From contig JAJEKV010000027.1 of assembly GCA_021234155.1 (NCBI GenBank), positions 5,144,623 through 5,208,622 on the forward strand: a DNA stretch of 64,000 nucleotides, read 5' to 3'. Below, one piece after another: positions 1-64,000 of this stretch. The DNA comes from Isoetes taiwanensis. Taxonomy: Eukaryota; Streptophyta; Lycopodiopsida; Isoetales; Isoetaceae. Below the pieces are notes generated by a model. The model saw only the letters and a list, made by a program, of their open reading frames with translations. It did no database searches and had not been told where the DNA came from. The position numbers were made by a program, and so were the translations under genes. Positions within the stretch are counted from its first letter, which is position 1. Every line of letters starts with the position of its first letter.

Positions 1-1154
1 ACAATAGTGGATCTGGATTTTTGGGTTGCCCCTATGGGGGCAAACCCTCGTTTATGTGGGTATGTGGGCATATTCAAGTATATGCTGGCATATACCTGGC
101 ATATGTTGATGACTGCTAAAAACTGGCTGCTGCTTGTAAATGGTCGGTCATCCAGCCCCATTATCAGCCTGCTACACAAACGCTATCCGCCGGACTTGGC
201 TATGGCTTCTGCACCTCGGATTCTTGCTTGGAAATCCGGCATTGTTTCCGCTTCATTCAAGACTGCCTTCTCTGTGTACAGCGCCGGAGTTATTGTAACC
301 CTTGTTGTTGTTCTTCTGGATTGGGGTTTTTTCTTACGGCATTCTCACAAATGGTCCACTCCTTCCGATCATTCTTCCTTAAAAGGTAATGCTCATCCTG
401 CTTTTGCCAGAAATCCGGCCTCTATCAGTTAGCCACATCTCTCAATTAGAGATTGCATCTGATGCCATGCGTGGAATACGCAGAATCTGATCTAATGCTC
501 TGTTACAAGTATGAATGTTAGAAGATCTGTGCTTCATTTGCAATATATAATAACTACAGTGCTTCTGACTTGTTCGAATGACCGTGCTTCACTTATTTCC
601 ATCACTTATTTCCAGTAGATTGTCGGATGGCAGAGTTATGGTGCTCCAGCAAGCGCCCACTTCGTGTGCCCCTTCGTATTTTGCCTCGCCCCTAGTTAGG
701 CAAATGAATAAGGTGTAGGAATCCAGAAGATAGTGGTGCCGTATAGAAATCCGGCAAGCATGGGCTCTGTGAAGAAGAAACTGGATCCATGTGCAGGCTC
801 TAGGTTTTGATCGAATATTTGGTTCGGTCTTAAAACAGGTTGTCTTTGCTTGAATTTGCAAATTGCTACATCGAAAGAAGAGAAAGATTCATCTGTTGTG
901 TATTCTTTGGAGTTACAGCGGATACCACATCAGTTGTGAGTCTACAAATTCTTTCTTGAAGCAGTGAAGACCCAAAGATGGCTCGTGGGTTGATTGCTTG
1001 AGGGTTTATCTCACAGAAGGAGTTGAGTTGCTAATTCAGGTTGTGAGTATTCCTCGTGGTCTAGGCATGCTATGCTGATGCACTGTCATGGTTTTGATCA
1101 CATCATTTTCTGCATATTCATCTTCGTCTTTCACCTTGCACACATAGAGTTCTT
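1..1154. other. No recognised gene
   Basis: AT-rich plant intergenic sequence. Open frames here are short, lack recognisable domains and show no convincing splice structure. I see no tRNA, rRNA or terminal-repeat element. Confidence 0.5.
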
Positions 1155-1850
1155 TTGAGGTATTGCTTAGTTTTAAAAAATGCTCTGAATTCTAGATATG
1201 TGAAGCAGGGACGTGTCGTGGAGGCTTTGAAATTGCTACATCAAATGAAAATGGAAAGTATGACATCTGATACCATTATCTTTATCAACGTCCTTCCTTC
1301 TGTAGGAAATATGCATTTAGCAGAGAGTAAATTCATTCACTTGCTTAATCTTTACATTAACTATTAGTATAGTATCTGTTAGAATGTGCAAAACAGTTGT
1401 AAGGCCTTGGACTTCCATTGTATGTGTTCAAAATGGAGATTATGTTGCTTTTATTAGTGTTCTTGAAGCATATCCTGCTCGTAGATACTAATAATGTGAG
1501 GAGATAGGTTTCATATAGGCTTACACAACTAGAATACCATTTACAGCAGATTGTGAAAATGACCATATCTAGTAGACAGTATCTCTGTTTTCCTTGAAAC
1601 AATAGGCATTACAAAGCTTAATCAAATGCCTAACAGTATTACTAGATGGACCTTTTTCAAATTTGTAGTCTAAATATGTCTAAATGAGACAAATAGTTTG
1701 TTTGTTCTGAATTTACAGCGCCATTGGGGAATGATCAGATCTAATAGATAGTATCTCTGCTTGCATTGAAACACTCGGGCATGGGAAAGGTTAATCAAAT
1801 GCCTAGAAGTATTACTAGGTGGGTATTTTCCAAATTCCCAGTCTAAATAG
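1155..1850 (+). pseudogene. PPR-protein-like relic
   Basis: A 70-codon frame at 1155-1367 reads like a pentatricopeptide repeat, with the pattern GRVVEALKLLHQM followed by SDTIIFINVLPSVGN. Pentatricopeptide proteins bind organellar RNA. Downstream, two diverged copies of about 118 bp (roughly 1557-1676 and 1732-1850) each begin with a stretch translating like DSISxxxET, which resembles another PPR helix start, but the frames are broken. No start codon, transit peptide or long repeat run is present, so this is at most a decayed fragment. The alternative is chance similarity of a short frame. Identification is by eye from the repeat pattern only. Confidence 0.3.
1557..1850. repeat. Diverged direct repeat, two copies of about 118 bp
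   Basis: The copies share the blocks cagtatctctg, taatcaaatgcct and agtattacta at the same spacing, offset by about 175 bp. They may be duplicated pieces of the PPR-like relic. Confidence 0.5.
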
Positions 1851-2243
1851 CTCAATAGATCAAGGCAGTGTTCAATAAATCAAGGCAGGAACCAAAATCA
1901 TATGGAATTCACTTTTTTGTGCTTCTGCTAGGATATAGAAATGGACTTTCGTCATCATTACATTTCTCATGATATGTTCATAAGAATTCTTGGGAGTAGA
2001 GAGAATATATGCTTGGCATCATGCTGCATTAGTCTATCAGGACTTTCAAAAACTGGAAATAAAATTATAGGTTGTCTCTACAGAATTATAGATTATCTCT
2101 ATGGCACAGAATGCTCAGCTTCAAGGTTCATGACGGATTACATATTGAAATTTCCGTACACATTTGGAAGCAGCATACCTTTATGCATTTACTATAGATA
2201 GCTATGGCAGGAGGTGAGCACCTGAAAGGAGGTGTCCTATGGT

Positions 2244-2285
2244 ATGGACTAATATTTTCTAGTCATGGACTAATATTTTCTAGTC
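2244..2285. repeat. 21-bp tandem duplication
   Basis: Two perfect adjacent copies of a 21-bp unit that starts atggactaat and ends tctagtc. No coding context. Confidence 0.85.
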
Positions 2286-2532
2286 GGCAAATTTATTTAT
2301 TGCATGCAATGAGCTTGATAGGTTTTAGCTATGTCTATACTGCCAAAGTAACAAGAATAAATCTTTGGCAGCACATTTTTACTCTATAAAAGTTTACATA
2401 AGCTCAATATAACATTGTAGGTTGTCTCATAACGGATAATTTTTATGAAGGATTCTCATTTTGATTGTCTTATTGTTGCAATCCAAGCCAATAGTGGAAA
2501 AGAACTTAAGCACTTACCACATTAACGAGTAG

Positions 2533-2667
2533 GAGGTCAATTGAAGGAGGTCCATTCATTGATTGACATGATGTTTTACTCTATTTTTTGTGGTTGATTG
2601 AGGTCAATTGAAGGAGGTCCATTCATCGATTGACATGATGTTTTACTCTATTCTTTGTGGTTGATTG
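2533..2667. repeat. 67-bp tandem duplication
   Basis: Two adjacent copies of a 67-bp unit starting gaggtcaattgaaggagg, differing at about two positions. The near identity suggests a recent duplication. Confidence 0.85.
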
Positions 2668-2813
2668 ATTTTCTGTGAGGCTATTGACTAACTTATATGG
2701 TTGGGCTTTTTTGCCTTTCTATCAGTAGTGATCTAGTTTGAGCATTTTGGATAACTGATGTAAATAACCTTCTTATGTTGATTGCGTCGTTTTGTATGCT
2801 TCTAGTGTATGGT

Positions 2814-2883
2814 CATGCTTGAGAAACAGAAAAGTTATGGCCCTACTATCATGCTTGAGAAACAAAAAAGTTATGGCCCTACT
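2814..2883. repeat. 35-bp tandem duplication
   Basis: Two adjacent 35-bp copies starting tcatgcttgagaaaca, with one mismatch. This is the third short tandem duplication within 650 bp. Confidence 0.85.
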
Positions 2884-3814
2884 ATTAATCTGCTGTAAAA
2901 TTAGAGCAACAAATGCATTTTGCCATATCTCGACTACTTAAACCCGGAATCTGAAAAACGCGTGTCTAGCATTAGGTTTACTATTAACTCAAATGTTCGA
3001 CTACGTCTATGGATGGAAATAATGATATAATCTATATGATCTCTATATTTGCTCTTTCTTTTTTAATTATGCAAAAACATAACTAACTTCATGTATGCAG
3101 GATCAATAGCTTATGTTGAACTATTGATTATCTTGGGACATTGCCAAACGGGAGGGATAGGAGTATTTGCTATTCAACAACCCATTAGCCATATTTTCTC
3201 TTATAATTAGATAACGAGATAGTACTGTTCACCAAATACAACTACTATTCACTTAGGATTAATCAATCCTTTCTAATGCCATAAAATAGTCTTAGTCAAT
3301 TTCATGATGTGACATTGGAGAGTACACTTTAAATACTGGAATGGACAATATTTGTCTAATATTTAACTCTGTTGTTTATAATCTATTGTATGGAACAACA
3401 CCATGCTACTAATGCTTATGGTACCAAGTATTCTATTGTCAAGTAGCAATTTGAATGAATTGTCAAAACATGACTTTGAACTACGATTTAAGACACTCCA
3501 CCCTCCGGCCATGGAGGGCAACCCTCTGTGCGCAGTACCTTGTTAGTTCTTTAACTTAAATTAATGAACGTACAATGAGCATCATTCACTATGTCTAAAG
3601 TGTGTTAAATTCATATGTTATTGTCATTATATATCGTTATTATTTTGTAAGAGTTTAAAGACTGGAGCAGAAGAAAAGAGCTTAGTAGAACACACTATGT
3701 TTTTGAAAACCATCTTAGAATTTCACGTGTTAGAGGTTCTTAAATACTTAGCTGGGACCAATCCCTTAGGATGTCTCATCCTTCTCTTGAACATCATTTA
3801 CACATTCTTAACTT
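2884..3814. other. No gene seen
   Basis: AT-rich sequence without a supported reading frame. It may be the interior of the Helitron whose 3' end lies at 3844, but no TC-type 5' terminus could be paired with that end. Confidence 0.4.
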
Positions 3815-3844
3815 ATGCCCAGCAACGCTGGGCATCGTTACTAG
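3815..3844 (+). mobile_element. Helitron 3' terminus (isolated)
   Basis: A perfect 9-bp stem (ATGCCCAGC at 3815-3823, GCTGGGCAT at 3827-3835) with a 3-base loop AAC is followed by CGTTA and then CTAG at 3841-3844, with T as the next base. A GC-rich hairpin a few bases before CTRR, inserted between A and T, is the diagnostic Helitron 3' end. The same layout ends the large array at 48783. The body and 5' end of this element were not identified. Confidence 0.75.
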
Positions 3845-5845
3845 TAAATTTATAATGCATAAATTTCTTGTGCTGAATTTTATAATAAAAAAAATTTAAA
3901 ATGTTGAAAAGCTTTCTGGTGCCCAATTTTCAAGAATTTTGTATTCTGGTAATTCTCAACACAAGAAAGCAATGGAAAGAGGGAAGAAGTTAAAAATAGT
4001 ATTAAGAATATTAACCAAACATTGGAAAAAGATTACCGGAAGGAGGATCAGGTTAAATAAAGCTCTTGAGAGAACGGCAAGTAATTCGATGATAAAGAAC
4101 ATTGCAACTATTATGTGGCAAACATATCTTTCTTAGATATAAAATTATTGGGCCAACTTTTCGGTTCCAAAATAAGCAAAACTAGCAAAAAGGCACGCCA
4201 GAGGCCACAGAAAAGGAAAGGTAATTGGATAGGAAAAATAATTGAATTATGTTTGTATTAGGGCAAAATTGTATTGAAATTTATTATCCATGGAAATAGC
4301 ACATGTTGTTTGGATAGTTTAGATGATGCCCCTCCGTTTAAGGTACCAATATTTATTAGTTTTGGAAGGGCAGCATATAAGGTTGTTGTAGCCGTTTTTG
4401 TTGTGTTGTAAATGTTTATGCTTGTGCTCATTTGACATTTGCTGTCATTTTGAGATTTGGTTTTGATTTGTGTTGGTTGTACGTAGTTGATAAGTTTGTT
4501 GTTTGTCTTACGTATTTCTTGTTCTTATTGCACGTTACGCAATATATCTTTATCGTAGGTTTTATTTTACCTGCGGCATTGTTAGTTGTGTTAGAGTTGT
4601 TTTGTGATGTAGATGTTTTTGTTTTTTCCTTTTTTCTTTAGTTTTAGCTTAGGTGTGTGTTTATAATAATTAAAATAGCCTTCAAGATTGGGATCAAAAT
4701 TGTAATGTATTATGTTGAACGATTTAAGCATTTTTGAATAGTTCAGCATATGAGAAATATGAAAGTGAAGTTGGTAAGGCTATTAACTATCATTGCATGG
4801 TGCATTTGGAAAGAAATCAATGTTTCCAACCAATTCTAAGGCAAGCTTATCATCAAAAGCATATGTCACCTTTTCGATGGTCATTGGATTGCTTGTTTTG
4901 TGATCGTGGTTGGATAATTTCTTTAGCATTGTCATCATTTGTTGTCCCGACTGCTTGTTTAGAGATAGACATTCATCTATGGTCAAGTTGTAACCGAATT
5001 GCAATATGGAAGTTTGGTAGGTGGTGATGCCCTCTGAGATGGTTGCAAAGTGTTGCATTCCTTGTTTTTTTATCATGCTGTCGTAGGGCCTCGACATTCT
5101 TTTTCCTTAGGATGTGTTTGACAAATCCTGTAAAAAGTATTCTCAGTTGATACGTGTATTCATTGTGGTTTGCTAGTGTTTTTTTTTTTTATAGGTTTAC
5201 CTTCAACTAGTTCTTCCTTGTTTTCTTGCTTGAAAGCCTTCAGTTGATCAAGCAGACTGTGTAATCAAGCTTAGGCTTCACAAAAAGAGATACATATCTG
5301 TAAGAATGGTTGCAAGTGGATGTTTGCGAGCCATCAGAAATGGAACATATACTCTAGGTGTCTTGGTTGAGAAATGGAGCATACACTCTAGATGTCTTTG
5401 TTCAAAATGCTACTGGAGAACTGTTTTGCCACTGGTCTTCAACTGCGCATTCTTGAAGACCTAACTTTGTCAAATTTCCGCAACGAATCAAATCAACCCT
5501 GTTTAAGATAACCTTGGACCTTTTAAATCAAAGCAGAAGATTAGCAATTGAGAGCTTTTACATAAGCAATTCGTATTTTAAAGCTGATCCGAAAGTAGCA
5601 GCCTTTAAATTTATCAGGAAAGGAAACAACGATGCAAGCAAAAAAAAGGAAACATCATTTCCCATACCATTCTCTCAAATAGAATGGGCTGCCTAAATTC
5701 CAATGATCTGGAGCATTATTACGGACCACAGTTCCTAAGCTTACCATAAACTTTCACTACAAAAGTACCAGGTCTGAGAACGCTGCTGAAGTCCCTGATA
5801 GAATGTTTGGTCGAATCAAAATGGGACCTTCTAAATGCAAAAGGC

Positions 5846-5876
<31 letters not shown>

Positions 5877-6769
5877 ATTCTAGAAAATACTCTGAAGATC
5901 CGGCCCTCCAACAGCATGCAAATATAAGAAGAGAAACGGAAGTAAGAGAAAAGAGGAGGCTTACACCAGAATGGACAAAATCATGAAAAATAAAAATAAT
6001 CATCGTGTATGAAAGTACATCGATCGACAGGGAGTGTACCCAAATGCTAGCACCCAAGAGGACCATATGGGAAATTCCTATGCCACAAATCTAACTTGGA
6101 TGCCAGATGATGGAAAGTTCAACTTATGCTCAAAAACATCCTACCTATAAAAACACACAAATACACATTGAGAACATGCCATTTAAGGAAACTTAAGGAG
6201 GTCTAGATTTGGCGGGTTTTCTGCTCTATGTTTTGTTAAGGGATTAACTACTTCATCAATTCAAAAGAATTAAGTAGACTAGTGCTGTGACCCTGCATTG
6301 AAAGGCTGCACATTTTCAAAGATGCTTCCATCTCAGCAAGAAAGTCACCTGCCTATAATGCAAAAATGGAATGATTGAGAAAATAATTGAGTCTTTAAGT
6401 TAAGAAGAAAAAAAGAAAAACAAGGAAGAAGAAACCTTTTTTCGGCTAGGTCACAGATGTCTTTTATTGGATGTTGCGACAGGGAATCATCTGTGATGCT
6501 TGTCTAATTGATCATATATTAGATGCCATGTTAGGAGCATAACTGAAGTTTATGCCTGCTATAGTCGCAAAGATTTCTTTTCTAATCCCACAGGTTGTTC
6601 CTGAATAATGATATTATATCTCACCTTGCGTAGGACAATCCCTGGATTCCTAATCGATGGCATCAATGCATCCCGTTGAGAGTCTGCGTATCGTGAATCT
6701 TGAGCTAGTTCCAAGATCGTGCGGCTCTATGGAGTAATATGGTTCTTAAATAGAATGCTTCTCCGAACT
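3845..6769. other. No recognised gene
   Basis: Intergenic. A frame on the minus strand at 4783-5097 (104 codons) and one on the plus strand at 3939-4136 carry no recognisable domain. A run of 28 A lies at 5846-5873. Confidence 0.45.
5846..5873 (+). repeat. Poly-A tract
   Basis: 28 consecutive A. It could be the tail of a retroposed sequence, but no body or target duplication was recognised. Confidence 0.9.
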
Positions 6770-7156
6770 TTAGAAGTAATAGTCGTATTTTACGAATGAG
6801 TTTGCCTCTGGATCTTCTATGACAATGTTTCTTGTGACACCTAGGGATTCTTGCTCAAGTTGAACAATTGGTTTGAGGATAACACTTGATTTATAAACTG
6901 TGAATGTGTATTGTTCATTGTATTGGATGTAGGTCAGAGTAACAAATTCATGGGCAAGTGGCCATAGGAAGTATCTATCTAATGCAGATATTCCAATGGG
7001 TGTGGTAGAAGTTCTTCCAAATTGATTCAGCTGGTGATGATGTTTTATGCCAATGCACCACTCTGATATATCTGTTGATAATGCGCATTCTGAAGCTATC
7101 TCTCTATCTATTTTTTGGTTTTCCGGGTTTTTTCTTTCTCCAAGTTCGATCATCAT
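6770..7156 (-). CDS. Unidentified 128-codon open frame
   Basis: A minus-strand frame from a true ATG (MMIELGERKN) to a stop, 128 codons. It has a mixed amino-acid composition that includes the segment LDRYFLWPLAHEFVTLTYI. I do not recognise it. Composition is more protein-like than in neighbouring frames, and it could be one exon of a longer gene or a decayed transposon fragment. No signal peptide, obvious membrane span or splice partner was found. Confidence 0.2.
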   Translation of the reverse strand: MMIELGERKNPENQKIDREIASECALSTDISEWCIGIKHHHQLNQFGRTSTTPIGISALDRYFLWPLAHEFVTLTYIQYNEQYTFTVYKSSVILKPIVQLEQESLGVTRNIVIEDPEANSFVKYDYYF

Positions 7157-8404
7157 TCTTGCCGTGATTATATCTATATACCATCAAATTCTGATTCTTG
7201 ATGTTGATAATACTTTTCGAGGATATGAGCAAGATACTGGACAGTAATACTTCATTTGCTTTTTGTTTTTTATTAATGAGGGTAAGATTTCTTTATATCA
7301 AAGCTCTTTTGAGTGGTCCCAATGATTAGATTTATGTATTAGCTCTACCTGAACAGTGATGATAAGTTTGGATCGACTATATGAGGGACATATAAAATCG
7401 CAATTGGCTTGGTCTTATGATTATTACATGCGTTCTTCACATGATTCAAAGTGATTAGACGTGAAACCTTTCTCCAAATGAAGGCCAAAGATATGCTGGT
7501 TTATTGTGGGGGTGCATTTTTCTGTGTGTACAGATGGTCCAGTGTTGATTTTTTTGGGATTGGTAGTTAGATACCGCCCAAATCCGTGCCTATTTTTTAT
7601 GTTGCAGTTACGTTTTGGGTTTTAATCTGTAAGTAGGTCTTTACATTGTTTGGTTCTTGCTTTCTATCGTCAATAACATCATGCTATCTTCAAACCAGTG
7701 TTGGGCAAATATTTTGCACCCTATGGAAAATTTCTTGCTCCTCAGGTTAATTGGATTTTTAAAACTTTAATCAGCTACTTCCTATTGCTAAATGAGTCAA
7801 TCGGAATATCTTTAAATATTATCACAGGCAAATGCTCTGTTTTTCTGTTTTTTTTGCCACGGACATTTGGACAGGGTCTACAATAGGGTCTTCACATGTA
7901 TTCTAGAATAGGGTTGCTTTGATTTTTACTTTTATTCCGACGCTATCCATTGTACCAGAGTATCGTTTGGCTATTGTATTTACTCTTGCAAGTCTGTGGA
8001 TCAAAGGGCAGAGAGGAAGTTTGTTGAAGGAGGCTGTGAAGATCAAAGGGAACCAAGGAAGCTTGTGTGAATCACTTCGTTGCAGATCCAGGATGCAGCC
8101 CACCAAAAACTCAAATCACCCAACTATCAAACCGTCCTAGATAAAACAAAGAATGGGCCATAATGGAAACCTTGTAACTTAAAGGAAAAATCAGAGAATG
8201 AAGCACCAATACCCAGAAGCAAATAGGCTAACGCAAATGCCCAAATCAGAGAAATCTAAGAACAAAAAGATATAGAGATGAATACCCTTTCTTTGATTTC
8301 AGTAGTTCAAAGTGGAAACAGAATACTGGACTTATCATGCATAGCTGCGGTGGTAACAGATAGTCGAAATCTTCAGCAGACCCTAGTTTTCTTCACATAA
8401 AAAA
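7157..8404. other. No gene seen; left flank of Helitron array
   Basis: AT-rich sequence without a supported gene. Similarity to the Helitron units starts abruptly at 8405, in the middle of the Rep gene, so this junction is a truncation and not an element end. Confidence 0.5.
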
Positions 8405-11400
8405 CTCATAACAAACTTAATGTGTAACCCCTCTTATGTGACACCGCAAGGTGAGAGCAATAGTCAAAAGAGGAGACGACTCGCTCGCATAAGGAAGGCA
8501 AAGCATATGGCTGTGAGGTTGGATTACAATACTCCTATTGGTCCTAGGGAACGTGCTACTGGTCGAAGCGGTTTCAATAAGATAGCATGGACGTGGAACT
8601 TACCTCCTCTGCATGATCTTGTTAACATGGATTATAGATGTTTGTATTGTGGGGCTATGCAGTGGACGGCAGAACTCACAGTTAAAAAGAAGTGCAGGGC
8701 ATGTGCTAATGGAAATGTGCAGCTGCCACTGATTCTAGAACCACCACAGGCATTGTTTGACCTATATACGAGAGCAGATAGTTTGGGTGATCACTTTCAC
8801 ACAAACATTAGAAAGTACAATAATATTTTTTCGTTTGCCTCAGTGGGTGTGAAAATTGATGAGGCGTTGGCAAATGCTATTGGTGGAGCTTACACTTTTA
8901 GGGTCAATGGCCGTATGTATCATAAGATGGAAACATTATTGCCACCGCAAGGGCATCAAGATCATGCAAAATTTGCACAGATATACATCATGGGTGGCGA
9001 GGACATGCAAGTTGAATGCAGGATGTCCATTTTTGATGGATTGAGGCAAGAAATAGTGGTGCAGTTGCAGGTCCTTATGACAGAGTACAATCCATTTGTT
9101 AGCATATTCTTGAGCGCGGCACAGATTATGCGTGTCCATCCAACCATGGATATCAGTTTGCGTATACCTTCTTGCAATGTGCAAAATCCTGTGAGGAGGC
9201 AATATAATGCTCCAACTGTAAATGAGGTGGCTGTCTTAATGTCTGTCGATGATAAGCCCAAAGATGGTCAGAGGGACATTATTATACACTCTAAGGATGG
9301 TGGCGTGAGGTTTATAGATGCATATCACTCAGCGTATGATCCATTGCACTTTGTGCTACTTCTTCCCTATGGTACTGTAACGAACCTAGTGGCTTACCTT
9401 GTTGTGCAGATCATCTAAAGGCCTTGTTGGTATATGTCCATGGGTCATGCTAGTGGTAGTATTTATTAAAGTATAAAAATATAGTAGCTAAGGTTATTTA
9501 AAAACCTTAATTTATGAAATCCAAATGGGTGAGCACCATAAAAATAGGGGAAATAAAATCGTGGCTGTGTTGAGAGGCCAATCAGGTTAAGTAAGGCCCG
9601 ATCTTGCCGAATTCGACTTGTAGCATGCTGGATTTACACCTGGCAAGATCTTCTGACAGCAAATAGCTTGCCATGTGCTGGTCATAAAGGTATATAAGAG
9701 GACAGAGGGGCTGGCCGAATTGGAGAAGGAAGTGGAGAAAACAAGAGAACCAGAAGCTGGATGCAAAAGAGGCGCAGACCGATTTTGGAGCAGAGGCATA
9801 TCTTAAAAACTAAGGTGGGGATTTGATGCATATTTGGGGATTGCTTGTGTGCATCTCATGGATTTCAGAAAGAAGATTTCAATTGCTATATTAGCTGGCT
9901 ATTGTGTTCATCCCTGTAATTACTTGCAGAGGCCGAACCCAATTCTGATGCCTTTGAAACACCCGGCCCTCATGGTATAATCTGATTACGATTATGTGAT
10001 CCTCTCCGGCATGGGCTGCTACACCCGATTCTTGCTTTGAACTCTGCCTTTTCCAAAATTGTCTGTGGTAGAACTTAGTCTTGTTGAAGAATAGCAAAAT
10101 CATGATTGGGCCAAGCCCTGGAACCCAGCACCTCCGATTTGTGAAAAGCGTGGCCTATTGCTGCTTTAAGCCGAGCTTTCTGCTTTGTTCCTCCAGATAG
10201 AATACAAGATATAGGGGTTTGCCCATCCAATCTTATGGGAAAGCCTGTGTTATAGCTTCGGATGCACGCCAGGGCAGGGAATCGAAAACCAGAAGCACCT
10301 GTTGTTGGCCGCCGTAGTCTGTTACAGTGTTATTTATTTAGAGGGGGATACCAGGGTCTGGTATTCCCATATATTTATATTAAAGTATTAACTTAAGGTT
10401 TTGACCATTTGAATATTGCTTCCTAGTTCTAAGTTATAGAGGCCTTTGCTTGAAATCATGTTATATGGAACCATAGAAACCGAGATAGTGCCAGGGTTGT
10501 GGTAGTGTGCTAAGGGAATCTTTTATGAACTCGGCCTAAGAATAGATTTGTTTACGCTTGAACTTGTGAGGATCCAAGAAGTTAAGTTGAATTATATTAC
10601 CTAATAATGTTGAACGCCACTTCTCCTAGGGGAAGAAGGGCCTGAGGGAATTTATGGAAGCTCCTGGGCATAGTGCAGCCATGGGACCTTATAAGCTTAG
10701 TCGAAAGCATGTGTCTAGCAAAGTAAACAAGTTGAGCTAACGAATGGAATAAACCATAATAAGATATGTTGATATATTCTAAACTATTGAACATGGCTTA
10801 GGGTTATAGTTAGGTGGTTGCCCTAACTATAATGGCATGCCTTGGGTTAGTATAATGGCTCGTTGTGTAGGTATCTCCATGCCATTGTTGATAACCTATC
10901 TATCTGTCTTGACCTGTATGCTGGCCATTGTGGCATGTGTTTATTTGTGCGCCTAGATAGCTAGTATATGCATTGAGGATGAAGACTCTTATGAACCTTT
11001 TTAAGATATTACCTGAAAGTTATGGCTGCTTATATGTTAAGGGAGTTCCTGTTCTTGCTTTGAGATGTGCAATGATGTGTTGTCACTTGGATATGAAATA
11101 TCTTGGTATGAACCTTATTGTGTTGCATTGCTCTATGGTTGTTCTTGGAAGTAAGATGCATGAGGATTCTATGATATCTCGTATTGGATCAAGTTATTGG
11201 TGATATTCTATCTTGTAAAGTCATGATGGATGATGTTGCATCTTGCATTGCAAACGGACCATCTTCGGAGGGGTGGAATGGCCGTGAGACTCCGCATCTG
11301 TTCTAGATGGCTAGACGGATGGCATGTTGCATTTGCGGCCCACCTTCGGAGGGGTGGGGTGGCCGTGTAGACTCCGCATTCGGCCTGATGGCCTGTTGGA

Positions 11401-13709
11401 TGAGTTTAGCCCTGTACGTACAGATGGAGAGAGTGGTCCCCTTGGGGTCGCAACCCAAGGATTACGCTTGGCATATGTGCATACATACAGAAGATTGATG
11501 TGAATGTAAACATGCTTGTAGCCTGAGTTCTAACTAATGCAGGGGCGTAGTGGAGCAGGTAAATTTGTTGTTGTTCTTATCTTTGATGGTTATGGTAGAT
11601 TACCTGGTGGTTGATGTTGTGGATGCTCCCGAAATGTTCCCTCCCCACTTAGTCCTTGTGGACTAACCCCCTTGCATTGTTTGTGTATGTTTAAGACGGT
11701 CCAGTGATGGGGTTGCTATGGAGAAGGTTTTCTTATTCATCTCGATGACCTTGGGGGAGGAGACGTCGGATCGACTAGTGGTGTTAGTGGAAGCTATTGG
11801 TGTGGCCAGAATTAGATGAGCTTGGGCTCGTATGTAAATACCCGATTTAAGGAAGTATAAACATTTAACGAGTATATATAAGTCTTATGAATATTTAACT
11901 TTGATGTTAACGTGTTGGCGCAACGGCCTAGGCCAAGGGGCTAGGTCCGTTTCAGGTACAGATGGATGGCATCTTAAAATACCTCATGGACGGAGAGGCG
12001 CAAAGGAAGTATGATCAATATGAACTTAGAAGCAGCGAGTGATGGTGCATCTACTAGCACCAGACCCACCATAAACCATGATGAGGTTGAGCAATACTTG
12101 AATGCATGCTATTTCTCAGCTTCTGAGGCATCATGGAGAATCCTCTCATATGAAATACAACAACAGTTTCCTCATGTCAGTAGATTGGCTGTGCATCTCC
12201 CAATGCAACAAGATGTATACTATCGAGAAGGTATGAGCATGGACAGTATAAGAAGCAAGAATAACGGAACAACGTTGACAGCATTTTTCGAGATGAATGC
12301 ATCTGGAAATAAAGAGGCTACTCAATTGCTCTATCATGATTTTCCTAAAAAGTTTACCTACGATCAACCCAGTCGAAAATGGAAGGTCAGAGAGAATACC
12401 CAGAAGTTTCCCACTATTGGACGCATGTATTTTGTTAATCCTTCAGAAGGAGAACGATACTATTTACGACTCCTGTTGACCCGCGTGACAGGTGCAATTA
12501 GTTTTGAAGATTTACGCTCTTTTGACGGCGAGCTGTGTGCAACATATAAAGAAGCTTGCATTCGTCGTGGGTTGCTTTGAGATGACACAGAATGGCTTGA
12601 GTCTCTTCAAGAAGCAGCAGCATGGGGCATGCCACCACAATTGCGGCACATGTTCGCCATGATCCTTTTAAATTGTGAACCATCGAATCCACTACAACTG
12701 TGGGAAGAAGTCAAGTTTTCTATGATCGATGACTTCTTGCATGAGGCACGGAGGGTTGCAGAAGATCAAAGTGTAAATATGTGTGAGCAATTATTTGACA
12801 TGGCACTTCTATACATTGAAGATCATATGAACTCTGTCGGGCGATCCTTAAGGGAGTTTGATTTCATTCTTCCTGAGTGTGCAATATATCCATATATGAT
12901 ATTTCGGGATGAGGTGTTTCAAGAAGATATGGTAGAGGTGCAAGAAGCTGTGGACCGCTTATATCACGACCAACGTGTTATCTTTCGACTGTGTGATCGA
13001 TGAGCACGTGATGTTAGAAAAAGGACGGGTGTTTTTCGTTCATGGTGCAGGCGGCTCGGGAAAGAGTTTTCTTTTTAACACCATGTTGTCTTATGTTCGT
13101 GCCAAAGGTATCATTGCACTGGCAGTTGCGTCTTCAGGAATTGCATCCACTTTATTGAAGGGTGGGTGCACTGCACATTCAAGGTTCAAGATACTGATAA
13201 ACATAGATGAAACGTCAACTTGCAATATTCCAAAGCAGTTGGAGTTGGCAAAATTGATAAGAGCGATTCGCATGATTATATGGGATGAGGCCCCAATGAT
13301 GCATAAATATGTTTATGAAGCACTGGATAGAACACTCCATGACGTGATGTCATGTGACAAATTGTTTGGGGGACTCATTGTTGTTTTGGGAGGAGATTTT
13401 TGTCAGCTTCCACCTGTGGTTCCACGAGGAAATCGCCCCCAAATTGTGCATGCTTCCTTTAAATGCTCTTACATATGGGATCATGTCGAGGAACATAAGC
13501 TGAACGTAAATATGCGAGTAATGAATAGTGTATGAAGAGACACGGAAGAGCAAAAGGTATTTGCAGAGTATCTCTTACGAGTTGGAGATGGACTTGAGAC
13601 CACGTTTCCTAATATTGGATCGGATGTGATACGTCTTCCAGAAGAGATTTGTGTAAAGTCGCAAGACTTAAATGACTTGCTAGCCGTGACATTCCCTGAG
13701 CCCCTCTAA
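8405..13709 (+). pseudogene. Helitron Rep/helicase, unit 0 (broken)
   Basis: 8420-9374 encodes the middle of the Rep protein, starting at the third N-terminal basic repeat (CNPSYVTPQGES). The solo LTR at 9375-11954 splits the frame. After it, 11960-12010 continues for about 50 bp, then about 970 bp present in unit 3, including the HUH motif, is missing. The PIF1-type helicase follows, with Walker A GAGGSGKS near 13050 and Walker B IIWDEAPM near 13280. Further damage: a CGA to TGA stop at 12578-12580, a frameshift near 12987, a stop near 13534, and a deletion at about 13699 joining helicase motif IV directly to the C-terminal stop codon. Confidence 0.85.
9375..11954. mobile_element. Solo LTR, 2580 bp
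   Basis: The element starts TGTAACGAACC and ends GGTCCGTTTCA, so it has TG...CA ends with an imperfect inverted match. It is flanked by the perfect 5-bp target duplication ggtac (9370-9374 and 11955-11959). Units 2 and 3 have the uninterrupted sequence with one ggtac, which proves the insertion. No gag, pol, second LTR or primer-binding site lies inside, so it is most simply a solo LTR of a large-LTR Ty3/gypsy element left by LTR-LTR recombination. Within it, two copies of a block of about 43 bp (cttcggaggggtgg) lie about 76 bp apart near 11270-11380. Confidence 0.85.
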
Positions 13710-13827
13710 GTGTGAGTTTGATACTTAAAAATCACAACTTCTAATTTCTCTTTGTTCTCATTGATACCTTCTACTTTCTTTCTTCCTTTTATTTTTATCT
13801 TACTTACTTACATCTTCATTCATGTAG

Positions 13828-14163
13828 ATGGTGCGTATTTTGGTCCCGTGGTATGTCTTCGGTCACCATGTCGCCGAATGCCTAAAGGGTGACAGGAGCT
13901 ACCATATCTCCCGTGTTACTTATGTCATACGCGCTCTTGGATCATGGTACGACACTGGACGAAAATACCGTGCTCATGTACATGGGGTAGCAAGCGTGGA
14001 AGTTGAGGAGCTCATTGCAAAGCTCAAAAAAATATTTAGCACTGACGAGTTTGTCAAGTTGGAGCGCTTTATCCAACTAATTGATGACTTCCTGTTTGCT
14101 CAAGTTTATCCAAGGGAACGTTGTTTACGCGGATGTGCTGTGAGAGAGGTAGGTGGAGACTAG
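13828..14163 (+). CDS. Helitron accessory ORF B, unit 0
   Basis: 111 codons, uninterrupted, starting ATGGTGCG directly after a pyrimidine-rich stretch that ends ...catgtag, so the ATG follows a good 3' splice-site sequence. It begins MVRILVPW, has HVA at residues 14-16, and contains RALGSWYD. No known Helitron domain (RPA OB fold, protease, endonuclease) is recognisable. It lies about 120 bp after the Rep/helicase stop and recurs at the same place in all four units. It resembles ORF A at the opposite end of the unit. Function unknown. It differs from the unit 1 copy by a few substitutions, for example DTGRK for DWERK. Confidence 0.6.
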   Translation: MVRILVPWYVFGHHVAECLKGDRSYHISRVTYVIRALGSWYDTGRKYRAHVHGVASVEVEELIAKLKKIFSTDEFVKLERFIQLIDDFLFAQVYPRERCLRGCAVREVGGD

Positions 14164-14867
14164 AGTACATGTATCTATTTATCGGGTAATGTAGTGCTTT
14201 GCATTTAAAAAGTTTTTGGGGGCAGGCGGTAAACGCCGGTGTGCCCTTTTTTCCGGTGTTACATTTGGCAAAAAACATGGGTTTTCTGGCCGATGCCTGT
14301 TTTTCCGGCTATGTTTCTCCCTTGCCTTCTATTCATGCCAAAATTTCCTAACGCATCAGCTAATTTATCGGGGCAGGTAGATCTCGATTTCATGATGGCC
14401 GGCCCGGTTGAATGCAAACGGCCTGCTTAGTTAGGGTTTTTGGTAGAAAAGAAGAGGGTGTCTGCATTCCGCAATCGAGTTGGAGAGGTTTGCATTTGGC
14501 AGGGAGCTTGAAGCAAAGTTTTTGCATCCGGCAGGGGGCTTGGAACAAAGTTTTTGCATTCGCCAGGCAAGTTGGAGCAAAGTTTTTGCATTCGACAGGT
14601 TCTTGCTTTAGTTTTTCATTTTCTTTATTCTAAACTTTGTCTCTCGATTTTACTAGCTGTAGAAAATCGTGTCTGATTCTTGCTCACTTTCTTCCATTGA
14701 TTTTTGACTCTGATCTGACTCTGTTCTACCCTTTTTTGCAGAAGCATAACATCAAAGTTTGTGGCAGGGAGCGGGTTTGCATGCAATCGACCTGTAGTAG
14801 CAATCGAATATTACTATTGCCCTTTCTTTTTACATCGATTTTTTGCATCCAACCCAGTTCTACACAT

Positions 14868-14963
14868 TTTTGCATCCAAGAAAATGCCGTTTGCATCCAA
14901 GAAAATGCCGTTTGCATACAAGTTTGCATCCAAGAAAACGCCAAGTTTGCATACAAGGTTCCA
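14868..14963 (+). repeat. Short tandem word array in spacer
   Basis: Four to five consecutive variants of a 12-23 bp word (tttgcatccaagaaaatgcc or tttgcatacaag). Shorter versions occur at about 20778-20846, 35348-35420 and 38755-38826 in the other spacers. Confidence 0.75.
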
Positions 14964-16674
14964 GATTTTCTTGCATCAAAGTTACCCCTCTACATCACTT
15001 ACGCTTAGTTTTGACATTAAGTCAATTTGGGATGGCTTCTTTTCTGGCAAAGCAATAGTAGAAGAGCTTGCAGATGGTGATGTCCACAAGGAAAGGAGTT
15101 TCTATCTGCTTGCCTTTTTCCTGATTATCAGATAATATGATTGTTATTTTTATGCACGTTGCATAACACTGTAGCTTCACATAGTTTCAATCCAATGTAA
15201 TCCTACGACATCTAGACCAGTAACCTTGAGCTCAATAGTAGTTCACAGATTTTTAAATGTTGCAATGTGTTTTTTTGCATCCAACCCTGTTCTACACTTT
15301 TTTACAGAAGGATAACATCAAGTAATTTTTTGACAGGGAGCCGACGAATCAAGGGGCAGAATTTGTGCCTTAGCAAGCAAATTTCTCTGGTATGATTTTT
15401 AGATTTTGTTCATACATAGTTTAGCATTCCAACCCAGTCTCTGAAGTAGTGGAGTTCTTCGAAGCTTTTTGTTTCTTCCATTCTTACCTGTTGCCAACAT
15501 CCCGCCATTGTTTTCCTTCTCCGACTCAGCAGCATGCTGAAGCCAGCCCTGTAGCGAATACCTACACAAAGAAATGAAATGAAACTCCGCAAAAAGATTA
15601 CCTCAAGAGCTTCTGTACATCTTTCCTGGCTATGAGGTTGGCTTCAGTGGTGCATTTTGGAGGCGAGCTTCGTCATGTCTCTTGGCTCTTACTTAGTTAT
15701 GGCTCTTGGTAAATTGTTGCCTGTGTCGATCCTTCTCTATTTGGGTCATTTGCATAAGAGATTTACGCCGTTATGGATTGAAAAATAAAAATATCAGTTG
15801 AATCTGGTCTTGATTATTTGGGCAAAAAGCATTGCGATATGTTCTTGCAGCTAATCGAGTTGAACATTTTGTGGCTCCAGATTGGGCAATTCATACTGAA
15901 GAATGTTTTCTTTCTCTTTGAAGGAAACAAGGTATGTGTATAATTTCCTCAAGATCAAATAGTTGTGTAGCTGTAATAGAGTGGATATGAATAAACCTGG
16001 AGATGACTGCTCACACTGAGCCAAGGCTGCCTCACTGGCTTTTGAAAGCTCAACACATATAGATGATTAATAGGGGAAGCTTTTTTGGGGTTGAATAAAA
16101 AAGCATTATACCCGAATGAAACTCAACCAATCTGCTCAAACACCAGATAGCCTTCCAAATATTTTTGCTGCCATGAAATCCAATGCTCTATTTACTCCTT
16201 CCAGCTTATTGTTTTGAACACTATTAATTGTTTGTGTTGTTGATGTAGGGCGCCAAATTCTATTTCGAGCCAACCCTACCAAGTGAACTCAAGGTGGTTC
16301 ACATTTAAACAAACATTTTGTTTAATTAAAGAAAAAAAACTTAACATTTCATCCCTATATTGACTCAACTCAAATGCATCATTTTAACAAAGTTTAACAA
16401 CTTTTAGCAAATGCATCACTTTAACATACTTAAATGCATCATTTTAACAAAGTAGATGACATGCCAAACTTTAACTTAGAAGACAAAGCTAAGCAAAAAT
16501 GTGGACTTAGAACATAAAGTGAAACAAATGTTAACTTAGACACAAGTAAAATAAATAGATTGAAATATAGTCCAAACTCAATTAACTTAAAATCAAGTAA
16601 TTAAAAAACATAAGTTTTTCAAAGTTGTTGGCCAAATATAGTGATTCAAGTATAAAGTGTTGGCCAAATTTTTG

Positions 16675-16682
16675 TATAAATA
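16675..16682 (+). promoter_or_regulatory. TATA box before ORF A, unit 1
   Basis: TATAAATA about 82 bp upstream of the ORF A ATG, preceded by two copies of gttggccaaat. The same arrangement is kept at 22583-22590 and 40537-40544. It probably drives transcription of each unit. Inferred from sequence only. Confidence 0.5.
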
Positions 16683-16763
16683 GTGCATTTATGTTCCTTC
16701 ACGTAAAACAAGGCACGTGCTTGCCAACATGAAGATGGAATGACTTAAAACATAATTTCCATA

Positions 16764-17189
16764 ATGCAGATGGTGGTGGTGAATGTGCCATGGGATTCCT
16801 ACCCAAAACATGTTGCGCAATTTTTTATAGATGGACATGACTTCCCACTATTTGATGATGATTTTGAGGCATACTTTCAATACTTAGAAGAGGTGGAGGA
16901 TTGGAAAAGTGAAATGCAAGATGCTGCAGAAAGTGTTGCATTGGGGAATGATGGGATGCAAGTGAACATTAAGGCTTTGCTTTGGGCTTTGAGAGTTTTT
17001 GGAGAGTGGTATGAAGCCATAGGGTTGCTTGGAGTTGAGATACACCCGGAGGTCAAAGTGGAGATAGATATTGAAAATTTTGCTAGACAAATGTATGCTA
17101 GCTTTCGTAAACGTGGCGTTGTGAGAGTCCATAAGTTTGTGGAGGTTATGGAAGCTACCTTATTTATGGAATACCTTATGCAACATGGG
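16764..17189 (+). pseudogene. Helitron accessory ORF A, unit 1 (truncated)
   Basis: This is the same protein as the intact 145-codon ORF at 40626, starting MQMVVVNVPW. It is identical over most of its length (one difference is D for A in the DGHDFPLF stretch). At about 17189 the sequence jumps from the end of ORF A straight into the Rep gene at the KAIKYLYKY motif, deleting the ORF A stop, the spacer to Rep and the first half of Rep. The fused frame runs on to 17252. Confidence 0.75.
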
Positions 17190-19613
17190 CCGTCAAGGCC
17201 ATTAAATATCTATACAAATATGTATACAAAGGGCCGGATATGGTCAATGTGAACTTAGAAGCAGCGAGTGATGGTGCATCTACTAGCACCAGACCCACCA
17301 TAAACCATGATGAGGTTGAACAATACTTGAATGCACGCTATTTCTCAGCTTCTGAGGCATCATGGAGAATCCTCTCATATGAAATATAGCAACAGTTTCC
17401 TCATGTCACTAGATTGGCTGTGCATCTCCCAATGCAACAAGATGTATACTATCGAGAAGGTATGAGCATGGACAGTATAAGAAGCAAGAATAACGGAACA
17501 ACGTTGACAGCATTTTTCGAGATGAATGCATCTAGAAATAGAGAGGCTACTCAATTGCTCTATCATGATTTTCCTAAAAAGTTTACCTACGATCAACCCA
17601 GTCGAAAATGGAAGGTCAGAGAGAATTTCCTACTATTGGACGCATGTACTTTGTTAATCCTTCAGAAGGAGAGCGATACTATTTACGACTCTTGTTGACC
17701 CGCGTGACAGGTGCAATTAGTTGTGTGCAACATATAAAGAACCTTGCATTCGTCGTGGGTTGCTTCGAGATGACACAGAATGGCTTGAGTCTCTTCAAGA
17801 AGCAGCACCATGGGGCATGCCACCACAATTGCGGCACATGTTCGCCATGATCCTTTTAAATTGTGAACCATCAAAACCACTACAACTGTGGGAAGAAGTC
17901 AAGCTTTCTATGATCGATGACTTCTTGCATGAGGCACGGAGGGTTGCAGAAGATCAAAGTGTAAATATGTGTGATCAATTATTTGACATGACACTTCTAG
18001 ACATTGAAGATCATATGAACTCTATCGGGCGATCCTTAAGGGAGTTTGATTTCATTCTTCCTGAGCGTGCAATAGATCCATATATGATATTTCGGGATGA
18101 GGTGTTTCAAGAAGATATGGTAGAGGTGCAAGAAGCTGTGGACCACTTATATCACGACCAACGTGTTATCTTCGACCGTGTGATCGATGAGTACGTGATG
18201 TTAGAAAAAGGACGGGTGTTTTTCGTTCATGGTGCAGGCGGCTCGGGAAAGAGTTTTCTTTTTAACACCATGTTGTCTTATGTTCGTGCCAAAGGTATCA
18301 TTGCCTTTGGCGATTCGTCTTCGGAATTGCATCCACTTTATTGAAGGGTGGGCGCACTGCACATTCAAGGTTCAAGATACCGATAAACATAGATGAAACG
18401 TCAACTTGCAATATTCCAAAGCAGTCGGAGTTGGCAAAATTGATAAGAGCGACTCGCATGATTATATGGGATGGGGCCCCAATGATGCATAAATATGTTT
18501 ATGAAGCACTGAATAGAACACTCCGTGACGTGATGTCATGTCACAAATTGTTTGGGGGACTCATTGTTGTTTTGGGAGGAGATTTTCGTCAGCTTCCACC
18601 TGTGGTTCCACGAGGAAATCGCCCCCAAATTGTGCATGCTTCCTTTAAATGCTCTTACATATGGGATCATGTCGAGGAACATAAGCTGAACGTAAATATA
18701 CGAGTAATGAACAGTGTGGGAAGAGATGCGGAAGAGCAAAAGGCATTTGCAGAGTATCCAGTGTGGGAAGAGATGCGGAAGAGCAAAAGGCATTTGCAGA
18801 GTATCTTTTACGAGTTGGAGATGGACTTGAGACCACGTTTCCCAATATTGGATCGGATGTGATACGTCTTCCAGAAGAGATTTGTGTGAAGTCGCAAGAC
18901 TTAAATGACTTGCTAGCCATGACATTCCCTGATGTTTCAACGAATTATGGAAGTGTGTCCTATTGGTGCAAAGGGGTATACTTACGCCACTGAATGATGA
19001 TGTAGATGAAGTAAACAAGAGGATGACAGAGTGGCTGCCTGCTGCACCTATTGATTATTAGAGTGCTGATCGAGCTGTTAATGAGAATGACGCAGGGGTC
19101 TATCCTATCGAATTTTTGAATGCACAAACTCCGAGTGGGATGCCTCCTCATCAATTAACTTTGAAGGTTGGCATGATTGTCATGTTATTGAGGTCTGTTT
19201 CTACACGTAAGGGACTCTACAATGGCACTCGCCTCATTATATGTTCATTGGGAAGACGCGCTATAGATGCCGGGATTGTCACTGGAAAGAATATTGGAAG
19301 CAGAGTGTTCATATTTAGAATACCTTTGGTGCCCAATAATGCAGAACTCCCATTTCAGTTTGAGCGCATACAATTTCCATTGTGTCCAGCTTTTGGTATG
19401 ACAATCAACAAGTCCCAAGGCCAAACAATGAAAATGGTGGGTTTGTATTTGCCAAATCCAGTATTCAGTCACGGACAACTCTACGTGGCACTCTCGAGAG
19501 CTCAATGAATCCAACGCATAAAGGTACTCATTCTATCGAAGGATGGAGATGCTTCAAGAGATGTCGACAGATCACGATATACAACAAATATAGTATACAA
19601 AGAACTCCTCTAA
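17190..19613 (+). pseudogene. Helitron helicase half, unit 1 (broken)
   Basis: It starts at the paired-tyrosine region of Rep and continues through the PIF1-type helicase: Walker A GAGGSGKS near 18240, IIWDGAP (Glu of Walker B changed to Gly) near 18465, GGDFRQLPP near 18575 and the C-terminal INKSQGQ and YVALSRAQ motifs near 19410-19500. Damage: TAG at 17387-17389, deletions near 17625 and 17724, a frameshift near 18310, a 47-bp tandem duplication at 18714, TAG at 19059-19061 and TGA at 19506-19508. The three stops at 17387, 19059 and 19506 are shared with unit 2. Confidence 0.85.
18714..18805 (+). repeat. 47-bp tandem duplication in unit 1 helicase
   Basis: The stretch beginning gtgtgggaagagatgcgg occurs at 18714 and again at 18761 and shifts the reading frame. 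Other units carry it once. Confidence 0.9.
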
Positions 19614-19731
19614 GTGTGAGTTTAATACTTAGAAATCACAACTTCTAATTTCTCTTTGTTCTCATTGATATCTTCTACTTTCTTTCTTCCTTTTATTTTT
19701 ATCTTACTTACTTACATCTTCATTCATGTAG

Positions 19732-20067
19732 ATGGTGCGTATTTTGGTCCCGTGGTATGTCTTCGGTCACCATGTCGTCGAATGCCTAAAGGGTGACAGG
19801 AGCTACCACATCTCCCGTGTTACTTATGCCATACGCGCTCTTGGATCATGGTACGACTGGGAACGAAAATATCGTGCTCATGTACATGGGGTAGCAAGCG
19901 TGGAAGTTGAGGAGCTCATTGCAAAGCTCAAAGAAATATTTAGCACTGACGAGGTTGTCAATTTGGAGCGTTTTATCCAACTAATTGATGACTTCCTGTT
20001 TGCTCAAGTTTATCCGAGGGAACGTTGTTTACGCGGATGTGTTGTGAGAGAGGTAGGTGGAGACTAG
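19732..20067 (+). CDS. Helitron accessory ORF B, unit 1
   Basis: 111 codons without interruption, the best-preserved copy of ORF B. It starts MVRILVPW and ends VREVGGD before TAG. Predicted to be mostly helical, with an acidic and hydrophobic second half. It sits 118 bp after the helicase stop and follows the same pyrimidine-rich tract ending catgtag. There is no membrane segment or cysteine/histidine cluster suggesting a zinc finger. Function unknown; see the comparison with ORF A. Confidence 0.65.
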   Translation: MVRILVPWYVFGHHVVECLKGDRSYHISRVTYAIRALGSWYDWERKYRAHVHGVASVEVEELIAKLKEIFSTDEVVNLERFIQLIDDFLFAQVYPRERCLRGCVVREVGGD

Positions 20068-22671
20068 AGTACATGTATCTATTTATCGGGTAATGTAGTG
20101 CTTTGCATTTAAAAAGTCTTTGGGGGCAGGCGGTAAACGCCAGTGTGCCCTTTTTTTCGGTGTTACATTTGGCTAAAAAATGGGTTTTCCGGCCAAAGCC
20201 TGTTTTTCCGGCTATGTTTCTCCCTTGCCTTCTATTCATGCCAAAATTTCCTAACGCATCAGCTAATTTATCGGGGCAGGTAGATGTCGATTTCATGATG
20301 GCCGGCCCGCTTAGTTAGGGTTTTTGGTAGAAAAGAAGAGGGTGTCTGTATTCAGCAATCGAGTTGGAGAGGTTTGCATTTGGCAGGGAGCTTGAAGCAA
20401 AGTTTTTGCATCCGGCAGGGGGCTTGGAACAAAGTTTTTGCATTCGGCAGGCAAGTTGGAGTAAAGTTTTTGCATTCGACAGGTTCTTGCTTTAGTTTTT
20501 CATTTTCTTTATTCTAAACTTTGTCTCTCAATTTTACTAGCTGTAGCAAATCTTGTCTGATTCTTGCTCACTTTCTTCCATTGATTTTTGACTCTGATTT
20601 GACTCTGTTCTACCCTTTTTTGCAGAAAGATAACATCAAAGTTTGTGGCAGGGAGCGAGTTTGCATGCAATCGACCTGTAGTAGCAATCGAGTATTACTA
20701 TTGCCCTATCTTTTTACATCGATTTTTTGCATCCAACCCTGTTCTACACATTTTTGCAGAAGGATAACATCAAAGTTTGCATCCAAGAAAACACCGTTTG
20801 CATACAAGTTTGCATCCAAGAAAACGCCAAGTTTGCATACAAGGTTCCAGATTTTCTTGCATCAAAGTTAGCCCTCTACATCATTTACGCTTAGTTTTGA
20901 CATTAAGTCAATTTGGGATGGCTTCTTTTCTGGCAAAGCAATAGTAGAAGAGCTTGCAGATGGTGATGTCCACAAGGAAAGGAGTTTCTATCTGCTTGCC
21001 TTTTTCCTGATTATCAGATAATATGATTGTTATTTTTATGCACGTTGCATAACACTGTAGTTTCACATAGTTTCAATCCAATGTAATCCTACGACATCTA
21101 GACCAGTAACCTTGAGCTCAATAGTAGTTCACAGATTTTTAAATGTTGCAATGTGTTTTTTTGCATCCAACCCTCGTTCTACACTTTTTTGAAAGGATAA
21201 CATCAAGTAATTTTTTTGACGTGGGCCGCCGACGAATCAAGGGGCGTAATTTGTGCCTTAGCAAGCAAATTTCTCTGGTATGATTTTTAGATTTTGTTCA
21301 TACATAGTTTAGCATTCCAACCCGGTTTTTGAAGTAGTGGAGTTCTTGAAGCTTTTTGTTTCTTCCATTCTTACATTTGCCAACATCCCGCCATTGTTTT
21401 CCTTCTCCGGCTTCGAGAACATCTTTGAAGCCAGCCCCATGCGAATACCTACACAAAGAAATGAAATGAAACTCCGCAAAAAAAGATTACCTCAAGAGCT
21501 TCAGTACATCTTTCCCGGCTATGAGGTTGGCTTCATGGGTGCATTTTGGAGGCGAAGCCGTCATGTCTCTTGGCTCTTAGTTATGGCTCTTGGTAAATTG
21601 TTGCCCAGTGGTCGATCCTTCTCTATTTGGGTCATTTGCATAAGAGATTTACGCCGTTATGGATTGAAAAATAAAAATATCGGTTGAATCGGTCTTGATT
21701 ATTTGGGCAAAAAGCATTGCGATATGTTCTTGCAAACTAATCGAGTTGAACATTTTGTGGCTCCAGTTGGGCAATTCATAATTGAAGAATGTTTTCTTTC
21801 TCTTTGAAGGAAACAAGGTATGTGTATAATTTCCTCAAGATCAAATAGTTGTGTAGCCGTAATAGAGTGGATATGAATAAACACGAGATGATCAAGCTCA
21901 CACCGAGCCAAGGTCTGCCTCACCGGCTTTTGAAAGCTCAACACATATAGATGATTAATAGGGGAAGCTTTTTGGGGTTGAATAAAAAGCATTATACCCG
22001 AATGAAACTTCAAACCAATCTGCTCAAACACCGGATAGCCTTCCAAATATTTTTGCTGCCATGAAATCCAATGCTCTATTTACTCCTTCCAAACTTATTG
22101 TTTTGAACACTATTAATTGTTTGTGTTGTTGATGTTGGTAGGGCGCCAAATTCTATTTCGAGCCAACCCTACCAAGTGAACTCAAGGTGGTTCACATTTA
22201 AACAAACATTTTGTTTAATTAAAGAAAAAAAAAAAATGCCAATGAAACTAACATTTCATCCCTATATTGACTCAACTCAAATGCATCATTTTAACAAAGT
22301 TTAACAACTTTTAGCAAATGCATCACTTTAACATACTTAAATGCATCATTTTAACAAAGTAGATGACATGCCAAACTTTAACTTAGAAGACAAAGCTAAG
22401 CAAAAATGTGGACTTAGAACATAAAGTGAAACAAATGTTAACTTAGACACAAGTAAAATAAATAGATTGAAATATAGTCCAAACTCAATTAACTTAAAAT
22501 CAAGTAATTAAAAAACATAAGTTTTTCAAAGTTGTTGGCCAAATATAGTGTATTCAAGTATAAAGTGTTGGCCAAATTTTTGTATAAATAGTGCATTTAT
22601 GTTCCTTCACGTAAAACAAGGCACGTGCTTGCCAACATGAAGATGGAATGACTTAAAACATAATTTCCATA
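20068..22671 (+). other. Helitron spacer, unit 1
   Basis: Near copy of the unit 0 spacer, with the same order of landmarks and a TATA box at 22583-22590. Like unit 0, it joins ORF B to the spacer at tagtgctttgcatttaaaaag, a shorter junction than in unit 2. No supported coding frame. Confidence 0.6.
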
Positions 22672-22846
22672 ATGCAGATGGTGGTGGTGAATGTGCCATG
22701 GGATTCCTACCCAAAACATGTTGCGCAATTTTTTATAGATGGACATGCCTTCCCACTATTTGATGATGATTTTGAGGCATACTTTCAATACTTAGAAGAG
22801 GTGGAGGATTGGAAAAGTGAAATGCAAGATGCTGCAGAAAGTGTTG

Positions 22847-23771
22847 GGCAAAAGTATGCTGGTGGGTATCAAATAAACGCGATGCAGCACCCAGCACCCA
22901 GCACTTTCTAGCACTTTCCATCACCTTTTTTTTTTTTGGTTTTTCATAATCGGCCATGCAATTCGATCATACATGCAAAATTTCAGGGCCTAATTTGGGA
23001 TATTGAGTGAGCAATTAGAGAAAACCCATTTCTGCAGCAATTTTGGTAAAACAGAACAAAATTTCTTAATTCAGCCCAAATTAAGCTAAATCAGATGGGG
23101 CTTTTCAGATTTTCATAATCAGCCATGCACCCATATCCTACGTGCAAAATTTCAGAACCTAATTTGGGATATTGTGTGAGCAATTAGAGAAAAACCATTT
23201 CTACAAAGCAGCTTTGGTGCAGTTGAAGAATTTTTAATTCAGCCCAAATTAAGCTAAATCACCGGGGCTTTTCAGATTTTCATAATCGGCCATGCACCCA
23301 TATCCTATATGCAAAATTTCGAACCTAATTTGGAATATTGAATGAAAAACCATTCTTGCAAATGTGGTTTTTGTAAAACAAAGAGAAATCTCTTAAAGTC
23401 AGCCCCAATTTAAGCAAAATTAGATGGGGCTTTTAGGCTCAATATGGTCGAAATGACAATCCTACCTTGGTGGATAAGTTTTATGAAAAGATATGATGGA
23501 TTGAGCAACTAATTGGAGATTCACATGCCAATTTGGAGTTTGGGTCATTTAACCCACGAAAGACTTCGAATTTAATGAAATCGATGCTAATCTGATGGAA
23601 AATTCGAGCAATGTGGAATGATTCTTGCTGAAGAATCCTCTTAACAAATGAAGAATGTAAAAAAGCGAACCCACGAGCACCCACGAGCACCCAAAAAAAA
23701 GCAGGAAGCAGGGGTGCTAAAAGCATGCGTCCGGACGCATGCTTTTGATACCCACCAGCATACTTTTATCC
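22847..23771. mobile_element. 925-bp non-autonomous TIR element
   Basis: The left end GGCAAAAGTATGCTGGTGGG and the reverse complement of the right end GGATAAAAGTATGCTGGTGG form inverted repeats of about 27 bp. The target duplication is tgttg (22842-22846 and 23772-23776), confirmed against the empty site in unit 3. Just inside the right end is a perfect palindrome, gcatgcgtccggacgcatgc. No transposase frame is present. A 5-bp duplication does not fit the usual plant hAT (8), Mutator (9), CACTA (3) or Harbinger (3) classes. Confidence 0.85.
22940..23430. repeat. Tandem repeat of about 168 bp inside the TIR element
   Basis: About three diverged copies, with ttcataatcggccatgca ending at 22960, 23129 and 23296 (periods 169 and 167). 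Each copy contains gcaaaatttc..aacctaatttgg and aattcagcccaaattaagc blocks. Confidence 0.85.
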
Positions 23772-24039
23772 TGTTGCATTGGGGAATGATGGGATGCAAG
23801 TGAACATTAAGGCTTTGCTTTGGGCTTTGAGAGTTTTTGGAGAGTGGTATGAAGCCATAGGGTTGCTTGGAGTTGAGATACGCCCGGAGGTCAAAGTGGA
23901 GATAGATATTGAAAATTTTGCTAGACAAATGTATGCTAGCTTTCGTAAACGTGGCTTTGTGAGAGTCCATAAGTTTGTGGAGGTTATGGAAGCTACCTTA
24001 TTTATGGAATACCTTATGCAACATGGGTTGGATATGTAG

Positions 24040-24483
24040 TGCACCTCAATGCCTAACTTTAGGCATTCTTAAAATAAAAGACCACCTTATGGTTGCATTT
24101 TGTTTTGCATAGATTCAACTTAATTGCACAAAAATACAACTTAGCCATTCCTGAAGTAATTTAGCATACTTTTCTTACATGATGCTTTGACATGCTTTTT
24201 TACCAATTAACCTTATGTCCATGTGCACCATTATTGTATTCTTATGTGCTCTTATGTTTATAGGAGATAATTCGCACTTGCACTTTGAGGGGACAAAAAC
24301 TTACCACACTTCTATACTTGCGTACTTGACAGTGGCGACAAATGTCAAAGGTGAGTCTTAAGTTCTATCTTAGATTAATTATCTTGCGCTATTCCCAAGA
24401 TAGAATGTGTGACAAATATTATTCGGTTAGGCTTCTTTGCAACCATCTAAGTTGTATAGATTGCAACACACTAGGATTTGTAC
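24040..24483 (+). other. Gap between ORF A and Rep/helicase, unit 2
   Basis: 444 bp, nearly identical in unit 3. It has no supported frame. It ends with a ...caacacactag sequence shortly before the Rep ATG that could serve as a 3' splice site. Confidence 0.4.
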
Positions 24484-26604
24484 ATGGGGAAGTCTCACCA
24501 AAAAACACCACCTGCTGTGGCCAACAACCCCTCATACATGACACCTATCAATGAAACTAGGTCGGATAAAAAGAGACGACTGGCACATAAACGGGTTGCA
24601 AAGTGTAGAGCCTTGAAACTAGAATATAACACGGATGTCAGAGAGAAAGATGGCCATGCATCTGATGTTGTTGCTGTGGAGGGCCAGCCGGTCCAAACAT
24701 GTTTTGCCTCTACATCAATCACGCCACAAGTTGTACGAGCAGAGCCAGAGCGCCCTATGACTGTGGAAGAGATGCAATCAGTAAGATATCGACACCCAAA
24801 TGATATGAGTATAGGAAGATCTATTGCAAATGGAGGGGGTTCACACTTCATCACGTCAGAAGTTAATGGTATTAAGATGCAGCTATTTCCCACAATAGAT
24901 GAACAAATAGGTGATCAGATGATGTTGCCACAAACTACAAACGTGAATGCTCATGGGTTGTGCAAACCATCTCAGGTCGAACTCATTGAAACATCAAATC
25001 AAATAACGCCACCTATAATAGCGAGTAACCCCTCCTACATGACACCTGAGAATGAAAGTAATACTCATAGAAACAAGCGTCTGCGACACAAAAGGATGGC
25101 AAAGAAAAGGGCCTTGAGGTCAGAGTGCGGTCTTGATAATGGTACCAAATTGACAGATGTTGGACAGATATCTACAGTAGTAGGAGATGCTAGCGTTGAC
25201 CTCATAACAAACTTAATGTGTAACCCCTCTTATGTGACACCGCAAGGTGAGAGCAATAATCAAAAGAAGAGACGACTCGCTCGCATAAGGAAGGCAAAGC
25301 ATACGGCTGTGAGGTTGGATTACAACACTCCTATTGGTCCTAGGGAACGTCCTACTGGTCGAAGCGGTTTCAATAAGATAGCATGGACGTGGAACTTACC
25401 TCCTCCTCATGATCTTGGTAACATGGATTATAGATGTTTGTATTATGGGGCTATGCAGTGGACGACAGAACTCACAGTTAAAAAGAAGTGCAGGGCATGT
25501 GCTAATGGAAATGTGCAGCTGCCACTGATTCTAGAACCACCACAGGCATTGTTTGACCTATATACGAGAACAGATAGTTTGAGTGATCACTTTCGCACGA
25601 ACATTAGAAAGTACAATAATATTTTTTCGTTTGCCTCAGTGGGTGTGAAAATTGATGAGGCGTTGGCAAATGCTATTGGTGGAGCTTACACTTTTAGGGT
25701 CAATGGCCGTATGTGCCATAAGATGGGAATATTATTGCCACCGCAAGGGCATCAAGAGCATGTAAAATTTGCACAGATATACATCATGGATGGCGAGGAC
25801 ATGCAAGTTGAACGCAGGATGCCCATTTTTGATGGATTGAGGCAAGAAATAGTGGTGCAGTTGCAGGCCCTTATGACAGAGTACAATCCATTTGTTAGCA
25901 TATTCTTGAGCGCGGCACAGATTATGCGTGTCCATCCAACCATGGATATCCGTCTGCGTATACCTTCTTGCAATGTGCAAAATCCTGTGAGGAGGCAATA
26001 TAATGCTCCAACTGTAAATGAGGTGGCTGTCTTAATGCCTGTCGATGATAAGCCTGAAGATGGTCAGTGGGACATTATTATACACTCTAAGGATGGTGGC
26101 GTGAGGTTTATAGATGCATATCACTCAGCGTATGATCCATTGCACTTTGTGCTACTTCTTCCCTATGGTACAGATGGATGGCATCTTAAAATACCTCATG
26201 GACGGCGAGGCGCAAAGAAAGTAACTATTATGGAGTACTACAGATATCATCTGTTCATGCGTCATGGGCATGCATCTCCCCTTCACATGGCTGGCCGATT
26301 GTTTCAAGAATACATTTGTGATATGTTTGCGAAGATGGAACAAGAAAGACTTCAATTCATAGTGTTGAATCAACACACCATTCGAAAAGACATGTTAGAG
26401 GGCATTATAGACTTTGAAGGAGACGATGCAAACGCTATTGGCCGAAAAGTTGTCTTACCATCCTCACATATGGGAGGTCCGAGATACATGACCCAAGGAT
26501 ATCAGGATGCTATGTCTATTGTTCGCGAACATGGCAGGCCGGACCTCTTTATAACCATGACTGCCAATGCAAATTGGGAAGAGACACAACAGGAGAAAGG
26601 TCAT

Positions 26605-27060
26605 TTAGCGACGTCTATAGCGACGTCTGGATCACGTCTATGCGACGTCTGACGACGTGACACAGACGTGACACAGACGTCGCTGGAGACACGTCGCATG
26701 CGACGCGCGTCGCATGCGACGTTGGCAGACGTGACACAGACGTCGCATGCGATGTATACTGGACGTCGCAGCCACGTGTACTATTTTTTAAAATATACAC
26801 GTGGAATATCAAAAAAATCCATGTGTACACGTCGCATGCGACGTCTCGCAGACGTCGCAGCCACGTGTGCTATTTTTTAAAATATACACGTGGAATATCA
26901 AAAAAATCCACGTGTGCCGTAAAAGCCACGTGTATACGTCGCATGCGACGTTACGCAAAAAATTATGAAAATCCACGTGTAATTAAAAAAAGCCACGTGT
27001 AATAAAAAATCCACGTGGCAATAAAAAAAGCCATGTGGATACGTCGCATGCGACGTCCAG
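26605..27060. repeat. Left subterminal repeats of the CACTA element
   Basis: Many copies of gcgacgtc and cgtcgcatgcgacg, both partly self-complementary, alternate with an acacgtgga(a/t) or ccacgtgt word. A block of about 75 bp (gcagccacgtgt..tattttttaaaatatacacgtgg) is present twice, near 26768 and 26856. Confidence 0.85.
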
Positions 27061-27240
27061 GGAAAAAAATAAAATAAAAATAAAAAAAATATTTGGCTTA
27101 GATAATTATTACAATATGATGTACAAGGAGCAAAAGGGCATGTCACCTTCTTTTTTAATTGCAAATCGTGAATTGTATTTATATTTTTAAATAATCACAA
27201 AAGACTCGTTAAGGGGAGTATCCACCCGTTTAGCCTAGAG

Positions 27241-28208
27241 CTAATCTCTGTCAGATTCAGTCGAGTAGTCAGATTCAGGGTTGCGATTGGATGGCTCTCC
27301 ACCATAGTTTGCAGATCCCTCGCCGACCCCGCGCCCCACGTCCTCGTCTAGGGCTTGATTAATCTCCTCCACTGCTTCCTATAAAAACCAAAAGAATATG
27401 GCATTAATGTAGTTCATAGAATTATAATAATTTTCTACAACGCACATTGGCATTCCCGTGATGTGGGACAGTTCCCACTTCGTATAACTGTTGATACAGA
27501 TAAACAGCTCCACGTTCCGTGGCTATTTGTACGTGCTCCTTGCTAGGGGGAAACCCGTATAGCCAGGTCTATGACAATATAACGAGTATTAGCTAATGAC
27601 ATTTAAAGTTCTTATTAAAATTAATGTGAACTAATATAGCTCTTACGAATCTATGGCGAAACCTTTTCCGACCGCTAGAGCCCAAATGAGACGGATGTCA
27701 TTCACTTGCAGTTGCTTTGTCGGTCCGAGCTCTATGTTTCTGTTCTGGATCCTTTGCACGTTCGAATGCAATCTGATTGCAAGGCACACAACATTATCAC
27801 AAGAACGAATGGCAAAAAAAAAAAGAAATACCTTGATATCGCCTCCAACTTTTTCGCAAGTCGTCTTCAGTTCCTTGACCACTCTTTGCCTTTGACATAA
27901 ATCGATAGATCAACGCAATATTAAAATAATAAAAACAAGACTATGACTAGGTCATGTACCTCCTTTTTCGTAGAAGCTCGCCCATCATCGAAGTGAGCTT
28001 CTTCCAATTAAACTTCTTTACTTTTTCTATCTCTGGGAAACTCTGTTTCATTTTATTTTTGACGCTCTCTATTTTGCGTTGGTCATAAGCGCCAGGCCAC
28101 TCCCCTATACCGCGGGGAGGCCATAAACGAGAGATATTATTTGAGACCGCGTCCCTCAGTGTAGTATAAAAGACACTTCCCTCATCATCCCTCATAGGAA
28201 GATCGTCC
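27241..28208 (-). CDS. CACTA internal gene, likely TnpA-type (partial)
   Basis: A chain of minus-strand exons with GT-AG borders: 27960-28208 (includes ISRLWPPRG and FPEIEKVKKFNWKKL), 27832-27889 (QRVVKELKTTCEKVGGD), 27647-27744 (NDIRLIWALAVGKG), then about 27440-27570 (ERGAVYLYQQLYEVG) and about 27241-27378, which ends with an acidic tail NPESDYSTESDRD and stop. The first three exons join in frame. The join to the fourth does not keep its open frame, so either the border is misplaced or the gene is damaged. The 5' part is missing and a purine-rich tract begins upstream. Assignment rests on position in the element and plant En/Spm-like composition. Confidence 0.5.
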
Positions 28209-28496
28209 CTGAAGCATAAATGGTGGATATATAAAAGCGTGTTTGTGTCTACCGTCAATATACATATCCTGTCCCGATAGGAAACTTTTGAGCACTTTAC
28301 AATTTATTCTAAGTGAAGAGAATGAACAAAACAACAAATTTAGATGACAAAGTACTAATATTTAAGGTTGATATCTTAAATAATATGTTCACATAACTTA
28401 CATCAAAAAATTATTATTATTATGATAGTCGGGTATATTCGGGGCCAAATCACCTGCAGACTTACGTGTCTAAAACAAAGCGAAATGGACGCTCTA

Positions 28497-29240
28497 AGGG
28501 TCGAAGATGGGAAGGGAAAGCACGAAGGAGAGAAGAAGAAATGATTGGGGGGGGGAGGGGAGAGAAGAATAGAATCGAAGGGGAAGAGAAAGAATAGAAG
28601 GAGGAAGAAGGGAAGGAAAAGAAATATGAAGAGAAAAATAAGAGAAGGAAAGAAGAGATAAAAAAATAAGAGAAGAAGAAAGAATCGAAGAAGGGAAGAA
28701 GAGAAAGGAAGAATAGAATCGAAGAAGGGAAGAAGAGAAAGGAAGAATAGAATCGAAGAGAAGAGAAGAATAGAATCGAATAAGAGAATAAGAATAAGAG
28801 AAGAGAAGAATAGAATAGAATAAGAGAAGAGAAGAATAGAATAAGAGAAGAGAAGAATAGAATCGAAGGGGAAGAGAAAGAATAGAAGGAGGAAGAAGGG
28901 AAGAAATAAGAGAAGGGAAGAAGGGAAGGAAACGAAATATGAAGAGAAATTAGAGAAGAAATGAGAAGAAATGAAAGAAGAAGAGAAGAAGAGAAGAAGA
29001 AGAAGAAGAGAGAAGAAGAGAAGGAAAGAAGAGAAATGAGAGAAGAAATGAGAAGACATGAGAGAAGAAGAGAAGAAGAAAGAAGAGAAGGAAAGAAGAG
29101 AAATATGAAGAGAAATGAGAGAAGAAATGAGAGAAGAAGAGAAGAAGAAGAAGAGAGAAGAAGAGAAGGGAAGAAGAAAGGAAGGGGAAAGAATAGAAGA
29201 GAAGAAATGAGAAGAAATGAGAGAAGAAGAAAAATGAAGA
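28497..29240 (+). repeat. Polypurine (GA-rich) tract of about 740 bp
   Basis: Almost pure G and A on the plus strand, built from gaagaagagaa and gaatagaatcgaag words repeated irregularly. The long minus-strand frames it creates (Ser/Phe/Leu only) are compositional artefacts. Confidence 0.95.
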
Positions 29241-29444
29241 ACACAAAAAACCTAGGTTAGGCATGCACCTTTCAATCCAAAAAACCTATTCAATCTAAAA
29301 AATATGATGTACTAACCTTAGAATAGTTGCTTGCAGGTCGATCAGGGTAGTAGCGCCGCAGATCGCCCAAAAAGCTCGAAGAGGAAGCGAAAAGAAAAGG
29401 TGCGGGAAAGCCGGCCGCGCGCAGTTTCAAAAAATTATAGAACG

Positions 29445-29500
29445 TCACATGCGACGCATGCGACGTCCACGCGACGTATTTTGTTATAGCGACGTTATGG
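29445..29500. repeat. Inner block of CACTA subterminal-type words
   Basis: gcgacgcatgcgacgtcc and gcgacgta words appear here, about 1 kb before the true right-end block. The GC-rich segment that follows may therefore have been inserted between two parts of an originally continuous subterminal region. Confidence 0.55.
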
Positions 29501-29559
29501 ACTTTATATTTTTTTTTTTGACGTCTTTTTTAAATGTGATGCTCATTAAAGTTTGTCCC

Positions 29560-30430
29560 TAGGCTTATTTAGACAGTCCTGAGGCCTTCCCGAAGAGGGG
29601 CCCCTGAACGGAGGATCCAACGGTCGGATAGGGGAACCGGGCTCCGGGAGGGTGGTCATTAGCGTCACGGCCCCCTGGGAGCGCCGAGAAAAGGGTCGCC
29701 TCGGGAACTTTTTTGGATCCCACCTCCTGGGGTCTGGACTCTCCCCTCTTGTGAGGGATCCCTGCAAGGTCCTGGCCTCGTTTGACTTGGGGGAGGGTGC
29801 CACCTTGGTTGCCTCGCAACGGGCTGCCCCGACCGTTCTAATGCTAACCCTTTGACCTAGACCTTCTCCGAAAATTCCAAAAATTGGGCTGTGTGCTGGA
29901 GATGAATTAGGAATCCAGTTGGCAAAAAATCAGAATTTATTTTCGTACAATACATTAATTACGAATTTATGAATGTCTTGCCACTGCAAAAGCGCCCCCC
30001 GACTTCTAATTGCCACATCGGGAGGAGGACAGGCCCAAACTCCGTTCTGTCAGTTCCTATTGCTCCGCGTTCTCGGCCAGGTCCCAACTGCAACAGACCA
30101 AGACTCGGCCCCCAAAACGCAAACCCTTCTAGAACCTAGCAACTCACAGGGTTTACGTTTCGGAGGCCCTCTCCTTGTCAGATTTGGCCGGGACCTTGCG
30201 CCGTGACTTGATGTGGAGTGGGGGTGTTGAGCCAGAGCACGGACCCTAAAATCCCCCTAAGCCGCTTGCCCCCATTCCTCTCCCCAAGGCCACCGGGGCC
30301 GGGCGGGCGATCTTCCCTCCCCGAATCGCTGATTCGTCTCGCCAATGGACTCGGGGCGTTGACATTGCCACCTCGGGAGCAAGTTCCGCGGGCCGTAAGA
30401 CCACATGTTTCACCCAACTAAGAAATGAGT
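29560..30430. other. GC-rich segment inside the CACTA element
   Basis: About 870 bp, sharply richer in G and C than everything around it, with no subterminal words and no frame I can identify on either strand. Candidate captured host DNA or a nested insertion. No target duplication was recognised. Confidence 0.5.
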
Positions 30431-30870
30431 TTTTGACATCGGGCCAGATATGTCGCTACGCGACGTATTGTCAACTGTCACCGCCAGTCACCTAATGACT
30501 TGGCAAGACCGCGGCAAATACGCATCGACATGTCATCCGCTCGTAATGTCACGCCACGCCGCATGCGACGGTATCGCAGACGCCCACCGGCGTGACACTG
30601 CCGTCCCACCCGGCCACCCGGTCCACCCGGCGCGGATGATAGACCAAGTGACGCTGACGTCGCATGCGGCGTGGACGCCGCGAATGTGGCAACTGTCGTC
30701 CACTTGGCACCGACATCCACCTGGCGTGACAGACCGCCAGTCACAAGTGTCGACGTCAGCGTTACCGCCGCGATGCGACGTTCCCCGCGACGCGGACGCC
30801 GCATTGACGCCGCATGGTCACGCCATTCGCGGCGCCACGCCGCAGAACGTCGCAAGCCCACGTCGCTAAA
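30431..30870. repeat. Right subterminal repeats of the CACTA element
   Basis: Diverged copies of the same gcatgcgacg and gacgtcgc words as at the left end, in a much more GC-rich setting. Contains gtcgctaaatgaccattctc next to the terminus, the complement of the left-end sequence. Confidence 0.8.
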
Positions 30871-33800
30871 TGACCATTCTCTTGTTGTGAGATTAGGAGG
30901 GAATTATTATATGGCCAATCGCCAAGTGATCGGCCAGAGTTAGTGGCTAGAGTATTCCATATGAAGGTAAAGGAGCTGATAGATCTGATAACTAATCGTG
31001 GTATATTCGGTAGCATAATTGCAAAAAGTCTATGTCATTGAGTTCGGAAGAGGCTTACCACATGTACATTTGTTGACTATGTTGGATCAGGAAGACAAGC
31101 CCTTCACAGCCGAAGAGATTGATCAAATAATTTGTGCTGAAATACCAGACAAAGATCTATATCCTGAATTGTATGAGGTAGTCACCTGTAATATGATGCA
31201 TGGGCCATGTGGTATTGGATATCTGAATAGTCCTTGCATGCAAGATGGTATCCACATGCATTTTCAGATTAGACGACAGTTGTTGACAGATATCCATTGT
31301 ACCAAAGAAGGGATGATGGCCGAAAGGTGGGAAAAGGGGATATAGATTTAGATAACAGATGGGTTGTGCCATATAATCCTTGGCTGACATCGTATTTCAA
31401 GTGCCATATCAATGTTGAGGTGTGTGCTGCCGTCAAGGCCATTAAATATCTATACAAATATGTATATAAAGGGCCGGATATGATCAATGTGAACTTAGAA
31501 GCAGCGAGTGATGGTGCATCTACTAGCACCAGACCCACCGTAAACCATGATGAGGTTGAGCAATACTTGAATGCACGCTATTTCTCAGCTTCTGAGGCAT
31601 CATGGAAAATCCTCTCATATGAAATATAGCAACAGTTTCCTCATGTCACTAGATTGGCTGTGCATCTCCCAATGCAACAAGATGTATACTATCGAGAAGG
31701 TATGAGCATGGACAGTATAAGAAGCAAGAATAACGGAACAACGTTGACAGCATTTTTCGAGATGAATGCATCTAGAAATAGAGAGGCTACTCAATTGCTC
31801 TATCACGATTTTCCTAAAAAGTTTACCTACGATCAACCCAGTCGAAAATGGAAGGTCATAGAGAATACCCAGAAGTTTCCCACTATTGGACGCATGTACT
31901 TTGTTAATCCTTCAGAAGGAGAGCGATACTATTTACGACTCCTGTTGACCCGCGTGACAGGTGCAATTAGTTTTGAAGATTTACGCTCTTTTGACGGGGA
32001 GTTGTGTGCAACATATAAAGAACCTTGCATTCGTCGTGGGTTGCTTCGAGATGACACATAATGGCTTGAGTCTCTTCAAGAAGCAGCACCATGGGGCATG
32101 CCACCACAATTGCGGCACATGTTCGCCATGATCCTTTTAAATTGTGAACCATCGAATCCACTACAAATGTGGGAAGAAGTCAAGCTTTCTATGATCGATG
32201 ACTTCTTGCATGAGGCACGGAGGGTTGCAGAAGATCAAAGTGTAAATATGTGTGATCAATTATTTGACATGGCACTTCTAGACATTGAAGATCATATGAA
32301 CTCTGTCGGGCGATCCTTAAGGGAGTTTGATTTCATTCTTCCTGAGCGTGCAATAGATCCATATATGATATTTCGGGATGAGGTGTTTCAAGAAGATATG
32401 GTAGAGGTGCAAGAAGCTGTGGACCGCTTATATCACGACCAACGTGTTATCTTCGACCATGTGATCGATGAGCACGTGATGTTAGAAAAAGGATGGGTGT
32501 TTTTCGTTCATGGTGCAGGCGGCTCGGGAAAGAGTTTTCTTTTTAACACTATGTTGTCTTATGTTCGTGCCAAAGGTATCATTGCACTGGCAGTTGCGTC
32601 TTCAGGAATTGCATCCACTTTATTGAAGGGTGGGCGCACTGCACATTCAAGGTTCAAGATACCGATAAACATAGATGAAACGTCAACTTGCAATATTCCA
32701 AAGCAGTCGGAGTTGGCAAAATTGATAAGAGCGACTCGCATGATTATATGGGATGAGGCCCCAATGATACATAAATATGTTTATGAAACACTGAATAGAA
32801 CACTCTGTGACGTGATGTCATGTGACAAATTGTTTGGGGGACTCATTGTTGTTTTGGGAGGAGATTTTCATTAGCTTCCACCTGTGGTTCCACGAGGAAA
32901 TCGCCCCCAAATTGTGCATGCTTCCTTTAAATGCTCTTATATATGGGATCATGTCGAGGAACATAAGCTGAACGTAAATATACGAGTAATGAACAGTGTG
33001 GGAAGAGACGCAGAAGAGCAAAAGGCATTTGCAGAGTATCTTTTACGAGTTGGAGATGGACTTGAGACCACGTTTCCCAATATTGGATTGGATGTGATAC
33101 GTCTTCCAGAAGAGATTTGTGTGAAGTCGCAAGACTTAAATGACTTGCTAGCCGTGACATTCCCTGATGTTTCAACGAATTATGGAAGTGTGTCCTATTG
33201 GGTGCAAAGGGGTATACTTACGCCACTGAATGATGATGTAGATGAAGTAAACAAGAGGATGACAGAGTGGTTGCCTGCTGCATCTATTGATTATTAGAGT
33301 GTTGATCGAGCTGTTAATGAGAATGACGCAGGGGTCTATCCTATCGAATTTTTGAATGCACAAACTCCGAGTGGGATGCCTCCTCATCAATTAACTTTGA
33401 AGGTTGGCATGATTGTCATGTTATTGAGGTCTGTTTCTACACGTAAGGGACTCTACAATGGCGCTCGCCTCATTATACGTTCATTGGGAAGACGCGCTAT
33501 AGATGCCGAGATTGTCACTGGAAAGAATATTGGAAGCAGAGTGTTCATATTTAGAATACCTTTGGTGCCCAATAATGCAGAACTCCCATTTCAGTTTGAG
33601 CGCATACAATTTCCATTGCGTCCAGCTTTTGGTATGACAATCAACAAGTCCCAAGGCCAAACAATGAAAATGGTGGGTTTGTATTTGCCAAATCGAGTAT
33701 TCAGTCTCGGACAACTCTACGTGGCACTCTCGAGAGCTCAATGAATCCAACGCATAAAGGTACTCATTCTATCGAAGGATGGAGATGCTTCAAGAGATGT

Positions 33801-33967
33801 CGACAAATCACGATATACAACAAATATAGTATACAAAGAACTCCTCTAAGTGTGAGTTTAATACTTAAAAATCACAACTTCTAATTTCTCTTTGTTCTCA
33901 TTGATATCTTCTACTTTCTTTCTTCCTTTTATTTTTATCTTACTTACTTACATCTTCATTCATGTAG

Positions 33968-34302
33968 ATGGTGCGTATTTTGTCCCGTGGTATGTCTTCT
34001 GTCACCATGTCGTCGAATGCCTAAAGGGTGACAGAAGCTACCACATCTCCCGTGTTACTTATGTCATACGCGCTCTTGGATCATGGTACGACTGGGAACG
34101 AAAATACCGTGCTCATGTACATGGGGTAGCAAATGTGGAAGTTGAGGAGCACATTGCAAAGCTCAAAGAAATATTTAGCACTGATGAGGTTGTCAAGTTG
34201 GAGCGTTTTATCCAACTAATTGATGACTTCCTGTTTGCTCAAGTTTATCCGAGGGAACGTTGTTTACGCGGATGTGTTGTGAGAGAGGTAGGTGGAGACT
34301 AG
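33968..34302 (+). pseudogene. Helitron accessory ORF B, unit 2 (frameshift)
   Basis: Same gene as at 19732, but one G is missing in the run after gcgtatttt (near 33980), which breaks the frame after about five codons. The rest of the frame is open to the TAG at 34300-34302. The 3' third is repeated twice more just downstream. Confidence 0.85.
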
Positions 34303-34578
34303 AGTACATGTATCTATTTATCGGGTAAGGTAGTGTTTTGACTAACCTGTTTGCTCAAGTTTATCCGAGGGAACGTTGTTTACGCGGATGTGCTGTGAGA
34401 GAGGTAGGTGGAGACTAGAGTACATATATCTATTTATCGGCTAATGTAGTGCTTTGACTAACCTGTTCGCTCAAGTTTATCCGAGGGAATGTTGTTTACG
34501 CGGATGTGCTATGAGAGAGGTAGGTGGAGACTAGAGTACATATATCTATTTATCGGCTAATGTAGTGCTTTGCAATGT
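34231..34578 (+). repeat. 116-bp triplication covering the ORF B 3' end
   Basis: ctgttTgctcaagtttatcc starts at 34231, 34347 and 34463, giving three copies with a 116-bp period. Each covers the last 24 codons of ORF B plus the following flank. Copies differ at only a few positions. Confidence 0.9.
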
Positions 34579-34640
34579 AGTGTGGTGTGTGGTCACATGT
34601 CCAGTTGGATGCTGCCTAGTGGCGTGACGTTAAAATATTA

Positions 34641-34662
34641 TCTATCTATCTATCTATCTATT
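34641..34662. repeat. TCTA microsatellite
   Basis: About five and a half tctA units at the ORF B/spacer junction of unit 2. Units 0 and 1 lack this and the preceding 70 bp or so. Confidence 0.9.
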
Positions 34663-34663
34663 T

Positions 34664-37600
34664 AAAAAGTTTTTGGGGGCAGGCGGCAAACGCCGGTGTG
34701 CCCTTTTTTTCGGTGTTACATTTGGCAAAAAAATGGGTTTTCCGGCCAAAGCCTGTTTTTCCGGCTATGTTTCTGCCTTGCCTTCTATTCATGCCAAAAT
34801 TTCCTAACGCATCAGCTAATTTATCGGGGCAGGTAGATCTCGATTTCATGATGGCCGGCCCGGTTAAATGCAAACGGCCTGCTTAGTTAGGGTTTTTGGT
34901 AGAAAAGAAGAGGGTGTCTGCATTCAGCAATCGAGTTGGAGAGGTTTGCATTTGGCAGGGAGCTTGAAGCAAAGTTTTTGCATCCGGCAAGGGGCTTGGA
35001 ACAAAGTTTTTTTTCATTGGCAGCAAGTTGGAGTAAAGTTTTTGCATTCGACAGGTTCTTGCTTTAGTTTTTCATTTTCTTTATTCTAAACTTTGTCTCT
35101 CAATTTTACTAGCTGTAGAAAATCTTGTCTGACTTGCTCACTTTCTTCCATTGATTTTTGACTCTGATCTGACTCTGTTCTACCATTTTTTGCAGAAGGA
35201 TAACATCAAAGTTTGTGGCAGGGAGCGGGTTTGCATGCAATCGACATGTAGTAGCAATCGAGTATTACTATTGCCCTTTCTTTTTACATCGATTTTTTGC
35301 ATCCAACCCTCGTTTCTACACATTTTTTGCGTAAGGATAACATCAAAGTTTGCATCCAAGAAAATGCCGCTTTGCATACAAGTTTGCATCCAAGAAAAAA
35401 GCCAAGTTTGCATACAAGGTTCAAATTTTCTTGCATCAAAGTTAGCCCTCTACATCACTTAAACCCCCACTTTTGACATTAAGTCAATTTGGGATGGCTT
35501 CTTTTACCATGCAAAGCAATAGTAGAAGAGCTTGCGGATGGTGATGTCCACAAGGAAAGGAGTTTCAATCCGCTTGCCTTTTTCCCGATTATCGATAATA
35601 TGATTGTTATTTTTATGCACGCTTGCATAACAATCGTTTTGGGGGGGCATAGTTTCAATCCAATGTAATCCCAACGACATCTAGACCAAGAACCTTGAGC
35701 TCAATAGTAGTTCAACCCCCCAGCCGACATTTTTAAATGTTGCAATGTGTTTTTGCATCCAACCTCCGTTTCTACACTTTTTGTTTACGTATGATAACAT
35801 CAAGTAATTTTTTGACGTCTTGGGGCCGAGAGGCATCCCAAGGGGTGGCAGAATTTGTGCCTTAGCAAGCAAATTTCCTCGTATGATTTTTTAGATTTTG
35901 TTCATACATAGTTTAGCATTCCAACCCCCCTCGAAGTAGTGGAGTTCTTCCATACCCTTTTGTTTCTTCCATTCTTACCTGTTGGGGCAAGCATGCTCAT
36001 CCATCCCATCCACCTTATGGAAGCAAGAAGATGCTGGCATAGCGTATCGCCGTAAAGGCGAACCCCTCTCATACAACAAAATGAAATCTGATGCGGTGTC
36101 CTAGGTGTTGCGAGGATGAGGATCGCGAAGCTTAGTTTTGTGCAAGTTCACTTGTCATTCCCGCTGCCCCACGTAACCCACCGAGGGCATCCAAATGCTG
36201 CTGCATACTGGGGTCGTGTGGGCTAGCAAAGCTACATCATCCGCATATAGTAAGCGCCCACGGAGGTCGATCGGGATAATTGCACCGAGGCCCCCATGGT
36301 GCCGTATCCACGTCTCAAGCTATCAATGTACAACCCAAAAGCGTTGGAGACAGCGGGCAGCCCCGCTAACTCCCATAGTGCTAGCTACCGCCGATCTTCA
36401 TAAAGGCGGCGAGCATAAATCCCATCATAAAGGCGGTGCACCACATTCGCAACTCCCGGAACTTCGCAATTCTTGCAACCTCTCGCCACAAAGATGTCTC
36501 TCGGGACGGTATCATATGCGATCTTAAAATCTACAAAGCGACAATACAAGTCCATTGTGCGCATTGCGGCTTGCCTCCATCAACACTCTCAAAGTGAAGA
36601 TATGGTGGATTAGGTGGGTGAGGGGCGGCCCCGCACGGCCAGTGCCCGCACCCACTCCTCGGCCCACTTAGTGAGTTTCTTCTCCACCACCCACGCCGAG
36701 CTTTGCAAAGAGGCGAGCTTACCATAATCATCCCAGAGTCGCCCGGCTCATCCAGATATTACCGGCTTTATGAGCAGGGAACAACCTTACTAACCATCCA
36801 CTCACGGAGGCCCACCGCCGGGGCTTTGGTTAATGATCACCGTCGGGGCCCTACTATAGATGGGCCACCCCACTTCAACAGCTTCGGCTGCGACCCGCAT
36901 AAATCCTTTGCCTTGCCATTAGCGGATGCACGAGACCTGTGGACATCCTCCGGCGTGGAGCTGCAAAGACTCTCCTACGATCACGGGACCACGGCATTAG
37001 CTCACGGGGGTCATATAACTCCTGGCGGTTGCATCCATTGCTCCACACTTACATTACCGGCCACCCGGCGCTTCTTGTATAACACCTTACGCCAAAAGCT
37101 TTTGGCTACGCCATAAGCATGTCAAGCGAGCGCTCTGGGTTTTACGCCATGTATCTCCCTTCTTGGCTTTTAGGAAGATCTTATAGTCTTGCAGGGCTGT
37201 GGCCGCAATCTGGGATCTATTACCAGCTTGGGCTGGCTCTTTAGAGCCTTGCAATCGGATCAAACCCGCGGGTTCTGAGAAAATGCGCGGGTCCCTCGCT
37301 TGAGGCCCTTCATACAAAGGAAGCCTCAGCGGTTCGCAGCGGCGCCCTCACCCGACCAGCCATGCGATTATGTAGAAGCTATCAAACCCACAGTAACTCC
37401 GACCAACACAGATTCATCGCGTCCTGCCCGATAGCGTGGGATATACGGTAACCCTCCATGCCCCGCTGCGGTGTCTCCACTATTGAGTGCTCCCAATTAG
37501 CGCGGACATAAAGCGGGTAATGATCGACAAAACCTCCTCATCCCCCTGCTTGTGCCAATGGAGAAGTGTGTAACCATGTCAAGTCTTTGCTTCTGAGGGC

Positions 37601-40600
37601 GAAAGGTAATCAACACACTAGCTCCCCATCCCTGCCTATCACTCCCGCAAGTAACACCCCCCAGTGTGGCCATCAGCCGCATACCATTACAAATTACCAT
37701 GTCAAAACTCCGGCAGAGGAAATTTGGACCAAATGCACGCCAAATGGTCTAGCCACCATATCCCAGGGAGTGCCGTGTATCTTTGAATAGCTACTGCTCA
37801 AACCAAAGCGGATCGGCATTATCGTCACCTTTGAAGGTCACCGATCGCAAATCATCCAGACGAGCATTTAAATCTCCAAGCAAAAAACACCGCCCTCATT
37901 GCCTATAGCGGTCTATGTCATCACATGATCCTTATCACGGCAAGATCGGACATCGTGGTTCCGCATCATGTACACAGTAGAACTTAGAGCCCTGCATGGG
38001 GAATGTAGCGGCTAACAAGAAACAATGGGACATGACCAGTTTCAATACCATTACCCACATGTAGCGATTAAATGCATCGGACTTACGAAGTGTGATCTTG
38101 CATGCTAAGGCATCCCTAAAGTAGCAAGCCACTCCACTTGCGTACGCGTGCGCCATGGCTCATTGTAAGTGAGAAATGCGATATCCTCGAATGTCCGGCA
38201 ATCATGCCCTTCATACTCCCATGTCTCCTGTAGGGAAGGCGATGTCCATGTCTGCCGCTGATCCCATTCAAGCCCTTTGCCCATACGCCCGCGGAAGCCC
38301 CTACAATTCCGGAAAGAATCACGAAGACACTTTCCCTATCTTGCCTTGCGGTACGTGGACCCATCCCGAGTGCACGAAGGGCCTTCTGGCGGTTGGAATA
38401 ACGGGCAGCCTGCTCACGGGACCACGATGGATGTGCGTTGCATTGGTGGAAGGCCTCAATCCGCCCCCCCCTCCGCTCGCACGGCACGTTGCCCCGGGGC
38501 GCTCGCCGCCTGCGGCGACGCGAAATGTTCGTGAAATCTTTGCCTCATCAAGCGATGCGGCGAGGTACATATACCTTCATCTTGCCATTAACCAAACCAG
38601 CAGCCCCTCCCAAATTTGTTTAATCTCTCTTATCTTGACCAACTCTTGGCTTCTTTCCCGCTTGTTGCAAAGTGGCGTGAGATCCGCATCCGTATATGGG
38701 CGCATACCTTTCAAGCGTAACGGTCGCGTTGCAACAACAAAGATAACATCAAAGTTTGCATCCAAGAAAATGCCGTTTGCATACAAGTTTGCATCCAAGA
38801 AAACGCCAAGTTTGCATACAAGGTTCCGTGATTTTCTTGCATCAAAGTTAGCCCTCTACATCACTTACGCCGTAGTTTTGACATTAAGTCAATTTGGGAT
38901 GGCTTCTTTTTGGCAAAGCAATAGTAGAAGAGCTTGCGATGGTGATGTCCACAAGGAAAGGAGTTTCTATCCGCTTGCCTTTTTCCCGATTATCGATAAT
39001 ATGATTGTTATTTTTATGCACGTTGCATAACACCGTAGTTTCACATAGTTTCAATCCAATGTAATCCTCGACATCTAGACCAAGTAACCTTGAGCTCAAT
39101 AGTAGTTCACAGATTTTTAAATGTTGCAATGTGTTTTTTTGCATCCAACCCTGTTCTACACTTTTTCTGAAGGATAACATCAAGTAATTTTTTTTTGACA
39201 GGGGCCGACGAATCAAGGGGCGTAATTTGTGCCTTAGCAAGCAAATTTCTCCGGTATGATTTTTAGATTTTGTTCATACATAGTTTAGCATTCCAACCCA
39301 GGTCTCCGAAGTAGTGGAGTTCTTGAAGCTTTTTTTTCTTCCATTCTTACCGCCCCAACATCCCGCCATTGTTTTTCCTTCTCCGACTCAAAGACATCTT
39401 TGAAGCCAGATACAATAGCGAATACCTACACAAAGAAATGAAATGAAACTCCGCAAAAAAGATTATCTCAAGAGCTTCGTACATCTTTCCCGGCTATGAG
39501 GTTGGCTTGATGGTGCATTTTGGAGGCGAAGCTTCGTCATGTCTCTTGGCTCTTACTTAGGTATGGCTCTTGGTAAATTGTTGCTGTGTCGATCCTTCTC
39601 TATTTGGGTCATTTGCATAAGAGATTTACGCCGTTATGGATTGAAAAATAAAAATATCGATTGAATCTGGTCTTGATTATTTGGGCAAAAAGCATTGCGA
39701 TATGTTCTTGCAAAATAATCGAGTTGAACATTTTGTGGCTCCAGATTGGGCAATTCATCTTGAAGAATGTTTTCTTTCTCTTTGAAGGAAACAAGGTATG
39801 TGTATAATTTCCTCAAGATCAAACAGTTGTGTAGCCGTAATAGAGTGGATATGAATAAACACGGAGATGATCGCTCACACCGAGCCAAGGTCGCCTCACC
39901 GGCTTTTGAAAGCTCAACACATATAGATGATTAATAAGGGAAGCTTTTTGGGGTTGAATAAAAAAGCATTATACCCAATGAAACTCAACCAATCTGCTCA
40001 AACACCGGATAGCCTTCCAAATATTTTTTTGCCATGAAATCCAATGCTCTATTTACTCCTTCCAGCTTATTGTTTTGAACACTATTAATTGTTTGTGTTG
40101 TTGATGTAGGGCGCCAAATTCTATTTCGAGCCAACCCTACCAAGTGAACTCAAGGTGGTTCACATTTAAACAAGCATTTTGTTTAATTAAAAAAAAAAAA
40201 CTTAACATTTCATCCCTATATTGACTCAACTCAAATGCATCATTTTAACAAAGTTTAACAACTTTTAGCAAATGCATCACTTTAACATACTTAAATGCAT
40301 CATTTTAACAAAGTAGACGACATGCCAAACTTTAACTTAGAAGACAAAGCTAAGCAAAAATGTGGACTTAGAACATAAAGTGAAACAAATGTTAACTTAG
40401 ACACAAGTAAAATAAATAGATTGAAATATAGTCCAAACTCAATTAACTTAAAATCAAGTAATTAAAAAACATAAGTTTTTCAAAGTTGTTGGCCAAATAT
40501 AGTGTATTCAAGTATAAAGTGTTGGCCAAATTTTTGTATAAATAGTGCATTTATGTTCCTTCACGTAAAACAAGGCACGTGCTTGCCAACATGAAGATGG

Positions 40601-40625
40601 ATTGACTTAAAACATAATTTCCATA
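34664..40625 (+). other. Helitron spacer, unit 2 (with LINE block)
   Basis: Spacer equivalent to those at 14164 and 20068, enlarged by the LINE block at 35984-38741. The part from gataacatcaaagtttgcat to ttcttacc (about 0.63 kb) occurs on both sides of the block, at about 35337-35983 and 38742-39350. TATAAATA of the next unit lies at 40537-40544. Confidence 0.7.
35984..38741 (-). pseudogene. Decayed LINE (non-LTR retrotransposon)
   Basis: Minus strand. The part nearest 38150-37800 encodes pieces of an endonuclease (exonuclease-endonuclease-phosphatase fold), for example VACYFRDALACKITLRKSD and, further on, a LLGDLNARLDD motif. Near 36250 the reverse-transcriptase box reads LLYADDVALLA, followed by a MQQHLDALG-like stretch close to that of the LINE at 44330. 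Dozens of small deletions and frameshifts make it unreadable as a whole. Neither target duplication nor poly-A tail was identified; instead the block is flanked by the 0.63-kb spacer duplication. Confidence 0.75.
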
Positions 40626-41063
40626 ATGCAGATGGTGGTGGTGAATGTGCCATGGGATTCCTACCCAAAACATGTTGCGCAATTTTTTAGAGATGGACAT
40701 GCCTTCCCACTATTTGATGATGATTTTGAGACATACTTTCAATACTTAGAAGAGGTGGAGGATTGGAAAAGTGAAATGCAAGATGCTGCAGAAAGTGTTG
40801 CATTGGGGAATGATGGGATGCAAGTGAACATTAAGGCTTTGCTTTGGGCTTTGAGAGTTTTTGGAGAGTGGTATGAAGCCATAGGGTTGCTTGGAGTTGA
40901 GATACGCCCGGAGGTCAAAGTGGAGATAGATATTGAAAATTTTGCTAGACAAATGTATGCTAGCTTTCGTAAACGTGGCTTTGTGAGAGTCCATAAGTTT
41001 GTGGAGGTTATGGAAGCTACCTTATTTATGGAATACCTTATGCAACATGGGTTGGATATGTAG
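40626..41063 (+). CDS. Helitron accessory ORF A, unit 3 (intact)
   Basis: 145 codons and stop, the only uninterrupted full-length copy of ORF A. It starts MQMVVVNVPW, has HVAQFF at residues 16-21, an acidic middle (DDDFEAYFQYLEEVEDW), LRVFGEWYE, and ends LMQHGLDM. It lies 82 bp after a TATA box, so it is the first gene of the unit, about 450 bp before Rep. No known domain is recognisable. The MVxxxVPW start, HVA, GxWY and the hydrophobic C-terminal pattern recur in ORF B after the helicase, suggesting an old duplication inside the Helitron. Function unknown; a DNA-binding or Rep-partner role would be a guess. Confidence 0.65.
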   Translation: MQMVVVNVPWDSYPKHVAQFFRDGHAFPLFDDDFETYFQYLEEVEDWKSEMQDAAESVALGNDGMQVNIKALLWALRVFGEWYEAIGLLGVEIRPEVKVEIDIENFARQMYASFRKRGFVRVHKFVEVMEATLFMEYLMQHGLDM

Positions 41064-41511
41064 TGCACCTCAATGCCTAACTTTAGGCATTCTTAAAATA
41101 AAAGACCACCTTATGGTTGCATTTTGTTTTGCATAGATTCAACTTAATTGCACAATAATACAACTTAGCCATTCCTGAAGTAATTTAGCATACTTTTCTT
41201 ACATGATGCTTTGACATGCTTTTTTACCAATTAACCTTATGTCCATGTGCACCATTATTGTATTCTTATGTGCTCTTATGTTTATAGGAGATAATTCGCA
41301 CTTGCACTTTGAGGGAGGGGACAAAAACTTACCACACTTCTATACTTGCGTACTTGCCAGTGGCGACAAACGTCAAAGGTGAGTCTTAAGTTCTATCTTA
41401 GATTAATTATCTTGTGCTATTCTCAAGATAGAATGTGTGACAAATATTATTCGGTTAGGCTTCTTTGCAACCATCTAAGTTGTATAGATTGTAACACACC
41501 AGGATTTGTAC

Positions 41512-44500
41512 ATGGGGAAGTCTCGCCAAAACACATCACCTGCTGTGGCCAACAACCCCTCATACATGACATCTATCAATGAAACTAGGTCGGATAAAAA
41601 GAGACGACTGGCACATAAACGGGTTGCAAAGTGTAGAGCCTTGAAACTAGAATATAACATGGATGTCAGAGAGAAAGATGGCCATGCATCTGATGTTGTT
41701 GCTGTGGAGGGCCAGCCGGTCCAACATGTTTTGCCTGTACATCAATCACGCCACAAGTTGTACGAGCAGAGCCAGAATGCCCTATGACTGTGGAAGAGAT
41801 GCAATCAGTAAGATATCGACACCCACATGATATGAGTATAGGAAGATCTATTGCAAATGGAGGGGGTTCACACTTCATCACGTCAGAAGTTAATGGTATT
41901 AAGATGCAGCTATTTCCCACAATAGATGAACAAATAGGTGATCAGATGATGTTGCTACAAACTACAAACGTGAATGCTCATGGGTTGTGCATACCATCTC
42001 AGGTCGAACTCATTGAAACATCAAATCAAATAACGCCACCTATAATAGCGAGTAACCCCTCCTACATGTAGTAGGAGATGCTAGCGTTGACCTCATAACA
42101 AACTTAATGTGTAAACCCTCTTATATGACACCGCAAGGTGAGAGCAATAGTCAAAAGAGGAGACGACTCGCTCGCATAAGGAAGGCAAAGCATACGGCTG
42201 TGAGGTTGGATTACAACACTCCTATTGGTCCTAGAGAACGTCCTACGGGTCGAAGTGGTTTCAATAAGATAGCTTGGACGTGCCTTACCTCCTCCTCATG
42301 ATCTTGGTAACATGGATTATAGATGTTTGTATTGTGGGGCAGAACTCACAGTTAAAAAGAAGTGCAGGGCATGTGCTAATGGAAATGTGCAGCTGCCATT
42401 GATTCCAGAACCACCACAGGCATTGTTTGACCTATATACGAGAACAGATAGTTTGGGTGATCACTTTCGCACGAACATTAGAAAGTACAATAATATTTTT
42501 TCGTTTGCCTCAGTGGGTGTGAAAATTGATGAGGCGTTGGCAAATGCTATTGGTGGAGCTTACACTTTAGGGTCAATGGCCGTATGTTCCATAAGATGGG
42601 AACATTATTGCCACCGCAAAATTTGCACAGATATACATATGGCGAGGACATGCAAGTTTGAACGCAGGATGTCCATTTTTTATGGATTGAGGCAAGAAAT
42701 AGTGGTGCAGTTGCAGGCCCTTATGACAGAGTACAATCCATTTGTTAGCATATTCTTGAGCGTGGCACAGATTATGCGTGTCCATCCAACCATGGATATC
42801 CGTTTGCGTATACCTTCTTGCAATGTGCAAAATCCTGTGAGGAGGCAATATAATGCTCCAACTGTAAATGAGGTGGCTGTCTTAATGCCTGTCGATGATA
42901 AGCCCGAAGATGGTCAGAGGGACATTATTATACACTCTAAGGATGGTGGCGTGAGGTTTATAGATGCATATCACTCAGCGTATGATCCATTGCACTTTGT
43001 GCTACTTCTTCCCTATGGTACAGATGGATGGCATCTTAAAATACCTCATGGAAGGAGAGGCGCAAAGGAAGTAACTATTATGGAGTACTACAGATATCAT
43101 CTGTTTCACGCGTCATGGGCATGCATCCCCCCTTCACATGGCTGGCCGATTGTTTCAAGAATACATTTGTGATATGTTTGCGAAGATGGAACAAGAAAGA
43201 CTTCAATTTATAGTGTTGAATCAACACAACATTCGAAAAGACATGTTACAGGGAATTATGGACTTTGAAGGAGACGATGCAAACGCTATTGGCCGAAAAG
43301 TTGTCTTACCATCCTCACATATGGGAGGTCCGAGATACATGACCCAACGATATCAGGATGCTATGTCTATTGTTCGCGAACATGGCAGGCCGGACCTCTT
43401 TATAACCATGCCTGCCAATGCAAATTGGGAAGAGATTAGGAGGGAATTATTATATGGCCAATCGCCAAGTGATCGGCCAGAGTTAGTGGCTAGAGTATTC
43501 CATATGAAGGTAAAGGAGCTGATAGATCTGATAACTAATCGTGGTATATTCGGCCGCATAATTGCAAAAGTCTATGTCATTGAGTTTCAGAAGAGAGGCT
43601 TGCCACATGTACATTTGTTGACTATGTTGGATCAGGAAGACAAGCCCTTCACAGCCGAAGAGATTGATCAAATAATTTGTGCTGAAATACCAGACAAAGA
43701 TTTATATCCTGAATTGTATGAGGTAGTCACCCGTAATATGATGCATGGGCCATGGTATTGGATATCTGAATAGTCCTTGCATGCAAGATGGTAAGTGTAC
43801 AAAACATTATCCACGTGCATTTTCAGATGAGACGACAGTTGTTGACGGATATCCGTTGTACCGAAGAAGGGATGATGGCCGAAAGGTGAAAAAGAGGGAT
43901 ATAGATTTAGATAACAGATGGGTTGTGCCATATAATCCTTGGCTGACATCGTATTTCAAGTGCCATATCAATGTTGAGGTGTGTGCTGCCATCAAGGCCA
44001 TTAAATATCTATACAAATATGTATACAAAGGGCCGGATATGATCAATGTGAACTTAGAAGCAGCGAGTGATGGTACCAGACCCACCATAAACCATGATGA
44101 GGTTGAGCAATACTTGAATGCACGCTATTTCTCAGCTTCTGAGGCATCATGGAGAATCCTCTCATATGAAATACAGCAACAGTTTCCTCATGTCACTAGA
44201 TTGGCTGTGCATCTCCCAATGTAACAAGATGTATACAATCGAGAAGGTATGAGCATGGACAGTATAAGAAGCAAGAATAACGGAACAACGTTGACAGCAT
44301 TTTTCGAGATGAATGCATCTGGAAATAGAATAAAAATAAGAATAAGAATAGGTTTTTAGCGTCCACGGAGACCAATTGGCCTATGGGACCCAAACCAAAA
44401 AGAGAGCAGCAAGTCTATTACTGACAGGATTAAAAAACCCCCGTCCCGAAGGGTTTTCGAGGGAAAAACCTTAGCAGTAATAAGTATGCTGGCACGCTGT

Positions 44501-47500
44501 ACAATTGTATAGGACAGTTCAATGTCATCCCGTAGGACACAACTGAGTCCGTGCATCCATAACCTCCTGGAGGTATGACCCCAACAAACCCACTGACGCC
44601 GTACTCAATAACTGATGCAACGGCTGGCCAGGCACTAGTAATCGAACATATCGCTCTCGGATATGAGCAAATGCTGGGCAGATCTGGAGGGCATGACATT
44701 CATCCTCAATGGCACCCTGGTGGCAACACTGGCAAAGCCTTTGCTCCCGTGCTTCCCGAGCCCACCGTCCTGTTTCAATACGGAGGCGATGTGCACCCGT
44801 GCGAATGGAAGCTATAAGTCTGCGCTTCTTCATGGGCAGCTGGGTGTACAAGTATTGGTGTGGGCCTCTCGTGAGCCTAGGATTGACTTGCTGCTGATAG
44901 TGTGCCAGCTTAACGTGCGTCAGAGCATCTGCATCCCAGAGCTTGCGAAGGAAAGTAGCATCTAGGTACAGCTTAAGTGCCTTGCGATCTTTCTTTGTCC
45001 TGACCTGGACGCATCTGTTTGCCTGCATACCCCATCGTGAGAACCACTGAGCTTGCTTGTCTTTCCAGCAGGATTTCAGGCGTTGGGGACCCATCGCCAC
45101 GGCCAAAGCAAGGTTGGGCAAGCGTGTATCAGCCATAGCGACCACCTTCTGGAAGTAAACGATATGGCGTTCCAATGCAGCCCGTTGAAGGGGTAGAAAG
45201 CCTGTCTTCTAGAGTAGGATCTGGTATGGAACTGTGGACTTCACCCCAAGGGCCCGTGCCAAGAAGGCCTTCTGCACCTGCTCGAGGTCATTCCAGGTGC
45301 TGAGGGATATCACCGGACCCCACACTTCTGCCCCATACAAAAGGACCGGCTCGACCAAGGCCCGGAACAAGTGTGACTGGTGGCTCCAGGCATACAACTC
45401 TGCCTTGTGGCTGTTGTTCTGCATGGCATATAGTGCTTTCCAACCCGCCGTGACCCACAACCTGATGGCAGCATCCCAATGGGTGAACTCGATCCCCAAG
45501 TACTTGTAGGTCAGAGCCACCTCTACCTCTTGTCCCTGGTAAGTGAATGAGGGAAGCCTTGGCTGATGGGATGACGCAACTAGCAGCACCCTAGTTTTGC
45601 CAAAGTTAACTCGCATGCCAGTGAATCGGCAAAAAGTGTCAAGAGCATCCAGGTGACGTTGCATGTCCTCTGGAGTATAGGCCAGGAGGTTGACATCGTC
45701 AGCATATATGAGTTGCCGGATTGTGTGATGCATGAGATGGGCGCTCGCACCTCCATGCTCAGAGAGCCAATCTTCCAGCTGGTCAATGTATAGGCCAAAG
45801 AGTGTGGGGGAGAGGGGGCAACCCTGACGCACTCCAATACTACTGATTATCGGCTGTCCTGACGATGTGATACGGCCTGAGCATGCCTCGTACAGCCTAT
45901 ATACTGCATTCTGCAAGTCAAGGGAGGTCCCCAGCTGCCGCAGTCTATCCCATAGCCTATCGCAGGGCACTATGTCAAAAGCTTTTGCAAAATCCACGAA
46001 AAGAGGCTACTTAATTGCTCTATCATGATCTACGATCAACCCAGTCGAAAATGGAAGGTCAGAGAGAAAACCCAGAAGTTTTCCACTATTGGACGCATGT
46101 ACTTTGTTAATCCTTCAGAAGGAGAGCGATACTATTTACGACTCCTGTTGACCCGCGTGACAGGTGCAATTAGTTTTGAAGATTTATGCTCTTTTGACGG
46201 GGAGTTGTGTGCAACATATAAAGAAGCTTGCATTCGTCGTGGGTTGCTTCGAGATGACACAGAATGGCTTGAGTCTCTTCAAGAAGCAGCAGCATGGGGC
46301 ATGCCACCACAATTGCGGCACATGTTCGCCATGATCCCTTTAAATTGTGAACCATCGAATCCACTACAACTATGGGAAGAAGTCAAGCTTTCTATGATCG
46401 ATGACTTCTTGCATGAGGCATGGAGGGTTGCAGAAGATCAAAGTGTAAATATGTGTGATCAATTATTTGACATGGCACTTCTAGACATTGAAGATCATAT
46501 GAACTCTGTCGGGCGATCCTTAAAGGAGTTTGATTTCATTCTTCCTGAGCGTGCAATAGATCCATATATGATATTTCGGGATGAGGTGTTTCAAGAAGAT
46601 ATGGTAGAGGTGCAAGAAGCTGTGGACCGCTTATATCACGACCAACGTGTTATCTTCGACCGTGTGATCGATGAGCACGTGATGTTAGAAAAAAGACGGG
46701 TGTTTTTCGTTCATGGTGCAGGCGGCTCGGGAAAGAGTTTTCTTTTTAACACCATATTGTCTTATGTTCGTGCCAAAGGTATCATTGCACTGGCAGTTGC
46801 ATCTTCAGGAATTGCATCCACTTTATTGAAGGGTGGGCGCACTGCACATTCAAGGTTCAAGATACCGATAAACATTCCCTGATGTTTCAACGAATTATGG
46901 AAGTGTGTCCTATTGGGTGCAAAGGGGTATACTTACGCCACTGAATGATGATGTAGATGAAGTAAACAAGAGGATGACAGAGTGGTTGCCTGCTGCACCT
47001 ATTGATTATTACAGTGTTGATCGAGCTGTTAATGAGAATGATGCAAGGGTCTATTCGTATCGAATTTTTGGATGCACAAACTCCGAGTGGGATGCCTCCT
47101 CATCAATTAAATTTGAAGGTTGGCATGATTGTCATGTTATTGAGGTCTGTTTCTACACGTAAGGGACTCTACATTGGCACTCGCCTCATTATACGTTCAT
47201 TGGGAAGATGCGCTATAGATGCCGAGATTGTCACTGGAAAGAATATTGGAAGCAGAGTGTTCATATTTAGAATACCTTTGGTGCCCAATAATACAGAACT
47301 CTCATTTCAGTTTGAGCGCATACGATTTTCATTGCATCCAGCTTTTGGTATGACAATCAACAAGTTCCAAGGCCAAACAATGAAAATGGTGGGTTTCTAT
47401 TTGCCAAATCCAGTATTCAGTCACAGACAACTCTACGTGGCACTCTCGAGAGCTCAAGAAATCCAAGGCATAAAGGTGCTCATTCTATCGAAGGATGGAG

Positions 47501-47565
47501 ATGCTTCAAGAGATGTCGACAGATCACGATATACAACAAATATAGTATACAAAGAACTCCTCTAA
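41512..47565 (+). pseudogene. Helitron Rep/helicase, unit 3 (broken)
   Basis: Start ATG at 41512 (MGKSRQNTS). It retains [11 protein letters not shown] (HUH) near 43600, KAIKYLYKYVYKGPD near 43997, Walker A GAGGSGKS near 46725 and the C-terminal INKFQGQ and YVALSRAQ motifs up to the TAA at 47563-47565. Damage: a one-base loss near 41735, a deletion at about 42068 that removes most of the second basic repeat, small deletions at 42285-42345 and 42566-42650, a frameshift near 43755, TAA at 44221-44223, the LINE at 44330-46001, an 18-bp loss near 46030, and a deletion at about 46875 removing helicase motifs II and III. Confidence 0.9.
44330..46001 (-). mobile_element. 5'-truncated LINE with RT and C-terminal zinc motif
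   Basis: Minus-strand element that begins inside reverse transcriptase at FAKAFDIVPCDRLWD. It continues through GVRQGCPLSPTLFGLYID and LIYADDVNLL (45997-45209). After a frameshift the C-terminal part (45175-44525) ends with a CQCC...ECHALQICP cysteine/histidine motif typical of LINE C-termini. The 3' end (low coordinate) is an AT-rich taaaaataagaataag tail, not pure poly-A. It interrupts unit 3 Rep; only aga could be a target duplication. The clade was not resolved. The decayed LINE at 35984-38741 looks like the same family. Confidence 0.85.
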
Positions 47566-47661
47566 GTATGAGTTTAATACTTAAAAATCACAACTTCTAA
47601 TTTCTCTTTGTTCTCATTGATATCTTCTACTTTTATCTTACTTACATCTTCATTCATGTAG

Positions 47662-47986
47662 ATGGTGCGTATTTTGGTCCCGTGGTATGTCTTCGGTCAC
47701 CATGTCGCCGAATGCCTAAAGGGTGACAGGAGCTACCACATCTCCCGTGTTACTTATGTCATGCGCGCTCTTGGATCATGGTACGACTGGGAACGAAAAT
47801 ACCGTGCTCATGTACATGGGGTAGCAAGCGTGGAAGTTGAGGAGCTCATTGCAAAGCTCAAAGATATTTAGCACTGACGAGTTGGAGCGCTTTATCCAAC
47901 TAATTGATGACTTCCTGTTTGCTCAAGTTTATCCGAGGGAACGTTGTTTACGCGGATGTGCTGTGAGAGAGGTAGGTGGAGACTAG
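47662..47986 (+). pseudogene. Helitron accessory ORF B, unit 3 (frameshift)
   Basis: Same gene as at 19732. Open for 69 codons, then small losses near 47866 (caaagatattt for caaagaaatattt) and at 47881 (about nine bases of gaggttgtcaag) break the frame. The end VREVGGD and TAG at 47984-47986 remain readable. Confidence 0.85.
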
Positions 47987-48753
47987 AGTACATGTATCTA
48001 TTTATCGGGTAATGTAGTGCTTTGACTAACCTTCAATTGTTTATCTTTTTTTTATCATATGAGAAACGACACCGTGCACTGGCGAATTGGTGTTTTGGTA
48101 GCAAGAGAACTCACTTGCATTGGAATATGTAATGGAACACTTTTTAGGGTCTACAAATCATTTCTTCCCGATGCGGTATCTGATTCCGTTATACGAGCCT
48201 ACCTTCGGAATGAGTTGTCTCATGTGCTTGATAGTCATGAGACATCATGGGCAGTTGGAATCAATGACTCGCCTGTACATTTCACTTTTACCCCGGCTAA
48301 GATGTTATCTGTCGGAGAAGTGAATATATCACGGGAGCATCCAACGAAGTACAACATTAGGCCCTTGGTGATGTGCGCCATGTGGAGATGTATATTTAGA
48401 GTTCCATCGTGAACTAAAACATCAATGAGCCAAGACAAGATTTTGTGTTTTATATATTTTTGTACTTATTTCTTATTGATGTACTTAACTACTTCTAAGA
48501 GTGACATTTCCCACATCAATTTTGGATTTGTCTTTCTAGATTTTTTTGTCTTCAATGGTAGATTAAACTATCTCCTACATTCCTTATAAAGCATTGTTTT
48601 CTCTATTGAAATCCATGAACGCAAAGATTATACTATTTCAATAACAAAATTTTTTACAAAAGCAAATAACGTCAAAACTTCACATATAGACGTTTGAGGC
48701 ACATATTTACTAGGGTGTTAAAGGCCAAGAAAAAGCACATGCCTAGGACATTA
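47987..48753 (+). other. Helitron 3' region unique to unit 3
   Basis: Only this unit continues past ORF B with gactaaccttcaattg... to the Helitron end. A plus-strand frame at 48059-48412 (117 codons, from an ATG, starting MRNDTVHWRIGVL) is open and contains HETSWAVGIND; I do not recognise it. A second frame at 48120-48323 overlaps it, so coding status is uncertain. The last 300 bp is AT-rich with no frame. Confidence 0.4.
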
Positions 48754-48783
48754 GCCCGGCAATGCCGGGCACATGTTTACTAG
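48754..48783 (+). mobile_element. Helitron 3' terminus of the array
   Basis: The stem GCCCGGC (48754-48760) and GCCGGGC (48764-48770) with loop AAT is followed by 9 bases and then CTAG at 48780-48783, with T next. This matches the common plant Helitron 3' end (GC hairpin, then ACTAG before host T) and is very like the terminus at 3844. Confidence 0.85.
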
Positions 48784-48852
48784 TAACATCTTATTATCAA
48801 TTTGATCTACTTCCATGTTCTTTGAGTTGCGCGTAACATGCAGCAATCCGTT

Positions 48853-49004
48853 TTGCTTGCAAGCATCGGGCAGTGCAATAAAGCGCCATTTAAAGAATTG
48901 ACAATTACAAGGATCGAAATTATAGGTGACATTGCTTGCAAGCATCGGGCAATGCAATAAAGCGCCATTTAAAGAATTGACAATTACAAGGATCGAAATT
49001 ATAG
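48853..49004. repeat. 79-bp tandem duplication
   Basis: ttgcttgcaagcatcgggca begins at 48853 and again at 48932. The two copies are almost identical over more than 70 bp. Confidence 0.9.
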
Positions 49005-49014
49005 GAAGGAGTAA

Positions 49015-49145
49015 TTTTAGGGACCTTAAAATTTCTTGTGGAAATTTTGAGCTGACTGGCGGGCCACGAAGCCGCGAGTCAGCCGCTGAGTATGCCAGCA
49101 GTCACTCAAAAATTTCCACAAGAAATTTTACAGGTCCCTAAAATT
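49015..49145. mobile_element. Hairpin-type MITE, about 131 bp
   Basis: TTTTAGGGACC at the left and GGTCCCTAAAA at the right. The arms of about 37 bp are near-perfect inverted complements (left cttaaaatttcttgtgg, right ccacaagaaattttacagg). Target duplication not resolved and family not assigned. It directly follows the 79-bp duplication. Confidence 0.7.
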
Positions 49146-50483
49146 CTCCGACGAAATTTCAATCAGCTTGAAATTTAGTCCGTTCTTGAGGCTGGAGCTT
49201 GATTTTTGCTTTAGAAAGTTCGTTTGATGTTGGATTTTGATGAAGCCTGGATGTAATAGAGCAGCAGACTGGAGCTTGGGCGCCATCAAGAAGTCTATGG
49301 CTGCCGGAAGAAGCAGTTCTGTCTGTTTTGAACTCTAGAACTCTGCTGCAGCCATAACGAAGGAAAAAAAATGAAGAATAAGCAAGAGTTACCTTGATTC
49401 AATTCGATTCTGTCTAATATGGCCACCGATTCATGCAACGAAGGAAAAAAAATCAGAAAAGCAAGCCTCCATTCAAACGGTTTCTGTAGTTTGTGGCTTG
49501 CCGGAGTTTGGATGCAGTATTTGAAGCATGCATTTTCATGGCAAACAGAAACAGATTGAGGAGCGCTGAAACAGAAATAGAAACAGGGTTAGGAGCATGA
49601 AACAGAAACAGAGGGGCAGGGAAGCGGCGCCGCCCAGAAACGCCGCCACGATGGGAAAAGAATATTTCGCCGTTTAAAAGAAAGCTAAAAGAGGGCGAAA
49701 TTTCAAGGTGGTTGAAATTTCGGTGTCGCTGTTGCTTCAACCCAAAACTTGCTCTATTTGGTACAGAATTTAGCCAAATTAAGTCCAAATTAAGTCCGTC
49801 CATAAATTTTTATACATTAGCCCAAACCCTTTGGATATGTTGTAGAACTCGCATTCATGCATAGATAAGTACATCAGTTTTCACTCATACGTGCTCTAAA
49901 TTGGCAGACCCAAGTAGCCACATGCTGAAGTAGACCACCAAATTTGAGCTCACACAACGTGATTTCGAACAAAAACTTCATCTCAACGGAACAGCCTTCT
50001 TGTGAAGGCGTCCCGGATGCTAGGCATTTTGACAGATTTCAAAATACACATAAAAGCACAGGGGCACTTTTTAAACTATCCCTTTAATAGACCCAAGAAA
50101 GTAATAGTAGCAGGGTGAATCTACCGCATGAAGAACAAGGCCAACCACCCATCTTCTGGAAGCTGGAGATCATTTAATAGATTCAAGAGCATCCATTATC
50201 TATGTTCAGCTAAGACCAAACAAGCCTTACAAGTGGCAACATATCTTTTTATATGGCTGTACATAAAATAATGAGGCAATTTTTCCATTCTTTGGAGAAG
50301 CATAACGACTATTTTCTTTTTTTTTGTTTGAAGGCATGGTTGGTGGGACTTGCACCCGCCCACGTCTCCCACCCAATGGTAGCATAATGTCTATTACAAA
50401 AGAATTTGTGCACTATATTTATGCTCTTCGCTCTCCTTCAGAACATTTCATGACCGTTTCTTTAATCCTTCCACTGTAACAAC
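49146..50483. other. Intergenic; includes CLPR4 3' flank
   Basis: No gene supported. A GC-richer patch with gaaacaga repeats lies at about 49550-49680. The last few hundred bases should hold the 3' untranslated region of CLPR4; no polyadenylation site was assigned. Confidence 0.45.
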
Positions 50484-53246
50484 TCACTTTATCAATTGTG
50501 CTTTGCGCAAGTCATCGACAATGCTTCTTGGCTCGTCTTTCTTTTCAGAGTAAAGGACCTGTTTCCAGAAGGTAATCAGCAAGCGAAATTCCTTAGGGAA
50601 TTGCTATTTCGAACATCTTTTTGATACAGACAAGTGGAGATATTACCTTATCAATAAGTCCATATTCCACAGCTTCCTTGGGACTGAAGTACTTTGGGCG
50701 CCGAAAATCTTCCTCTATCTTCTCTGGAGGCTGCCCAGTATTCTTTGCCAAAAGCTCAACCTGTATGACAGACAGAATAGAGGACATAATGAGATCATAT
50801 GCATAACAACATGTTACATTGCTTAAAACATGATTATGAAACACGAGATTCGAAAAAAGGGATGATAAAACAAATTGTTCCTATTTCTTGTGTTATTGAT
50901 TCATCCCATAACTTTAGCATTCGTGTGACAACTTTCAGAAAAAGGAAGGTCTTTCCAAACTGAATGGCCGATTATGATGCTTAATTTGGGTGAGCATTCA
51001 CAAATATACACATACCATCAATTTCTTAACATTTCGCACTTCCCTTCGAGCAATATCAATGTCTGTTGCTTGACCACGAAATTGAGCAATCGGCTGCAAA
51101 TATTTCAAGAAAAACATGTTAAAAGTACAGATGTGAAATGACTTATATAATGATCTGGACCAATTTAACAACTCCACACTCCAATAATCCCATGAATAAA
51201 TGAACAGAACCAATGACCAAATGACGGATGTAATTTTTCATGTGAAGTTGGTGGCTTCCAACGAAAAAACTCAGAAAATATGAAGAAAGAAATCCAGCAA
51301 ATTAGTTAAGAAATAATTACAGCCATCCGTGGCTCTCGAGTAGTTTGAACTGAATGTTTTTGCATGCAGCATGGTTATTTTTGCAAAAAATGAGTAATGA
51401 CCCTCTTGAAATGCTGAAGCTTAACAACAATCTAGGTTGCTATTCTTCACAATGTCTTAAACCAATTTGCAACCATTTTGGTGTGAAAGAAAATACTTGA
51501 ATGGCACATTTTGGAAAAACGTAGATACCCATGAATGCGATGCAATGTACCTCTTTAATCATAATTGTAGTAGATGGAAGGGCAGCACGGTTCCCTTTTG
51601 CACCAGCAGCCAAGAGCAATGCAGCTTCACCCCATGCATTTCCAACACATAGTGTGAAGATAGGTGGCTTAACATATCTGTACACATACTAAAACAAAAT
51701 AGTTAACTCCACTTTACAAAAATTGAACTAATAGCAATGGTCATCACCAGGAAATTATATTAATGCACGTGACAATCTTGTCAATTCAATCTCGAATTAT
51801 GCCAAACAAGCAAGCATATGAGTATGCCTTCTTAACAGATAACATATCTCTAACAGTGATAGCTTTTAAAATTTCATCATCTCTCTACTTTTATCTCATC
51901 CTCATTTTTATGAGATCAACCTGTCTCCAATATGGTGTTTATCTGTAGATGTTACATGCTTTCTCCTAAAGAGCTCAAAGAAATATACGTCCTGATGCCC
52001 ACATAGCAAAAGAAGAAACTACATTAGTCTATTGTTGTTTTCTAGCCCAGAGCTGAGAAGTACCTCATTGTATCATACATGGCAAAGGCTTCCGTTTCAT
52101 AACCTAGTTTCTCACCATCCTGTTACATGCAAACTTGTCATCACTTCTACAAGAATGATCTGCATGCAGAAACACATGCAAAAAAAAGACAAGTGTACCT
52201 TTGTAGTGCCTGTCGAATTTATGTACATGTATATAGGTTTTTCAGGGTCGGCATATTGCAGATACAACAATTCCGCCATGATCAACTCTGTAACAGCAGG
52301 GACCAGTGACATACCCAAGAAAACAATTCGATTGTGGAAAAGGTAAGATGGCAAGTCGGGCGGCGGTTGCATACTCGCATCCCCCCTCACATATGGAATT
52401 ACCTAAAACACGGCATGGCTACATTTAGATATGAAGTGCATTAGACTTCCTCACGCTTACTCCTTCAATCATGTCTAGCAAGGTCATCTTTAAGGCTGAT
52501 AAATCCAATAGCCTTTTTATAAGCCCATAGCTAACACATAGATAAAAGGATGAAGTACTAAATTCAATAGCTTCTTTATGCTAGATACCTCTAGTTAGAG
52601 AAAGCAAAAAGGGTATGTAGAGGACGAAGTACAGCTTCTACAAAGCATCGAGCATTGATACAGAGCGGAAAATATTGACAGGTGATAATAATAGGTTCCT
52701 GATTGACTAAGGTCTTTATGACATAAATTTCCAGAGCATCTGGTAGGCATGTATGCTAAACTACAAACAACAATGGATGACTTTGAGGAGCATGAGCAAG
52801 AAGATAAGATAGGGACGTGAGCTCAATTCAGGTTACCACATAGCATTTCACTTAAAGTCGTTATAATCAAATTGCTAACGTCTCAGGGTTGCAGAAAGAT
52901 AAAACTAATAATCCATACACGACAAATAACTCTATTCAAAACCTACCATGGTCACTATGCCACGCCGAGAAGAACCCTCACTTGGTGGCCGTTGTAGGCA
53001 TTTTTTCGCCGATTCCAATGCTTCACCTGCCAAGGAACTCTGTTTGGTACCTCCAACATATGACCGGATAAGCTCACACCCAAGATTAACTCTGCGTCTC
53101 CCATGATGCAGCCCATTGCTCAATTTTCTGGGCAGAACGGTGGGAATCCACATCGCCCTTCTTGTAGTGGATGCATTTACCTGCAAGGAACGGGGAGTTG
53201 CAACTTCTGAGCCCCTCCATGGAAGCTGGACGTCGGCCAACGCCAT
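50484..53246 (-). CDS. CLPR4: ATP-dependent Clp protease subunit-related protein 4, chloroplastic
   Basis: Non-catalytic ClpR subunit of the chloroplast ClpP/R protease core, which degrades stromal proteins with ClpC/D chaperones. Seven exons on the complement with GT-AG borders: 52947-53246, 52199-52402, 52064-52119, 51551-51677, 51016-51093, 50647-50760, 50484-50558; 317 codons plus stop. The ATG at 53246 has a strong context (GCCATGGCG), and the first 90 or so residues are basic and Ser/Thr-rich like a transit peptide. The Clp fold starts at IPYVRGD, followed by [11 protein letters not shown] and YINSTGTT. Where ClpP has its catalytic Ser and His, this protein has Gly (GNAWGEA, about residue 203) and Lys (MIKEP, about 228), so it is ClpR, not ClpP. 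The end [11 protein letters not shown] matches the CLPR4 type. The gene looks intact. Confidence 0.92.
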
Positions 53247-53639
53247 GGCTAATATGGTGGTCGTACTCTTCAGCCCAGCCACATTCCACCGTGGTGATCA
53301 CGGGGCCGTGATTACAACCTATAAAAAATAGGGAAAAACTCTGAAATACCCTTATGTTTTGCTAAAATTGACAAAATGCCCTAGTTTTTAGGGTATTTTT
53401 ATGGAAATGACCATAACTTTTTTGAGTTAATCCAAATGAGAATGTGTCTTTCAGATACATTGTAGAAGAGGATGAAATCTTTCTATGAAAGTTAAGATCT
53501 CTTGAATCGGATTCCAAAATCTTGAATCGGTTCTAATAAAAAGCAAGGTATATAAAGAAATTTAAGGGAAATACCCTAGCCTAATGGTTGATTCTCAAGG
53601 TTGGGGCAATCTGTGAAATAGTTTCAAGGTTACAAATTG
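53247..53639. other. Upstream region of CLPR4
   Basis: No separate gene. It should contain the CLPR4 promoter and 5' leader, but no clear TATA box could be assigned. Confidence 0.4.
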
Positions 53640-54870
53640 GAGCTTTCGGGATCCCGTTTGAAGAATCTAAATGCTCGGGTTTAGATTTAAGTCAATTTGG
53701 TGGAACATTACATTTGGTATCAGAGCAAAGCTCGAGTTCGAGTCTCCATGGGGACAAAGTATGACTTGGGATACCTTTGGACGGTATAGTCTGGGACCCC
53801 ATGAGATGGTGTGGTCTATAGTCTTGTGATGCTCGAGGACGAGCATGGTTCTAGTGGGAGAGATTGTAACGGACCCATGGGAGACTGCTCGAGTGGATCT
53901 TGGACGCGACACCAAGATCCACTTGAGCGATCTCCCATGGGTCCGTCAAGGTTCTAATGGGAGAGATTAACGGACCCATGGGAGATCGCTCAAGTGGATC
54001 TTGGTGTCGCATCCAAGATCCACTCGAGCAGTCTCCCATGGGTCCGTTACAATCTCTTCCACTAGAACCATGCTCGACCTCGAGCATCACAAGACCATAG
54101 ACAACACCATCTCATGGTGTCCCAGACCATCCCGTCCAACGGTATCCCTAGTCATACTTTGCCCCCATGGAGACTCGAACTCGAGCCCTGCTCTGATACT
54201 AAATGTAACATTCCATGGACATGCCCTTAAGCAACTGGGCAAAATCGTCTAGGTGTTTGAGTAGATCTTGGTGTCGCGTTCTTGAGACATCGACATAAAT
54301 GGGTAGAAGCGACTACTTGGTGTCGCATTCCCGAGACATCGGCATAAATGGGTAGAAGGGACTACTCATAAATGTCTAGACAGTTTTGCCCAGTTGGTTA
54401 AGGGCATGTCGGTTAGGAATGTTACGTTTGATATTAGAGTAGGGCTAGAGCTTGAGTCTTCTTGGGAGCATGCATAACTTGGACACTGTTGGACGGTATA
54501 GTCTTGTCTTGAATACATTTGGACGATATAGTCTTGTCTTATTCTTGGGTACCATGAGATGGTATGGTCTATGGTCTTGTGATGCTCCAGGATGAGCATA
54601 GTTATAGTGGGAGAGATTGCAACGGACCCATGGGAGACCGCTCGAGTGGATCTTAGTGTCGCGTTCCCAAGACATCGGCATAAATAATAGAATCGATTAC
54701 TCATAAAACGTCTAGATGATTTTAATTGGTTAAGGGCATGTCAGTTAGGAACATTATATTTGGTATTAGAGCAGGGCTCGAGTTCGAGTCTCCATGGGGG
54801 CATGTATAACTTGGATATTGTTGGATGGTATAGTCTTGTTTTGTTCTTGGATACCATGAGATGGTGTGAT
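53640..54870. mobile_element. TRIM-like LTR mosaic with inverted copies
   Basis: Forward unit: an LTR end ...acattaca at about 53711 is followed by tttggtatcagagc, a primer-binding site of the initiator-Met tRNA type. About 160 bp later comes a purine tract gtgggagagat directly before tgtaacggaccc, an LTR start. This gives a very short LTR retrotransposon with no genes (TRIM type). A second copy lies in inverted orientation at about 53975-54215, making a palindrome of about 250-bp arms centred near 53960. Two more forward, diverged copies follow (PBS-like tttgatattagag near 54427 and tttggtattagagc near 54759). Confidence 0.7.
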
Positions 54871-55329
54871 CTATGGTCATGAGAAACAAGGTGCTGCGCA
54901 CGAGGGGTTGCCCTCCAGTGGCCCGAGAGTGTGTTTTCACGGGTTCTGTTTTGTTCTTTTGTGTTGAGTCTTGTTGGCATTGTGTATACATCCCATGGTC
55001 TGTTGTAGGGCCCCCGGGGAGAAAAAGGAATGCTAGGCATGCAAGGCTCGAGTTCTTCTGCTTTAGAGCTCGATCATTTTAGGGGTTCGACTATTTTAGG
55101 GTTCTGATGGTTCGATACTTTTGCAGTTCTGCCACAAAGGAGCATAGATTTCCGAGATCAGAAGAGCATAAGTAGGAAAGTTCAAACATCTATTTCCGGT
55201 CCTAAAGAACCAAAAACTATAGGCATGCAACGAGGCTTTACATAGGCTCTCCCAAGCTCGGTTCCAGAAGCTTGATATTCCTAAAAAGTTCTGTTTCGGG
55301 CTTGGCTGTTGCGGATTTTCATCAAAGGC
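54871..55329. other. No gene seen
   Basis: Intergenic sequence between the TRIM-like mosaic and the Ty3/gypsy relic. No supported frame. Confidence 0.4.
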
Positions 55330-57800
55330 TAGAAAAGTTCTGGCAATCGTCAAGCATTGGAGGAGCCGAAAAGGATTTTGAATTATTGGTGCACTGGATG
55401 TGGCTGCAACATTGCATCATATAAGACTTTACATCTTGTTTTATATTAGGCCAAAGGAATTGTCTTTTGATCAATTCATATGTCTTCCATCCTTCCCCTG
55501 CCCAGCTTGTGGGGTATTATGAAATTCATACAGAATCTCAATCTCTTGATACATAGATTCGTCCCTTATAGAACCGCAAGTTATCATTGTGCATCCAAAA
55601 AGCACCTTATATCTTTTGGTTGGATCTTGTTCCTTTCTGACCAGTTCTCTATATCTGGCCAGTCCTCCGTAGTGACCCGCTATTGATTGGCCCAATTCAT
55701 CACATCAAAAGAAAAGCCTGCCTAAACAATCTGTTGTCTGGTTGCGACTGTATCCAGTTGCGACTATATCTGGTTGTTGTCTGGTTGCGACTATGAGAAC
55801 TGGTCCCAGGGCTTGTCCAAATGCATCATTGTAAACTTCAAAGGGCAAACTTAAATCTGGAATCCTAAGTATTGGTTCACTTGAGAGTAGAACCTTTATT
55901 TGTTCAAAGGCTCTCTTTTGCTCTTCCCCCCATAAGAATTTTTGTCCCTTCTTAAGCAAATCCGTAAGGGGTGCAACCACCTTTGACAACTTAGGAATAA
56001 ATGGCTAGTCCCCAAAGACTCCTCACGTTTGGGACATCTACTAGTTGCGGTCATTCTCTTATGGTCCGTACTTTGTCTGGATCTGGGGCTAAACCCTTAT
56101 TTGAGACAATGTATCCAAAATATATGATTTGTTTCAGTAAAAACTCACACCTGGACAATTTGGCAAAAAGTGCATTCTTGGAGCAATAACAATAATTTTT
56201 CCAAATGTTCTAAGTGCTCCTCCCTACTCCTTGAGTAGATCAATATATCATCCAAAAATATTTGATCGAATTTATCTAAATACTCCTGAAATACCTCATT
56301 CATTAATCTCATAAATGTAGTTGGGGCATTTGTTAACTCAAAGGGCATAACAATAAATTTATAGTACCCTTGTTTAGTTCAGAAAACCGTCTTTGGCTCA
56401 TCCTCTTCCCGAATGCTAATTTGATGATATCCACTTCGTAGATCGATTCTAGAGAAGTATTTTGCTCCTACTAATCGGTCCATGATATCATTTTGGGTAA
56501 CAATCCTTGATCATGGTTTTATTCAAGGCTCTATAATCAATACACATGTGCATGGTCCCATCCGTTTCTTTACAAGGATTGCGTTGCCGGCACCCCAATG
56601 GTGGCTTACTGGCCTAAAAAGATTCTTTTGGAGTAGGTCTTGAATTTGTTTCTTGACCTCTTCTTGCTCCAAGGGATTAAATCTGTATGGTGCCCTGGCT
56701 ACTGGCTTAGTTATTCTATCTCATGGGAGATTTCTCGTAACGGCACTCCCTTTGGAAGTTCATCTAGAAACACATCCCACAAGTTTATTGTCCTTATCAA
56801 TCGCATTTATCTGCATGGAGAAGTCAAAGACATAGACAAGATATTTTTCATTAACATTAGAAAGAAAACAATGCTTGGCATGCATAGCCATTATTAACTT
56901 AGGAGAAACTACATAAGGAGTCACTTGAAGTGATCTCCTTTTCTCCTTTTGAAATAACTAACAAATGTTTTTTCCAATCAATATGAGGGTTCACCATTTA
57001 AAGCGGTTTGACCAATATCACATCGAATCTTGTGAGTTTTGCTAAATCAAAACTCATCATTTTCGCCAAATGAATTCCAACCATTCCATGACTCCAATGT
57101 TGAATCTGCTTACTAGCTTCAATCTCAATTTCATATGGTGCTACTTGGACCATTTCCAACTCTAATTCTTGTGCTAAGTCTGTTGAAATGAAATTGTCAG
57201 TACTTTTGAGTCAACCAGTACAATAACATTTCTATCATTTATTTTTCCAAATCAACGGATAATTTGTCCAACAAAGTTACCTTCAATACTTACCGCATTA
57301 GGTTCTCCCCAAGCTATAGCAGAGAGTTTCTTGGTGCCCCTTTCCGCTTCCTTATTGGTAGAGGTCAATGCCTTCTTTTCTTTGTGGGGCTTTGGACAAT
57401 CTCTTGCCATGTGTCCTTTAGAGCCACAATTGTAGCAAGCGAATGGCTTAAATGGCTTCTTCCCTGAGGTGTGGGATAAGTTACTCCATCCCAAGGTAGC
57501 AAATTTCTGGCAACAATAATTCATAGGTGTAGTTAGCAGGTTGGTTCATACATTGATCATCAAATTTTAGAACTTCTTTACTATGCAAAAATGTTGAAAC
57601 TATTGAGCATTACTACTTCTTTTTTGGCCACAGTCTTGGTTGTTAACTCTTTTTAGAGTTTCTCCAACGAGCCAACAAATTTTGCTCGCTATTTACCCTG
57701 GTGCATGGCCCAAATTGCACAAGCGAGCTTTCATTTGGTTGGCTTTTGTAGTCAACCAAGAGAATGAGGAAATTGCATGCCGTTGAAGGCATGGATAGAT
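55330..57800 (-). pseudogene. Ty3/gypsy retrotransposon relic
   Basis: Minus-strand gag-pol order is kept. There is a gag zinc knuckle CYNCGSKGHMARDC near 57420, then a protease-like region (57200-57000). The reverse transcriptase follows (56640-56150), with DYRALNK, MPFELTNAPTTF and FLDDILIYS. RNase H starts at 55989 (DLLKKGQKFLWGEEQ), and an integrase zinc-binding region (55695-55330) has FHNTPQAG and FLWPNIKQDV. Stops and frameshifts separate every piece, and parts are missing. No LTRs were recognised at its ends. RT before integrase places it in Ty3/gypsy and not Ty1/copia. Confidence 0.85.
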
Positions 57801-58540
57801 GAGCTTGTATTTCAATTCAATTGAAGCAAGAAAAATTGTTATGCTTATCATTGTTCTTCACTTGATCAAGAGAAGAAAATATTGGTTTGGAAAGTTTAAA
57901 TTGGATCAGTTTGTTCACTGAGGTTATAGTCAAGTCTATGCATTGTATTTTGCGATCCTTATTCTAATATAGGCTGCAAGTTCTTCATGGACGCCAAAAA
58001 TCATAGATTTTTTCTTGCCCAAGAGATGCATCTAAAACCTTGAATGAAAGCTTAAAGTTACGAACTACTAGACCTGCAATGGAATCTTCCCACCAAATGG
58101 ATCTATCTATAAAAAATAAGGATCACACATGGATAAGGTTGAACTCACTTTTCTCGGCCACTTCATTCAATAGTTTAAATTGAAACAATCCACTAACTAT
58201 TGAAAAGTTAAATCATTCTATCATGGTCCACAATTGGATCATGGTTCACTATTGGTGATCCTCTCCTAATTCCATTAGTGACAAACATGTGAAATTTTTT
58301 TATAATGAAATCTGGCCCTAAGAATCCACACAAACCAATGACTCAAACCCACACAAACCGATAATCCAGTCAGCCAAATTCTTTTTAAACCATAACCAAA
58401 TCTTCGAGAACGCAATGTCTAGTAAAGCACAACCAATTTTTGCACAAAAGCCAAAGTGTCATTTACACACAACTATTCTCTTTACTTGAAACAAAGGAAT
58501 GATCCAGAATTATGACGAAATAACCTATGATGGTTATTTA
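57801..58540. other. Intergenic; 3' flank of threonine deaminase
   Basis: AT-rich, no supported gene. The 3' untranslated region of the threonine deaminase gene should lie just below 58541. Confidence 0.4.
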
Positions 58541-61500
58541 TTAGCTTGTTGGCATGATGAGCTTAAAGGCTTCATTACTAGTTTCTTCTTGAAATTCATA
58601 ACCAAGTGCAATGGCACATTCCACAAAACGTTCTTTTTCCTCCTTTTGAACTTGAATCCCAATAAGCACATTACCCCCTTCTTCACCCTGCAACATGTTA
58701 TGTGTTAACCTTCTTGAAAAAAATATTAGCAAAAATTTATGCTTAGTCTCTGGTCTAAATATGTGATAATCGAGGTAATTGTATATTTCTTCACCTAAGC
58801 ACTTTACCATGGGGCTTGAAACCCCACCTTATTAACAGAAAAGAAAAGTGTTTGAAGTAAATATGTGGTCTCCAAAGACAGCGCCGTATGTAAGGCATGA
58901 GGAAAAAGAGCACAATGTCTTACCCTTTCACATGCAATCAAAGGATCCTTGAGGGTTTATTTGTTCGGTGACAAAGGGAAAGGACACTACAACCTACTCT
59001 ACCATCATCTTTTTGATCATTACTCTCCCAACAGAAAAATGATAATTGCTTTTCGCAGTAGTGGCTACGCTCTTTCAGAAGTGCAGTTGCTCAACATCAG
59101 GTTCTAAGATCACAGTATGATCTACCACTAGACAGTAGCATGGTGCTTGGGCTTGGCTTAATGGGTGCTCAAGTTAAGCCTAAATAGCTCCTTTCCAAAA
59201 GCATAGAATATTGGATATCATAACATAGTTAGAAAATGTGCATAACAAAAGTTCGACGCACCTGTGACCTGTAATGGAACAGCGATATATTCCAATGTGG
59301 TGTGAATGTGTCCAGAAACTTCTTAAGAGCACCAGGCTTTTCTGGAAATATAAATCTGCATAGAATTTCATCCTTAACAAATGCACGGCCTCCCATCTGC
59401 AATCAGAGAATTGAATGTGAACAGCAATAGAAATTTTCATATACCAAACTTTAGCTCTATAAGATATTACCAGGTGCCGGAGATGGTCTTTGACTAAATC
59501 ATTTTCTGTCATATCTAGAACTTGCAACCCAGAAGCAACTATTCGCTTTATCAGATCCTGGACTTCCTCTTCCTTGTGAATGCTAACACTGCAAAGAGCG
59601 TTGAAGGTCATCTTAGCTATGTTACAGAAGACATGATAAAGATGTGGTAACAGACATGGAGTTGTACTTCTAAAAGTTAGTTCAACAAAAACATTACCTT
59701 ACCTACATAAAACAAGGGCATTTTGGTCATCAGAATATCGATATTTCAATTCTGTAATGTTGACATGTCCAATCTGAAAGTATAATGACCCAACTGCTTC
59801 GGACCCCAAAATTTGGTTGTGAAAAAGCAAAACGAAAGCTCATAACATAAAATTTACCAGGTCAACCAGCTTTTTAAATGTTCCTGGTTTCTCTGACATA
59901 GTTATTGCAAGAACAGCCTCTTTCCTAGCGCCAACATTCGCTAGTTCCGTGACAAGTCGCAAGCGATCAAAATTCATATTGGCCCCACTAGTAATAGCTA
60001 CAACAGTTTCGCCTTGCAGTCCATAATATTTGCAGTAGGCTTTTGCTCCTGCCAATGCAAGAGCTCCTGCAGGCTCAAGAATACTTCTTTTCTCCTCAAA
60101 CATGTCCTACCTTGCAATTAACAGGGGAAGTGTGAAGTTAAGCATGACATATCTCACAACATATAACAATTTAAGAAGGAATATGAATACCAAAGTATAA
60201 AGTTAACAGCACAAGCTATAGAAGATGTTTCATTTTGTTTCTACTGTTGTATATTGTTTCTACTATTGTGTAATGACGGAAACACACCAAGGCAATGCTG
60301 GAAAGTTCCAAATGCTTGCAGTACGCATTGAATGTTCTAGGAATAGTAAACTGAATACCTTTATAGCAGCACAAACTGCATCACGGTTAACAAGAACAAC
60401 TCCATCAATCAGCTCCCTGCATAGGCGAAATGTCTCTTCACCAACTTGTTTCACAGCTACGCCATCCGCAAAACCACCACAGTGCTCAAGTAACACACGT
60501 TCACCATGATACAAAGAGAGCGCCATTGCGTTTGCATCAATGGGCTCTACTCCAATAATTTTAACCTTTGAATTCAATGTCTCAGACCATATATATCAAT
60601 TCATCAAAGAAATGTTGGGATCATGCGTGGCTACCTCTGGTCGAATACGCTTTATGTAAGCTGCAATGCCTGCAATAAGACCTCCACCGCCAACTGGAAC
60701 AAAGACAGCATGTAGTGGGCCTCCATGTTGGCGAATAATTTCCATCCCAACTGTCCCTTGTCCCGCAATGATCTCTGGATTGTCGAATGGTGGTATAAAA
60801 ATTCTACCTTCCTGCTGGCTGCGTTTTTTCGCGTAAGATTGGGCTTCATCATATGAATCACCAACTAATACCACAGTTGCGCCCAGCCTTTCTACAGACA
60901 TCCACTGCCAAGAATGACAAATAGAGACTATAAGAGTGTAGCTAGTACAGAAAGTACATACAAAATAAGGAGTCCCAAATGAGTCATTGCAAAGTTGAGA
61001 GCTCTCTTCAATGTAAGGCCACACATCTAATCGTTTCGCTTTATCCACTGAGATAAAAAATTGCTATTGCATTTGGCACGTCTCTATGCAGAAAATGGTC
61101 CTTGTAATAGTGTTAACTATAAATATTCAATCTTTGACATTCTTTTTATTATTCTTATTAGAAAAAAATAGACATGCAGCATTTTCTGCTAAAAGCTTAT
61201 ATTTTCAGATATATTAGAGGTTGGATAAGAGTTACAGAGAATGTGATTTGAAGATGCTATCATACCTTAATTTCAGGGGTAGTGACTGGCATAGCTATGA
61301 CTGCATCACAGCCAAGCCGACGCGCAGCCAGTGCAACGCCTTGGGCATGGTTACCAGCAGATGAACATATTACCCCCTTGCTCAACTGTGCAGGGGATAG
61401 CTTTGCCATCATGTTATATGCTCCTCGCAATTTGAAAGAAAACACCTATGCCAATTCCCAAATTCACTTGTAAGTTCTACAACCCATCTTAAACCTGCTG

Positions 61501-62050
61501 TGTAATGCAACAACTACCTAACAAGGAATGAGTAAATGGAAATTAGAGAGACCGGTTGGAGATCCTCGCGCTTGAGAAGAATTTGAACACCCAGCTTTGC
61601 ATTTAATTTTTCTGCAGACTCCAAAGGAGATTCTATAGCAACGTCATATACTTTTGAGGTAAGAATTCCAGTTATATAAGAAAATGCATCTGGTCCTCCA
61701 CTCACTACATTTTTATCCGCCACTCTTGTCTTCTCTGAGATACCACCGAGATAACCCGCCTCGTATTGCAACGATTCAGGCAAAGCTTTCAACAAAGGAG
61801 CTTCCTGTTCCTGTTGCTCAACTGCAGCATGGTCTGTTGCTGTAATATTCTCTACCTGAGCAACAGAAGCCACAACTACAGGGCCATTTTCGCGTTTGGA
61901 GGCGGCAAGACATGGGATATGGGAGGAAGGTCTGGCAAGGGGTATAGCAAGTGGACGTATTTCTGCACCACAGTTAGAAGGCAGGGCATAGGAATACCTG
62001 GAAACTGGCACCAACGAAGCCGATTTGCAGAGGAGTACAGAGAACTCCAT
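58541..62050 (-). CDS. Threonine deaminase (biosynthetic), chloroplastic
   Basis: PLP enzyme converting L-threonine to 2-oxobutanoate and ammonia, the first step of isoleucine synthesis in the plastid; allosterically inhibited by isoleucine. Nine exons on the complement with GT-AG borders: 61553-62050, 61266-61445, 60635-60904, 60359-60565, 59858-60106, 59703-59773, 59471-59588, 59262-59396, 58541-58687; 624 codons, close to other plant enzymes. Residues 1 to about 90 are a transit-peptide-like region. The PLP lysine is Lys171 in [15 protein letters not shown] (about 194-200), GGGGLIAG (about 298-305) and TSGANMNF (about 424-431) complete the active site. Two ACT-like regulatory domains follow (from [13 protein letters not shown] and from [13 protein letters not shown]). 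The earlier TTG frame extension at 62107 is not used. In Arabidopsis the gene is OMR1. Intact. Confidence 0.95.
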
Positions 62051-62319
62051 CGATGCTGAGGTCTGATTGAAGAAAGAAGTAAATTCTATATGGTCTTGGC
62101 CAAACAAGAGAACTCAACTTCGTACTTGGAGAAGGTTTGCTGTAGATGTTAGTATGACTTTAGTATGGAAAAAGATTGTTTAGACTACTGCTTTTCTATT
62201 GGCTTTCTTCTTCCACGACTACTGCCTCCCTTGTGCTATATTCAGTGTTGGGCCCTATCACAAAATTTACTAATGCTTCCTCAAATAGCCTTGTTGAATT
62301 AAAGTTGAGGAACAAGAAC

Positions 62320-62660
62320 ACAAACCTCCTCTCCTAAAAGTATTACAAAGAATATAAGAGTAGTGGACCAAGATGTAGTGAATGGAGGACCAGATGCATT
62401 TTCTTATATAATTGGATTTATTACTTCAACAGTGTATGGTATCGCCTCCTCCTCTAAATGTGACAATAGTCATGTAGATGTGGCTTCTGGAAGAAGATCT
62501 AGCAAAGTGTATAATAACATGTAGACGTATTTATTTATACAATCGAGTTAAGGAGATGGGTATGTAGAAAATACCTCAAAACTGGCACCAAATAAAGCGG
62601 ATTTACAAAAGAGTGTTAAACACTCCATTGCTGGTGAGGTCAAGGCGTAATTCTATGTCG
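62320..62660. pseudogene. Scrambled partial copy of threonine deaminase exon 1
   Basis: 62345-62445 on the plus strand resembles coding sequence of exon 1 (gtggaggaccagatgcattt and neighbours), the opposite orientation to the gene. 62470-62655 resembles the start of exon 1 in the same orientation as the gene (tggcaccaa..aag.cgattt, then cactccat). Both are diverged with no open frame. It is a decayed duplicate in which one part has been inverted. Confidence 0.75.
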
Positions 62661-64000
62661 CCTCCGATTAAACGTATATGAATCAACTTTGTATATGGCC
62701 TTCAATTTAAATGATGCCATTTTTACATTGATTTGGTGTGATTTTTCTTGCTTCATTGGTGCTTGGATGTCAATTGTTGCTATGCTAAACTTGAAATGTC
62801 TTTGTAGTTGTAGCTCCTTCCTATGCCTCATCTACACTAGATGTTGAAATGGCGATGTAATTGTCTCCTAATATTGTAGCATTAGACTATGCTAATGTAA
62901 AAAATAGAAACAACCTTTGTTGAGAATCGTGTCTGCATGATTGCAATAGAAAGCAAGTTATTTGTTTGGTATTACAAAAAAGACAAGAATACCTTACCAA
63001 AAACTAGTGCATAAACGACCAGATCTTGGACAATCACATGCCATGTGTGCCTATGCATGATATGAAAGAGCTTTATCCCAATAACTAGAGGATGAGGAGA
63101 AGGACGAGGACCAATGATATGGATGAAAGTTTCTGCAAAACTCAACAAACATTAGGATAAATATAACAGCGGATCTCGATATAACTGATTATTTGGCACT
63201 ATACCCGATTATACTCGAGCTCCGGAACATCAAGACACAAGAGTTTTACCTAGTCCACCTGAGAAACTTACGAAATTAAATGGCCTATGTAACACTAATG
63301 TTATATCTGAGGGCCTATTTTTGAAGCAATGATGCAACTGGGGCATGTGGAAAGACAGGAACTTAGCTCCCATAGTATCTGTTTTGGAGAAGAGGCCGGG
63401 TAGTTCTTGTTCAGTAACTGGCCTTAGTTGTGTCATTAGAGTCTAGGAAATTAGTCCTTCTCTCCTGTAGTATCCTATGGAGAAGAAGTTGAGAGGGGTT
63501 CTAAGAGTACTAGGCTCAGAGTATGGACTGCTATTCATGGATTAGAGAAGTGGTAGCAGTTCCATACTCAACTGTATGTATATAAATGTCTTATCATTCG
63601 AATATAATACAGACTCTTGTCTTCAAAAAAAAAAAAAAATGTTGATTTGGAGGAAAAGCATACTTGTTTAAAATGGTTGACTTTATAGACATTAAAAAAA
63701 AAAAGGAACTAAGAAGAAGAAGAAGACGCAATTTTTAGGCAACATTCGACTGGACATATGATGCATACACCAAGAATCTTCCTAAAAATGCTTAAGGTAA
63801 GTATAGGTACAATGATGTAAGTGACTCTACAAAAGGAGAGAGTGTGAAATCTTTCAAGGTATCCTTTAGGGTAAACAAGAATTACATAGATGTTAGATTG
63901 GGCCCAAATTATAAATTTTTTTTTTTTTTTTATATGGGTTAAAGATGCTACGCGGTATTACAAGCAGGAAGACCTCACCAACCATTTAGAATATGAGAAG
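62661..64000. other. No recognised gene
   Basis: AT-rich. A sequence at about 63440-63625 ending in gaatataatacagactcttgtcttc and a run of A resembles the end of an LTR or a retroposed transcript, but no partner repeat is in the window. A 20-base T run lies at about 63918-63937. Confidence 0.4.

Follow-up and report, generated by a model that had tools for sequence, protein, structure and literature searches.

The transposition of plant Helitrons is poorly understood, and the accessory protein usually named for them is RPA, which is the sole partner protein named in the accessible part of a review of land-plant transposable elements (PMC9033089). Wheat Xuan-Feng, an active plant Helitron, has a hairpin 11 nt upstream of its right terminal sequence, according to the accessible part of its description (PMC13286980). 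In Fusarium, self-insertion has been proposed to give composite Helitrons with parts of two elements, and FoHeli3 carries one additional ORF without known domains in the opposite orientation, as set out in the portions available of PMC5148889.

The Isoetes Helitron array and its accessory ORFs

The window, by which we mean the whole 64-kb stretch of Isoetes taiwanensis DNA that was analyzed, contains about four Helitron copies, decayed and arrayed head to tail. These share with described plant Helitrons the PF14214 Rep domain, the PF05970 helicase, a 3′ hairpin, and a CTAG end followed by T. In complete copies elsewhere in the genome the order is A, Rep/helicase (Rep/Hel), B, C, hairpin, CTAG, and in a second Helitron family of the same genome, the sister family beta, it is D, Rep/Hel, C, hairpin, CTAG, where D is a B-like ORF that takes the place of A ahead of Rep/Hel. 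The following features were located in the window.

13828..14163, + strand: intact ORF B of 111 aa, homologous to beta-family ORF D over residues 1-91
14102..14143, + strand: residual C-terminus of a second Rep/Hel within B, read in the +1 frame (KFIQGNVVYADVL, then stop)
14149..14150, + strand: candidate splice donor GT (GAG/GTAGGT), five bases past the remnant stop
14203..16700, + strand: spacer between tandem units
16764..17189, + strand: copy of ORF A matching over 142 of 145 residues and continuing, past an internal deletion, into Rep/Hel-derived sequence
19732..20067, + strand: ORF B, intact second copy
22672..24036, + strand: ORF A copy split in two (22672-22908 and 23794-24036), with other sequence in between
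24484..26584, + strand: N-terminal part of Rep/Hel, Helitron_like_N (PF14214, E 2.7e-31)
32098..33849, + strand: helicase part, reaching as far as that unit's Rep/Hel stop; PF05970 PIF1, E 4.3e-56 (32098-32871)
33979..34299, + strand: third copy of ORF B, open over residues 5-111 and with its 3′ end inside a threefold 116-bp tandem repeat
40626..41063, + strand: intact ORF A of 145 aa, the 5′ accessory ORF, acidic with a pI of 4.6
41512..47565, + strand: broken Rep/Hel gene in the last unit, carrying an insertion around 44330-46000; Helitron_like_N falls within 43138-43770 and the KELL stop occupies 47563-47565
47662..47986, + strand: fourth copy of ORF B, broken, with 69 aa in an open frame
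48059..48412, + strand: ORF C of 117 aa, the third accessory ORF; a beta-family homolog exists
48754..48770, + strand: 3′ terminal hairpin, 7-bp stem GCCCGGC/GCCGGGC, z -3.9
48780..48783, + strand: CTAG 3′ terminus, then T

The Helitron pairing of a Rep (HUH) domain with a PIF1-type helicase in a single coding region was found, PF14214 being matched in the window with E 1.5e-54 and 2.7e-31 and PF05970 with E 4.3e-56; at locus L007 the PF05970 match reaches E 6.9e-80, and at locus L041 the Rep/Hel frame is open over 1979 codons. The 3′ end has the Helitron combination of a hairpin, a CTRR terminus, and insertion before T (GCCCGGC-AAT-GCCGGGC, 9 nt, CTAG, T), and this hairpin and CTAG end are kept in six of nine aligned elements and altered in L002, L004, and L005. 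When the aligned elements were examined for a 5′ TC terminus and A/T insertion, the 5′ boundaries varied from one element pair to another, and no shared 5′ end was found within 250 bases upstream of A. Other units likewise depart from the element sequence, at 20105 and 34340, where the base matches the one at the spacer junction. The initial annotation had overlooked ORF C and the 3′ terminus at 48783.

The intact ORF A at 40626-41063 and the intact ORF B copies at 13828 and 19732, as first annotated, were confirmed. The accompanying proposal that A and B sit at opposite ends of every unit holds insofar as they flank Rep/Hel, but B is not terminal, because ORF C (48059-48412 in the window) lies beyond B in complete elements. 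Both ORFs are multicopy across the genome, counting only the matches listed (at least 150 for B). Among 75 listed A matches covering at least 130 of 145 residues, stop-containing copies included, and 150 listed B matches, B lies downstream in the same orientation, at a distance of 1.5-12 kb, for at least 34 of the 75 (at least 30 of them at 5.5-8.5 kb); it lies upstream for at least eight and, in the opposite orientation and no more than 12 kb away, for at least one. Intact copies compared without a formal test gave dN/dS values of 0.25-0.29 for A and B and 0.25-0.34 over the ORFs, with 0.29 for ORF A in 11 type-1 copies; values near 0.3 argue that the ORFs are maintained as proteins. There are two main types of ORF A, and type 2 (A2) is 36-47% identical to the window copy. 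A reading of A and B as Rep/Hel exons was rejected, since each has its own stop near the same place despite wide divergence. A general presence in every Helitron of the genome was likewise excluded by loci L042-L045, which belong to other Helitron families and in which tblastn at E 0.01 found none of the four ORFs A, B, C, and D.

In the beta family, D lies 2.6-3.4 kb ahead of Rep in 10 pairs that were hand-picked from the lists, and an ORF C homolog was detected downstream in four of five beta loci, with no C match in L038, which is big enough to hold it. The hairpin and CTAG ends of the beta and A/B families are of the same type.

Relationship of ORFs A, B, and D

The sequences place A, B, and D in one protein family, in which A and B are distant homologs. 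The common N-terminal start described initially was borne out, with eight of 16 residues identical from the Met and HVA in register, an agreement equaled by 1 of 20000 shuffles; A2 in the same test has seven of 16 identical (56 of 20000 shuffles), and the P and H of the motif are missing from it. As had also been described, the additional segment of A is acidic, with 12 D/E against one K/R in residues 27-66. The core, A68-136 with B26-92, aligns by BLASTP at E 1e-5 and 21% identity with a Z of 8.8, and none of 2000 composition-preserving shuffles scored as well, with five or six of 2000 equally good for some single-sequence pairs. The negative control, A against ORF C, gave nothing (1222 of 2000 shuffles equally good). 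A profile comparison of A with B had been proposed as a check that could refute the relationship, and its outcome depends on the route: the direct hhalign match is weak (35%, E 4e-4), whereas the link through D is good, at 92% and E 7e-7 for A against this bridging protein and 99.8% and E 2e-28 for B against D, which are 42% identical. In alignments and profiles the three ORFs have an MVxxxVxW start, a WY core, and a corresponding C-terminal stretch; the single deviating sequences are L018 and L034 of A. In the phylogenetic tree A forms one clade and B another, each with 100/100 support, and B falls beside or inside D. AF2 models built from the window copies consist entirely of helices, and because both are poor (pLDDT 39 for A and 43 for B) they give no fold support for the A-B relation or for a function. 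The modeled order of helices fits A as B plus two inserted helices, an observation that carries little weight.

A second Rep/Hel terminus in ORF B

ORF B corresponds to residues 1-91 of D followed by 13 codons, and those codons, read in the +1 frame, correspond to the C-terminus and stop of a beta-type Rep/Hel. The remnant stop is at the same place in all 14 B copies examined. Four B tails were compared with four beta Rep/Hel ends, and 15 of the 16 comparisons were equaled by 0 of 2000 shuffles and the other by 1 of 2000; in each of the three beta loci scanned, the best match of the B tail on either strand was the Rep/Hel end. None of 12 comparisons of the B tail with the family's own Rep/Hel end rose above the shuffles. 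The spacing from stop to donor (TGA, five bases, GT) is alike in the four aligned beta loci and the aligned B copies. The remnant is short, 42 bases or about 55 with the donor.

The greater proximity of B to D than to A, together with a second Rep/Hel C-terminus in its tail, argues for fusion of two Helitrons, and B, C, and the 3′ end are probably the remains of a second, beta-like Helitron joined tail-on, with its Rep/Hel deleted. From the observed homologies and remnant we infer a tandem start and an order of events. A would be the 5′ ORF of the element itself, and a beta-like Helitron lying in tandem downstream would have supplied B, C, and the 3′ end. Fusion would have retained the 5′ ORF of the downstream element, which became B, removed almost all of its Rep/Hel except the last 13 codons, now out of frame in the B tail, and retained C and the 3′ terminus. 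The fused pair would then be mobile as a single element bounded by the outer 5′ end and by the 3′ end of the downstream partner. Since that partner has lost its Rep/Hel, its beta-like identity rests on the tail, D, and C.

The initial annotation had instead proposed an intra-element duplication, in which a second copy of the 5′ ORF arose on the 3′ side of one and the same element and the two then diverged. Homology of A and B within one element would be expected from such a duplication, but B is far nearer to D, which belongs to another family, than it is to A and joins D in the present tree, and the Rep/Hel end in its tail is unlike the element's own in all 12 comparisons; this origin is not supported, and we regard it as improbable. 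More remote still is a merely convergent or compositional likeness between A and B as two unrelated small helical proteins: the direct hhalign value of only 35% and the low identity of 21% would suit it, but the composition-preserving shuffles, the in-register N-terminal match, the A-D profile match, and the lack of any match to the control ORF C make it very hard to sustain. Fusion of two Helitrons is the likely reading.

At splice-like sites an AG immediately precedes the ATG in eight of eight copies of B, four of four of D, and six of eight of C, the C acceptor being CAT in the window copy and lacking AG in L008. Because these sites are present and the B donor and C acceptor preserve one frame, several proteins are probably produced from one transcript by alternative splicing.

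Possible roles and comparison with described Helitrons

The view that A and B are not recognizable RPA-like proteins was upheld, as neither matched Pfam, PDB sequences, or PHROGs, and no OB-fold or RPA family was recognized among these matches. A, B, C, and D had no Pfam match above the cut-off, profiles of A, B, C, and B+D had no PDB-sequence match under E 0.05, and A and B had no PHROG match under E 0.1; viral contigs scanned with the B+D and A profiles yielded no relative, and no description of these ORFs was found in the open-access literature searched. Weak and inconsistent matches were rejected, among them YozD (for A, at E 0.0086 and below the cut-off), HPIP_like (for beta C, at E 0.18), and amphiphysin (E 0.31).

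The most likely role for A, B, and D, put forward tentatively, is that of small helical partners of Rep/Hel in transposition. VANC counters host silencing for VANDAL elements, and suppression of silencing by the accessory proteins, without acting with Rep/Hel, is the next likeliest role, although on balance an unlikely one. It would account for the fast divergence of A between types (36-47% identity) in the same kinds of element whose Rep core, helicase, and 3′ half are about 84-95% identical as DNA, but the 5′ module diverges along with A, Rep/Hel N-terminal region included, so that linkage alone could explain the pattern. There is somewhat less than an even chance that A/B/D, a family unnamed before, and C, a second one, are regular parts of the transposition machinery of Helitrons in this genome, and that one lineage added a member by head-to-tail fusion through introns, with splicing still joining B to its new surroundings and a B-C fusion protein possible.

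Conserved accessory proteins would offer new handles on the Helitron mechanism. The fusion would reveal, down to the base pair, a way in which tandem Helitrons can recombine to give a longer element that has gained a gene, a route by which Helitron gene content could grow. Plant Helitrons optionally carry an RPA-like ORF, and none was recognized among A, B, C, and D; in its place the window Helitron has three other accessory ORFs, A, B, and C. Wheat Xuan-Feng resembles it in its large Rep/Hel N-terminal domain and differs in that the accessible part of its description presents the Rep/Hel protein alone, with no accessory ORF (PMC13286980). The Fusarium composites, as far as the available portions of their description extend (PMC5148889), are non-canonical fungal Helitrons, whereas the Isoetes element appears to have captured an accessory ORF that is still conserved and is fused to a Rep/Hel remnant.

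Accessory ORFs of a tandem Helitron array

A partly decayed tandem Helitron array occupies about 8.4–48.8 kb of the window, and its rolling-circle Rep/helicase gene (Rep/Hel) shows a clear Rep domain (PF14214) and a clear PIF1 helicase domain (PF05970). The initial annotation had flanked Rep/Hel with two small ORFs, A and B; intact copies of both were confirmed at the positions it assigned, while a third accessory ORF, C, was absent from its list. The features, all on the plus strand, are as follows.

13828 and 19732 (starts): ORF B, intact, 111 aa
16764 (start): ORF A copy, nearly intact
40626–41063: ORF A, intact, 145 aa
48059–48412: ORF C, 117 aa
48754–48770: 3′ hairpin GCCCGGC-AAT-GCCGGGC, DNA fold z −3.9
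48780–48783: CTAG 3′ terminus, followed by T

Three tandem units break off from the element at equivalent bases (14201, 20105, and 34340), ~40 bp past B, and enter the same spacer, the third only after a threefold 116-bp repeat; the array was therefore probably amplified from one junction. It also contains a GA-rich simple repeat of ~700 bp (28503–29246) and, in an insertion breaking the Rep/Hel of the last unit, a minus-strand RVT_1 reverse-transcriptase fragment (45209–45733, E = 7e-8), whose neighboring ORF (44525–45136) had no clear match. The sequence TATAAATAG at 40537–40545, ~90 bp upstream of ORF A, is a candidate element promoter. A minus-strand host gene at 60596–62050 encodes a PF00291 domain of the pyridoxal-phosphate enzyme type (E = 9e-28 for 60599–60901); we take the gene to resemble threonine dehydratase.

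Searching the 1.66-Gb genome returned at least 150 match rows each for ORF A and ORF B, some rows being two pieces of one copy. The order is A–Rep/Hel–B–C in eight 9.9-kb loci (L001–L008) chosen because the match lists put A and B close together; A is open in all eight, B in seven (the exception is L004), and C is present at least partly as an ORF in seven, the L008 copy being frameshifted. These loci were themselves selected as A–B pairs, so gene order is measured independently by counting across the genome: among the matches listed, a B row lies downstream of 34 of 75 near-full-length A rows (30 of them at 5.5–8.5 kb), upstream of 8, and on the other strand for 1. The same hairpin/CTAG 3′ end was found in six of nine aligned elements, and 5′ boundaries differed between pairs of elements. 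Between elements carrying type-1 and type-2 A, DNA identity is only ~60–65% over the stretch that runs from A to within the N-terminal region of Rep/Hel, against ~84–95% across the Rep core, helicase, B, C, and 3′ end, apparently reflecting an exchange of the 5′ module. Among L001–L008, this module varies between elements that are almost the same in their core and 3′ half.

Homology of ORFs A and B through a sister family

Eight further loci were sampled from Rep matches (at least 150 rows), and three more were then selected for carrying ORF D. Five loci (L038, L039, and L046–L048) form a sister Helitron family, beta, with Rep 63–67% identical to the window Rep; the more distant families in L042–L045 (Rep 46–58% identical) gave no tblastn match to A, B, C, or D at E = 0.01. 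ORF D (105 aa, 42% identical to B) occupies the A position in beta, upstream of Rep/Hel, is broken in L039, and has dozens of genome match rows; it lies 2.6–3.4 kb ahead of the Rep domain in 10 pairs hand-picked from the Rep and D match lists.

The initial annotation held A and B to be paralogous, and their homology is well supported from sequence comparison, mainly via D. BLASTP of A against B gave E = 1e-5. In local alignments of the three A types (A1–A3), none of 2,000 shuffles scored as well for A1–B, A1–D, A2–B, A2–D, A3–B, or A3–Bdiv, 5 did for A1–Bdiv and for A2–Bdiv, and 6 for A3–D; with ORF C as control, 1,222 (A1), 1,398 (A2), and 857 (A3) did. With the N-terminal 16 residues in register, shuffles as good numbered, of 20,000, 1 for A1–B, 0 for A1–D, 56 for A2–B, and 21 for A2–D. 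The profile–profile comparison that the annotation had proposed gave 35% (E = 4e-4) for A–B directly, with the stronger match coming through D: 92% (E = 7e-7) for A–D, 89% (E = 2e-6) for A–(B+D), and 99.8% (E = 2e-28) for B–D; A–C gave no match. In the tree, A and B are each a single clade (support 100/100), and B falls next to D or inside it (94/92 for the grouping with a single D row), the inside position not being firm because the B branch is long.

The tail of ORF B and the origin of the 3′ half

The B–D match extends to B residue 91 or 92; shifted by one frame, the B bases that follow encode KFIQGNVVYADVL before a stop, resembling the end of beta Rep/Hel (RFTRNMVYTDAL and a stop in L047). 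This +1-frame stop is at the same place in all 14 B copies examined. Both ends have a splice-donor-like GT five bases past the stop: GAG/GTAGGT in most aligned B copies (GTATGG in L003, GTTGGT in L019), and in beta GAG/GTAAGT (L047 and L048), CGG/GTAAGT (L046), or CGA/GTAAGT (L039). When four B tails were aligned as DNA with four beta ends, no shuffle of 2,000 was as good in 15 of 16 comparisons and one was in the other; when both strands of L046, L047, and L048 were scanned, the B tail matched best at the Rep/Hel end. None of 12 comparisons of the B tail with its own family's Rep/Hel end rose above shuffles. The match to beta suggests that B occupies the site of a former second Rep/Hel.

A C homolog lies downstream of Rep/Hel in four of the five beta loci (L039, L046, L047, and L048; 25–26% identity to C, E = 6e-5 to 0.003), and these four have a 3′ end of the same kind, CCCGGCATCGCCGGGCACACGTTTCTAG, with one stem base changed in L048. 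The best explanation, which we consider probable, is that B, C, and the 3′ end came from a beta-like Helitron fused onto the element and deleted for its Rep/Hel, which would give the order D, deletion, last part of Rep/Hel, C, and 3′ terminus around B. Confidence in this fusion is lowered by L038, which is long enough to hold C and had no C match.

An acceptor-like catgtag/ATGGT marks the start of B in eight of eight copies, and D starts at the same acceptor type (catgtag in three of four copies, cgtgtag in the fourth). AG directly precedes the C start in six of eight copies, being absent from the window copy and L008. Phase is 0 at the candidate B donor and at the candidate C acceptor alike, which would allow a B–C fusion protein. 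Splice-like sites in the beta C homolog may indicate one more upstream coding exon.

Selection, function, and comparison with described Helitrons

Ratios of mean dN to mean dS (Nei–Gojobori) were calculated from hand-picked intact copies, sets that omit broken copies and some intact rows (e.g., 1 of 15 for B and 5 of 21 for D). They were 0.29 for A type 1 (11 copies, 55 pairs), 0.25 for A type 2 (7 copies, 21 pairs), 0.27 for B (14 copies, 91 pairs; 0.26 for residues 1–91 and 0.24 for the tail), and 0.28 for D (16 copies, 120 pairs). ORF C, conserved and with its homolog in beta, gave 0.34 (8 copies, 28 pairs). These values suggest that the A, B, C, and D proteins are in use. Their predicted isoelectric points range from acidic (A, 4.6) through nearer neutral (D, 5.9; B, 6.5) to basic (C, 9.2). 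Pfam, PHROG, and PDB-sequence searches yielded no convincing match for the accessory proteins, and the AF2 models of A and B were both unreliable. We favor a role as partners of Rep/Hel in transposition; the main rival is that they act in anti-silencing.

The available parts of the open-access literature searched yielded no account of ORFs A–D. According to a figure legend in a review, plant Helitrons may contain additional ORFs (PMC9033089). The accessible text of a Fusarium study describes a Helitron with one extra ORF without known domains, proposes composite Helitrons arising via self-insertion, and cites tandem insertions in several organisms (PMC5148889). For the wheat Helitron Xuan-Feng, the portion of the report available describes the Rep/Hel protein alone (PMC13286980).
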